Origin: Diprion similis
Taxonomy: Eukaryota; Arthropoda; Insecta; Hymenoptera; Diprionidae
DNA length: 64,000 nucleotides
Direction: 5' to 3'
NCBI RefSeq assembly: GCF_021155765.1
Contig: NC_060117.1
Location: forward strand, 1 to 64,000
The notes below the pieces were generated by a model, which was not told the DNA's origin, ran no database searches, and saw nothing but the letters and a program-made list of their open reading frames with translations. Within the stretch, counting starts at the first letter, position 1. Every line of letters begins with the position of its first letter. Position numbers and translations under genes: made by a program. Positions 1 through 64,000 of this stretch are shown piece by piece.

Positions 1-1330
1 ACCTAACCTAACCTAACCTAACCTAACCTAACCTAACCTAACCTAACCTAACCTAACCTAACCTAACCTAACCTAACCTAACCTAACCTAACCTAACCTA
101 ACCTAACCTAACCTAACCTAACCTAACCTAACCTAACCTAACCTAACCTAACCTAACCTAACCTAACCTAACCTAACCTAACCTAACCTAACCTAACCTA
201 ACCTAACCTAACCTAACCTAACCTAACCTAACCTAACCTAACCTAACCTAACCTAACCTAACCTAACCTAACCTAACCTAACCTAACCTAACCTAACCTA
301 ACCTAACCTAACCTAACCTAACCTAACCTAACCTAACCTAACCTAACCTAACCTAACCTAACCTAACCTAACCTAACCTAACCTAACCTAACCTAACCTA
401 ACCTAACCTAACCTAACCTAACCTAACCTAACCTAACCTAACCTAACCTAACCTAACCTAACCTAACCTAACCTAACCTAACCTAACCTAACCTAACCTA
501 ACCTAACCTAACCTAACCTAACCTAACCTAACCTAACCTAACCTAACCTAACCTAACCTAACCTAACCTAACCTAACCTAACCTAACCTAACCTAACCTA
601 ACCTAACCTAACCTAACCTAACCTAACCTAACCTAACCTAACCTAACCTAACCTAACCTAACCTAACCTAACCTAACCTAACCTAACCTAACCTAACCTA
701 ACCTAACCTAACCTAACCTAACCTAACCTAACCTAACCTAACCTAACCTAACCTAACCTAACCTAACCTAACCTAACCTAACCTAACCTAACCTAACCTA
801 ACCTAACCTAACCTAACCTAACCTAACCTAACCTAACCTAACCTAACCTAACCTAACCTAACCTAACCTAACCTAACCTAACCTAACCTAACCTAACCTA
901 ACCTAACCTAACCTAACCTAACCTAACCTAACCTAACCTAACCTAACCTAACCTAACCTAACCTAACCTAACCTAACCTAACCTAACCTAACCTAACCTA
1001 ACCTAACCTAACCTAACCTAACCTAACCTAACCTAACCTAACCTAACCTAACCTAACCTAACCTAACCTAACCTAACCTAACCTAACCTAACCTAACCTA
1101 ACCTAACCTAACCTAACCTAACCTAACCTAACCTAACCTAACCTAACCTAACCTAACCTAACCTAACCTAACCTAACCTAACCTAACCTAACCTAACCTA
1201 ACCTAACCTAACCTAACCTAACCTAACCTAACCTAACCTAACCTAACCTAACCTAACCTAACCTAACCTAACCTAACCTAACCTAACCTAACCTAACCTA
1301 ACCTAACCTAACCTAACCTAACTTAACCTA
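1..1330. repeat. Terminal telomeric repeat array (CCTAA)n
   Basis: The pentamer CCTAA (TTAGG on the other strand) runs from the first base with no visible interruption until a single CTTAA variant at about 1322. TTAGG is the common insect telomere repeat, and the C-rich strand reads 5' to 3' into the chromosome, as expected for a left end. The array is more than five times longer than any internal array in the window, which fits a true chromosome tip. Confidence 0.97.
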
Positions 1331-1587
1331 CTCTAGAGCGTCGGAAATTTTCAAAGTTTTTTTCGAAATTTTCGTCACGGGGAGAAGTGTTTTCTAGGCG
1401 TTTTAGGCGATTCTGAGACGACCCAGGGTAACTTTCGAAGACGTTTTTTTCATTTTTGTACCTGTTCCAAAAATTTCAAAATATCAGTGAAAAAATCTGA
1501 GAAAATTCTGAAAAATTGGGCAAGCTGTCGCGGTCAAAAAACTTGATATCAAGTACCCCTGAAAAGTGTACGGTTTTGGAACTATAG

Positions 1588-1920
1588 ATGTGCATTGTGG
1601 TTTCGGGGAGCCGAACCCTTCCTAACCTCTCGGCCGCCGTAGAATCCGGAAGCCGAACTTATTCCAACCTTCCGGGTGCCGCGACCACCTTTCGCGTTGT
1701 TCGTACCCCCGTGTGTGTTGTGGTTTCGGGGAGCCGAACCCTTCCTAACCTCTCGGCCGCCGTAGAATCCGGAAGCCGAACTTATTCCAACCTTCCGGGT
1801 GCCGCGACCACCTTTCGCGTTGTTCGTACCCTCGTGTGTGTTGTGGTTTCGGGAAGCCGAACCCTTTCTCACCTTCCGGCCGCCGCAGAATCCGGAAGCC
1901 GAACATATTCCAACCGTCCG
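1588..1920. repeat. 123-bp tandem subrepeat inside unit 1
   Basis: Copies begin near 1588, 1711 and 1834 (third partial), with period 123 bp, a multiple of three, so a frame stays open through all copies. Each carries GGAGCCGAACCCTTCCTAAC and GGAAGCCGAACTTATTCC. All units have this array; unit 5 has one extra full copy, making it 123 bp longer. The persistent open frame follows from the period and is not evidence of a protein. Confidence 0.9.
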
Positions 1921-2221
1921 GAATCCAATGTCTCGGAGGGCCGAACTTGTCCTAACTTTTCTGAAATCGATCCGATTGACTTGAAATTTGAATTACCGCG
2001 GGTCCCCGCTGGATTATGGCCATCTAAACGCGATGGTGGTGTCGAATCGGAAGTCGGTCGCCGGGAAAGCGGAAACGCCGGCTGTAAAATCCGAACCGTG
2101 AGATTTAGCGACATGCTTCCAAGGAGGTTTTTTCACCGCGATGACCGCTCTGGTCCCCTGGAATTTTTTCGGAATTTTCCGGGGCGATTTTGAAGTTTTT
2201 GAGTTGGGCGGTGGAATTAGG

Positions 2222-2580
2222 AAGAAAAAAAAAAAAAAGTTCCCGCGAAATAGGTACAGATCGGCTCAGAATCGTTCGAAACGCGTAGAAAACAAGTCTC
2301 TGGGTAACATTTTTTTTTTGAAAATTTGAAAAATTTCAAAGTTTTTGGGGTTGTGCGTTCAAAAAAAAAAAAAAAAGTTCCCGCGAGATAGGTACAGATC
2401 GGCTCAGAATCGTTCGAAACGCGTAGAAAACAAGTCTCTGAGTAACATTTTTTTTTTTCAAAATTCGAAAAATTTCAAAGTTTTTGGGGTTGTGCGTTCA
2501 AAAAAAAAAAAAAAAGTTCCCGCGAAATAGGTACAGATCGGCTCAGAATCGTTTGAAACGCCTAAAAAACAAGTTTCTGT
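2222..2580. repeat. 138-139 bp A-tract tandem subrepeat inside unit 1
   Basis: Three copies, each with an A run of about 14-16 followed by GTTCCCGCGA, then GGTACAGATCGGCTCAGAATC, with GTTCCCGCG at about 2239, 2377 and 2516. The middle copy reads GAGATAGG where the others read GAAATAGG. The same triplet occurs in every unit; units 4 and 10 carry more diverged first and second copies. Confidence 0.88.
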
Positions 2581-3281
2581 GTGACGAAAATTTCGAAAAA
2601 AAACTTAGAAAATTTCCGTTGTTTCCGACATAGGTTAGGTTAGGTGCGAAATAATTTTCAAAAATTCATATCTCCTGAACCGTTCTACGGAGAGGGTTCG
2701 TTGAGGGCTCGTTTTGTTCGATAAATCAAGCTCTACCAAGTTCATGTCTGGACCAATTAGGTCCAGCGACGGTTCCCCCCCCACGCCCCCCGCGGGGGGG
2801 GTTTTGAGGGGGGGTGTCAGTCTGACATCGGAAACGGGTGCGCAGAACTTTTATGCGTCCGACCATCACTTTTTGAGTTGGGTCGGGTCAGGTTAGGTGG
2901 GTGATATTTTTCGAAAAACGCCTATCTTTTGAACCAAGCTACGGAGAGGGTTGGTTAGGGGCTCATTTTTTTCGATAAATCAAGGGCTGAAAAGTTCATG
3001 CCAGGACCAAATAGGTCCAGCAACCGTTCCCCCCCCACCCCCCCCGGGGGGGGTCAAATGGGGGAGGGGGGAGGGGGCCGTGGGGGACATAACGGGCGGG
3101 GGGATCCTGCACCCGACCCACCCACCCCCCCTCGCCCCCCCCCCATTTTTGCCCCCCCCCCCCCCTCAAAATCTCAAAAACGGCCCGGTAGATTTTGGAA
3201 TAATTAGCGGCATTGGAAAGAGCGGAAAAAATCCGAAAAAGTTCACTCAAAAACCGGAAGTCGACCGGTGGTCACGGCTAT

Positions 3282-3502
3282 AACCTAACCTAACCTAACC
3301 TAACCTAACCTAACCTAACCTAACCTAACCTAACCTAACCTAACCTAACCTAACCTAACCTAACCTAACCTAACCTAACCTAACCTAACCTAACCTAACC
3401 TAACCTAACCTAACCTAACCTAACCTAACCTAACCTAACCTAACCTAACCTAACCTAACCTAACCTAACCTAACCCAACCTAACCTAACCTAACTTAACC
3501 TA
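3282..3502. repeat. Internal telomeric array between units 1 and 2 (221 bp)
   Basis: (CCTAA)n with a CCCAA variant near 3475 and CTTAA just before unit 2. Its length is the same as the array between units 7 and 8. Confidence 0.93.
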
Positions 3503-5452
3503 CTCTAGAGCGTCGGAAATTTTCAAAGTTTTTTTCGAAATTTTCGTCACGGGGAGAAGTGTTTTCTAGGCGTTTTAGGCGATTCTGAGACGACCCAGGG
3601 TAACTTTCGAAGACGTTTTTTTCATTTTTGTACCTGTTCCAAAAATTTCAAAATATCAGTGAAAAAATCTGAGAAAATTCTGAAAAATTGGGCAAGCTGT
3701 CGCGGTCAAAAAACTTGATATCAAGTACCCCTGAAAAGTGTACGGTTTTGGAACTATAGATGTGCATTGTGGTTTCGGGGAGCCGAACCCTTCCTAACCT
3801 CTCGGCCGCCGTAGAATCCGGAAGCCGAACTTATTCCAACCTTCCGGGTGCCGCGACCACCTTTCGCGTTGTTCGTACCCCCGTGTGTGTTGTGGTTTCG
3901 GGGGGCCGAACCCTTCCTAACCTCTCGGCCGCCGTAGAATCCGGAAGCCGAACTTATTCCAACCTTCCGGGTGCCGCGACCACCTTTCGCGTTGTTCGTA
4001 CCCTCGTGTGTGTTGTGGTTTCGGGAAGCCGAACCCTTTCTCACCTTCCGGCCGCCGCAGAATCCGGAAGCCGAACATATTCCAACCGTCCGGAATCCAA
4101 TGTCTCGGAGGGCCGAACTTGTCCTAACTTTTCTGAAATCGATCCGATTGACTTGAAATTTGAATTACCGCGGGTCCCCGCTGGATTATGGCCATCTAAA
4201 CGCGATGGTGGTGTCGAATCGGAAGTCGGTCGCCGGGAAAGCGGAAACGCCGGCTGTAAAATCCGAACCGTGAGATTTAGCGACATGCTTCCAAGGAGGT
4301 TTTTTCACCGCGATGACCGCTCTGGTCCCCTGGAATTTTTTCGGAATTTTCCGGGGCGATTTTGAAGTTTTTGAGTTGGGCGGTGGAATTAGGAAGAAAA
4401 AAAAAAAAAAGTTCCCGCGAAATAGGTACAGATCGGCTCAGAATCGTTCGAAACGCGTAGAAAACAAGTCTCTGGGTAACATTTTTTTTTTGAAAATTTG
4501 AAAAATTTCAAAGTTTTTGGGGTTGTGCGTTCAAAAAAAAAAAAAAAAGTTCCCGCGAGATAGGTACAGATCGGCTCAGAATCGTTCGAAACGCGTAGAA
4601 AACAAGTCTCTGAGTAACATTTTTTTTTTTCAAAATTCGAAAAATTTCAAAGTTTTTGGGGTTGTGCGTTCAAAAAAAAAAAAAAAAGTTCCCGCGAAAT
4701 AGGTACAGATCGGCTCAGAATCGTTTGAAACGCCTAAAAAACAAGTTTCTGTGTGACGAAAATTTCGAAAAAAAACTTAGAAAATTTCCGTTGTTTCCGA
4801 CATAGGTTAGGTTAGGTGCGAAATAATTTTCAAAAATTCATATCTCCTGAACCGTTCTACGGAGAGGGTTCGTTGAGGGCTCGTTTTGTTCGATAAATCA
4901 AGCTCTACCAAGTTCATGTCTGGACCAATTAGGTCCAGCGACGGTTCCCCCCCCACGCCCCCCGCGGGGGGGGTTTTGAGGGGGGGTGTCAGTCTGACAT
5001 CGGAAACGGGTGCGCAGAACTTTTATGCGTCCGACCATCACTTTTTGAGTTGGGTCGGGTCAGGTTAGGTGGGTGATATTTTTCGAAAAACGCCTATCTT
5101 TTGAACCAAGCTACGGAGAGGGTTGGTTAGGGGCTCATTTTTTTCGATAAATCAAGGGCTGAAAAGTTCATGCCAGGACCAAATAGGTCCAGCAACCGTT
5201 CCCCCCCCACCCCCCCCGGGGGGGGTCAAATGGGGGAGGGGGGAGGGGGCCGTGGGGGACATAACGGGCGGGGGGATCCTGCACCCGACCCACCCACCCC
5301 CCCTCGCCCCCCCCCCATTTTTGCCCCCCCCCCCCCTCAAAATCTCAAAAACGGCCCGGTAGATTTTGGAATAATTAGCGGCATTGGAAAGAGCGGAAAA
5401 AATCCGAAAAAGTTCACTCAAAAACCGGAAGTCGACCGGTGGTCACGGCTAT
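3503..5452. repeat. Subtelomeric unit 2
   Basis: Same order of parts as unit 1. It carries a diagnostic G in the second 123-bp subrepeat (TTTCGGGGGGCCGAACC near 3898), shared only with units 6 and 8. Same length as unit 8 (1950 bp). Confidence 0.93.
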
Positions 5453-5563
5453 AACCTAACCTAACCTAACCTAACCTAACCTAACCTAACCTAACCTAAC
5501 CTAACCTAACCTAACCTAACCTAACCTAACCTAACCCAACCTAACCTAACCTAACTTAACCTA
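5453..5563. repeat. Internal telomeric array between units 2 and 3 (111 bp)
   Basis: (CCTAA)n with the same CCCAA and CTTAA variants at its right end. Same length as the arrays between units 6 and 7 and between units 8 and 9. Confidence 0.92.
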
Positions 5564-7514
5564 CTCTAGAGCGTCGGAAATTTTCAAAGTTTTTTTCGAA
5601 ATTTTCGTCACGGGGAGAAGTGTTTTCTAGGCGTTTTAGGCGATTCTGAGACGACCCAGGGTAACTTTCGAAGACGTTTTTTTCATTTTTGTACCTGTTC
5701 CAAAAATTTCAAAATATCAGTGAAAAAATCTGAGAAAATTCTGAAAAATTGGGCAAGCTGTCGCGGTCAAAAAACTTGATATCAAGTACCCCTGAAAAGT
5801 GTACGGTTTTGGAACTATAGATGTGCATTGTGGTTTCGGGGAGCCGAACCCTTCCTAACCTCTCGGCCGCCGTAGAATCCGGAAGCCGAACTTATTCCAA
5901 CCTTCCGGGTGCCGCGACCACCTTTCGCGTTGTTCGTACCCCCGTGTGTGTTGTGGTTTCGGGGAGCCGAACCCTTCCTAACCTCTCGGCCGCCGTAGAA
6001 TCCGGAAGCCGAACTTATTCCAACCTTCCGGGTGCCGCGACCACCTTTCGCGTTGTTCGTACCCTCGTGTGTGTTGTGGTTTCGGGAAGCCGAACCCTTT
6101 CTCACCTTCCGGCCGCCGCAGAATCCGGAAGCCGAACATATTCCAACCGTCCGGAATCCAATGTCTCGGAGGGCCGAACTTGTCCTAACTTTTCTGAAAT
6201 CGATCCGATTGACTTGAAATTTGAATTACCGCGGGTCCCCGCTGGATTATGGCCATCTAAACGCGATGGTGGTGTCGAATCGGAAGTCGGTCGCCGGGAA
6301 AGCGGAAACGCCGGCTGTAAAATCCGAACCGTGAGATTTAGCGACATGCTTCCAAGGAGGTTTTTTCACCGCGATGACCGCTCTGGTCCCCTGGAATTTT
6401 TTCGGAATTTTCCGGGGCGATTTTGAAGTTTTTGAGTTGGGCGGTGGAATTAGGAAGAAAAAAAAAAAAAAGTTCCCGCGAAATAGGTACAGATCGGCTC
6501 AGAATCGTTCGAAACGCGTAGAAAACAAGTCTCTGGGTAACATTTTTTTTTTGAAAATTTGAAAAATTTCAAAGTTTTTGGGGTTGTGCGTTCAAAAAAA
6601 AAAAAAAAAGTTCCCGCGAGATAGGTACAGATCGGCTCAGAATCGTTCGAAACGCGTAGAAAACAAGTCTCTGAGTAACATTTTTTTTTTTCAAAATTCG
6701 AAAAATTTCAAAGTTTTTGGGGTTGTGCGTTCAAAAAAAAAAAAAAAAGTTCCCGCGAAATAGGTACAGATCGGCTCAGAATCGTTTGAAACGCCTAAAA
6801 AACAAGTTTCTGTGTGACGAAAATTTCGAAAAAAAACTTAGAAAATTTCCGTTGTTTCCGACATAGGTTAGGTTAGGTGCGAAATAATTTTCAAAAATTC
6901 ATATCTCCTGAACCGTTCTACGGAGAGGGTTCGTTGAGGGCTCGTTTTGTTCGATAAATCAAGCTCTACCAAGTTCATGTCTGGACCAATTAGGTCCAGC
7001 GACGGTTCCCCCCCCACGCCCCCCGCGGGGGGGGTTTTGAGGGGGGGTGTCAGTCTGACATCGGAAACGGGTGCGCAGAACTTTTATGCGTCCGACCATC
7101 ACTTTTTGAGTTGGGTCGGGTCAGGTTAGGTGGGTGATATTTTTCGAAAAACGCCTATCTTTTGAACCAAGCTACGGAGAGGGTTGGTTAGGGGCTCATT
7201 TTTTTCGATAAATCAAGGGCTGAAAAGTTCATGCCAGGACCAAATAGGTCCAGCAACCGTTCCCCCCCCACCCCCCCCGGGGGGGGTCAAATGGGGGAGG
7301 GGGGAGGGGGCCGTGGGGGACATAACGGGCGGGGGGATCCTGCACCCGACCCACCCACCCCCCCTCGCCCCCCCCCCATTTTTGCCCCCCCCCCCCCCTC
7401 AAAATCTCAAAAACGGCCCGGTAGATTTTGGAATAATTAGCGGCATTGGAAAGAGCGGAAAAAATCCGAAAAAGTTCACTCAAAAACCGGAAGTCGACCG
7501 GTGGTCACGGCTAT
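5564..7514. repeat. Subtelomeric unit 3
   Basis: Same order of parts as unit 1, without the unit-2 diagnostic G. Pairs with unit 9, from which it seems to differ mainly in the length of a C run. Confidence 0.92.
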
Positions 7515-7675
7515 AACCTAACCTAACCTAACCTAACCTAACCTAACCTAACCTAACCTAACCTAACCTAACCTAACCTAACCTAACCTAACCTAACCTA
7601 ACCTAACCTAACCTAACCTAACCTAACCTAACCTAACCTAACCTAACCTAACCTAACCTAACCTAACCTAACCTA
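7515..7675. repeat. Internal telomeric array between units 3 and 4 (161 bp)
   Basis: Uniform (CCTAA)n without the CTTAA variant at its right end. Same length as the array between units 9 and 10. Confidence 0.92.
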
Positions 7676-9625
7676 CTCTGGAGCGTCGGAAATTTTCAAA
7701 GTTTTTTTCGAAATTTTCGTCACGGGGAGAAGTGTTTTCTAGGCGTTTCGGGCCATTCTGAGACGACCCAGGGTAACTTTCGAAGACGTTTTTTTTATTT
7801 TTGTACCTGTTCCAAAAATTTCAAAATATCAGTGAAAAAATCTGAGAAAATTCTGAAAAATTGTGCAAGCTGTCGCGGTCAAAAAACTTGATATCAAGTA
7901 CCCCCGAAAAGTGTACGGTTTTGGAACTATAGATGTGCATTGTGGTTTCGGGGAGCCGAACCCTTCCTAACCTCTCGGCCGCCGTAGAATCCGGAAGCCG
8001 AACTTATTCCAACCTTCCGGGATCCGCGACCACCTTTCGCGTTGTTCGTACCCCCGTGTGTGTTGTGGTTTCGGGGAGCCGAACCCTTCCTAACCTCTCG
8101 GCCGCCGTAGAATCCGGAAGCCGAACTTATTCCAACCTTCCGGGTGCCGCGACCACCTTTCGCGTTGTTCGTACCCCCGTGTGTGTTGTGGTTTCGGGGA
8201 GCCGAACCCTTCCTAACCTCTCGGCCGCCGTAGAATCCGGAAGCCGAACATATTCCAACCGTCCGGAATCCAATGTCTCGGAGGGCCGAACTTGTCCTAA
8301 CTTTTCTGAAATCGATCCGATCGACTTGAAATTTGAATTACCGCGGGTCCCCGCTTGATTATGGCCATCTGAACGCGATGGTGGTGTCGAATCGGAAGTC
8401 GGTCGCCGGGAAAGCGGAAACGCCGGCTGTAAAATCCGAACCGTGAGATTTAGCGACATGCTTCTGAGGAGGTTTTTTCACCGCGATGACCGCACTGGTT
8501 CACTGGAATTTTTTCGGAATTTTCCGGGGCGATTTTGAAGTTTTTGAGTTGGGCGGTGGAATTAGGAAAAAAAAAAAAAAAAGTTCCCGACAAATAGGTA
8601 CCGATCGGCTCAGAATCGTCCAAAACGCCCAGAAAACAAGTCTCTGGGTGACTAATTTTTTTTCGAAATTCGATAAATTTCAAAGTTTTTTGGGTCGTGC
8701 GTTCAAAAAAAAAAAAAAAAAGTACCCGCCAAATAGGTACAGATCGGCTCAGAATCGTTCGAAACGCGTAGAAAACAAGTCTCTGGGTAACATTTTTTTT
8801 TTTCAAAATTCGAAAAATTTCAAAGTTTTTGGGGTTGTGCGTTCAAAAAAAAAAAAAAAAGTTCCCGCGAAATAGGTACAGATCGGCTCAGAATCGTTTG
8901 AAACGCCTAAAAAACAAGTTTCTGTGTGACGAAAATTTCGAAAAAAAACTTAGAAAATTTCCGTTGTTTCCGACATAGGTTAGGTTAGGTGCAAAATAAT
9001 TTTCAAAAATTCATATCTCCTGAACCGTTCTACGGAGAGGGTTCGTTGAGGGCTCGTTTTGTTCGATAAATCAAGCTCTACCAAGTTCATGTCTGGACCA
9101 ATTAGGTCCAGCGACGGTTCCCCCCCCACGCCCCCCGCGGGGGGGGTTTTGAGGGGGGGTGTCAGTCTGACATCGGAAACGGGTGCGCAGAACTTTTATG
9201 CGTCCGACCATCACTTTTTGAGTTGGGTCGGGTCAGGTTAGGTGGGTGATATTTTTCGAAAAACGCCTATCTTTTGAACCAAGCTACGGAGAGGGTTGGT
9301 TAGGGGCTCATTTTTTTCGATAAATCAAGGGCTGAAAAGTTCATGCCAGGACCAAATAGGTCCAGCAACCGTTCCCCCCCCACCCCCCCCGGGGGGGGTC
9401 AAATGGGGGAGGGGGGAGGGGGCCGTGGGGGACATAACGGGCGGGGGGATCCTGCACCCGACCCACCCACCCCCCCTCGCCCCCCCCCCATTTTTGCCCC
9501 CCCCCCCCCTCAAAATCTCAAAAACGGCCCGATAGATTTTGGAATAAATAGCGGCATCGGAAAGAGCGGAAAAAATCCGAAAAAGTTCACTCAAAAACCG
9601 AAAGTCCACCGATGGCAACGGCTAT
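7676..9625. repeat. Subtelomeric unit 4 (divergent subtype)
   Basis: Starts CTCTGGAGCG rather than CTCTAGAGCG. Shares many substitutions with unit 10 only: TTTCGGGCCATTC, GGGATCCGCGACC in the first 123-bp subrepeat, GTCCCCGCTTGATT, altered A-tract copies, GGTGCAAAATAATT and the end GTCCACCGATGGCAACGG. Units 4 and 10 therefore form a separate subtype. Confidence 0.92.
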
Positions 9626-9852
9626 AACCTAACCTAACCTAACCTAACCTAACCTAACCTAACCTAACCTAACCTAACCTAACCTAACCTAACCTAACCT
9701 AACCTAACCTAACCTAACCTAACCTAACCTAACCTAACCTAACCTAACCTAACCTAACCTAACCTAACCTAACCTAACCTAACCTAACCTAACCTAACCT
9801 AACCTAACCTAACCTAACCTAACCTAACCTAACCTAACCTAACCTAACCTAA

Positions 9853-9854
<2 letters not shown>
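9626..9854. repeat. Telomeric array carrying the retrotransposon insertion (left part)
   Basis: Uniform (CCTAA)n ending directly at the retrotransposon poly(A), seen as poly(T) on this strand. It continues as CCTAA on the far side of the element at 15962, so the element split one telomeric array. Confidence 0.94.
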
Positions 9855-9888
<34 letters not shown>

Positions 9889-10525
9889 TTTTGGCGGCGA
9901 CGAGGAAATCTTCAAAAGACATCCGGATGTTCTGGTTGTCCTCGGATAGTGCCGGATTTTTACCGGCTAAAACCCCTCCGCCGCCGCCCTCGCCCAGGGC
10001 GAAGTGGAACCGCTTTCGCATTACTTCGCTTCGCCCCTGTGGCCGGCCAGTTCTTCGTGGCCTCTCTCCGCCTTCCTCGGCGTGGCGTGAGCCATCTTAA
10101 CCCGACAGTCACGCCTCAGTCAGCCCTTCCTTTCCATCATACGTCGCTCGGCGTGGGCAGAATCACGCGCGTACCGTCCAATGTCCTCTGCCCCGCTCAC
10201 ACTCTTTTCAGTTCGTCACTCAGTCTTGTCCTTAACCTAACATGCTCGGCGCTGGGCCGGCTTTTTACAAGTGACCTGTCATTCCACCGCCTGCGTGCAC
10301 CTTAAGTTAGCCCTATCTACACTACACTACTATTGCACTGCATTTGTCACATGCGCTGTCACGCTAAATATTGTTTTACAAAGCAAGCTTAGGGCGGCTC
10401 AAGGGTGACTTTGCACTAAGTGTCCCGTGCACCCCTTCGCTCGCCAACACCATCACCTTTGTCACCTCCACCAGTCGGTCAATACTAGAAAAAAAAGAAT
10501 ATGAATCCCGCCACCTCTCACCTGT

Positions 10526-13500
10526 TTACGCTGTGGCGCGTCGTTCACTTCTTCTCCTTCTTTCGGCCTCCTCCTTCGCGCGCAGCACTGCACTGGCGAA
10601 GTCAGCCGCGGCTTTCCACTTCTCTGAGCCTTCAAGCATCGCCCTCACCAGGTCCTGGATGCTCTCGGCGCGTCCCATGATCCTCCACATTTCCTCCCTT
10701 TGCGTATTCCAGGCCTCGCATACAAACGAGGTGTGGTTAGCGTCGTCTGAGGCCTCGTCACAGTGATGGCATTTCGCCGTGCCCTCCTTGCCGATGCGCT
10801 TTAGGTACGCCCCAAAGCATCCATGGCCTGTCAGCCCCTGGGTGAGGTGGAAGTCCATTTGGCCATGTTTCCGGTCCACCCAGGGTATTACCGAGGGTAT
10901 CGCAGTCCTCGTCCAGGCCCCCTTGTCCTCCTCGCTCCACTCCTTGTCCCATTCCTCGAGTGTACGCTTCCGTTCCTCGCGCCTGAGTCTGTTTCTGGCG
11001 GGCCTGTTGCGTATTGCGCCTCCGGCCTCCGCGTCCGCTATCCTTTTTCGCTCTGCCGCCAGGAGGTGGAGCGGTATCAGCGTTGCCAACACCATTACGG
11101 CTGGCGTTGAGACCGTGCGGTACGCTGACACCACACGGAGGGCGCAGGCCCTTCCCGCAGCCTCCAGTCTGCTCCTGTTCCTTTGGACGCTCACGGCGTC
11201 GGCCCACACCGGAGCTCCGTACAGCGCCACGGAGTAGGTGACGCTCGCGAGGAGCCTTCTTCTGCCGCTAGCCGGGCCCCCGATGTTGGGCATAAGCCTT
11301 CCGATGGCCGCGGCTACACCCATCGCCTTGCTGGCAGCCTGCTGCACGTGCTCGGCGAAGTTCAACCTAGCATCGATGGTCACTCCAAGGTATTTGGCGC
11401 TACCCGTGGGCGCGACCTCGTGCCCCTTGACCGGAATAGGGTTGACCTTCAGCGTGTTCCGGCGCGTCAGCACCACTATCTCCGTCTTCTTTTCCGCTAG
11501 GTCCAGTCCTCTCTCAGTCAGCCATGCCCAGGCACTGTTGACTGCTTCCGTGGTCTTGGCCTCCAGGAGGCCAGTCGTCCTCGCCGTCACCACCAGCGCC
11601 ACGTCGTCTGCGAAGCCCACGGTGGTCACTCCATCCGGCATTTTCATGCGGAGGAGGTCGTCGTACGCCACGTTCCACAGCAGCGGCCCGAGGACCGACC
11701 CCTGCGGCACGCCTGCTGAAAGCCGACGGGTTTTTTCTCCCTCGCTGGTACGGTACAGAAGCAGCCTGTCTTCCAGGTAGCTCCCGACCATCCCGACGAG
11801 GTACGCCGGTATGCCGTTCCTCCTTTCCAGCGCGTCCAGTATAACTTGGTGCCCCACCGCATTGAAGGCGTTTTTGACGTCCAAAAGCACCATCAAGCAG
11901 GGGGTAGCGAAGCGACCTTTACGCTCGTTAGCCTTCCTCGCGATGTCAACAACCTCGTCGATGGCGTGGATCGTGGACCTGCCCCTTCGAAAGCCGTACT
12001 GGTTGTCGGCTAAGCCCCCAGACGTGTTGAGGGCGGCCTCCAACCTGGCATGCAGAAGCCTCTCAAGCAGCTTTCCCGTCACATCGATCAAGCTGATGGG
12101 CCGGTATTTTTGCCCGCTTCCCTCTTTGGCCTGTCCCTTCGGTAGCAGGACCAGCCTCTGCCGCTTCCACCTCGGGTGGAAAATCCCCTGCTGTAGGCAC
12201 TCGTTGAACGCCCTGAGCAGTACCTCCGGGTAGTTCTCCGCGACCACTGCCAGGGCTTCCCCAGGCACGCCGTCGGGACCAGGTGCCTTGCCTCCGCTGA
12301 TCCTCCTAGCTGCGTGGTACAGCTCCGTCAAGGTGAAGGGCTCGGGGTGGGGGCCAGCTACGGCCGTCCCGAGGATGCTCCTCTCCGACTGCCTGTGGAC
12401 CGGAAACAACTCGGTTAATATGTTTTCCACGGTCACCGGGTCGTCCGGCTGCCGAAGCACTCCCAGCTTCTTGGTGACCAGTTTGTACGGCAGCCCCCAC
12501 GGGTCCTCATCCACCGCCTGCAAGAGCTCCTCCCAGCATCTGGCCTTGCTGGCTTTGATCTCGTCTCTGAGGTCCCGCTTCGCTGTCCGGTAAGCCACCA
12601 TGCTGGCGTCCGCATCCCCGCTTTTAGCTCGTGCGCGCTGAGCCCGTCTTCTGGCGCTTACGCATTCCCGTCGGAGCTGGGCGATCCGATCGGTCCACCA
12701 GTGTGCTGCGGGCTTGCCTCGAGGGGGCTTCCTTTTTGGCATACCTGCGTCGCATGCCCTAGTGATGGTATTCATCAGCACGTCGACTTCCGACCCGCCG
12801 ATGTCTGTTGGTCGGCTCCCACGTTTCCGCTTCTCCTCGGCGAGGCAGGACACCATGGCCGCCTTGTCAAGCTTCCTGGTGACCCAGCCTGTTGTCCCTA
12901 GGTCGCCTCCGCTTCCTCGCTGCGTCCGGTTGCCCGAGCTGAGCGCCCACTCCAGGTAGATGTAGCTGTGGTCGCTCAGGCTCTCTTCCTCCAGGACCCT
13001 CCATTCGCGCATCTCGGCTGCCACGCTAGGGCTGCCAACCGTGATGTCAATGACCGACTTCGAGCCGGTGGCCGCTCTCCTCCAGGTCGGAGCTTTCCCC
13101 GTGTTGATTGGGAAGAGATCAAGCCTGGCTAGAAAGTCCGCCACGATTCGGCCCCTGTCGTCCCATCTCTCAGACCCCCACAAAGGTGACTTCGCGTTGA
13201 AGTCGCCCGCTATGAGGATTCTGTTACCCACTGCTCTGGCCTGCGCCTCCAGCTCGTCAAGTTGCCTCTCAAAGTCCTCGATCCTCGCGTTGGGCGAAAA
13301 GTAACAGCTGAAAACATAGGTCTGGTTAATTTCGGCCCATACGAATCCTTTACCTTTTCCACCCGGTGTAATGCTGCCGGTGAAGTTCCGCGTTACTGCG
13401 ATCGCCGCATCCCCCTTGCAGTCGGGCATCCACAGTCCTGCCTTGCCCGTGCTGCTGGGCTCGGATACCAGCAGGATGCTGATCCCCAAAGCCGCCGCGG

Positions 13501-13615
13501 TCTGCGCGAGAAGGTCCTGGGCGGCTCGACTCCTATTCAGGTTGACCTGGAGTATGCGTGCACCAGGCGTCCTGCTACGTCCGGAGCTATCTATCACGCG
13601 AGGCATTGTGCCCAC
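10526..13615 (-). CDS. Retrotransposon ORF2: endonuclease-reverse transcriptase
   Basis: 1029 codons, uninterrupted. An apurinic-type endonuclease domain lies at residues about 20-222, with GDFN at 137-140 and SDH at 214-216. The reverse transcriptase spans about 440-720: APGPDG at 444-449, YRPISL near 504-509, YGFRRGRST at 540-548, GVPQGSVLGP at 635-644 and the catalytic FADD at 668-671 (the R1 clade commonly uses FADD or YADD). A C-terminal zinc finger C-x2-C-x8-H-x5-C lies at about 939-956. The endonuclease would nick the target and the reverse transcriptase would copy the RNA from the nick. The start overlaps the end of ORF1 by 22 nt in another frame, so translation may depend on reinitiation, as in related telomeric LINEs; ATG codons lie at residues 1 and 4. 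Family assignment is strong; activity is inferred from integrity only. Confidence 0.95.
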   Translation of the reverse strand: MGTMPRVIDSSGRSRTPGARILQVNLNRSRAAQDLLAQTAAALGISILLVSEPSSTGKAGLWMPDCKGDAAIAVTRNFTGSITPGGKGKGFVWAEINQTYVFSCYFSPNARIEDFERQLDELEAQARAVGNRILIAGDFNAKSPLWGSERWDDRGRIVADFLARLDLFPINTGKAPTWRRAATGSKSVIDITVGSPSVAAEMREWRVLEEESLSDHSYIYLEWALSSGNRTQRGSGGDLGTTGWVTRKLDKAAMVSCLAEEKRKRGSRPTDIGGSEVDVLMNTITRACDAGMPKRKPPRGKPAAHWWTDRIAQLRRECVSARRRAQRARAKSGDADASMVAYRTAKRDLRDEIKASKARCWEELLQAVDEDPWGLPYKLVTKKLGVLRQPDDPVTVENILTELFPVHRQSERSILGTAVAGPHPEPFTLTELYHAARRISGGKAPGPDGVPGEALAVVAENYPEVLLRAFNECLQQGIFHPRWKRQRLVLLPKGQAKEGSGQKYRPISLIDVTGKLLERLLHARLEAALNTSGGLADNQYGFRRGRSTIHAIDEVVDIARKANERKGRFATPCLMVLLDVKNAFNAVGHQVILDALERRNGIPAYLVGMVGSYLEDRLLLYRTSEGEKTRRLSAGVPQGSVLGPLLWNVAYDDLLRMKMPDGVTTVGFADDVALVVTARTTGLLEAKTTEAVNSAWAWLTERGLDLAEKKTEIVVLTRRNTLKVNPIPVKGHEVAPTGSAKYLGVTIDARLNFAEHVQQAASKAMGVAAAIGRLMPNIGGPASGRRRLLASVTYSVALYGAPVWADAVSVQRNRSRLEAAGRACALRVVSAYRTVSTPAVMVLATLIPLHLLAAERKRIADAEAGGAIRNRPARNRLRREERKRTLEEWDKEWSEEDKGAWTRTAIPSVIPWVDRKHGQMDFHLTQGLTGHGCFGAYLKRIGKEGTAKCHHCDEASDDANHTSFVCEAWNTQREEMWRIMGRAESIQDLVRAMLEGSEKWKAAADFASAVLRAKEEAERRRRSERRATA

Positions 13616-15297
13616 ACGGATCCGACCCTCCTTCGGAACTCCACCTCGCGGTTGCTAGGAGAAAGAAGCGCTGCTTCCTGTCCAGCCCTTTCCCTGGCAC
13701 CAGTCCCCCGGGTCTCCAGGGCCGAGTCCCTGTTGTGCCTCACCTTTGCCTTTGTCAGTTCTTCCCTGAACGCCCTACATCTCCCACTCCCTGTGAAGTG
13801 GTCGGCCCTCCAGCTATTCCTGCTGCACAGCACACAGCTAGGGCTGTCCTGGCATTCCTTCTCCTTATGGCCTGCCTTGCCGCACCTCCTGCATGCGTTC
13901 GAGCAGTCTACGCCCACGCACTCTCCGCTCCGGTGTCCGTAGCCTTGGCACCGGAAGCATTTGTCAACGGTGACTCGTTCGCGTATTCGACAGATACACC
14001 AGCCTACCTTGACCTTACCTACGGACAGGATTTTCCTGGCCGTTCGCTCCGGGAGCCGTAGCAGTGCAACTTGGGTCCCGTTGTAGCTCCTCCTCATTTT
14101 CATATCCCCAGTGAGTTCGGCTTGGAGGATGCTGGCCAACGCCACCTTCACCTCGCCCGCCTCAGTGACGTCGTCAAGGTCTCTGACCTCTATCGTGAGC
14201 ATCGGCTCTAGGGCGGCAACCTTGGTGCGTTGTCCCAGTGCTCCCGCGACTGCGTCCCTTAAAGCCTGGACACCTCTGCTGCCCCGCTTCAGCTCGACCA
14301 GGACGTCGCCTCCCCTGGTCTTTTTCACCGCGGCGATCTGGGCCCCGGTTTTCTCTGGGTCCACCTGCCTCTTGATGGTTTTGAGTACCTCGGCGTAGTT
14401 GGCCCCCCCGCCTGTCGTTTTGATGAGGACCGCGTCTGGCCTCACCTGTCGCCGGCTGCCGATCTTCAGTGCGTTCTGCTGGCCCCTGCTCTGCTGCGCC
14501 TGCTCTTGCTGTTGCGTCTGCTCCGGGGGTCCAGCAGCCCCGCGCTTCTTCCTCCTGGGCCGAACTCTCTTGGCCGCTACCGTCCAGCCTCCTTCCGCTT
14601 GAGTGGAGCTGGTCGCCCCCGCGGTCCCTTCCATCAGACTTGCCTCCGGGCATGGGCGCTTCTCCGTTGCACCGGCACACGGGGAGGTCTGCTTTCTCTT
14701 TGCCCCGCCTATTGTCCCGTCCGTTTCCTGGGACGAACGCGGGGGGGGATCATTCTGCCCTGCCGTGCCGGGTTGCGCCTCCGTCTGGGTAGACGTCGTC
14801 GCCGTCGCTCGTTCGGCGGTGCACCCAGAACTGCTGAGCTCATTCTCCGCCCAGCGCCACCCTCGCTCGACCTGTCTCATTAGCAGGGAAGCCTTGCTGA
14901 GCCCGTCCTTTAGCGAGGCATGGGCGTTCTTGTGCTCCCTAGTGAAGCGGTGCATCTCGTCAATGACTTTGGCGAGGGCCGTAATCGCGTTCCTCGCCTT
15001 TTTCTCCTCTCCGACAACGACGGGCGCCGAGGGCTTTTCCGGCGTCCTCCCTAAGCTGAAGGCCATCGCAATGCCCGCAAACGGCCCGCTTCTCATCGCC
15101 CTTCCCTCCGACCTTGCTTTAGGGATAGCTCCCTTTTCCGACGTTGTCCTCGGGTCCGCTACTGTGGCAAGGGAGACCAGTTCCGCTGTCGGCGTTGACG
15201 GCGGTGATCTTCCGATGCTGTCCCTTCTTGCGAAGGGATCTCCCAGAAACTCCTCCAGATGTTCTCCCACCTCCTGATGTTTGTTTAAAGTATCCAT
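13594..15297 (-). CDS. Retrotransposon ORF1: gag-like protein with three zinc knuckles
   Basis: 567 codons, uninterrupted. The N-terminal half is rich in Ala, Glu, Gln, Arg and Lys and looks disordered or helical. The C-terminal third has three knuckles in series: CFRCQGYGHRSGEC and CRRCGKAGHKEKEC (both C-x2-C-x4-H-x4-C), then a C-x2-C-x8-H-x5-C version beginning CVLC. This triple CCHC arrangement is typical of ORF1 in R1-clade elements and is thought to bind the element RNA. In SART1 and TRAS1, ORF1 also directs particles to the telomere. The start is the first ATG downstream of a 5' region of about 660 nt. It lies upstream of ORF2 on the same transcript. Confidence 0.93.
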   Translation of the reverse strand: MDTLNKHQEVGEHLEEFLGDPFARRDSIGRSPPSTPTAELVSLATVADPRTTSEKGAIPKARSEGRAMRSGPFAGIAMAFSLGRTPEKPSAPVVVGEEKKARNAITALAKVIDEMHRFTREHKNAHASLKDGLSKASLLMRQVERGWRWAENELSSSGCTAERATATTSTQTEAQPGTAGQNDPPPRSSQETDGTIGGAKRKQTSPCAGATEKRPCPEASLMEGTAGATSSTQAEGGWTVAAKRVRPRRKKRGAAGPPEQTQQQEQAQQSRGQQNALKIGSRRQVRPDAVLIKTTGGGANYAEVLKTIKRQVDPEKTGAQIAAVKKTRGGDVLVELKRGSRGVQALRDAVAGALGQRTKVAALEPMLTIEVRDLDDVTEAGEVKVALASILQAELTGDMKMRRSYNGTQVALLRLPERTARKILSVGKVKVGWCICRIRERVTVDKCFRCQGYGHRSGECVGVDCSNACRRCGKAGHKEKECQDSPSCVLCSRNSWRADHFTGSGRCRAFREELTKAKVRHNRDSALETRGTGARERAGQEAALLSPSNREVEFRRRVGSVWAQCLA

Positions 15298-15961
15298 ATT
15301 AAATTGAATGAAGGCTTAAGACGGTTCGGCCATCATGGCAGCTACACCTCGGTGCAGCGTCTATCCCCGCCTGAAGTTGCCCTAACCCCCTTCGCATAGA
15401 AGCCGCTGTCGGCTTGTCGGTTGGTCGGTCCTATCCATGCGATCCCCCCTGTCCCTGACACATTCGGTCCTCCGACCGGGGATTCCCCTGCTAATCCGAA
15501 ACAGGTTAGGCCACCGGCCGGTTCAGACTTTGCCGGATTTACCCTACCGGACTTCGGGTATGAGGAAATACGGACCAAGTAATCCTCCACACACACGCCC
15601 GCGCCCCCAGGTTCAACCCCCGGCTAGGCTCCAGCAGCTTCAAGGAGCGGTTTTCCCACTTTGGGCCCGTGGCAGTGCGCCACCGCAGCCCGGTAAAGGT
15701 ACAAACTTCACTTTCGGCCCCGGTCAGTCGGCTACTACTCCTTCCTTGGTTAGTCTCCGAGGAATATCCGCCGAAGGCACGACCGCGTCTCACTCAATCA
15801 TCGCCATGCACGCACTCATTCACACTTTTGGCTGTCGTTCAGTCACCCCCCGCTCCCCCGTGGACCAGCCTAGCTTGGTTAACCCTTGCTAGCATTGCTC
15901 CACAGGATCGGCACGGAAAGGCTTAAGCCCCACACCACGACAAGGAAACAGCCTCGTGGGG

Positions 15962-16002
15962 AACCTAACCTAACCTAACCTAACCTAACCTAACCTAACC
16001 TA
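15962..16002. repeat. Telomeric array to the right of the retrotransposon (41 bp)
   Basis: Eight CCTAA repeats between the element's 5' end and unit 5. Together with 9626-9854 it forms the interrupted insertion target. Confidence 0.93.
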
Positions 16003-18076
16003 CTCTAGAGCGTCGGAAATTTTCAAAGTTTTTTTCGAAATTTTCGTCACGGGGAGAAGTGTTTTCTAGGCGTTTTAGGCGATTCTGAGACGACCCAGGG
16101 TAACTTTCGAAGACGTTTTTTTCATTTTTGTACCTGTTCCAAAAATTTCAAAATATCAGTGAAAAAATCTGAGAAAATTCTGAAAAATTGGGCAAGCTGT
16201 CGCGGTCAAAAAACTTGATATCAAGTACCCCTGAAAAGTGTACGGTTTTGGAACTATAGATGTGCATTGTGGTTTCGGGGAGCCGAACCCTTCCTAACCT
16301 CTCGGCCGCCGTAGAATCCGGAAGCCGAACTTATTCCAACCTTCCGGGTGCCGCGACCACCTTTCGCGTTGTTCGTACCCCCGTGTGTGTTGTGGTTTCG
16401 GGGAGCCGAACCCTTCCTAACCTCTCGGCCGCCGTAGAATCCGGAAGCCGAACTTATTCCAACCTTCCGGGTGCCGCGACCACCTTTCGCGTTGTTCGTA
16501 CCCCCGTGTGTGTTGTGGTTTCGGGGAGCCGAACCCTTCCTAACCTCTCGGCCGCCGTAGAATCCGGAAGCCGAACTTATTCCAACCTTCCGGGTGCCGC
16601 GACCACCTTTCGCGTTGTTCGTACCCTCGTGTGTGTTGTGGTTTCGGGAAGCCGAACCCTTTCTCACCTTCCGGCCGCCGCAGAATCCGGAAGCCGAACA
16701 TATTCCAACCGTCCGGAATCCAATGTCTCGGAGGGCCGAACTTGTCCTAACTTTTCTGAAATCGATCCGATTGACTTGAAATTTGAATTACCGCGGGTCC
16801 CCGCTGGATTATGGCCATCTAAACGCGATGGTGGTGTCGAATCGGAAGTCGGTCGCCGGGAAAGCGGAAACGCCGGCTGTAAAATCCGAACCGTGAGATT
16901 TAGCGACATGCTTCCAAGGAGGTTTTTTCACCGCGATGACCGCTCTGGTCCCCTGGAATTTTTTCGGAATTTTCCGGGGCGATTTTGAAGTTTTTGAGTT
17001 GGGCGGTGGAATTAGGAAGAAAAAAAAAAAAAAGTTCCCGCGAAATAGGTACAGATCGGCTCAGAATCGTTCGAAACGCGTAGAAAACAAGTCTCTGGGT
17101 AACATTTTTTTTTTGAAAATTCGAAAAATTTCAAAGTTTTTGGGGTTGTGCGTTCAAAAAAAAAAAAAAAAGTTCCCGCGAGATAGGTACAGATCGGCTC
17201 AGAATCGTTCGAAACGCGTAGAAAACAAGTCTCTGAGTAACATTTTTTTTTTTCAAAATTCGAAAAATTTCAAAGTTTTTGGGGTTGTGCGTTCAAAAAA
17301 AAAAAAAAAAGTTCCCGCGAAATAGGTACAGATCGGCTCAGAATCGTTTGAAACGCCTAAAAAACAAGTTTCTGTGTGACGAAAATTTCGAAAAAAAACT
17401 TAGAAAATTTCCGTTGTTTCCGACATAGGTTAGGTTAGGTGCGAAATAATTTTCAAAAATTCATATCTCCTGAACCGTTCTACGGAGAGGGTTCGTTGAG
17501 GGCTCGTTTTGTTCGATAAATCAAGCTCTACCAAGTTCATGTCTGGACCAATTAGGTCCAGCGACGGTTCCCCCCCCACGCCCCCCGCGGGGGGGGTTTT
17601 GAGGGGGGGTGTCAGTCTGACATCGGAAACGGGTGCGCAGAACTTTTATGCGTTCGACCATCACTTTTTGAGTTGGGTCGGGTCAGGTTAGGTGGGTGAT
17701 ATTTTTCAAAAAACGCCTATCTTTTGAACCAAGCTACGGAGAGGGTTGGTTAGGGGCTCATTTTTTTCGATAAATCAAGGGCTGAAAAGTTCATGCCAGG
17801 ACCAAATAGGTCCAGCAACCGTTCCCCCCCCACCCCCCCCCGGGGGGGTCAAATGGGGGAGGGGGGAGGGGGCCGTGGGGGACATAACGGGCGGGGGGAT
17901 CCTGCACCCGACCCACCCACCCCCCCTCGCCCCCCCCCCATTTTTGCCCCCCCCCCCCCCTCAAAATCTCAAAAACGGCCCGGTAGATTTTGGAATAATT
18001 AGCGGCATTGGAAAGAGCGGAAAAAATCCGAAAAAGTTCACTCAAAAACCGGAAGTCGACCGGTGGTCATGGCTAT
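16003..18076. repeat. Subtelomeric unit 5 (longest, extra 123-bp subrepeat)
   Basis: 2074 bp: the usual order of parts plus one extra complete 123-bp subrepeat near 16260-16630. It also has private changes (ATGCGTTCGACC, TTTTTCAAAAAACG, GGTGGTCATGGC), so it is not a direct copy of any other unit in the window. Confidence 0.92.
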
Positions 18077-18182
18077 AACCTAACCTAACCTAACCTAACC
18101 TAACCTAACCTAACCTAACCTAACCTAACCTAACCTAACCTAACCTAACCTAACCCAACCTAACCTAACCTAACTTAACCTA
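18077..18182. repeat. Internal telomeric array between units 5 and 6 (106 bp)
   Basis: (CCTAA)n with the CCCAA and CTTAA variants near its right end. One pentamer shorter than the 111-bp class. Confidence 0.92.
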
Positions 18183-20133
18183 CTCTAGAGCGTCGGAAAT
18201 TTTCAAAGTTTTTTTCGAAATTTTCGTCACGGGGAGAAGTGTTTTCTAGGCGTTTTAGGCGATTCTGAGACGACCCAGGGTAACTTTCGAAGACGTTTTT
18301 TTCATTTTTGTACCTGTTCCAAAAATTTCAAAATATCAGTGAAAAAATCTGAGAAAATTCTGAAAAATTGGGCAAGCTGTCGCGGTCAAAAAACTTGATA
18401 TCAAGTACCCCTGAAAAGTGTACGGTTTTGGAACTATAGATGTGCATTGTGGTTTCGGGGAGCCGAACCCTTCCTAACCTCTCGGCCGCCGTAGAATCCG
18501 GAAGCCGAACTTATTCCAACCTTCCGGGTGCCGCGACCACCTTTCGCGTTGTTCGTACCCCCGTGTGTGTTGTGGTTTCGGGGGGCCGAACCCTTCCTAA
18601 CCTCTCGGCCGCCGTAGAATCCGGAAGCCGAACTTATTCCAACCTTCCGGGTGCCGCGACCACCTTTCGCGTTGTTCGTACCCTCGTGTGTGTTGTGGTT
18701 TCGGGAAGCCGAACCCTTTCTCACCTTCCGGCCGCCGCAGAATCCGGAAGCCGAACATATTCCAACCGTCCGGAATCCAATGTCTCGGAGGGCCGAACTT
18801 GTCCTAACTTTTCTGAAATCGATCCGATTGACTTGAAATTTGAATTACCGCGGGTCCCCGCTGGATTATGGCCATCTAAACGCGATGGTGGTGTCGAATC
18901 GGAAGTCGGTCGCCGGGAAAGCGGAAACGCCGGCTGTAAAATCCGAACCGTGAGATTTAGCGACATGCTTCCAAGGAGGTTTTTTCACCGCGATGACCGC
19001 TCTGGTCCCCTGGAATTTTTTCGGAATTTTCCGGGGCGATTTTGAAGTTTTTGAGTTGGGCGGTGGAATTAGGAAGAAAAAAAAAAAAAAGTTCCCGCGA
19101 AATAGGTACAGATCGGCTCAGAATCGTTCGAAACGCGTAGAAAACAAGTCTCTGGGTAACATTTTTTTTTTGAAAATTTGAAAAATTTCAAAGTTTTTGG
19201 GGTTGTGCGTTCAAAAAAAAAAAAAAAAGTTCCCGCGAGATAGGTACAGATCGGCTCAGAATCGTTCGAAACGCGTAGAAAACAAGTCTCTGAGTAACAT
19301 TTTTTTTTTTCAAAATTCGAAAAATTTCAAAGTTTTTGGGGTTGTGCGTTCAAAAAAAAAAAAAAAAGTTCCCGCGAAATAGGTACAGATCGGCTCAGAA
19401 TCGTTTGAAACGCCTAAAAAACAAGTTTCTGTGTGACGAAAATTTCGAAAAAAAACTTAGAAAATTTCCGTTGTTTCCGACATAGGTTAGGTTAGGTGCG
19501 AAATAATTTTCAAAAATTCATATCTCCTGAACCGTTCTACGGAGAGGGTTCGTTGAGGGCTCGTTTTGTTCGATAAATCAAGCTCTACCAAGTTCATGTC
19601 TGGACCAATTAGGTCCAGCGACGGTTCCCCCCCCACGCCCCCCGCGGGGGGGGTTTTGAGGGGGGGTGTCAGTCTGACATCGGAAACGGGTGCGCAGAAC
19701 TTTTATGCGTCCGACCATCACTTTTTGAGTTGGGTCGGGTCAGGTTAGGTGGGTGATATTTTTCGAAAAACGCCTATCTTTTGAACCAAGCTACGGAGAG
19801 GGTTGGTTAGGGGCTCATTTTTTTCGATAAATCAAGGGCTGAAAAGTTCATGCCAGGACCAAATAGGTCCAGCAACCGTTCCCCCCCCACCCCCCCCGGG
19901 GGGGGTCAAATGGGGGAGGGGGGAGGGGGCCGTGGGGGACATAACGGGCGGGGGGATCCTGCACCCGACCCACCCACCCCCCCTCGCCCCCCCCCCATTT
20001 TTGCCCCCCCCCCCCCCTCAAAATCTCAAAAACGGCCCGGTAGATTTTGGAATAATTAGCGGCATTGGAAAGAGCGGAAAAAATCCGAAAAAGTTCACTC
20101 AAAAACCGGAAGTCGACCGGTGGTCACGGCTAT
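18183..20133. repeat. Subtelomeric unit 6
   Basis: Standard order of parts, with the diagnostic G in the second 123-bp subrepeat shared with units 2 and 8. Confidence 0.92.
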
Positions 20134-20244
20134 AACCTAACCTAACCTAACCTAACCTAACCTAACCTAACCTAACCTAACCTAACCTAACCTAACCTAA
20201 CCTAACCTAACCTAACCCAACCTAACCTAACCTAACTTAACCTA
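20134..20244. repeat. Internal telomeric array between units 6 and 7 (111 bp)
   Basis: (CCTAA)n with CCCAA and CTTAA variants at the right end. Confidence 0.92.
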
Positions 20245-22196
20245 CTCTAGAGCGTCGGAAATTTTCAAAGTTTTTTTCGAAATTTTCGTCACGGGGAGAA
20301 GTGTTTTCTAGGCGTTTTAGGCGATTCTGAGACGACCCAGGGTAACTTTCGAAGACGTTTTTTTCATTTTTGTACCTGTTCCAAAAATTTCAAAATATCA
20401 GTGAAAAAATCTGAGAAAATTCTGAAAAATTGGGCAAGCTGTCGCGGTCAAAAAACTTGATATCAAGTACCCCTGAAAAGTGTACGGTTTTGGAACTATA
20501 GATGTGCATTGTGGTTTCGGGGAGCCGAACCCTTCCTAACCTCTCGGCCGCCGTAGAATCCGGAAGCCGAACTTATTCCAACCTTCCGGGTGCCGCGACC
20601 ACCTTTCGCGTTGTTCGTACCCCCGTGTGTGTTGTGGTTTCGGGGAGCCGAACCCTTCCTAACCTCTCGGCCGCCGTAGAATCCGGAAGCCGAACTTATT
20701 CCAACCTTCCGGGTGCCGCGACCACCTTTCGCGTTGTTCGTACCCTCGTGTGTGTTGTGGTTTCGGGAAGCCGAACCCTTTCTCACCTTCCGGCCGCCGC
20801 AGAATCCGGAAGCCGAACATATTCCAACCGTCCGGAATCCAATGTCTCGGAGGGCCGAACTTGTCCTAACTTTTCTGAAATCGATCCGATTGACTTGAAA
20901 TTTGAATTACCGCGGGTCCCCGCTGGATTATGGCCATCTAAACGCGATGGTGGTGTCGAATCGGAAGTCGGTCGCCGGGAAAGCGGAAACGCCGGCTGTA
21001 AAATCCGAACCGTGAGATTTAGCGACATGCTTCCAAGGAGGTTTTTTCACCGCGATGACCGCTCTGGTCCCCTGGAATTTTTTCGGAATTTTCCGGGGCG
21101 ATTTTGAAGTTTTTGAGTTGGGCGGTGGAATTAGGAAGAAAAAAAAAAAAAAGTTCCCGCGAAATAGGTACAGATCGGCTCAGAATCGTTCGAAACGCGT
21201 AGAAAACAAGTCTCTGGGTAACATTTTTTTTTTGAAAATTTGAAAAATTTCAAAGTTTTTGGGGTTGTGCGTTCAAAAAAAAAAAAAAAAGTTCCCGCGA
21301 GATAGGTACAGATCGGCTCAGAATCGTTCGAAACGCGTAGAAAACAAGTCTCTGAGTAACATTTTTTTTTTTCAAAATTCGAAAAATTTCAAAGTTTTTG
21401 GGGTTGTGCGTTCAAAAAAAAAAAAAAAAGTTCCCGCGAAATAGGTACAGATCGGCTCAGAATCGTTTGAAACGCCTAAAAAACAAGTTTCTGTGTGACG
21501 AAAATTTCGAAAAAAAACTTAGAAAATTTCCGTTGTTTCCGACATAGGTTAGGTTAGGTGCGAAATAATTTTCAAAAATTCATATCTCCTGAACCGTTCT
21601 ACGGAGAGGGTTCGTTGAGGGCTCGTTTTGTTCGATAAATCAAGCTCTACCAAGTTCATGTCTGGACCAATTAGGTCCAGCGACGGTTCCCCCCCCACGC
21701 CCCCCGCGGGGGGGGTTTTGAGGGGGGGTGTCAGTCTGACATCGGAAACGGGTGCGCAGAACTTTTATGCGTCCGACCATCACTTTTTGAGTTGGGTCGG
21801 GTCAGGTTAGGTGGGTGATATTTTTCGAAAAACGCCTATCTTTTGAACCAAGCTACGGAGAGGGTTGGTTAGGGGCTCATTTTTTTCGATAAATCAAGGG
21901 CTGAAAAGTTCATGCCAGGACCAAATAGGTCCAGCAACCGTTCCCCCCCCCACCCCCCCCGGGGGGGGTCAAATGGGGGAGGGGGGAGGGGGCCGTGGGG
22001 GACATAACGGGCGGGGGGATCCTGCACCCGACCCACCCACCCCCCCTCGCCCCCCCCCCATTTTTGCCCCCCCCCCCCCCTCAAAATCTCAAAAACGGCC
22101 CGGTAGATTTTGGAATAATTAGCGGCATTGGAAAGAGCGGAAAAAATCCGAAAAAGTTCACTCAAAAACCGGAAGTCGACCGGTGGTCACGGCTAT
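20245..22196. repeat. Subtelomeric unit 7
   Basis: Partner of unit 1. The visible difference is one extra C in the C run near 21943-21960, which changes the fortuitous frames there. Confidence 0.92.
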
Positions 22197-22417
22197 AACC
22201 TAACCTAACCTAACCTAACCTAACCTAACCTAACCTAACCTAACCTAACCTAACCTAACCTAACCTAACCTAACCTAACCTAACCTAACCTAACCTAACC
22301 TAACCTAACCTAACCTAACCTAACCTAACCTAACCTAACCTAACCTAACCTAACCTAACCTAACCTAACCTAACCTAACCTAACCTAACCCAACCTAACC
22401 TAACCTAACTTAACCTA
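22197..22417. repeat. Internal telomeric array between units 7 and 8 (221 bp)
   Basis: (CCTAA)n with CCCAA and CTTAA variants at the right end; same length as the array between units 1 and 2. Confidence 0.93.
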
Positions 22418-24367
22418 CTCTAGAGCGTCGGAAATTTTCAAAGTTTTTTTCGAAATTTTCGTCACGGGGAGAAGTGTTTTCTAGGCGTTTTAGGCGATTC
22501 TGAGACGACCCAGGGTAACTTTCGAAGACGTTTTTTTCATTTTTGTACCTGTTCCAAAAATTTCAAAATATCAGTGAAAAAATCTGAGAAAATTCTGAAA
22601 AATTGGGCAAGCTGTCGCGGTCAAAAAACTTGATATCAAGTACCCCTGAAAAGTGTACGGTTTTGGAACTATAGATGTGCATTGTGGTTTCGGGGAGCCG
22701 AACCCTTCCTAACCTCTCGGCCGCCGTAGAATCCGGAAGCCGAACTTATTCCAACCTTCCGGGTGCCGCGACCACCTTTCGCGTTGTTCGTACCCCCGTG
22801 TGTGTTGTGGTTTCGGGGGGCCGAACCCTTCCTAACCTCTCGGCCGCCGTAGAATCCGGAAGCCGAACTTATTCCAACCTTCCGGGTGCCGCGACCACCT
22901 TTCGCGTTGTTCGTACCCTCGTGTGTGTTGTGGTTTCGGGAAGCCGAACCCTTTCTCACCTTCCGGCCGCCGCAGAATCCGGAAGCCGAACATATTCCAA
23001 CCGTCCGGAATCCAATGTCTCGGAGGGCCGAACTTGTCCTAACTTTTCTGAAATCGATCCGATTGACTTGAAATTTGAATTACCGCGGGTCCCCGCTGGA
23101 TTATGGCCATCTAAACGCGATGGTGGTGTCGAATCGGAAGTCGGTCGCCGGGAAAGCGGAAACGCCGGCTGTAAAATCCGAACCGTGAGATTTAGCGACA
23201 TGCTTCCAAGGAGGTTTTTTCACCGCGATGACCGCTCTGGTCCCCTGGAATTTTTTCGGAATTTTCCGGGGCGATTTTGAAGTTTTTGAGTTGGGCGGTG
23301 GAATTAGGAAGAAAAAAAAAAAAAAGTTCCCGCGAAATAGGTACAGATCGGCTCAGAATCGTTCGAAACGCGTAGAAAACAAGTCTCTGGGTAACATTTT
23401 TTTTTTGAAAATTTGAAAAATTTCAAAGTTTTTGGGGTTGTGCGTTCAAAAAAAAAAAAAAAAGTTCCCGCGAGATAGGTACAGATCGGCTCAGAATCGT
23501 TCGAAACGCGTAGAAAACAAGTCTCTGAGTAACATTTTTTTTTTTCAAAATTCGAAAAATTTCAAAGTTTTTGGGGTTGTGCGTTCAAAAAAAAAAAAAA
23601 AAGTTCCCGCGAAATAGGTACAGATCGGCTCAGAATCGTTTGAAACGCCTAAAAAACAAGTTTCTGTGTGACGAAAATTTCGAAAAAAAACTTAGAAAAT
23701 TTCCGTTGTTTCCGACATAGGTTAGGTTAGGTGCGAAATAATTTTCAAAAATTCATATCTCCTGAACCGTTCTACGGAGAGGGTTCGTTGAGGGCTCGTT
23801 TTGTTCGATAAATCAAGCTCTACCAAGTTCATGTCTGGACCAATTAGGTCCAGCGACGGTTCCCCCCCCACGCCCCCCGCGGGGGGGGTTTTGAGGGGGG
23901 GTGTCAGTCTGACATCGGAAACGGGTGCGCAGAACTTTTATGCGTCCGACCATCACTTTTTGAGTTGGGTCGGGTCAGGTTAGGTGGGTGATATTTTTCG
24001 AAAAACGCCTATCTTTTGAACCAAGCTACGGAGAGGGTTGGTTAGGGGCTCATTTTTTTCGATAAATCAAGGGCTGAAAAGTTCATGCCAGGACCAAATA
24101 GGTCCAGCAACCGTTCCCCCCCCACCCCCCCCGGGGGGGGTCAAATGGGGGAGGGGGGAGGGGGCCGTGGGGGACATAACGGGCGGGGGGATCCTGCACC
24201 CGACCCACCCACCCCCCCTCGCCCCCCCCCCATTTTTGCCCCCCCCCCCCCTCAAAATCTCAAAAACGGCCCGGTAGATTTTGGAATAATTAGCGGCATT
24301 GGAAAGAGCGGAAAAAATCCGAAAAAGTTCACTCAAAAACCGGAAGTCGACCGGTGGTCACGGCTAT
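22418..24367. repeat. Subtelomeric unit 8
   Basis: Partner of unit 2, same length and same diagnostic G near 22815. Confidence 0.92.
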
Positions 24368-24478
24368 AACCTAACCTAACCTAACCTAACCTAACCTAAC
24401 CTAACCTAACCTAACCTAACCTAACCTAACCTAACCTAACCTAACCTAACCCAACCTAACCTAACCTAACTTAACCTA
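24368..24478. repeat. Internal telomeric array between units 8 and 9 (111 bp)
   Basis: Same length and variants as the array between units 2 and 3. Confidence 0.92.
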
Positions 24479-26430
24479 CTCTAGAGCGTCGGAAATTTTC
24501 AAAGTTTTTTTCGAAATTTTCGTCACGGGGAGAAGTGTTTTCTAGGCGTTTTAGGCGATTCTGAGACGACCCAGGGTAACTTTCGAAGACGTTTTTTTCA
24601 TTTTTGTACCTGTTCCAAAAATTTCAAAATATCAGTGAAAAAATCTGAGAAAATTCTGAAAAATTGGGCAAGCTGTCGCGGTCAAAAAACTTGATATCAA
24701 GTACCCCTGAAAAGTGTACGGTTTTGGAACTATAGATGTGCATTGTGGTTTCGGGGAGCCGAACCCTTCCTAACCTCTCGGCCGCCGTAGAATCCGGAAG
24801 CCGAACTTATTCCAACCTTCCGGGTGCCGCGACCACCTTTCGCGTTGTTCGTACCCCCGTGTGTGTTGTGGTTTCGGGGAGCCGAACCCTTCCTAACCTC
24901 TCGGCCGCCGTAGAATCCGGAAGCCGAACTTATTCCAACCTTCCGGGTGCCGCGACCACCTTTCGCGTTGTTCGTACCCTCGTGTGTGTTGTGGTTTCGG
25001 GAAGCCGAACCCTTTCTCACCTTCCGGCCGCCGCAGAATCCGGAAGCCGAACATATTCCAACCGTCCGGAATCCAATGTCTCGGAGGGCCGAACTTGTCC
25101 TAACTTTTCTGAAATCGATCCGATTGACTTGAAATTTGAATTACCGCGGGTCCCCGCTGGATTATGGCCATCTAAACGCGATGGTGGTGTCGAATCGGAA
25201 GTCGGTCGCCGGGAAAGCGGAAACGCCGGCTGTAAAATCCGAACCGTGAGATTTAGCGACATGCTTCCAAGGAGGTTTTTTCACCGCGATGACCGCTCTG
25301 GTCCCCTGGAATTTTTTCGGAATTTTCCGGGGCGATTTTGAAGTTTTTGAGTTGGGCGGTGGAATTAGGAAGAAAAAAAAAAAAAAGTTCCCGCGAAATA
25401 GGTACAGATCGGCTCAGAATCGTTCGAAACGCGTAGAAAACAAGTCTCTGGGTAACATTTTTTTTTTGAAAATTTGAAAAATTTCAAAGTTTTTGGGGTT
25501 GTGCGTTCAAAAAAAAAAAAAAAAGTTCCCGCGAGATAGGTACAGATCGGCTCAGAATCGTTCGAAACGCGTAGAAAACAAGTCTCTGAGTAACATTTTT
25601 TTTTTTCAAAATTCGAAAAATTTCAAAGTTTTTGGGGTTGTGCGTTCAAAAAAAAAAAAAAAAGTTCCCGCGAAATAGGTACAGATCGGCTCAGAATCGT
25701 TTGAAACGCCTAAAAAACAAGTTTCTGTGTGACGAAAATTTCGAAAAAAAACTTAGAAAATTTCCGTTGTTTCCGACATAGGTTAGGTTAGGTGCGAAAT
25801 AATTTTCAAAAATTCATATCTCCTGAACCGTTCTACGGAGAGGGTTCGTTGAGGGCTCGTTTTGTTCGATAAATCAAGCTCTACCAAGTTCATGTCTGGA
25901 CCAATTAGGTCCAGCGACGGTTCCCCCCCCACGCCCCCCGCGGGGGGGGTTTTGAGGGGGGGTGTCAGTCTGACATCGGAAACGGGTGCGCAGAACTTTT
26001 ATGCGTCCGACCATCACTTTTTGAGTTGGGTCGGGTCAGGTTAGGTGGGTGATATTTTTCGAAAAACGCCTATCTTTTGAACCAAGCTACGGAGAGGGTT
26101 GGTTAGGGGCTCATTTTTTTCGATAAATCAAGGGCTGAAAAGTTCATGCCAGGACCAAATAGGTCCAGCAACCGTTCCCCCCCCCACCCCCCCCGGGGGG
26201 GGTCAAATGGGGGAGGGGGGAGGGGGCCGTGGGGGACATAACGGGCGGGGGGATCCTGCACCCGACCCACCCACCCCCCCTCGCCCCCCCCCCATTTTTG
26301 CCCCCCCCCCCCCCTCAAAATCTCAAAAACGGCCCGGTAGATTTTGGAATAATTAGCGGCATTGGAAAGAGCGGAAAAAATCCGAAAAAGTTCACTCAAA
26401 AACCGGAAGTCGACCGGTGGTCACGGCTAT
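24479..26430. repeat. Subtelomeric unit 9
   Basis: Partner of unit 3, with one extra C in the C run near 26177-26190. Confidence 0.92.
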
Positions 26431-26591
26431 AACCTAACCTAACCTAACCTAACCTAACCTAACCTAACCTAACCTAACCTAACCTAACCTAACCTAACCT
26501 AACCTAACCTAACCTAACCTAACCTAACCTAACCTAACCTAACCTAACCTAACCTAACCTAACCTAACCTAACCTAACCTAACCTAACCTA
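26431..26591. repeat. Internal telomeric array between units 9 and 10 (161 bp)
   Basis: Uniform (CCTAA)n, same length as the array between units 3 and 4. Confidence 0.92.
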
Positions 26592-28540
26592 CTCTGGAGC
26601 GTCGGAAATTTTCAAAGTTTTTTTCGAAATTTTCGTCACGGGGAGAAGTGTTTTCTAGGCGTTTCGGGCCATTCTGAGACGACCCAGGGTAACTTTCGAA
26701 GACGTTTTTTTTATTTTTGTACCTGTTCCAAAAATTTCAAAATATCAGTGAAAAAATCTGAGAAAATTCTGAAAAATTGTGCAAGCTGTCGCGGTCAAAA
26801 AACTTGATATCAAGTACCCCCGAAAAGTGTACGGTTTTGGAACTATAGATGTGCATTGTGGTTTCGGGGAGCCGAACCCTTCCTAACCTCTCGGCCGCCG
26901 TAGAATCCGGAAGCCGAACTTATTCCAACCTTCCGGGATCCGCGACCACCTTTCGCGTTGTTCGTACCCCCGTGTGTGTTGTGGTTTCGGGGAGCCGAAC
27001 CCTTCCTAACCTCTCGGCCGCCGTAGAATCCGGAAGCCGAACTTATTCCAACCTTCCGGGTGCCGCGACCACCTTTCGCGTTGTTCGTACCCCCGTGTGT
27101 GTTGTGGTTTCGGGGAGCCGAACCCTTCCTAACCTCTCGGCCGCCGTAGAATCCGGAAGCCGAACATATTCCAACCGTCCGGAATCCAATGTCTCGGAGG
27201 GCCGAACTTGTCCTAACTTTTCTGAAATCGATCCGATCGACTTGAAATTTGAATTACCGCGGGTCCCCGCTTGATTATGGCCATCTGAACGCGATGGTGG
27301 TGTCGAATCGGAAGTCGGTCGCCGGGAAAGCGGAAACGCCGGCTGTAAAATCCGAACCGTGAGATTTAGCGACATGCTTCTGAGGAGGTTTTTTCACCGC
27401 GATGACCGCACTGGTTCACTGGAATTTTTTCGGAATTTTCCGGGGCGATTTTGAAGTTTTTGAGTTGGGCGGTGGAATTAGGAAAAAAAAAAAAAAAAGT
27501 TCCCGACAAATAGGTACCGATCGGCTCAGAATCGTCCAAAACGCCCAGAAAACAAGTCTCTGGGTGACTAATTTTTTTTCGAAATTCGATAAATTTCAAA
27601 GTTTTTTGGGTCGTGCGTTCAAAAAAAAAAAAAAAAAGTACCCGCCAAATAGGTACAGATCGGCTCAGAATCGTTCGAAACGCGTAGAAAACAAGTCTCT
27701 GGGTAACATTTTTTTTTTTCAAAATTCGAAAAATTTCAAAGTTTTTGGGGTTGTGCGTTCAAAAAAAAAAAAAAAAGTTCCCGCGAAATAGGTACAGATC
27801 GGCTCAGAATCGTTTGAAACGCCTAAAAAACAAGTTTCTGTGTGACGAAAATTTCGAAAAAAAACTTAGAAAATTTCCGTTGTTTCCGACATAGGTTAGG
27901 TTAGGTGCAAAATAATTTTCAAAAATTCATATCTCCTGAACCGTTCTACGGAGAGGGTTCGTTGAGGGCTCGTTTTGTTCGATAAATCAAGCTCTACCAA
28001 GTTCATGTCTGGACCAATTAGGTCCAGCGACGGTTCCCCCCCCACGCCCCCCGCGGGGGGGGTTTTGAGGGGGGGTGTCAGTCTGACATCGGAAACGGGT
28101 GCGCAGAACTTTTATGCGTCCGACCATCACTTTTTGAGTTGGGTCGGGTCAGGTTAGGTGGGTGATATTTTTCGAAAAACGCCTATCTTTTGAACCAAGC
28201 TACGGAGAGGGTTGGTTAGGGGCTCATTTTTTTCGATAAATCAAGGGCTGAAAAGTTCATGCCAGGACCAAATAGGTCCAGCAACCGTTCCCCCCCCACC
28301 CCCCCCGGGGGGGGTCAAATGGGGGAGGGGGGAGGGGGCCGTGGGGGACATAACGGGCGGGGGGATCCTGCACCCGACCCACCCACCCCCCCTCGCCCCC
28401 CCCCCATTTTTGCCCCCCCCCCCCTCAAAATCTCAAAAACGGCCCGATAGATTTTGGAATAAATAGCGGCATCGGAAAGAGCGGAAAAAATCCGAAAAAG
28501 TTCACTCAAAAACCGAAAGTCCACCGATGGCAACGGCTAT
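26592..28540. repeat. Subtelomeric unit 10 (divergent subtype, innermost)
   Basis: Partner of unit 4 with the same subtype substitutions. A C run near 28410-28423 is slightly shorter than in unit 4. It is the last intact unit before the satellite. Confidence 0.92.
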
Positions 28541-28643
28541 AACCTAACCTAACCTAACCTAACCTAACCTAACCTAACCTAACCTAACCTAACCTAACCT
28601 AACCTAACCTAACCTAACCTAACCTAACCTAACCTAACCTAAC
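28541..28643. repeat. Innermost telomeric array, grading into satellite
   Basis: About 100 bp of (CCTAA)n that passes without a break into CCTGACC-type repeats. Confidence 0.9.
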
Positions 28644-30256
28644 CTGACCTAACCTGACCAAACCTGACCAAACCTGACCCAAACCTGACCCAAACCTGAC
28701 CCAAACCTGACCAAACCTGACCCAAACCTGACCCAAACCTGACCCAAACCTGACCCAAACCTGACCAAACCTGACCCAAACCTGACCCAAACCTGACCCA
28801 AACCTGACCCAAACCTGACCCAAACCTGACCCAAACCTGACCCAAACCTGACCCAAACCTGACCGAAACCTGACCTAAACCTGACCCAAACCTGACCCAA
28901 ACCTGACCCAAACCTGACCGAAACCTGACCTAAACCTGACCTAAACCTGACCGAAACCTGACCTAAACCTGACCTAAACCTGACCTAAACCTGACCTAAA
29001 CCTGACCTAAACCTGACCTAAACCTGACCTAAACCTGACCTAAACCTGACCTAAACCTGACCTAAACCTGACCTAAACCTGACCTAAACCTGACCTAAAC
29101 CTGACCTAAACCTGACCTAAACCTGACCTAAACCTGACCTAAACCTGACCTAAACCTGACCTAAACCTGACCTAAACCTGACCTAAACCTGACCTAAACC
29201 TGACCTAAACCTGACCTAAACCTGACCTAAACCTGACCTAAACCTGACCTAAACCTGACCTAAACCTGACCTAAACCTGACCTAAACCTGACCTAAACCT
29301 GACCTAAACCTGACCTAAACCTGACCTAAACCTGACCTAAACCTGACCTAAACCTGACCTAAACCTGACCTAAACCTGACCTAAACCTGACCTAAACCTG
29401 ACCTAAACCTGACCTAAACCTGACCTAAACCTGACCTAAACCTGACCTAAACCTGACCTAAACCTGACCTAAACCTGACCTAAACCTGACCTAAACCTGA
29501 CCTAAACCTGACCTAAACCTGACCTAAACCTGACCTAAACCTGACCTAAACCTGACCTAAACCTGACCTAAACCTGACCTAAACCTGACCTAAACCTGAC
29601 CTAAACCTGACCTAAACCTGACCTAAACCTGACCTAAACCTGACCTAAACCTGACCTAAACCTGACCTAAACCTGACCTAAACCTGACCTAAACCTGACC
29701 TAAACCTGACCTAAACCTGACCTAAACCTGACCTAAACCTGACCTAAACCTGACCTAAACCTGACCTAAACCTGACCTAAACCTGACCTAAACCTGACCT
29801 AAACCTGACCAAACCTGACCCAAACCTGACCCAAACCTGACCCAAACCTGACCCAAACCTGACCAAACCTGACCCAAACCTGACCGAAACCTGACCCAAA
29901 CCTGACCAAACCTGACCCAAACCTGACCCAAACCTGACCCAAACCTGACCCAAACCTGACCAAACCTGACCCAAACCTGACCCAAACCTGACCCAAACCT
30001 GACCCAAACCTGACCAAACCTGACCCAAACCTGACCCAAACCTGACCCAAACCTGACCCAAACCTGACCCAAACCTGACCCAAACCTGACCCAAACCTGA
30101 CCGAAACCTGACCTAAACCTGACCTAAACCTGACCTAAACCTGACCCAAACCTGACCTAAACCTGACCTAAACCTGACCTAAACCTGACCTAAACCTGAC
30201 CCAAACCTGACCCAAACCTGACCTAAACCTGACCGAAACCTGACCTAAACCTGACC
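28644..30256. repeat. 11-bp telomere-like satellite (CCTGACCTAAA)n
   Basis: About 1.6 kb. The core (about 28940-29800) is a near-perfect 11-mer CCTGACCTAAA. Both margins (28660-28900 and 29808-30090) are dominated by CCTGACCCAAA with occasional CCTGACCAAA (10-mer) and CCTGACCGAAA. The 11-mer equals two CCTAA pentamers with one A-to-G change and one added A, so it is probably a degenerate telomeric dimer that amplified. Gly/Gln/Val/Arg frames on the minus strand result only from the repeat period. Confidence 0.95.
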
Positions 30257-30688
30257 GGCGATAGAATTCGTCAACCGAAGGTGATAACTCTCTCCGGTTA
30301 TTAAAACTGATGTGATTGTGATTTCACTCGGACTATCCTGAATGATATCCATCTCTGGGCTGCGACTTTCTCGGGAAAGCTATCATGATTTTAACCTCAT
30401 GATGCCATTGTTCCGGAAAAGCTCTCCTTATGCCAACTTTTGCCTGCCGTTAACATATTATTGTTTTTCGTACTTACATTCGTGTTGTGCCTCAACCACA
30501 GCTGGGTTGGTGGAGTCCCTGAACTCAATCCAACCTCCTGTGGGTCACTGTCGCGGATATCCGAACTTGTACTAAACACACGCGAGCCACGGTCTTCTCA
30601 GCCGTTTTTTGCACTCACCTGTGTGTTAGCGTTTCGGAAAGCAGAACTCACTATACACATTCAAGTTGTCTCTATTCCGACTGTTGTA
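30257..30688. repeat. Decayed subtelomeric sequence left of the MITE
   Basis: No gene seen. At about 30605-30660 the sequence CCTGTGTGTTAGCGTTTCGGAAAGCAGAACTCAC resembles the 123-bp subrepeat of the units (…GTGTGTGTTGTGGTTTCGGGAAGCCGAACC…) with many changes, so this looks like the remains of an older unit. The alignment was by eye. Confidence 0.5.
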
Positions 30689-31539
30689 CAGTAAAGTTCA
30701 TCGATGCATGCACTGTGGCTAACTTTATTTTTTCAACTTTTGTTTCTTTTCTGCACGTATTTTATGTGTCCATGGCCGGTGAAACAGTCGACAGGAGAAG
30801 TGGGAGAAACCACGACGACAGCCTCTCGGCGCTGTCATCCATATAACCTCTAAGATCGCGAGGGCACGAATATTCTCTTTCACAAAGTGCATAAGCCGTC
30901 AATTTAAGTATAAATATGTTAGAGATAAACATAGTGAGTTGGCATGACTGAAGGATAGTGAGTTGGCATGACTGAAGGATAGTGAGTTGGCATGATTGAA
31001 GGATAGTGAGTTGGCATGACTGAAGGATAGTGAGTTGGCAGCACTGAAAAAGAGCGTTAGTTGGAAGAGAGAAAAAAAGCGGAGAGTGTGTGAAGACCAG
31101 CAACGAGAACGGCGGCTTGCCGCGAAACAAGAAAAAGAGTAGAGACAAAGTACAACGAGTAACAGAGATCATAACGAAAGTGTAATAATATATTTAACCA
31201 TTGATAGAAATAAACGTAGTGTTCACCTGAAACAAAAAAAGTTCCTTCCCACATCCTCTAAATAAAGAAAACTTTGCTAACAAATATTTGATTTCATCAT
31301 ATTTGTATATTCGTCGAGTCTTAAATTGACGGCTTATGCACTTTGTAAAAGAGATTATTTGTGCCCTCGCGATCTTAGAGGTTATATGGATGACAGTGCC
31401 GAGAGGCTGTCGTCATGGTTTCTTCCATTTCTCCTGTACACTGTTTCACCGGCCATAGGCACATAAAATACGAGTAGAAAAGAAACAAAAGTTGAAAAAA
31501 TAAAGTTAGCCACAGTGCATGCATCGATGAACATTACTG
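30689..31539. mobile_element. MITE with 220-bp terminal inverted repeats (Tc1/mariner-type ends)
   Basis: Left arm 30689-30908 and right arm 31320-31539 are inverted copies with few mismatches. The ends read TA-CAGTAAAGTTCATCG and CGATGAACATTACTG-TA, giving a TA target duplication and CAGT termini like Tc1/mariner elements. The 411-bp interior holds no transposase; it holds a 24-bp tandem repeat and AT-rich sequence. It would move only with help in trans. The superfamily is inferred from TA and the termini alone. Confidence 0.82.
30931..31050. repeat. 24-bp tandem repeat inside the MITE, about 5 copies
   Basis: Unit ATAGTGAGTTGGCATGACTG followed by AAGG, about five copies. One copy has ATT for ACT and the last diverges into GCACTGAAAAAG. 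The repeats are contiguous with no spacers. Confidence 0.9.
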
Positions 31540-31997
31540 TACATATCCTCTGAGCCTTGCGTTCCGAGTAGGTGCTTTAAAGGACATTTCTTTACCACGG
31601 TGTCTGGATTTGTCTTTCGGGTGTTTTGAAACTCTTCAGGGCGATTTTGCATCGATACGCCTTCAGAGTGTCACTGTCGTGGGATGACCGAGCTTATTCT
31701 GACGTTTCCGGTGCCACGGTCACCTTTCGCGGTTTTCCTACTGTGACATATGCGGCGGAAAGCGAACCGATTCTGTCGTGACGACGCACCCGTCTGCCGG
31801 GCTCCTCGCTCCGAACTTGGTTGCTCACTACTCGTTCTTGCTTTTCCCCCACCCAACCAGCCGCACGCCGCGCGCTTACAGCGCCACGCGGGCACAGCGC
31901 AGGCGCTCAGAACTAACTGGTCCCAAGCGCTATTGTAGCGCAGCAGCGCTCCGCTTGGAGAGCTGCCAGACTAGAGTACCCGACGCTTGTCTCACCC
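31540..31997. repeat. Decayed subtelomeric sequence right of the MITE
   Basis: No gene seen. The part at about 31685-31745 (GAGCTTATTCTGACGTTTCC, then GGTGCCACGGTCACCTTTCGCG) is recognisably related to the subtelomeric 123-bp subrepeat (CGAACTTATTCCAACCTTCC, GGTGCCGCGACCACCTTTCGCG). It suggests that the MITE inserted into an older, decayed unit. Confidence 0.6.
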
Positions 31998-32298
31998 ATA
32001 GACTTATAAGATAGACTGAGCGCTCTTATGAGTCGCTTGAACCAAGGATATAAAGGACAGAGATATGTCGGGAGTATTTCTCGCTCTGTCTGGCGATATT
32101 AGTGGCGAGGACTGAATAGAGGAGAACGAGGAGAAATACGCATATGACAGGCGCAAAGCTGTTCCACTTCCACTGCTCCGTTGTCTCCCACCATGACGCC
32201 GATTGAAAAGAGAGAGCAGTACTCCCGGATATCTCTATCCTTTATATGTAAGCGTCAGTGTCTCTTATAGAAGCGCTTGGTCTATCTTATAAGTCTAT
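31998..32298. mobile_element. Short inverted-repeat element (MITE candidate)
   Basis: The ends are inverted copies: ATAGACTTATAAGATAGAC at the left and GTCTATCTTATAAGTCTAT at the right. Similarity continues inward for about 80 bp (AGGATATAAAGGACAGAGATA against TATCTCTATCCTTTATAT). TA at the outer edge may be a target duplication. No coding capacity. Confidence 0.7.
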
Positions 32299-33270
32299 TG
32301 GCTTACCCTGGGTCCTTCCCTATAGAGTTGCTGGCCCCTGGTTCCAACGGAACGTTCCGCCTGAGCCGAGCGAAGCGTTTGGCTCGTTCCGCCCAGGGGG
32401 GTGACACTGGTAGATAAAAGTGGCACGCGAAACGCGCTTGCCGCACTGTGGCGCTAGCTGTTCTGTACCCCCGAGGTTGTGTTGACCTGACGGACCTGAC
32501 GGCCTCGCTTTACATGCTTATTTATATCGAAGACGCTCACAGAACAGCCAGCGTTGCTGGTGGCGCTTTCAAGAACTTCAGATTCCGAGACAAAACGCGT
32601 TTTCATTTATCGTATAGGAAAAGGTGCCAGTGTCACCCCCCTGGTTCCGCCTGAGCTGAGCGTGCAAGCGAGAGCGAGGCACGAAAAAAAATTATCGTGC
32701 GTAGCTGTTAGTGTAATAATAAAAATTAACGTGCGTAGCTGTTAATGTAAGATTAAAAATTAATGTTTAACCTCGCACATTTCATAACAATCTCTATACC
32801 TATATCAGAAGATATTGATATAGAGTGAAGTTAGCAATTAAGTCAAAAAATATTAAGACACCTGAAGTTGGCAAAATTATGACCCGAATACAAATATAAA
32901 AAATAATGATAATTCAGTGATAATAATTCAATTCAATTCATAAAAGTATGAAATTTTTCATCAATGTTTTCTTATGATGTCATCACGTAAAATTATCGTC
33001 TGTAAACCGACTTTATAGACAACCCGTTTTTTTTTTTTTAACTGTAGAATAATTCTGAGTCCTTACATGAAGCCACCAGTGAAAACATCCAAAATTCAAA
33101 TTATGAAATATTATGAAACCGAACCAAGAGAGCTTTGGTAGCCAGCTAGATGCTAGCTGGGCTACGCAAGGCAAACTACAGGTATAAGGTAAAAACGACG
33201 CTAATTAGGTCACCTTGATCGGAACCAATCACGGTACAGCTACCCCCCAAAATCTTCGCTGGTGACTCAA
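32299..33270. repeat. Repeat-rich gene-free stretch
   Basis: No gene recognised. CCAGGGGGGTGACACTGG near 32393-32410 and CCAGTGTCACCCCCCTGG near 32627-32644 are inverted copies and may bound another small element. A direct repeat of about 36 bp beginning CGTGCGTAGCTGTTA occurs at 32696 and 32730. The rest is AT-rich and unremarkable. Confidence 0.45.
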
Positions 33271-33570
33271 TGTAATAAATCTGTCACACGAAAATTGTAC
33301 AGGAGCATAAGAGATCTTGCCCTATATAAACGGGTGCAGATTGGACTCGGAGAGCATTATTTTTCGCAAGTTTGTAACTGTTACCCTGTCGCTCCGCCCG
33401 AGAGCATTATCTTGTGCATTTTGTTGTTTTAACTAAAACGTGAATTAATAAACGTTCAAGTGTATTAAAAATCAAAACCCTTCAAATTCAATTAAACGCA
33501 CCTCAACTACCTGGTCCTTCGCCGCTCCACGAAGCTACCTGTTGTGCAGTTCCTACCAAGTTCGAGCAAC
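33271..33570 (+). other. Possible solo LTR or promoter-like block
   Basis: Begins TGTAATAAATCTGTCAC, has a TATATAAA box at about 33323, a repeated GAGAGCATTAT motif, AATAAA at about 33447, and CTGGTCCTTCGCCGC near 33510, resembling the leader next to the primer site in some insect Pao/gypsy elements. No second LTR and no gag or pol frame is seen nearby. It could instead be the promoter and noncoding first exon of the small gene downstream, since CAAAGGTAAGTT near 33570 is a good splice donor. Confidence 0.3.
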
Positions 33571-33964
33571 AAAGGTAAGTTGACTTCTAAATTACCATTA
33601 TAGTGAATTCCTTTCAAATCATCAATCCCATTACGCAAATTTATCAACGTTGCCCATTTCATTTCAGTGATTAATCGATATTGGCAACCCACAACTACTG
33701 ATTGTATGCATGTATGTATTGTTGTACACATACGTCCCGGTTCATTTTCGCGACTCAATTTCGAGTCTAACTCTTAAGTTGTCCGGAATTGACCGTTAGG
33801 ACGTCACACAACGGATTCCAGTGACTAACTTCTGGAGTTTTGGGGAACCGCCGTTCGACGTCACAGTAGCATTTAGCCGCCCCGTGAAAATCCAGCCTAT
33901 CGTGATCTGCATTACCCATTTGTTCCTTGTACAAATAACACCGGTCCACAATATTTTTGAAGCA

Positions 33965-34592
33965 ATGGGTAATTGACGTTTTACAAATGCTTGTATTGTG
34001 TATTGATATTAGCGTATCATTTGTCTTCAGATTGCGAGCTGAAAAGTATCCGCACGGTTGGCAAATGCGGCTTGTACTTCGATCTGACGTTATAATCACT
34101 TACATGACCTTATGAGAATTTTTACATGTGTTGTAGACAGCCTACGAGATTTGGAAGAAAGATGCGAAGACGCAGTTTTCAAAGTGTGCGATGCTAGAGA
34201 ACGTTATTCAAAAAAATGTGCCGAGGGACTCGATAACTATCTATGTTTGAAAACCAGGCTGGTGGTACGTCTCACTACCTTATTTATCAGATTATGCATC
34301 CGCCGTTGTTGTAGATAAATGTACATACCTGGCGAATTTCTCACTTGTCGAATTTTTTCAGATGAAATCCATTGTCCTTGAATCAATACCACTGGATCTA
34401 AATTTTGAAATTCCCTCACAAATGGCTGTACAAGTACGAAGAAATTATGAACAAGATCAGCTAGTTCATTGCAGCTGGAATGACCGTGCTCAACAGTTAC
34501 AGCATATGATGGATAAAATACACGATTTAAAAATTGCACTTAAACAAGTTGAGGATAATAGAAATTTTGAACTACGCCATCGTACTAGATAA
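33965..34592 (+). CDS. Small coiled-coil protein, unknown function (3 exons, 120 aa)
   Basis: Not recognised. Proposed exons: 33965-33968 (ATG plus one base, donor GTAATT), 34137-34264 (acceptor GTTGTAG, donor GTACGT) and 34362-34592 (acceptor TTTTTTCAG, ends TAA). The pieces total 363 nt, one open frame of 120 aa starting MDSLRDLEERCEDAV. Charged, Leu-rich heptad-like stretches at about residues 3-45 and 85-115 suggest coiled coils; there is no signal peptide or membrane segment, so an intracellular scaffold or kinetochore/centrosome-type subunit is possible but only a guess. Exons 2 and 3 are well supported by clean phase-0 junctions. The 4-nt coding first exon is the weak point; a different upstream exon could supply the start. 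Confidence 0.6.
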
Positions 34593-35980
34593 ACTGGGAA
34601 TTTTCCCGCAAATTCTCAGATGTTTTGGGTGTACACGGATGCGATGTTCGCTGCATAGAAGCAAAAATGTATTGAGCCCTGGATCACAAAATGTGCAATT
34701 GTGACATGACTTACATACCTTGGACTATCTGATCAAACATTGGTATCCTAATCTTTTTGGTGAAAGAAGCAAATGTTTGATATCGGAAACAATTTATTTA
34801 TAGAAAATTCAAATTAAATAATTTTGAGGACTTACTCATTACAGGCCATTGCTAAAAATCACACAATATGTTGAATCTTTTAGCTGTCCCCTTTCATTGA
34901 AATGTACTAATCCAAGTTACCCGATGTACCTCCGTCGTTTGGCCCGTGCTTTAATGTGACATATCCGTTTCACGGAATTCTATTCATACATCAAAATTTT
35001 TATATTCAGACCAGTATAACGTAGTGTTTCTTATGAACTGTTACTTTATATCAAGACAAACCGATGCTACATAATGTAATAGTTTTCCCTGAACTGTCAA
35101 ATAATAAGGAGATATTAATAATTTAGAAAAATACAAGGTCATGCGCTCCGTAGTTGTGGATACTTTTTGACCATCGGTGTACCATGAAATTCATACCTGC
35201 AGAAAAATAATTGAATAAAATTCAACCATACGATGCATAAGATGCACTTGTTTCATGAACTCACTAGAACTTGTCGGAACGGAAATCTGGGTGCGTTGCC
35301 TGCAAGACGTTTGTACGGGAAATGAAACATGAAACTGTACTGTTTAGAAACGATAAAAAGTGTGAATAAAACTGTCTAGTCGAATCACCTTGGAGAAAGT
35401 TTCTTATTGATATCCGATTTTTGAGAATTGCAATACACTTTGTTCATACATGAATTCTATGGAAATCCCACGACGTACATCTTTCATGATACATTCATAT
35501 ACTTTTGACGAAATCAAAATTTCATCGTTTATCCACATATAACAATTCTGCATATCAAATTATTTGAATTATTTCTGGAACATTGAAAAATCCTAGCTTA
35601 GGCAATTTCTGGAGAATATACAATCACCGACATGGTAATGGTCTGGTTAGAATGGTAGAAGACTTTAATTGATCCAATGTTGTCAGTAAGTGGGACTTTC
35701 AGTAGAAATTGGCAGGTTTCCAATTTTACATAATCTAGTTCGTCCGTAACGAGTTAGGTTTCATGTATTTTTGAAGCTGTCATACGCACAGCTATGTGTT
35801 TACGCATAATGCATCCTTAAACATACTTCGCACTTCTATTGTGTCAAGTACTATCGTTAATTTCATACGGTAAGAATATCTATGGTCTTTGTATAATTTG
35901 CTCAGTTCGAAGCCCCCCTATTATACTTCTGTTCATTATATTACGTGTTGGCAGTTGCCAAATTACATTTTTAATCATCG
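34593..35980. other. Intergenic, no gene seen
   Basis: AT-rich, with stops in all frames and only very short open frames. It probably includes the 3' UTR of the small gene to the left. No repeat family recognised. Confidence 0.5.
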
Positions 35981-37330
35981 TCAATATGTACTTCGAGATA
36001 AACTACGAGCGGACCTGCCTGTATTTGCGGATCCACAGTTTGTCAAAGGTTTCTTTGCATTCCTTACATCGGCATCGCTGATCCGTTCGACCATAACTTT
36101 CGCACCATGCGTTATATCTTGTAACAATTTCAACATATCTATTTGAACATTGCTCCCTGTGATTTTATTGATACTGTTACTAATATTGTAATTATTGTTA
36201 TTGTCGTTGCCGTTGATATTTTTATTATTGCCATTCTTATCAGCGTCACTGTTATCGCCGTTAGCGATTTCATTATAACTTTTCGTCAAACTTTGACTCT
36301 TGCAACGAATAACATCTGTCCTCTCATCTTTGCCAGCGGTTCGAACTGGCGGGACTCCTTCAACGAGCATGCCTCCACGATTCGCGAGTTGATCATAAGC
36401 CAAGAAAGTCTCGCGGCTGACTGTGGGGGCGATATTAATAGTTGGTAGGATTTTCAGGTGACTGTCGGGTATTTCAATGTTGGTAACAAGGTTCTCCAAT
36501 CCAAGAAGACTAGAATTTACCAAACATCTTGAACCCTCTTTTGTTTCAATTTTTTCAGAGTTCTCTAAAACTTCATCCAATTCCATTTTCGTCCTCTGTT
36601 CCACCACTTTCACATTGTCCTCATCCTGCTTGATGGTGAACATCAAACCTCCCATGACTAGATCGGTGATATTCGATGAACGTGGATATATTTTCTCTGA
36701 TTCTGTCCTCGAACCCTCCGTTTCTTCGTCATCTTTGCGCTTGTTTGTCTTGTCCATTACAGGGCTATTTGACAATTTGCCCCGCTCCGTATGTGGATGA
36801 GCACTGTAGGTGTCCTGCGAATATTTCATACTGTCGTCAGCAGTTACTAATTGTGTGTCATCATACTTTTTAACCTGGCTCTGTAGCCTTGTCCACGTAT
36901 CTGGCCGCGGCGGCCCACTTCTACTTATACACTTGGTCGGCGTACCCTCCAATGATTCATGAAGATTTGTGAAGCTATCGAAGTTGCTACCTGTGCAAGT
37001 CCTCTGGCTAGGACTTATGTCAACGGCTACAATTTCTGTCGTCGTAATCTCATTGCGACAGCTTGGAAGTCTTGTAAGTTTTGTACGATTGATATTAGCC
37101 TTGGCCCATGGAAGCATGGTTTGGTCAGACAGGGTTATTACGGCAGGACTGGATGAGATTGCCGATGATTGAAAAAAGTTACTATCTTGGCACCTTAAAT
37201 ACGGATCACCCTGGGTTACCCGTCCGGATGGTTGATTTGCCAGATTGTCCACAATAGAAATAGTCAGAATAAATGCTTGAGGAAAAGCTGCAGCGCCTTG
37301 TCGATTGCAAAATTTCAGCATTGCAAACAT
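35981..37330 (-). CDS. Unrecognised 449-codon ORF, conserved-looking core
   Basis: An open frame of 449 codons in AT-rich surroundings, too long to be chance. The sequence is low in hydrophobic segments and rich in Ser, Thr, Asn and Asp, with an Asn/Asp/Gly run at about residues 360-385 (ATT/GTT triplets on the + strand). The most ordered part is around residues 220-290: ITDLVMGGLMFTIKQDEDNV, then ELDEVLENSEKIETKEG and NSSLLGLENLVTNIE. This acidic, helix-prone block may be the functional core. No signal peptide or known catalytic motif was found. The true start may be an upstream exon, because residues 1-30 look atypical, and the 3' end may splice onward. Function not assigned. Confidence 0.6.
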   Translation of the reverse strand: MFAMLKFCNRQGAAAFPQAFILTISIVDNLANQPSGRVTQGDPYLRCQDSNFFQSSAISSSPAVITLSDQTMLPWAKANINRTKLTRLPSCRNEITTTEIVAVDISPSQRTCTGSNFDSFTNLHESLEGTPTKCISRSGPPRPDTWTRLQSQVKKYDDTQLVTADDSMKYSQDTYSAHPHTERGKLSNSPVMDKTNKRKDDEETEGSRTESEKIYPRSSNITDLVMGGLMFTIKQDEDNVKVVEQRTKMELDEVLENSEKIETKEGSRCLVNSSLLGLENLVTNIEIPDSHLKILPTINIAPTVSRETFLAYDQLANRGGMLVEGVPPVRTAGKDERTDVIRCKSQSLTKSYNEIANGDNSDADKNGNNKNINGNDNNNNYNISNSINKITGSNVQIDMLKLLQDITHGAKVMVERISDADVRNAKKPLTNCGSANTGRSARSLSRSTY

Positions 37331-38584
37331 TTTGTCCTGACGTGTCCAAAACGTGTGTTCTTACAAACGTTGCAAAACCAGTCAAGGAGAAGTCTTTAAT
37401 TGATAAATAACCACTAATCATGTCAGAGTTTTGACAGATGTGACATTTTTTAAACTTTTTCTACACATTGGTTCAGTTCTACTCATACAGATTCAGCTAG
37501 GCACATCATTTAATAGTAAGATCGGTAAAAAGGATACTGTAAGTTATCGAAAGGTGCACAGTGCTCAGTTCACCTTGACTGGGTTGACTTTTTATAATTC
37601 GTCTGATGATTTTCATCAATTCGTCTTTGTAGGGAAATTCTTTGGTATACCTGCAATGATATGCAACTTGTTACAGATTCGACGGCCGATCAACTATTTC
37701 ATATTGAAAACTACCAGATTTAAGAACCAGCTACATAGAGAATCACTGCTGTGAAGTAGCTATTGTGAAGCGAATTGAATTTTCATTTTTGTACGGTATG
37801 TCTTGAGAACAAAAACTTTGGGTTACACAGAGTTTATCAGTCGTTTATCAATTGCTTGCAACAATGTAACTAACGTGACCAATTTTCACCTTAAGCCGAG
37901 CCGAGCGACTCTCTATCGCTCAAGAGTGAGAGAAAATCGGCAAAAAACAAACGACTATGCAGGCATTTTCAATTGGCACGATGCCAGCTGCAAAATTGGC
38001 GAAAAGTAATAAATACAGTGTGTAAAACATCCGTAAAATTGTCTATGACCTCGCATACAACCGTGAATAACTAGAACGGACATGTACAGTGACAGTTTCA
38101 CAAACATAGATATTATATGTCAAAATTCAAATCAAAAACGTTCAACAATGATTGAAATACCGCGTGGAACAACTTTGTGATTCATCTTCAGACATAAGTC
38201 TGCACATCTTTGAAGCTCGCGATGACGACCTAGCAAATCACTGTTCAGATCATTGAAAGTAATTACGGTTTTCCAACTATTAAATATTCTTCAAATCAGT
38301 GAACCGTGAGTGACGTTTCTAACGGAGGCAGGCGACTCATTTGGCAAGCAAAAACTGTAAAAGAGGATTTCAAAGTGGTGGAAAAGTGAATTCTTCGTCC
38401 ATATTTTATTACGTCAACGTTGCACACTACACCTCTCTGAATGAAAAGTACATCGTTCCCATAGTGGGTCCAATGCAGAGCTGAAACTTGAAACTGTTAT
38501 TCAACATTTGTCAAGCTTTGCAGACTCAAGATACAAACAATGAATAATTTTTGCGAATTCAAGAATCACTTCGATACATACCAG
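37331..38584. other. Intergenic, no gene seen
   Basis: Only short unsupported open frames. It may hold 5' sequence of the minus-strand ORF to its left. Nothing else recognised. Confidence 0.45.
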
Positions 38585-38942
38585 ATCACCCGAGATTATC
38601 GACCCATAGGTGACCAATGTGTTCCTCGTGAAAATCTGCGACTAAAACGATTTCTACTTTTGGTAAGAAATTTATTGTTTTTGTACTACAGCCGTTTGAA
38701 ATAAGTCAATCTGATAGCGTCCGATCGCTGAGGACAAGTGCCGAGCAGACGACAGTCGAATGATGATCGGCCAGTCCTGTTCTTTCTCTATTCTGAGCCA
38801 TTGGATACTATCGGATTGGCCAATTTCAAACGGTTGTAGTTCATAAGCGACAAATTGGTAATGAAAAGTAAAAAACTTCAAGTCGCCAATTGTCACAAGG
38901 AATACATATTGGCAACCTACCGGTTGATAGTCCTGGATCACC
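38585..38942. mobile_element. Fold-back element (long palindromic MITE)
   Basis: The two halves are imperfect inverted copies over almost the whole length of about 358 bp. CAGATCACCCGAGATTATCG at the left pairs with CAGGGTGATCCAGGACTATC (reverse strand, right end), CTCGTGAAAATCTGCGACT with CTTGTGACAATTGGCGACT, and CTACAGCCGTTTGAAAT with CTACAACCGTTTGAAAT. The centre is near 38763. No coding frame. Divergence between the arms suggests an old insertion. A short frame here is a by-product. Confidence 0.75.
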
Positions 38943-39559
38943 CTGTACATGCTATTTGTATAAAAGCGTTGATAACTCTTTCACTACCTTGTAGATTCGT
39001 TGTATTTAAAGGTGAACTTGTATATGTTTTGCTTGTTGGAGAGCCAATACGAGCCAGGGACATTCAAGGTGGGCTGGGCCTGTACTTGACCGGTCCTATC
39101 AGACTTGCCAATACTCCATATACGTATTCCAGGCATTCCTTCGATGGTTTTAATTCTCGAAACAGAGGAACCAGTCTGGATTTTTCTTCGCCGTTGACGC
39201 TTTCCTCAACTATGAAAGTCAAGAAGTACAGCACCCGTTGCTGGGGACCAAGAATTTTGTTGCGTCAGTGATTGAGAACTCGAAAAAGAACAAATATTAC
39301 TGAGAAATTGATTCAGGGGAAATTTGCTCGAACAGTAACAAGTTAATTACGATATTTCGTACAAATTAATTATTATTCAATATTAATACTGCCTAGCAAT
39401 AATCAATTAAAAATTAAATACAAAAGATATGAGCAAATCCCAAGTAAGAAGACATCAAAGACGCTAAAATCAAATGTGAGAAAGCACTAATTGTAAGAAG
39501 TAGTAAATGACACTAAGTATCTCTATTATTAATGCTGAACTTGGTAATTGAACAAACAG
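38943..39559. other. Intergenic, no gene seen
   Basis: AT-rich with short unsupported open frames only; nothing recognised. Confidence 0.4.
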
Positions 39560-40260
39560 GATATTTTACATAGACCAGATACTTAGTAAAGACAATCAGA
39601 AAATAATTGAATGCAAAGAAATAGGTAACATAATGAACACGTCGTTTTGTGAAGTTGAAGGAATACCGGGAAGTAAAATTAAACAATTTATTGGTGCTGA
39701 AGTAAAGCAACCGACTATAAACCCAAAAGCAATATTCGTCAAGCATACTGATAAGACCGAGTTAGAAAAAGTCATAGATGGTATGAAACTAGAAAATGTT
39801 TGAGTGGATGAAATTAATGCTAAGACTGTCAAGCTTATCTCGCGAGACTGAAGCTAGCAGCCAGAATTAGCAGCCGAACATTCTAATGTTGTTTGCATAA
39901 GATAGTGAAATCAGAAAGTCAAAATTTTGTGAAGTGCCTTGTACCCTCAAGGCTTTTAGAGAATTGCGAGGATGTAACTGAACTGCATTTTTCTATTTCC
40001 AAAACGTTTCGCACTTTTGTCTGCTAACTCTGGTTGCTAGTTTCAGCTTCATCTTATCTCTGCGTATATATTGAAACGGTTAGTCCATATTTTTAATTTG
40101 GGTATAAAGAAATCCATTCGGTCCAAAGTGCTGAGAAAAGCTAACGTGAAACCTATATATAAGGCTGGTGCTAAAAACTGTTCGTCCAATTGCAGGCCTT
40201 TATATATCACTAATATCAAATATTGCAAAAATACTCAAGAAATTAATATATAATAATATA
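39560..40260 (+). pseudogene. Degenerate non-LTR retrotransposon remnant
   Basis: The frame at 40071-40253 encodes VLRKANVKPIYKAGAKNC and then NCRPLYITNIKYCKN, matching the K-A-x-V-x-P-x-x-K-x-G...N-x-R-P-I-S stretch just before the palm of jockey-type LINE reverse transcriptases. No other RT motif follows. Upstream, a short frame at about 39635-39800 (EVEGIPGSKIKQFIGAEVKQ and on) could be a gag-like relic of the same element, but that link is weak. Stops and frame breaks show it is dead. Unrelated in sequence to the telomeric element. Confidence 0.5.
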
Positions 40261-41705
40261 TAATATTTTATCAAACTTATACTCTCTGAGACTAGGATTA
40301 TGTTATGTCATACGGAGTGTGTAATTTAGTTGTTTTAGTATTTCCATGACCTAGGTACAGGTAATTTCATTTACCTCTCTGAGATTTTACTTTTTCAGAT
40401 AATTATCTGCAACGTTAAAATTTTTGGTTAGATAAACAAATGCAGAGACAATAATTTCACCAATCAAAACACTATTAGCGCAGGGCTACTTTTCTAACGA
40501 TCCTATTGGAATATATGTTATTACATGGAATAAAAGAGTAAGGAAAATAGTGGCGAGAGGATGAAAGGCACGGAATAGTACACATAGTACATAAACCCAC
40601 CCCGGATATAACTTCGTTGATAAAGACGTCCTTGACAGTGGTCCAAGGTAGATATTGACTGGAGTTGAAGCCGGAAAATATTTTTTTACTATTTATTTGT
40701 ACTCCCACTGACTCTACTACCAACAGTGTATCTGAAAATATGAAAATGACGATTCTTCATTTCCGAGCAATTACTATGCTTCCCAAATATGGCAACCTGA
40801 CACGGTTCTCTATTATAATAGAGATAATCTATAGATTACTGTAATAATCGGTCGGTGGTATTTTATAACGCTGTGGCTAATCCTACTACGGATCGAATCT
40901 ACACGCGGTACATTGAATTTGCCAAATATTAGCCTATCCTGAATTATTTGAGAAAAATTCGAGTCTCTGAAGAATTTTGCAAGGTGTGCCAAATTTCCCT
41001 ACGAGTGGTATTATTTGGAAACTTACACTTGAGGAGGATAACAGAGACCGGCATATTGTAGTTTGTACCGCATTTGTGATTTCTCATAGTGACGGTAGGC
41101 GATAATTCATGAAAACCTTAGCAGCATCGTAACAGAGATTGTACCTATTTTTAACTCTGTCGCGCAACTTCCGCGTGGTCAGAATAAATGCTTGGAAACT
41201 CTGTTTCCTTCTGAGAATTTCGAAATAAATGAACATTTGGCATCTTCGAAACTTCAGGAGCAGCCGGTATAGGTGCACTCAGTAGTGCGAATAGAGCCAC
41301 GTCTATAGAATAAGCGGCTTGCCAAACTAGGGAGAGTGTGGATGGAATTTGGTTTACTGACCAAAATCAATGGATGTGGTGATGTGCCAGCAATGGAGAG
41401 TCAGGGCTACGACAGAGAGGCTGACTATGGTCAAGCTGTCGCTCAGTTTGCCAAGAAACAGTGTCAAGCAGAAGAACAACAGGTTAAGTTGTATCCTATG
41501 CAGACCGTTGTTGCGTAGCGTGAACTCTATTACTTTGTTGTCTCTCCGAGTCCTCCACTCGCTGAGAGTTATTTCGTTGCCGTCTACACCCCCGTAACGA
41601 CGTACGTGGGCTTCCTCGAGTGACGAGGGCGACATAAATAGACACCGCGATATCTTGTTGAGCAGATAACCTCAAAAAAAATTGTAAGTACGCCAAGGTG
41701 GCCAA
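40261..41705. other. Intergenic, no gene seen
   Basis: No ORF here resembles a known family. The frame near 41336-41518 has no supporting splice or homology signal. Confidence 0.4.
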
Positions 41706-42066
41706 GGTATGTATGTACATGCATACATGCATACATACACCCCTTACCGACACAAACTTCAACTCGGTTCGACCTTCTTGGTTCAACTAACTAATCTAAT
41801 TACTTATAAACCCAACCGATGTACGGCACTCGGGCCTCCCCGGCACAGACAACTTATAGCTCACGTTGCGTCGCGGTAACATACCTATGATGAATTCACT
41901 ACTCCGTGGATGAATTTATATTATACATGGACGACATGCACCGACTGTCATCGCACTGTAGTATGCTGTATATGTATGTACATGCATACATACATACATA
42001 CATACATACATACATACATACATGCATGCATACATACAATACATATACATACATACAATACATACA
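41706..42066. repeat. (CATA)n / (TACA)n microsatellites
   Basis: A short ATGTATGTACATGCATACATG cluster at about 41708-41740 and a longer CATA array at 41981-42066 with CATGCATG interruptions. Confidence 0.85.
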
Positions 42067-42438
42067 GTGTCACTGATCTCTATACCCTGTGACTGCATGG
42101 ATCACTATACCTATACTGCATATACCCATGCCGTCCCAATTGTCCCACGCATAACTATGCAGCCATGGTAAGGGTATTATTGAAACAGGCGAAAGGGCAC
42201 AGATACGATGGCAGTGCTCGATGTTTACCGAAATACCGACATCCATATGGATGCACCCCTGACTGCTCATGATCGTGTGTAATTTTTAATCGGTCAGCGT
42301 TGAAATTTAATAACTCCGTCATGCTCGTGATTATATTTTTTTCACGCTAGCTCTCGAAATTTCATGCTGCGAGCTATAAAATAAAGATATTTTCTTCATC
42401 GCGACTATTGATACTTATTGAGAGTAACAAGATTGATC

Positions 42439-44419
42439 ATGAATAATCCGGGACAAAATATGGTTACCACGCATATATGCAAGAGCGGAGGAGAATACAT
42501 CGTCAAGATGAGGGTCGTCAGCCTAGCTGGGGAATCGTCGACATCGCGGCGCAGCTTGGACGTTACCGTCACCGACAAACACACTGCCGAGAATTGGCAG
42601 TCCTCGTACGACGTCGCCTGTCTGTCTGATGTCTTATTTAGCCTCGACTTTCTACAAATATTACTCATATTTTCAAACGTATTCCATTGTTCGATCAACA
42701 TCTACTTACCTATTTTACACGAATCTCTTTAGATAGGCTCGATCGTTGACTACTAATTATACAAGTACTGTGTACACCGAATCTCGATACTAATTTTCCT
42801 TTGAATACCAGATTGGGACCTTCACCCTTGAATGATTATCTTGTTTCAGCAGATATTGAAAATCTCACCCACAAAACAGGAAATTACAAACAATTTGACA
42901 TATTCGTAGCCATGCTGCAGTCTGGTTTGTTAAAAGTAATAATTCAATTAATTCTTGAAAAGCATATTCAGATTCACACTGTTTTTATCCCGGTTCCCCT
43001 CATGACTAGCAACCAATTGTCAAGTTGTTTGCAGACGAGCGACTGCGTGTCCCTCGACTTGCTAACTTTTGACGATCTAGAGCTCTTGCGATGCCGTAGG
43101 ACCGATATTGGGTCAGATTATTCAATGGCTGGTCCTAAGATAAGCAACAGGCGATATTTGATTATTACCTACAACGTGGAATTTGACAGGTAAGCCATGC
43201 CTAGAAGGCTTAATTGGCAGTAGGCGGCTGCCTGAATGAAATTACACAAACACAATTGACTAAGTTAGACAACTAATCTGCCAGAGACATATAGACACAA
43301 GGGCAGATTAGCCAATTTCTGACACAGGCTCCGTCTTGCTGAAACAAGCCTCCCTCAACATGACATGATTTTCTATATCCTGCCATCCTGTCTCGATCCT
43401 TCGCCCGTTAAGAATCCATTATCCATTGCCATTGGAGTATTGCGGCCCACCTGACACCGCTGTTCTACAGTCAACGATAAGAAAGCTAGAGGCAGAATTG
43501 GAGAAACTCAGGTCATCTGGGGGTGGAATTGATGATCTTCGTAAGAAAATTGAACTGCTAACAGCAGCCAACAAGAAACTTGTGGAAGAAAACCACAGAT
43601 TGTCTAATGGCGGTAAGGCCTCCTTCTGTACTTGGGGTGGTTTATTCTGCTTGTACGTCTATAACGAGAATAAAGTTACAGTCTGTTCATATTCTTACAA
43701 GCATGTCAAGTAAAATTCAACGGTCACAGCGATTGATCAACAACGCTGGCTCTCTTGAACCGTGTCAAACTCACACTGTATCCGACTACTCTTCAGGTCG
43801 AGGAATTCATCGGTTACTCGGAGCTGTGAAATCCTTGGAACGGTCTGTGGCTGAAGAGCGGGCATCGTTTCGTGCTCGAATACAAAAACTGCGTACTGAA
43901 AATTCCATTTTGGTGGCAAAGTTGCACCGCTTGAGCGAATCTGTCGATAGAAAGCCCCGAAGATCAAGTCCTACGACGCTTCCATTTCAAAGCAGATGTT
44001 TAATGGGTAGACGACGTAAGAGTCGATCGGCATTGGGTCATGGTCGATCGAAATCGGCCAGTTCCTCGCCAGGTATCACCTGAACTAAAAGCTAGGCACT
44101 TTCGACCCACCTGTTAATAGCATAGAATGTCGTCTCTTCTCACTGTTCCTTATGTGTAAACTGTCTTTAACTGAAAGTTCTCGACAATAGGCAGTTCCTC
44201 CGTCGACTCAATCAAGTCCGTAGAGTCAACTCGCCAAGGAATCATAGGATGTCGTCGGTTGAAGACAAAAGGTTTGTATTACCTTTTGTTGGTATCACAA
44301 ATTACGCGTCATTCGCTAATTAGTTGTTAATCTTCATTTCAGAAATAGACTTTGGAAATTTGGAGTCTCGAATTCACAAATTGCAGAAGATGCTCAAGGA
44401 TGGAATCAACATTAATTAA
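42439..44419 (+). CDS. CCDC61: Coiled-coil domain-containing protein 61 (centriolar protein, VFL3 homologue)
   Basis: Seven exons: 42439-42619, 42850-42935, 43035-43189, 43413-43612, 43797-44072, 44191-44271 and 44343-44419, giving 1056 nt and 351 aa with consistent phases. The head domain of the XRCC4/SAS-6-like superfamily is recognised by IENLTHKTGNYKQFDIF, SLDLLTFDDLELLR and RYLIITYNVEFDRIHYPLPL, which closely follow the vertebrate protein. A coiled coil follows (about residues 150-210), then a Ser/Arg/Lys-rich basic tail and a short C-terminal helix. Known role: centriole and basal-body protein that orients ciliary rootlets and helps microtubule anchoring and spindle assembly. It is shorter than the human protein (about 510 aa), mainly in the tail. 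The first donor (CCT/GTCTGT) is weak, so the exon 1-2 join is the least certain part. The start chosen is the first ATG of the open frame. Confidence 0.9.
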
Positions 44420-44691
44420 ACTAATCCGACTTTATTCTTCAACGAATAGAAACAGGTAGATTCATAGGCATATTGCTATATACATATACACAGGCACGCA
44501 CACATTATATACGCGTACCTCTGCGGGCAGGTATGTCTATGTATAGATATACGTATATTTATATTATAAAAACAAGTGTACGTGAATTCCCCAAGGTTTT
44601 TTATGACACACTATGTACAAGAGTGGGAACGAGAATGCAGGGGGGAAAGTTCAATCAGAATCTGTTGAGAGATTAGGAAATAAACTAGAAA

Positions 44692-45636
44692 TTAACTGAG
44701 CTTGTCTCTTCTCACATCATTTTCAAAGTAAACGATGGCACGATCAACTAACGATTGACCGTGTTCAACATTTCGCTTGCTTAGACTATCCGCTCTGTTG
44801 TTGCTCTCATCATCTGTTGCGCAATGCTTTTCCTGAATTGCTTTGGGTTCAGTACCGTCAGAGCTTTTCACTTCGTGTCCCATATCTCTGGGTAATGTAA
44901 TTTTTGCACGGCTCGCTAACTGATTCACAACGCTCTCCAATCGACGAATTTCGACCTCTTGTCGCAATGTTGTACCGTACAACGATTCAATATCATTGGT
45001 AAATTGCTGGATCTGGGCCAAGCGTACTTCCTCTTTTTTTGCTTCTTTCGCTGCCTGCCGAGAATACTCCAACATGATACAACCACCGGCAATGCTGAAA
45101 ATGATTACCTCCCCCATCAGATTGGCCCCCAGCTCAATAGCCATTGCTTCGTTCAACTTTGCTACCTTGGTTGGCTTGCCAAGATTCATAAGATACATCT
45201 TTCCCTTGACCTCCGCCCAGTGGTAAACTGCAATTGATGTACAAAAATAGATGAGAAAGTAAGCCCGGGCAGTTAGACACTGCTGAATACAATCTTAGAT
45301 ATATATGGGGGTGTTTTTTCTTGAAAATCATCAAACTTGGTCCACTAATCATAATTTTATGTATGAGCCATAGATACCCTATCACTGATCCTGATGACGA
45401 AAAAAAGTATGCCTGTTGAGTGAAACTGTCGACAACTAAAGTAATCTCACATTTCGTTTGATAGTAATTAATTACAACTCAAGGGATGACATACACTGAG
45501 CAGGCGGTATGATGAAGTATGTCCTGAAAACCGGATGATTTTTTGCCTGATTGACAAACATTTGGGCCAGTGGTTTGCTGATCTGTTTGATGAGCAGCAT
45601 GCCCAGTTTAAGGGCTGGAAATACCCCGACGACCAT
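44692..45636 (-). CDS. OPA3: OPA3-like mitochondrial protein
   Basis: Two exons on the minus strand: 45636-45495 and 45227-44692, joined in phase 1 to give 225 aa. The N-terminus MVVGVFPALKLGMLLIKQIS and the following KPLA match the OPA3 family; so do YFIIPPAQ-FYHW at the splice junction and ELGANLMGEVIIFSIAGGCI with LEYSRQ at the membrane-associated segment. A coiled coil follows (about residues 105-150), with a charged tail. OPA3 proteins associate with mitochondrial membranes and affect mitochondrial morphology; human mutations cause optic atrophy and 3-methylglutaconic aciduria. Length is slightly above the human form (179 aa) because of the tail. It lies tail to tail with CCDC61, with only about 270 bp between the stop codons. 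Confidence 0.9.
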
Positions 45637-45949
45637 GATCGCGCCGATTTCGTCCAACGCCGCGGGACTTTTGTCAAGTCTATTAATATAATGTATATTG
45701 TTAATATTGTTTATTTCTACGTATAAGTAATCAGCCGATTCGTCTGAGTCAAATTTGGGTTAGTAAAATGGATCACTATGTACGCCCGCGGATATGCTGC
45801 AGCGAGGAAGGTGAAAAAAAATACAGCGGTCCTCGCAGCAAAACACGACGGTTTGTCGGCTGCTGCCACTGCAACGTGCTGCAATTATAAATAGCAGCAG
45901 GGTGACACTCAATGCTTTAGGATAGGACTCATTATTCGACACCTTCGAC
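45637..45949. other. OPA3 upstream region
   Basis: No gene seen. It should hold the OPA3 promoter and 5' UTR. The 8-bp CCTTCGAC at 45942-45949 is the left target duplication of the next element. Confidence 0.4.
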
Positions 45950-46254
45950 CACGGTCTTACATACAGGTCTGGAAACTCCATTGGAGGGGGTAGGTCGCTT
46001 ATTGATGCCAGACGTGTAGTTCATGTATTGCCCACTGTGATCGCTGCGATCTAAACTCCGGCGCGATTACAATGATGTTATTACAATGGCACAATGTATG
46101 TACGACACGGGGATTTTGAGGTTAGGTTTGAGTAGGCGGATAGATCGCAGAGACGAGTAGTAACGGGATTACAAACAACTCCAGTGCTTCCATAAGCGTC
46201 CACCCCCACCACTTGATTTTGTGACGAGTGTCCAGACCTGTATGTAAGACCGTG
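45950..46254. mobile_element. Short inverted-repeat element with 8-bp target duplication
   Basis: 305 bp. The left end CACGGTCTTACATACAGGTC, followed by TGGA, is matched by the right end TCCAGACCTGTATGTAAGACCGTG, giving inverted repeats of about 25 bp. It is flanked on both sides by the perfect 8-bp repeat CCTTCGAC (45942-45949 and 46255-46262). Eight-bp duplications are typical of hAT-like elements, among others. It has no coding capacity, so it is a non-autonomous copy. Confidence 0.85.
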
Positions 46255-46938
46255 CCTTCGACACTGAATTGCAAAACATTACCACCTGAATCGACTCACA
46301 GAATCGACTGTGGAACTGGGCGATGAAGTAGCCAATGGTTAGTAGAACTTTCGAATTTTTGTCGACGGTGTTGGTAGCACAATTCGATCGCAGCGCGCTT
46401 TCGAGATGGAAAAGCAAACTAATTTACGGTGTTTGTTATTATTATATCAACGTTACCACTCTTACTAGTCGACTTCCTTGGCAAAATTTATTACATTCAT
46501 CTATGGAGAAATGCCGCTGCTGCTGCTACTACTACTTTTTGGGGCTCATGAAATTCCAGCTATAGAGTCTGTCTTGAATTCTTCGACCTGCCGGAAATGA
46601 AGTAGCATTGAATCCCTCCTCGCTTCACACGTGTAGAGTTTGAGTCACTGAAGTAGAGATATGTTTGAGCGATACATCTTTGTTAACCGGAGTTGACCGT
46701 TAGGACGTCACACTTATAGTTTACGAACGCTTTTTAGACCCGGGGACATCTACCCGCCATACACGTGTATTATAATCGATATTACATTTAATTATGCCGT
46801 GATTGATTTCGTTCATAGGAAAGCAACAAATTTAGTTACTATCCACTCGTGAACATCGCTGTAATTGTTATACCAATATTACCACTGAATTGTACAGAAC
46901 GATATTACTACGCTTTCGCATATTATCACGGATATTAC
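46255..46938. other. Intergenic with a dispersed repeat copy
   Basis: No gene seen. It holds CCGGAGTTGACCGTTAGGAC, then GTCACAC, near 46687-46713, nearly the same as a stretch at 33783-33809, and the first copy of a roughly 100-bp repeat described separately. Confidence 0.5.
46770..46873. repeat. Direct repeat copy A (about 104 bp)
   Basis: Runs from TATAATCGATATTACAT to CGCTGTAATTGTTATAC. It matches 49058-49184 almost base for base, apart from about 22 extra bases in the second copy after AGGAAAGCA. Confidence 0.9.
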
Positions 46939-47233
46939 CACGGTCTTATACCTATCTGGTCTGGGAACGACCACGAAATTTTAGCACTCGCTAGCCGATC
47001 CAAATATTTTTACGTTTTTCGCCGTCACGCAGCATTACTACCTAGTAGTAGCTGCGAAGGAGGCAGAGGGGAGCACAAAAGACCGTGGGTGGGCGATACT
47101 TCTAGTGACTTCTAGATTGCAGCGAATCATGTGGAGGCGAGCGAAAGGAATGGCAGACTGCAGAGCTCGTAACGGGGACACACGACCTCATTTGAAATGA
47201 AGCTTCGTTTCCAGTCCTATATGTAAGACCGTG
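46939..47233. mobile_element. Second inverted-repeat element with CACGGTCTTA ends
   Basis: 295 bp, left end CACGGTCTTATACCTATCTG and right end CCTATATGTAAGACCGTG. Its ends belong to the same family as the element at 45950-46254, but the interior is different. The flanks (GATATTAC and GAATATTG) are at best a degenerate 8-bp duplication. It ends about 75 bp before the proposed NDUFAF1 start, so it may form part of that promoter or 5' UTR. Confidence 0.7.
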
Positions 47234-47308
47234 GAATATTGCCGTCAAGTAAATTACAGTGGAGTATGTTACACGCACGTGGTTACACAGCACGTGTCAT
47301 CTGTAGTG

Positions 47309-48430
47309 ATGTACTCCAGGAATTCGCGGATGGTGGCAACAGTCACCAGATATGAACACGTTGGGACACAAGTACGTCGATTTTGGGAACAAGATCGCAA
47401 ATCCGGTTATCCGCAAGTAACAACGAAAAGCTCATCTGATAACCGAAACAAGCTCTGGCACATTCGTAACGGCTTTCGTTTGCTTGGGGACGAGTTCCAA
47501 CTCTTGAAACGAGAGGTCATTGAACGCTTAGAATGTGATCCGTTGTTGATATTTCGAAAGGACGAAATTGACCTCGCTTGGAGGTTCAATGGTGACAAAA
47601 AGTCACTTGATCAATGGGTTGTTACCGCCGATAGTGACTATGGAGAAGGTTACTCAAATTGCAGGTGATTATAAGAAATTTACATTCGGGGCCTTGATTC
47701 TTGAAACAAGGACCCCAAATATTGCATGCGACACCTAGGATCGTAGTTTTACGAATTTGACCCCAGATCACGTAAATATCCATACTATAACCAGTGCAGT
47801 ACAATTACGATACCTTGGAATGCCGGCGGTGTTCCTTGACACGAGAAAATCCTTTGAAAATTTCAATAATGATTTTTTGCCCTTTTCCGATTCACACGAA
47901 GTCTGCAATTGACCAAGTCTGGCAGAGCGCTGTTTTCTGGATACTTGGACAAACGTGTACCAAAAACAGGAAACATCAAAAAGGCAGGATATTGCAACAT
48001 TAATACTCTACCTGCTCGCAAATCCTTTAAGCGAGAAGGTTACTATGACTGGCATCCCTACAATCACCTGGTCATGCGAGTTAGAGGGGACGGGCGATCC
48101 TACATGCTGAATATCGCGACACCCGGATACTTTGATATAACTTGGAATGACGTTTATCACTATCCACTCTACACAAGGGGTGGACCTTATTGGCAGTACG
48201 TGAAAATACCTTTTTCAAAATTTTTTATGGCTAGCAAAGGAAGAATCCAAGACAACCAATGTCCATTACCCTTGGACAGTGTGGTTCGGTTTGGAATCAC
48301 CGCAGCTGACAAGGTGACGGGGCCGTTTAACTTGGAAATTGACTACATCGGATTGATGTTTGATCCAAGTCATACGGAAGAATGTGCGTATGAAATGTAC
48401 AAAACAGATGACTACATCGCCGGATATTGA
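47309..48430 (+). CDS. NDUFAF1: Complex I intermediate-associated protein 30 (NDUFAF1)
   Basis: Two exons, 47309-47664 and 47902-48430, joined in phase 2 to give 294 aa. The CIA30 domain fills residues about 85-285: MRVRGDGRSYMLNI, YTRGGPYWQYVKIPFSKFF, FGITAADKVTGPFNLEIDYI and DPSHTEECAYE all match the family closely. Known role: a chaperone in the mitochondrial complex I assembly (MCIA) complex that helps build the membrane arm. Residues 1-40 contain scattered Arg and few acidic residues, compatible with a mitochondrial targeting sequence. The start is the first ATG judged sensible in a frame open from 47231; a downstream Met (residue 8) is also possible. The acceptor CACACGAAG is not strong, but it preserves frame and family alignment. 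Confidence 0.92.
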
Positions 48431-49440
48431 TGTGGTTGCAGAGACACTTGTCTGTTCCTGCCATTTCAACAGCTCGCAAATTTGCATCTGTAATTATAAT
48501 TCTCTGTTGTAGCTAAGTTTACGTAGGATAATAATAAATCTCATATAAACATACACGAATCTGAATGGACAAACCATTCAATATTTTCTCTCCCTGCTAC
48601 AAAGTAACTGTCTGTGCTGGGTGCTTTTCGTACATTGTACTGTAAAATATAGGTAGTACAAAAACTTGACGAGTCATGTCTTTTACATGAAATTCATATA
48701 TTCTAGAATGATATCCGCCCTAGATTTCCATGTTAATTGAACTACCACTACCAACAATCACCTCAATTTCAATGTTAGTTGAAATAACATTCCACTACCA
48801 TTCTTCTAGACACCTGCTGGTAAACCGAGTCCATTGTTCGTAGACCAATTGCATGTTACTACTATCACGGCACAAAGATACTGATTCAGTCCGGATAAGT
48901 ACAGCTTTTATTAGAATGCATAACCGACCATTAGAAGATGCCCAACTTAACTATTTCATTAGTGATAACAGCAAACGGAAAACTACAGGACAGAAATGAA
49001 TTCCATGTCCCCCGCTGGTACGATTCTGTCCCAAATTTATGCAGTCGAATGTGATTAGTATAATCGATATTACATGTAATTATGCCTTGATTGATTTCGT
49101 TCATAGGAAAGCAGATGAAGATTGACTTAGATCTCAACCAATTTAGTTACTATCCACTCGTGAACATCGCTGTAATTGTTATACACTTTACTGTGACAAA
49201 TGGAAACGTAACAAGCTAGCGAGTGTAAAATTTGCATCAATTGTTGTACCAACATACTATCACTATAGTGTCCAATTTGAATATCAATCAGTTGACGATG
49301 ACTTACACATTGACCGCCGATGAGCCATTGAGTCGGTAGCCAAACTGTGGTTGACAGATGAGCTTCTCACATGCGGAACACGCAAAATGATTGTAAATTT
49401 GGTCTTTGTGATTTGTTAATGCTCGTGTGAACTGGTAGTG
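48431..49440. other. Intergenic between convergent NDUFAF1 and CRLS1
   Basis: No gene seen. AATAAA occurs near 48531, about 100 bp after the NDUFAF1 stop, and is a plausible polyadenylation signal. Contains direct repeat copy B at 49058-49184. Confidence 0.5.
49058..49184. repeat. Direct repeat copy B (about 127 bp)
   Basis: Matches 46770-46873, with an extra block of about 22 bp (GATGAAGATTGACTTAGATC and two more bases). Both copies are in the same orientation on either side of NDUFAF1. Confidence 0.9.
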
Positions 49441-50559
49441 TCATGAAGGTGATGATGGCGGGCTGATGTTCCTTTTGCGAAGAAACTTGTACGTATCTTT
49501 TGATACCAGGTAACTAAGGCCTCCGGCTAGGGTTGTGACGGCTGTCAAATAGCAAAGGCCTTGCAGGAGAGGGTGATCAACGAAATGAAAAACTGGAGCG
49601 GCTAAGGTACTACCGACCAGGCATAATTGCACTCCGGTGTTTAGTTTGCTGGTAAATGTCGGTGCAAGCTGCACTGAGGCGTATGTTGGATCAAAATATT
49701 TCACCAGAGTTCTCTGTAAGTAATACAAAATATCGTGAAAACATCCAGATAATTGTGATCATTGATATTACTTGGTGATACGTTTCATTGCTATTAGGTA
49801 AGTAGCAAGATCATTTTGGCTAATAGCAGGAATATGCGAGTTAAGGTGAGAAAAGCTGAGTATTCGATATTGACTTACAGGCATAGGCAGTGATCGATAT
49901 CTGATGAAAGAGGCACCGATTACCAAAACGATATCTCTTGCAACGACTAAGCAGGTCAGTTGTGCGGGAATAAGTCCGGTCCAGGTAAGAGACAGGAAGA
50001 GCGTGCCTATCAGTAACTTGTCTGCTATGGGATCCAAAAAACTTCCCAACTTCGATGCTTGAGATGCCCAACTTCGAGCTATCCACCCGTCAGCCAAATC
50101 TGTAACTCCTGCTATTCCAAGCAGCCAGAGCGCAACCTAAGAAGTCAAGACATCCACTGATATTGGAAGTGTTGTATTCGAAAGGATTTATTTAGCACTC
50201 ATAGAATGAAACGAGCAAAGTTAGAGCATCACCTGGTACTCTTGGGATACAATCAGGTACCCCAGGTATGGCGATGTCAGTATACGACCTATGCAAAGAA
50301 AATTTGGTATTGTCCAAATGTTTTCCCTTTCTATAACTTCCTCCATCCGTTCCTTTGTAAAACGTATGTCGCGTATTAGACGTTTTCGCAAGACCGTGCT
50401 GGATAGAGGTTGCCGTTTGGCAGATAGACGATTGTCGTTTGATTTTTCTACATTGCCGTGATAGATTCGATTTCCGCATAAGTTCTTGCATTTCTTGAGA
50501 AGGCATCGCTCGAGGGGTGCGAGGCAATACCTATTTCTCACCAACATAAACTGGATCAT
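49441..50559 (-). CDS. CRLS1: Cardiolipin synthase (CMP-forming)
   Basis: Three minus-strand exons: 50559-50233, 50136-49879 and 49713-49441, all phase 0, giving 285 aa. The CDP-alcohol phosphatidyltransferase motif D-x2-D-G-x2-A-R-x8-G-x3-D-x3-D is complete at residues 122-148 (D122, D125, G126, A129, R130, G140, D144, D148). ENIWTIPNFLCIGRI precedes it, and RTLVKYFDPTYA with PTFTSKLNT follows, as in animal CRLS1. The enzyme joins CDP-diacylglycerol and phosphatidylglycerol to make cardiolipin in the mitochondrial inner membrane. The first 80 residues are rich in Arg and Lys, as expected for mitochondrial import. Several hydrophobic segments follow the active site. Length matches the family (human 301 aa). 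Confidence 0.95.
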
Positions 50560-51921
50560 CCTCGTTGCGTTTGCGGACGACTAGTTTCGATTATTGTTGT
50601 TCGTGTAGGTTAGTCCTAAAATGTAAAGAACCATCAAAATATATTCCAAAGAGATGTATTCAAAATGAACAATGATGGGTCTAACTTAGGTTAGGAATAG
50701 ATCGGATGACGCGTCTTCAGTTATACAGATTCAGAATTACCAAATATTGAATTTTGCATCCAATAATTGACACAGCCATGTACCAGCATGTGATAAGTGA
50801 ATCCTATTTTTTGGCTTGTTCTTCAGACAAGCGCGCCAACGTCGCTAACTAAGCATAGCGTACAGGTATCATACTGACGACTATTGCATTTTCGTATAAT
50901 CGGAAAGATCAATGATATGATCGCTGATTACACATCGTTGACGAATCACCGACCATGAGTTAGTTTCCGTCATATGGGGCAATTGGTCACAGTTCTGTAA
51001 TAATTATAATCGTTTAAGACTTTTGTTCTATCGAATTAAATATAGCCAGTTGCCGGTTTTGACACTGCACTTGCGTAGATGCAAAATCATTTGTGTGAAC
51101 ACATGCATGTATACATGTTGAAGTACGACCACGGGTTTTTTCTTATAACCTATTCGTATGATTGGTTAATCACTCAGGAAGTTGAAGCAGGCGATGATAT
51201 GTGCAAGCTTGCTACCAGTGACATTCTGATTTAATAATCACATTTCCAATACATAGAAATACTACGTTTCAGTTTTTTCTTGTGCATTGCGCCGTTTTCA
51301 TTTGTTCGAAATTGAATTCCCTTCCAAATATCGAAGGAGATTGTCAATAACCTATATCAAGTTAGCATAACCTCAAATACTTGATATGACATTCTCTTCC
51401 GACCCCAATCGCCCCAATCGCCCCAATCGCCCCAAACGAGCTGACGAACCTGACGAGTAAACGAAATCTTCAACTTGTTTCAGTTCGGTCAGCCAATAAA
51501 ATCAAATTAAACGAAATAGCCAAACCGTGAAAGGCGAAGAGGAAGAAGCACAAAGAATTAGGTGCTTGCGCACCTGGACATATGCTTTTTTCCAGTGTCC
51601 TCAAAACTTTCACAGTATTATAAACCTGACAGTCAACTACAAAAGAGTAGGAAAAAAAAAAAAACAAACAAGAAATACATATTTCATCGCTTATGCAAAC
51701 GTGAGTATCATTGTGTCAACGATACGAGAAGAGGCAAGTCCGAGGCAGCGGGGTTGAGATGGATAATTTGAAAGATGTCGACCGGAGTCGTACATGAACC
51801 TTGAAGCAACAGATTTTAGAGTTTTGTCGTACAAGGCATGCATGACCTTGAAATCACTATTAATGAATTTTTATGTGCAAAGGTAATAGAAATCGAGAGA
51901 AGACCTTTAGCCAGATTAAAT
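50560..51921. other. Divergent intergenic region CRLS1-PIGN
   Basis: About 1.36 kb between two divergently transcribed genes, so both promoters should lie here. Contains a 9-bp tandem CCCCAATCG, about four copies, near 51403-51438, and a run of about 12 A near 51652. No further gene is seen. Confidence 0.6.
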
Positions 51922-54900
51922 ATGGGATATTTATTTTGGACTTGGGGATCTCTTATGCATGTGGTCATCCTCTGGGGCGTTTTGGATGTCAATTTTCATT
52001 CCCCTGTGCTGAAAGGTCTACCCCCAATACAATTGCCTTCGGCGCCACCGGCAAAGAGATTGGTGTTATTTGTTGCCGACGGGCTGAGATTTCGCACCTT
52101 TATCGAGGACCCACCGCCATACTTGATGTAATTATGTTTACAGTTTACCGTTCCTTGTCTATTTAACTCTTCCATAAGCTTACAGCAATTATACAGAGAC
52201 ATGCATGCGTATATTACTAAAAGAAAAAGGAAAGCAGCGATATAAGTAAATAAATAAGAGAAACCGCAGTAGGATAATGACGGAACGAGGTACATGGGGA
52301 GTTTCGAGGACCAGAATGCCAACAGAGTCTCGACCTGGGCACGTAGCGCTTGCTGCTGGCTTATACGAGGATCCTAGTGCACTCTTCAAGGGTTGGAAGG
52401 AGAACCCTGTAGACTTTGATTCTGTGTTTAATCGAAGCCACCAAACGTGGGCTTGGGGTAGCCCAGACATCATACCTATGTTTGTCAAAGGTTAGCAGCA
52501 TATCGGGGATATATACTAGTTTCTACTCAGACCTAAAACCCTGATGTTTCTTTCTACCGGCAGGAAGCGGAGATAAAGTAAAAGGGAAAAGCTATCCTGC
52601 TAATTGGCAGGATTTTGATGGGAATTCAGAAGGCATAATTCGTTTAGATTCATGGGTATTTAAGGAGGTTTACCAATGGTTAACTGATATTGAACCTGAG
52701 ACTAAATATTTGGATCGTATCATCTTATTTCTCCATCTTCTTGGTTGTGATACAGCTGGCCACGCGAATAAACCGTATTCCAGGTAACGATCCATCCCAT
52801 CTAAAATGAAATTGTTCCTTATATTTAGTCCGATTCTGGCATTGGAACTCTGTCAAGGAGTTGAACACAACTTATATGCAGGATTGCCCTCACATGTGTA
52901 TTCAAGAAATACGTTTCAAACTCAAGTTTCGGGATCAGTAGTACTGTAAATTCATAATCAGAATGATTTCATATTTGAAACAATGGAGTACAGCTGTGTC
53001 TCTGTTTGACCTGTGAGCCTGCGGGAATATTCTAGGGAGTATCGTGGATGTGTAACTTATGTGGATCAGGAGATTGAGAGACTTGTTCGGACTGTTGAAG
53101 AGTACTTTGGTGACAATCGCACGGCGTATGTTTTTACATCTGATCATGGAATGACAGACTGGGGTTCTCACGGAAGCGGTTCTCTTGATGAGACCGAAAC
53201 CCCTCTTGTTGTCTGGGGTTCTGGCGTGAATTCACTCAAGAAGCGAATAGATGTGGAACAAGCAGACATTGCGCCATTAATATCATCTCTACTAGGGATT
53301 CCTATTCCAGTTAACAACGAGGTTTTTCTTTATGTTATTAATATGACCTGCGTGAGGGGTATGAGATATTTTTCATTACTCTTGTATACTATCGACGGGG
53401 TCTTGCGAATAGATATACAAATATCATACAAGTGGTGAAAGTTGGATCCCAAAAGAGAGATTACTTTAAATATCAATGTTCAATTTCTTCTGTAGGGTGT
53501 TTTACCTATGAAGTATCTGAGAGATGAGTATGCGGAGTATACCGCGGGTGCTCTAATAGCCAACCTCAAACAGCTCAAACACCAGGTGAGGGGAAACAGA
53601 GTACTCAGTCACGGATCCAATAGCGAGCCACACCTAAGGGAAGCAAGTCTTTCTCAGGGAATTGACCGAGCCGAATATCTCTTGACAGCTGGCAAGACAA
53701 TGGAAGCGATGAACGAAGGAAAAAACCTAACATCATTTGCCAAGGAATCTCTTATTTATTTTCGCGAGTATCATAGAGGTCGTCTCATGTTTTATTTGAC
53801 AATTTCATGGTTGGGATGGATTATGCTACTCTTTCTCAAAATCACTAGCATCTCACTTGATGAGAATGTCCCAAAATTGGTATTGTTCTGGGATGCCATG
53901 TTCGTGTGCACCTTAATCCTTCTACTTATTGTGCATAGAGGTAAGCAGCTCTAGTTACTTGACTGCCGAATTTTTTACTCCGTTTTTGCAGCGGACAAGT
54001 GTGTCAAATAATCGAAATTTTCAGATACAAGTGGATGGCGTTTACAAGGGTATGCATTACTGGCATTGCTTTCTTCATGGCTTGCTACTCGGAGTTTCAG
54101 CGGTTACCTGCGTCCATCGCTCCGTGGTGGATGGTATTGGATAGGTTGTACAATTTCTCTGACATCGATTATGTCCTTTGGATTGACGATGAGATGGATA
54201 TTTGGTGCAGCGACTCTGTGTATGTGCGCGATACAGGGCGTTCTCTTCAGTAACGCAGATCGTTTTCTACCCTGGACTACAATCGTGTTGGCCGCCTTCC
54301 CGCTACTGCCGACCGTAGGCCCGGACACACAGACACATCTCGTGTAAGAAGCTGTCGAACAATTCCCTTTCCTTAATCTTTGTCCTGCCTGATAGTCACA
54401 GAAAGATAAAGGAAGAATCTTACATTGTCCATTTTGAACATTGGGTAGTAATGCAATACTCCAAGTATTGCTTTACAGACCGGCTTATGATATATGACGC
54501 ATGTGACCATGTGTCGCGAAAGTACTGCAAGTATTTCTTCGACAGCTTGCTGGCCTTGGTTATTGGAGGAATGACAGTGATTACTGCGACAGATCGACAC
54601 ATGAATACTTCCCTGAAGGCCGTGGAAGGTGCAAGACTTGCAACAACAGCCTTAATATCTTCAGGACTCGTGGATGGTCGAAGTCTCTTGTCCTGGCTAA
54701 TACTAAGCACCACTCCGTTGTGCATATGTGCTTATCCCGTTGAAGTAAAGGCTAGAATATTCGGAGTAGGTTTGGGATTTCTACCTACTCTTGCCTTACT
54801 TTCGGTATCCTATGAGCCGCTCTTCCTTATCGCGTTGACGGGTCATCTTCTTTGTTGGCCTTCGACTACTGACAGACATTCTAAAATGCCGGGATTCAAG

Positions 54901-55548
54901 GAGAGGAAAGCCATTAGCGTGGAAGACTTTTTGATGGCTGGATTTTTTGTATCCTTTTACCTACTGTATGAGGTGTGAGTGCAATTTAAAGTTGCGTCAA
55001 GCTTTTTACACATCACTGGTAATCTCATTTTCAGCTCAAGCCTTATCTGTACTTGTCAATTCGTGCATGCAAGATATGTTGAAACCTTAGGTACTATTTT
55101 TTTCTTACATGTTACATTATTATTCATTCGAACTCAGATGCTGTACGTGCTACTGGGGTTCTTTGGTACTGGAAACATAGCAAGCATTAGTTCGTTCGAC
55201 CCAACATGGACACGACATTTTCTTACAGTATTCTCACCATTCACCATGTGTACCCTGATTGTCCTGAAGACCAGCATTCCACTATTGGTTGTTGGGTGTG
55301 GTATCAGGACCCTTGCACCTTCGAACCTTTTCATGACGACAATCCTCCTTGCTGATTGTCTAACACTTCAAGTCATGCACACGGTTACACCCCGAGGTAG
55401 CTGGATGGACATTGGAAGTGCGATTAGCAGATTCGTAATCGCAATGACTTTACCTTGTCTGATGCTACTTCTTTATCATATTTCGCATCCCCTAGTGACG
55501 TATAGTGTGTGGAAAATTCACCATTTTCAGATTAAGCAACATGTATAG
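51922..55548 (+). CDS. PIGN: GPI ethanolamine phosphate transferase 1 (PIG-N)
   Basis: Eight exons: 51922-52127, 52273-52490, 52564-52783, 53018-53321, 53496-53940, 54025-54343, 54546-54974 and 55035-55548. They total 2655 nt and 884 aa with consistent phases (human about 931 aa). The alkaline-phosphatase-like catalytic domain shows [10 protein letters not shown] (metal-binding Asp at about residue 53), MPTESRPGH with the expected nucleophilic Thr, LGCDTAGH and [14 protein letters not shown]. An N-terminal signal anchor lies at residues 5-22. The C-terminal half is a multi-pass membrane domain ending in the family block [15 protein letters not shown] and [11 protein letters not shown]. The enzyme adds ethanolamine phosphate to the first mannose of the GPI anchor in the ER. 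A 48-nt in-frame stretch from about 55090 has splice-like borders but was kept as coding; joins in exons 6 and 7 are the least certain. Confidence 0.92.
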
Positions 55549-55995
55549 GATTCATTATGTCATGTTACAATAGGGTACGCAGTACGTACAAGTGAACCAA
55601 CCAAAGTATTATTGTATTAATAAGACGATATTAAAGATGGGTATTTATAATACAATCTGCGTTTATTCTTAGCTAGTCTTAAATCACGTACGAGCTCGTA
55701 CCCCATCAGTCCCAAACTCCGACCTACGCCATGGTTATTACATCCTACGTGGCAAAAAAACGCGTGGATTTTACACAGCTGTATAAAGTAATGTATGTAT
55801 GTACTATTGGGGACAATTGTAATGTAGGACACGTAACGGTGGACGAAGTGAAACAGATGATCTCATTCATTTTATAATTCAGATAGAGCTCGCATATAAT
55901 GTGAAAGTATTGAACCACTTAAATAAAATACGTACGCAGACACATGAACAATTTTGCAATATTATTAGGGGATGCGTTGCTGAAACAGATTTCAA
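55549..55995. other. Convergent gap between PIGN and SF3B2
   Basis: About 450 bp between two stop codons on opposite strands. It should hold both 3' UTRs; TTTATT/AATAAA-like motifs occur on both strands (for example AATAAAATA at 55922). No gene seen. Confidence 0.6.
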
Positions 55996-58730
55996 TTAGA
56001 ACTTGAATTCCTTGTACTTCTTGGATGCTTTGGTCTCCTGATTCTGCTGACGTTTTCTCTTGCTCTGCAAAAACAGTGTATCAGGTGTGAGCTTTGAGTC
56101 ACTTGGAGTAACATACGCACTGTGACTGAGCATACCGGGCGATTATCTTTAACAGGGCATGCTCATTTGGTTTAGTTACACAACACGTGCAATTGGCTTA
56201 GACTGGAAGGACAGCATTGGCAACCCGAATTATCATAATAATTCGAGTAGATAATCTCCCGGTGCACTAAAATGACAATAATTTGTGATTTACAATAATT
56301 TTTCATAAAAATTTCTATCACCTTTTGCCTTTGTACATGATCTTGAAGCATATCGGACAAGTCCTCGCGTCGAAGGTGAGCCTGGCGCGATCTCATCGTC
56401 TCTTCGTAACGTGAAGCCATAGCCTCCGAATCAAGGTCCAGCTCACTCGGATCAAGTGCCAATTCAACAGCTGCATCCCTATCCCCTTTACCGTCGCCGG
56501 ATGCACCACCGCCAACGCCCGCTGTTCCCAGACTACCTCCGCCAGCACCCGATCCGCTTGTTCCAACAACCCCAGATCTACGAGCAGCTGCAATGACGGA
56601 GGGGGGTGCCTGACCTCCGGCTGCCCCAGTCATGTCATAGACATGGGTACTTCCCATCATGCTTGCCCCAAGTCCTTCTGCGCGACGCTCCTGCAGAACT
56701 TGGTATAGCGCAGGCGTGTCCCCACCCTCCATTTCGCTCTCAATCTTCTTCTTCCTGAGTTCAATGGTTTCAGGAGTTTCCAACCCAGCCGGAATAGATG
56801 CGATACCACTCGGCGTGACTAAACCTTCGGCACCAGGTGTAACCAAGCCACTCGCATCTCCAGCATCGCCTTCCTTTCCTTCAATCCCGTCACCCTCATT
56901 TGCATCCTCACCGTCGTCCTCGTCTTCATCCTCGCCCGATGACTCTGATTCCGGCTCACCCCACATACCACGATCAACCTCCTCGTCCATCGCATCGACC
57001 CCTGGCGCCCTTGCAACACCGAATACATCTCCATACAACGGGCGGCCTGTCTCGTCGACGGGTGGCTTACCCCATCCGCCGGCATGATAGCCGAAAGCGC
57101 AGCCCTCGGGTATAGGCGCGTTGAGTCCAGGAATCTTGAGGTTTGGATAACTCGGCGGAGGGCCATAACGTTGCATAGCGATCAACCAAGGTGGCGGTAC
57201 CTTATGGCAATTCGGACCCACTGGCATTCCCAGAGCTGTTCGGAGCTCATCAGATAATTCACCGGGCTTCTTTTCCTTCAGCCTCGTTTCGAATTCCTTA
57301 CCTTCGTAGTAGAGGTCGCCATGTATCGTCATACGGGGCTTTGTCTGCCACTTGAAAAATGCGTCGTGAAGTTTTTGATAGTCAATATCTATTTTGCCGA
57401 GTTTGGGCCTTGCCCGTTCTCGCATTTTCGCCTTCAAGGTGCGTGTGTCATCTCGTTCTTGAAGGCTCGCTCGCATTTCAGTAATACCGGTACGCTTGAT
57501 AAAATCAGGCAAATCAAAAGGAGGCTTTTCAATGCCTCGTTTGCCCTGAAGGTACTTGCGCTTGAAGCACCAATGTCTGGGCACAGGCACCGTATTTCGA
57601 TGAGCCTTCAGCTGTACCAAAAGTTTAGGATCCCGCGCTGTGACATCGTGCATCTCTACAACATCTGGACGCCCGACAAGTTGTTTCAGTTCAGCCACAC
57701 TCAGGCGCGTTAGCCTCTTTAATTTCCGTTTCGAAAGACGCGGTGTGCCGCCTTCCCCAATGCCCTGGCCTCCACCCTGCTGATTATGCTGATTCTGCTG
57801 GGATGGGTCGTCGTCAAAGTCGTCAATAGGCGGGATTTTGCTAAGTGAACCTGCTGTCGACGTGTTCGTCAAGGGTGGATACTGCCCAATGGGTTCAATC
57901 TTATCACTAGTTGCATTCTGGCCTATGCCCGCGCCACCACGAACCTCAGGTTCTGTCAGCTTAAACGCATCGAAAACTCTGGCAAATTGACGATACATTG
58001 GTTCCAAGTCATTGATACTCGGAATCTCTTGGATGTACTCAATCTCCGGGTCGTCAATGTTTCTGACCCTGACATCAGACGTCCTGGTCTCGTTTACTTC
58101 CTCAATCTTCTCATCGCTGTTCTTCTTCTTCCGTTTCTTTTTCTTCTTCCGGCTCTTGATCCCCCTCACATCCTGCCGAACCCGTGGTGCGTCTGGTTCT
58201 GGAAGTAAGTCCTCCGAGAGAATCGTTTCTGGTAGTAAGTTATCGCGTAAGTCAGAAGCTGGAACGGGTGGATGCGATGTTAGGAAGATTGCATGGCCGC
58301 GAGCGCTGTTATCACCATCGTCGTCATTCAGATCACTGCCTAGCTCCTTGGCTCTCTCAGTTTTCAACGCAAGCGCTTGTTCCAAGGCAACAGGAAGTTT
58401 TGTCGTGCTCACTATGTCAGATACACCGTTTCTTCCTCCGTTGCCGAGGTTCCCATTGTCATCATCATGCTCCTCCTCGTCCTTATTACCAACCTCCTCT
58501 GGGGATCCAGGGAGCTGCATCTCAATCGGAGGCGCAATCTTCAAATTCAGAAGACTGGGTAACGGCGCTTGTGGTGTTTCAACTGCGACTGGCGGTATTT
58601 CCATGGCATTCAATTTCGGTATCGCTGGGTGTGAATGATGGACAGGAGACGGAACGCTTGCCAGCTGTTTCTGAATCTCTTGCAGTTCCATCTGCCTCAA
58701 CTGAAGAGGATCCAGCACTATTTGCTGTGC
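55996..58730 (-). CDS. SF3B2: Splicing factor 3B subunit 2 (SAP145), 5' end not found
   Basis: Two minus-strand exons: a large one 58730-56322 (803 codons) and the last 56064-55996 (22 codons plus stop, ending KKYKEFKF, as in human). Core family blocks are KLKRLTRLSVAELKQLVGRP, PRHWCFKRKYLQGKRGIEKP (DUF382), KIDIDYQKLHDAFFKWQTKP, a PSP domain around VPPPWLIAMQRYGPPPSYPN and GYHAGGWGKPPVDETG, and STHVYDM near the end. An acidic Glu/Asp run and a Lys-rich run RKKKKKRKKKN are also present. SF3B2 is part of the SF3b complex of U2 snRNP and helps hold the branch-site region. The exon opens at an acceptor (TATTTTCAG), so at least one upstream exon is needed; the N-terminal SAP domain was not found in the window. 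Confidence 0.93.
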
Positions 58731-58841
58731 CTGAAAATATCATTTCACTGGCATATTAATATTTCACATACTAGTTCAAAAATATAATACCAAAAAAAGA
58801 CAACATACTTCTGGTACAAAAAATGATTTTATCATCGTGTC

Positions 58842-59498
58842 ATAGTATATTTCGATACAAGAGGCCAAACGAGCGTTTTGCGCACTACGAGTCTGAAGGC
58901 AGGACGAAGCCGAGGCGTAGCCGAAAATTATATTTTCTTTACTCATGCATGCAAAATCCTCGTTTGCCCACCATTTACGGACATCCAAAATGGCCAATTG
59001 TTGCACTGTGCGCGAAATCCTTTAAACAGTGCGCAAAATAAATTCACCAGTAAGCAAAATGTTACCACCGGTGTGCAAAATACTTTGCGCACTGCTGTAA
59101 TTACTAGTGCCATCTAGCGTCACAAGCGGTTTAGTTTGCGGACTGCTGTCATTGAGAGTATACATCATTTCGAGTATACGTCAGTGCAGAGGTTAGATCA
59201 GCCGTTACGAGAAATTTACGATTCTTACTCCATAGAATTTTTTTCAAGAACTTGGAATTGATTTTTTTCATTTAAAAAATTTGTGTAAGCATACAGGGGG
59301 CTTCGCCCCCTACCCCCACTGGGGCTCCGCCCCTAGCCCCCGCCGCCCAAGTGAGTCGCCATTTGGGTTCGGATTTCGGCTCGTGCATTACATTCATAAA
59401 GAAAAATAGTGTTCGATACGCGAGGCCAAACTCGCTTCGCTCGCCAGACTCGTAGTGCGCAAAACGCTCGTTTGGCCTCTTGTATCAAAATATACTAT
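58842..59498. mobile_element. Inverted-repeat element with GC-rich centre
   Basis: About 657 bp. The left arm, from ATAGTATATTTCGATACAAG to ACTACGAGTCTG (about 55 bp), is repeated inverted at the right, from CAGACTCGTAGTGCGC to GTATCAAAATATACTAT. A partial extra copy of the arm (GTTCGATACGCGAGGCCAAA) precedes the right arm. The centre holds GGGGGCTTCGCCCCC and GGGGCTCCGCCCC palindromes (59295-59345). No transposase. It lies upstream of the first SF3B2 exon found, probably in an intron. Confidence 0.75.
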
Positions 59499-61007
59499 TC
59501 TGTACCTGATCTCAAACTTAGTTAATTTTGCAAACTCACTTCAAGATTGCATGGTAAAGAGAGACTCGTCAACATTGAAGTCATAAGACAAAGTGAAAAG
59601 ACCATGATCGGAAGACTTGCAAAAAGTGCAAGAGTGAAACAAAAGAAAGAAACGTGGTGTAGGGATGTAGAGATGTCGTTAAGGACCACTGAAACTGACT
59701 TCTTAACAAATCCATAATTGACCTCATAACTGTACCTTTCCGTAACTTGTTTGGCCTGGCTGTTGGTAGCAGTTACAAATAAGTCTAGGCTTACGGTATC
59801 ATGGTGTGGTACTAACCAAGGTATAGGATGATAAGTAGAATGCTACGTCTATTCTGTTGACTGAAGATTACTAAAAAGAGCCAGTCGCAGGTATTCTTTT
59901 GGGGCAAGCTAACAGTTGCCGTGGGCACAGAGGTGATGCCATTACCACCCTACATTTACTGTCGCTCTTACAGGCTTTGACATGTTGATCGAGCTGGTAT
60001 TGGTAAAAAAATTCTATACCCAACTTCTTCTCAACAACTTTCGCCTAGTCGCGCAGAGCATCAAAATGCCAAATTCACGTGGCTATCTTCAGCAACTTTC
60101 AGTCAACGGAAGACATCATATTATTATTTACAGACTCAGCAATGGAAGTTTTCACCACTTCGTATAAAGAACGTCCGTCAATGCTGGGAGACGTGATGAA
60201 TGGTAGAGGGAAAGTAAATACTGACAATGAGTTAATTTCATACTCATACTAACCTCATTCCCTAGTGCCCCATCCATTTTATGCGTGTATGTGTACACTT
60301 GAGCGTACTATGTACACCTCTGCCCGCATCAGATTCTTCGCCCACATTCGTCGCACCTCTCTGCTTCCAAATTACGGTCAGTTTCGCCGTTTTTTTTTTT
60401 TTTTTCGTAAAATTCAACCAAAAACTCAACGCAACACCAATCCTATCCTAGTAAAGTAACAATGGTCGGTTGATCGGATTATGTGTAACACCAACTATTC
60501 ACGCTGTCATTTTTATGCCTACGACTCCTAACCTCTACACGCGAGATCCTGTGCCTTCTTCGTTCCTCTTCTTCTTCTTTTCCTGAATGAATATTTCCGT
60601 CAGTCCGTTGACATATACCAATGCCTTCTTTGCTTGCCGAGTAATCTTCAAAAAATTACCTCCTCTGCACCTCCGCACAGATTACGATGTAAGCCAAATG
60701 TCGTAGCGTGGTGTAGCATCGAGTATAAACTGGCTAATGGCCTAGGATGGCTTGCACTGGCTACTGACAAAAGGGCACGTTCACACGAAGTGGAGGGTAG
60801 AGAGAGTGAGAAAGATATTGCGTAGTTACACACATCTAACTGCTCTTCATTAATTGAAGGGATATACTTACCTCAAAGGTCGCGAGATCCTCTTATAGAA
60901 CCTTAGTAATATTACAGTTATTGTTTAAACCGTTATAAGTATTATTTAACATTAATCAAGTCGGCAAGAAATCCCTAGAATAAAACCACCAGTGAAGCAA
61001 AGCATTA

Positions 61008-61048
<41 letters not shown>

Positions 61049-61789
61049 CGTACACACATACTCATGCTACAATGTCTATCCTTTCTACTTTCTACTCTCA
61101 CCGTTCATGGGACAGGACATAACCGGCTCCCTCCATGTAGTACCATCCATGTAGTACTATATGCTCCAAGGGTGCACCGCATGCGCTTGCGACGTCCGTT
61201 TTTACAGGGTAGGTATGCACTTGTATTGTGTGCAATGATAGGAGATGTCAGTATTCACTATTCAGTGATCGTGTGCGTTGCCTGGCGCACAGGATCGCTA
61301 AGGGGGCGGGACCGCCGTTGTTTGTAAATAAAAAGGTTTCTACATTTCGCGACAGCGCTGCCTTGACGTCTTAGCTGCTCAAGCCATGAACTCTGTCCTG
61401 CAAAGTATTTTTTTGCCTTATAAATGTATAACACATATTATAATAGAATTACGAATTGAACGAGTATGATTCTTGCTGGGTCGGACCATTTTCTGGCGGG
61501 TGAGTCCACTGTTGTCTTGCTTTTCAACAATAACAGATTTATGCACACTTGTTCCCTCATTTCCTGGAACACTCGCAAACCCAGTCAACTATCCGAAATT
61601 CTTATACCTCGTTACTGACCTGAAAATTACACAAGCAAATGGACTGATATGACCATGCTCAATTATAACGAAACATACCTATATAACGTAACATACACAC
61701 GCGGAGACATACCTTACAGTTTTACTGTCACCCAAGCAATTTAATCAGCTGTACATACATTACAATTATACTTCTCATTACCTTTGTAG
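59499..61789. other. Gene-poor stretch between SF3B2 and the Syt14-like gene
   Basis: Nothing recognised with confidence. Contains a T run near 60390-60405 and a (GA)n microsatellite at 61011-61042. The missing 5' exons of both neighbours (divergent genes) may lie here, as short exons. Short open frames show no family resemblance. Confidence 0.45.
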
Positions 61790-64000
61790 TATCGGTCGAG
61801 ACGGCGGCGTTTCTCGGCGCTGTCGCAGGATTCGGGGCTCTCCTGCTGGTTCTCTTCCTCTACTTGTCACGGAAATGGTGTTTTACATCTTCCCCACCTG
61901 CTACCTACTTTGGTGGTGTTTGCGTACCTTTTTGCCAGTCTAATAACAGCTCGTCATCTCAACTCAGCACAAATCTGGGTAACTCAAACAATTTAGTTAC
62001 CATCGAATCGGATTTTCTATGATTTCCTTTCTCGTTGTGCATATCGCTGATTGTCTCAATTATTGAGTCTGATTGTTGAGCCCCAAATAAAGAAATGTAT
62101 TACTAGAGTGTCAAGTATTACAGAAAGGAAAAACTGTTCCCGCTATTGAATAGACAATAAAATGATGGAGAAGTTAAGGGTTCTTATTGAAACTAAAACA
62201 GTATCGCTTCCGCACCTATAATTTAAGCTATTTCTGACGCAGGCAAAACATTGGATTTCCATTCGGATATTGAGACAAGTTCAGACTCTGAAGAAGAGGC
62301 CTTGCGTCAGCCTAAGTTTGGATCTCATCTCTCGCCACACAGCCTCGCCATAACAACAGACGGTCCCGGCTTAGCAGGTAAATTAAGTTCCAACTCCTCT
62401 AATAATTGCTATTTCTATAAAACCTGTTCATCCTTTGTGTTTACAAAATGAACATAGAAATTAAAGCATTCACTTTTTATTATATTCGACATGTTATTCA
62501 TTCCTTTTGAAATAATGCAGATATTGGAAAGGTATTGAACTGCAGCGGTACAGAGGAGAAATCATTTCTGGATCGGCAACAGGTATGCCCAGTATTGGTT
62601 TGATGTTATATCCTACAGCGAAATCGCTTATAACAGTTCCACGATAATCATGCATCAAAATTGGTCTCGCAGTTGCATTTTTTCTATCATATCGTTGAAA
62701 TATTGGAACAAGATTGGAAATCATACACAGAAATCTACACACCGTAATATCGGTAAGAATCAGTTGTTGACCAACACATTGTGATTTGTAATCAAATATC
62801 TTAGTGTGTAGTCGAAGTGGGTACACCGAATGCAATTGTAACTGAAGAAATGGACACTAACGATAAAATGGAAGCAGAAAATGAAGCGGATCAGCAGCAA
62901 TGTTTGAATCATCACAAGGAATCTCCCATACCGATTCTAACGGAGGAAATTCACAGCTTGGAGGTGGCATTGATATATGATGCGCCGATGCGTGAAATGA
63001 CGGTCCGTTCACCAGATAATGACGCTCATTAGTAACAGAACTGACAATTATCCGATAATCACATAATTGATATGTAAAGTCAGACGGCCTTATCGGATCA
63101 TATTAGTTCGACGGCAATGCAGCATTGTTTGTTGTAGGTTCACGTGCTGCAGGGACGAAATTATCCTAATATGATAGGTGGTAGTCAGGTTCGTTTGGTT
63201 TTGTTGCCATCGAAGAAACAGAGGCGCAAAACAAGGGTCCGTCAAGGGACTACGCCGCAATATATGGAAAGCTTTTTGCTACATCGTGTTAATCCTGAAG
63301 ACGTGAACGGGATGGGTGTCAGGCTGAGAGTGTACTGGTGGAGCGGACGCATACGGAGGGAGAGATTGCTTGGGGAGGCGAGGGTTTCTTTTGACCAGAT
63401 AAATCTGCAATTGGAAACGACACTGTGGTTAGCCTTGCAGCGCCCATCCCAATCTTCATCCACGGTAAAGACCTACTTTTATCTGATGTTTATACCACAT
63501 TACTCATATGATACGGCGGTACTGTGTATGTACATACATATACAATATAGCTGAGCATCGGCAAGGGTATGAACACTTGAAGGAAACCCTGTAGCAGAAA
63601 TACTAAGTTAGCATTAGATTGCAGACAAGCAATTATAGGATAAAAACAAAATGAACACAGAATCAATTATTACAATCGATAATAGGTGCAAGATTGGGGG
63701 ACAAGTGGTAGTTTGACCCGCAGCGATTCGATAGGTTCCCAACAATCTGTTCGCTCCTACGTTACACCGCCCTTGGTACCGCTGTACGGTAACGGAATGA
63801 GAGGTGGAAGCATAGCGGAGATCTTACTTGGTCTGGCCTACAATGGGACAACCGGACGATTATCTGTGGAAATAATTAAGGGATCGCATTTTCGGGGGGG
63901 CGGTGGCAATAACGCCAGACCGCCGGACACCTATGTTAAACTGACCCTGGTAGACAGCAACGCTTGTGAATTGGGCCGATCTAAAACGGGTATTAAACGG
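61790..64000 (+). CDS. Synaptotagmin-14/16-like protein, partial at both ends
   Basis: Exons supported by phase: 61790-61912, 62243-62377, 62521-62582, 62805-63002, 63138-63464 and 63686 to beyond 64000. The first encodes one membrane segment (FLGAVAGFGALLLVLFLYL) followed by SRKW. An acidic linker follows (DIETSSDSEEEAL). C2A includes VRLVLLPSKKQRRKTRVRQG and VRLRVYWWSGRIRRERLLGE. The linker into C2B, LLGLAYNGTTGRLSVEIIKG then SHFR, is close to vertebrate Syt14/Syt16. These synaptotagmins lack most of the Ca2+-binding Asp residues, and the visible C2A part also lacks them, so Ca2+-independent membrane trafficking is likely. The initiating exon is not found; the exon at 61790 opens with a split codon. 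The gene is cut by the window in C2B. Confidence 0.88.

Follow-up and report, generated by a model that had tools for sequence, protein, structure and literature searches.

Tandem subtelomeric units at an insect chromosome end: probable outward recopying through interstitial telomeric tracts

Tandem units parted by telomeric repeats are known as Y' in yeast, MoTeR in fungi and TALT in nematodes. In excerpts of PMC13022453, Y' is described as a multi-kb unit whose tandem copies number 0-6 and are parted by telomeric tracts; after uncapping, Y' elements are gained, lost or duplicated in tandem, and new mosaic ones arise. For MoTeR, excerpts of PMC7367193 report truncation and re-capping as well as D-loop-type amplification in which tract lengths are copied exactly; identical interstitial tract lengths are read there as D-loop copying or rolling circles, and the register in which naked telomere repeats invade is expected there to be random. 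TALT is a non-telomeric block between telomeric repeats, arranged in tandem at a Caenorhabditis elegans chromosome end (PMC9066243), and duplication of a single copy has been followed there with the help of variants (PMC9066243 and PMC4595603). TRAS retrotransposons, according to an extract of PMC7265360, insert between C and T of CCTAA. A printed description of tandem unit arrays of this kind in insects or sawflies was not found in the open-access literature searched.

The window analyzed here, a stretch of 64,000 nucleotides, represents the left end of a 16-Mb contig (C13). Its subtelomere consists of head-to-tail units of about 2 kb with short telomeric tracts in between, which follow the order A-G-A-D / retrotransposon / X-G-A-G-A-D from the chromosome end inward (Table 1). 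Two bases ahead of unit 1, a single CTTAA (1322-1326) follows the pure terminal repeats, while the innermost array is a fossil telomere-like boundary of a CCTGACC type occurring at further chromosome ends too. Type D differs from type A by 51 substitutions in pairwise alignment, and type X carries one additional 123-bp repeat. An RNA gene as the nature of the unit was ruled out, as positions 1-34000 gave no Rfam match at gathering threshold.

Table 1. Features at the left end of the contig (positions in the window).
Feature	Position	Strand	Remark
Terminal telomere	1..1328	+	pure (CCTAA)n up to 1321
Unit 1, type A	1329..3281	+	block 1
Unit 2, type G	3501..5452	+	variant G at 3904
Unit 3, type A	5562..7514	+	
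Unit 4, type D	7674..9625	+	divergent type
TRAS-like non-LTR retrotransposon	9855..15961	-	between units 4 and 5
ORF2	10526..13654	-	1042 aa, open throughout; endonuclease + reverse transcriptase
ORF1	13594..15315	-	573 aa
Unit 5, type X	16001..18076	+	
Unit 6, type G	18181..20133	+	variant G at 18584
Unit 7, type A	20243..22196	+	block 2
Unit 8, type G	22416..24367	+	variant G at 22819
Unit 9, type A	24477..26430	+	
Unit 10, type D	26590..28540	+	
Boundary array	28541..30256	+	about 105 bp CCTAA, then degenerate CCTGACC type

The retrotransposon is inserted between CC and TAA with its 3' poly(A) toward the chromosome end, the junction of AACC and TTTT lying at 9854/9855, and this TRAS-type site between C and T of the CCTAA strand is also found in both copies at chromosome end C3R. 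ORF2 shows domain matches to PF14529, PF03372 and PF00078, with TRAS1 (1wdu, E 5.2e-13) as best structure match of the endonuclease and R2 and LINE-1 as best PDB matches of the reverse transcriptase part, whereas a zinc knuckle in ORF1 scored 19.1 bits, under the Pfam cut-off of 20.8. Copies of the element are mostly located near contig ends or in an end-type cluster on C8. The 2-kb unit as its non-autonomous partner was discarded for want of common sequence (no blastn match at E 0.01), and poly(A) is absent from the unit edges.

The blocks 1331-9625 and 20245-28540, which had been matched unit for unit in an earlier note on this DNA, are free of substitutions over about 8.29 kb in a global alignment; many substitutions, regarded in that note as speaking against duplication, thus do not appear. 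As it had likewise stated, the differences concern C/G run lengths and amount to three single-C indels (3029/21943, 7262/26177, 9497/28413). Units 4 and 10, noted as a divergent subtype, both belong to type D, whereas the G taken as diagnostic of units 2 and 8 is present in unit 6 as well. Counted from TACTCT... to ...GGCTAT, the internal (CCTAA)n spacers measure 219, 109 and 159 bp in each block, hence are equal as claimed but two bases shorter than the lengths given before (221, 111 and 161). The exact match ends within CCTAA on either side, 24 bp outward of unit 1 and 105 bp inward of unit D. Near identity of this degree might also point to an assembly artefact, with one block walked twice or two haplotypes joined in tandem through telomeric repeats, and the assembly does have end-type arrays in unexpected places (C8 at about 27.40 Mb, C12 at 1.97 Mb). 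However, the block contexts differ, telomere plus retrotransposon versus unit 6 plus fossil array, the window contains no N, and each block is shorter than 10 kb and could fit one long read. Similar yet different copies at C3R and C1R argue in the same direction, though a fault of the assembler could recur. An artefact is unlikely.

Unit identity alone is not block-specific, since units 6-7 with their 109-bp spacer show 0 substitutions against both units 8-9 and units 2-3, and the type A units 1, 3, 7 and 9 show none among themselves. All seven A/G-type units differ by 0-1 substitutions and are, by this measure, equally young. The earlier picture of one special block is therefore too simple, with the proximal array already bearing an internal G-A duplication and the distal copy seemingly cut at its outer edge. 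What sets the block apart is the order in which unit types and spacer lengths follow one another. In the window, G/A spacers are 109 bp in three of three cases, A/G spacers 219 bp and A/D spacers 159 bp in two of two each, and the X/G spacer, seen once, has 104 bp; length tracks the flanking pair in 2 of the 1680 distinct arrangements of the eight lengths. The chance of the spacer-length match alone is P = 0.007 in the given register and 0.02 in any register, so that spacer lengths by themselves are modest evidence, and taking them alone as strong evidence was abandoned in view of these values and of chance-equal lengths at C1R. Unit order, spacer lengths and zero substitutions jointly are beyond chance. 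A run of 9 C is common to A7 and A9, whereas A1 and A3 have 8 C; a simple copy does not predict this unless later conversion or homopolymer error is involved, and dating from C-run differences was dropped for this reason. Perfect copies with identical spacers would also be yielded by rolling-circle extension of the end from an excised circle of subtelomeric units, a route proposed as alternative for MoTeR arrays in excerpts of PMC7367193 and akin to the circle-templated telomere repeats inferred for yeast survivors in excerpts of PMC13022453. A circle, however, predicts back-to-back strings, whereas the A-G-A-D copies are split by the retrotransposon and X-G, and the three G-A pairs are not all consecutive, making this route very improbable.

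Comparable copying is evident at two other ends. At C3R, the copied stretch of about 7.5 kb comprises the retrotransposon and part of a unit; when the comparison starts at the poly(T), its two versions show 0 substitutions and differ in length at two places, by one AACCT and by 31 T; a count of 25 mismatches was rejected as it took in poly(T) and telomeric edges. At C1R, two copies of the pair P-99-Q differ by two one-base indels and by no substitution, while the P/P spacers have 64 and 119 bp and a 119-bp spacer is found twice between unlike unit pairs. One unit pair that recurs at C6R has a spacer of 139 bp in one instance and of 119 bp in the other. Hence, exact spacer copying is not automatic and, considering also C1R, exact string copying is not the sole process at work. 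The C3R and C6R lengths are in line with the fast simple-repeat drift that the earlier note had assumed, and its recent block duplication via telomeric arrays is corroborated by zero substitutions, borders in CCTAA and the analogous C3R and C1R blocks.

In a multiple alignment of 26 complete units from seven ends, 16 of 73 within-end pairs but 0 of 252 between-end pairs are free of substitutions, and some units are mosaics of types from different ends. This alignment is unreliable in the C/G-run region (unit positions about 1601-1857), so that mosaicism was judged on other segments; between unit 1 and the first C10R unit (C10R_u1), for example, pairwise alignment yields 3 substitutions and 5 indels, but the multiple alignment 11 substitutions across the entire unit. 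The nearest relative of unit 5 is the outermost C6R unit (2 substitutions and 1 indel). Genome-wide, at least 100 unit edges were detected, at least 81 of them within about 43 kb of contig ends and, among the matches listed, all 81 in end-appropriate orientation. Internal edges number at least 12 at C8 27.39-27.46 Mb, where end-type arrays face each other near 27.40 Mb, and at least 7 at C12 1.97-1.99 Mb. The first 10 kb of seven of the 13 other left contig ends (C5, C6, C8, C9, C10, C12 and C14) hold neither telomeric array nor unit. All comparisons are drawn from one genome.

The best explanation, to which we assign a probability of roughly 60%, is that the array was recopied outward through recombination at interstitial telomeric tracts, followed by truncation and re-capping of the end. 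Unequal exchange inside the array would first have given G-A-G-A; an end lying outward of unit X, short or broken, may then have invaded the CCTAA tract beside the innermost unit D of a sister, a homologue or another end, from where the array would have been copied outward, presumably by break-induced replication instead of crossing over. Insertion of the TRAS-like element into the junction tract would have preceded or followed the copying. Finally, X and G at the outer side of the copy may have been lost and the end re-capped with pure telomere repeats within the G/A spacer, possibly by telomerase; this order of events is the one we infer. The outer flank of X is plain CCTAA, and X is likely the former outermost unit. 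Both CTTAA and, further out, CCCAA are present in six of six internal marker spacers, whereas the outer edge of the array has kept CTTAA and lost CCCAA, a pattern that fits a cut and re-capped end. The truncation argument depends on the loss of one variant repeat, for which a single base change would suffice as well.

Tandem-array turnover is usually caused by unequal exchange. If sister or homologous arrays underwent unequal exchange or gene conversion at their interstitial tracts, with neither invasion nor truncation, the internal G-A duplication and the 219-bp junction spacer would be accounted for, and mosaic units are evidence of exchange between units. However, as the copy is without X-G at its outer edge, a partner with outermost A-G-A-D or a second event would be required, and the loss of the CCCAA marker suits a cut and re-capped end better than plain unequal exchange, which is thus unlikely as the full explanation. 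Break-induced replication, unequal crossing over and rolling circles leave nearly identical products. Regarding the capping enzyme assumed for outward recopying, C14 carries a telomerase reverse transcriptase exon and two pieces of the RNA-binding domain of telomerase, of which one is matched across a TAG that is perhaps an exon edge; these matches show a telomerase gene to be present.

In this array, recombination at natural chromosome ends can be read off in an insect-type genome that bears telomerase; unit types, spacer lengths and variant repeats serve as internal markers for ordering single events. It is doubtful that recombination routinely extends ends in a normal insect with telomerase, with inter-unit tracts as landing sites and TRAS cuts as trigger; the endonuclease would then set off repeated truncation, re-capping and outward copying of blocks, and telomerase and ALT-like copying would work in parallel in the germ line. 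If spacer strings vary between individuals, how often subtelomeres are recopied in the germ line of an animal, and any part that the TRAS endonuclease has in starting this, would be directly measurable.

Tandem multi-kb units with telomeric tracts in the same orientation beside the terminal telomere, common to several ends and end-directed, suggest by analogy that the array works like Y', MoTeR and TALT arrays. It resembles Y' in this layout, but Y' measures 5.2 or 6.7 kb compared to about 2 kb here, where the longest stop-free frame has 201 codons, and the present host is, unlike that of Y', an animal with TTAGG telomeres. With MoTeR, as far as excerpts of PMC7367193 go, it shares units parted by interstitial telomere tracts; MoTeRs, however, are retrotransposons, whereas the 2-kb unit has neither edge poly(A) nor sequence in common with the local element. 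As in TALT, a tandem non-telomeric block lies amid telomeric repeats at a chromosome end, but TALT stems from telomerase-deleted survivors, while here units occur at many contig ends alongside a telomerase gene. The local retrotransposon, in turn, is like silkworm TRAS in its CCTAA insertion site, its endonuclease match to TRAS1 and the location of most of its copies close to contig ends or in the C8 cluster, and unlike it in residing in short spacers between 2-kb units and in being itself carried in a block copy, as seen at C3R.

By unit type, the left end of the 16.05-Mb contig C13 (assembly of 269 Mb in 60 contigs) reads A-G-A-D / retrotransposon / X-G-A-G-A-D, with non-array sequence containing ORFs inward of the degenerate array and not a single N base in the 64-kb window.

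Features of the left end of contig C13
Feature	Position or extent	Description
Terminal telomere	first 1.3 kb	pure CCTAA
Unit array		ten units of ~1.95 kb each (unit 5: 2,076 bp), short CCTAA tracts between
Outer block	1331-9625	units 1-4, A-G-A-D
Retrotransposon	~6.1 kb	separates unit 4 from unit 5
Inner block	20245-28540	units 7-10, A-G-A-D
Units 7 and 9	20243-22196, 24477-26430	common 9-C run
Degenerate CCTGACC-type array	28541-30256	on the inside of the unit array; CCTGACC/CCTAA mix including TCAGG-type repeat
Relics of the unit's 123-bp repeat	~30480-30660, 31690-31740	62-78% identity, just inward of the CCTGACC array
Tandem repeat	30931-31048	24 bp x 4.9 copies, just inward of the subtelomere

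Between the two A-G-A-D blocks, 0 substitutions and three one-base indels in C runs were found, and the internal spacers of 219, 109 and 159 bp are equal in both. As the exact match extends past the units by 24 bp outward and 105 bp inward, both block borders lie within CCTAA tracts. The block observation of the earlier note is correct, but it omitted that the diagnostic G is present in unit 6 too and that the G-109-A pair occurs three times (units 2-3, 6-7 and 8-9), with 0 substitutions between copies. Within the window, spacer length tracks the flanking unit pair, a correspondence that 2 of the 1680 possible orders of these eight lengths produce. Spacer lengths alone give P = 0.007 in the register stated for the blocks and 0.02 in any register, and with 12 spacers from three other ends as the pool, three consecutive matches have P ~0.005; the evidential strength lies in order, lengths and zero substitutions combined. 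The C run of nine in units 7 and 9 has 8 C in units 1 and 3, due to either within-block conversion after copying or homopolymer error.

With 0 substitutions in 8,292 aligned bases, the upper 95% bound of divergence is 3.6e-4. At an insect mutation rate near 3e-9 per site per generation, this would correspond to a block age of at most ~60,000 generations. Since all seven A/G units of the window are only 0-1 substitutions apart, the blocks are by divergence no younger than the other A/G units, and conversion could give an old copy a young look.

A genome-wide pattern search with the outer edge of the unit (up to two mismatches) hit at least 100 places. Among the matches listed, at least 81 are no more than ~43 kb away from a contig end and without exception in end-appropriate orientation, at least 12 belong to two end-type arrays facing each other at C8 27.39-27.46 Mb, and at least 7 are at C12 1.97-1.99 Mb. 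The C8 region (G000:C8:27388341-27522147; units on the minus strand to 27.397 Mb and on the plus strand from 27.411 Mb) may represent either misjoined scaffolds or two chromosomes fused end to end; the seven edges at G000:C12:1970882-1986834, in right-end orientation 2 Mb inward of the left C12 end, may reflect an inversion, an internal relic or a misjoin. When the first 10 kb of 13 further large contigs (C1-C12 and C14) were read, six showed units or unit parts in telomeric arrays (C1, C2, C3, C4, C7 and C11, with C7 and C11 starting within a unit and C2-C4 including N stretches), and the remaining seven showed neither array nor unit. The end-type arrays at unexpected positions in C8 and C12 speak for an assembly artefact at C13. 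An artefact would be unlikely, as the neighbours of the two blocks differ, each block could fit in one long read, and other ends have different blocks duplicated. At the right end of C1, seven complete units of types P and Q are arranged as P-99-Q-254-P-64-P-119-P-99-Q-119-Q; the two P-99-Q copies show 0 substitutions and two one-base indels, and the P/P spacers are unequal (64 and 119). At the right end of C3 (L035/L036), a retrotransposon is repeated together with its inner spacer and a portion of the following unit, over ~7.5 kb as far as the compared stretch extends; the copies show no substitution, differ by one AACCT and have one poly(T) longer by 31 T. Units alternate at the right end of C6 (L031), where the same pair recurs; its second and fourth units are 0 substitutions apart, yet the spacers behind them measure 139 and 119 bp, which may reflect either an altered spacer or a new junction that left the units as they were. 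Hence, copying can have at least two outcomes, of which exactly preserved spacers are one.

Mechanistically, CCTAA tracts within the array would offer short or broken ends homology at many sites. Such an end might invade a tract further in, on the sister, the homologue or another chromosome, and copy outward, which would duplicate whole strings with inner spacers unaltered and give junction spacers new lengths. In the account on MoTeR arrays (PMC7367193), identical interstitial tract lengths are taken as a sign of D-loop copying or rolling circles, not of repeated breakage, and precise copying in those arrays depended on unit sequence as the invading strand, since the register is random when bare telomere repeats invade. 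In the present array, this caveat would concern the junction spacer; the junction CCTAA around the retrotransposon amounts to about 230 plus 40 bp, unlike other spacers. Unit X, which has plain CCTAA at its outer flank and differs by 2 substitutions from the unit lying outermost at the right C6 end, is probably a former outermost unit. X-G-A-G-A-D copied outward once, with subsequent loss of X-G, would give the observed order, and the same product would result from unequal exchange if the partner had been shortened beforehand. All six internal marker-variant spacers have CCCAA, three CCTAA and CTTAA ahead of the unit; at the outer edge, ahead of unit 1, CTTAA is kept and CCCAA absent, with pure CCTAA everywhere outward. 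This fits a loss of the outer part of a marker spacer and re-capping; the result of a single base change would be indistinguishable.

Among 26 complete units from seven ends (the left ends of C2 and C3 were supplied without a complete unit), 16 of 73 within-end but 0 of 252 between-end pairs show 0 substitutions, at median divergences of 0.3 and 2.8%, respectively, indicating that copying proceeds mainly within an end and between-end traffic is slower. In a segment comparison of 10 of the 26 units, C6R_u3 and C3R_u2 (from the right ends of C6 and C3) are 0.0 and 1.4% from D and 8.6 and 8.2% from A at unit positions 901-1120, and 1.0 and 0.0% from A and 9.4 and 8.3% from D at 1858-1953; by these values, both look like mosaics, D-like in the former and A-like in the latter segment. 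Types A and D also share a 539-base run free of differences, not attained in 20,000 shuffles; it lies partly in C/G runs, and constraint is a possible cause.

The retrotransposon has two open frames: ORF1, of 573 aa, and ORF2, of 1042 aa, which contains an endonuclease and a reverse transcriptase domain. For the endonuclease part, TRAS1 (1wdu, E 5.2e-13) is a better match than R1Bm (1.4e-8); the structures matching the reverse transcriptase part are those of R2 and LINE-1. The insertion junction of the retrotransposon on the CCTAA strand, AACC|TTTT, is the TRAS site, which PMC7265360 places between C and T of CCTAA. Of 28 genome matches to ORF2, 25 exceed 1.7 kb, with 12 within ~62 kb of contig ends, eleven in the C8 region and two at C11 14.08 Mb. 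Between retrotransposon and 2-kb unit, no common sequence was found.

The degenerate array marks the inner boundary of the subtelomere. In the genome, the CCTGACC array has 14 matches, 12 of them close to contig ends and spread over 11 ends, one adjoining the C8 cluster and one at C13 5.25 Mb (69% identity). The faint 123-bp-repeat relics are perhaps an older subtelomeric unit generation, and together with the end-associated CCTGACC arrays they suggest generations of old end-sequence pushed inward. For telomerase, the RNA-binding domain was detected at C14 5.796 Mb in two pieces above cut-off, one crossing a TAG; among four neighbouring frames searched, two gave this domain, one reverse transcriptase (30.0 bits, just above the cut-off of 29.6) and one nothing, indicating that a telomerase gene is present.

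In a search of mainly open-access literature, including PMC8977481, no description of such arrays in insects was found. The kind as such is already known, since the Y' arrays of yeast, the MoTeR arrays of a fungus and the TALT arrays of a nematode work in a similar way; the unit here is a different one and resides in a genome with insect-type TTAGG telomeres. Strings copied exactly and carrying built-in markers, in an animal that has telomerase, nevertheless make the array well suited to measuring recombination at natural ends.
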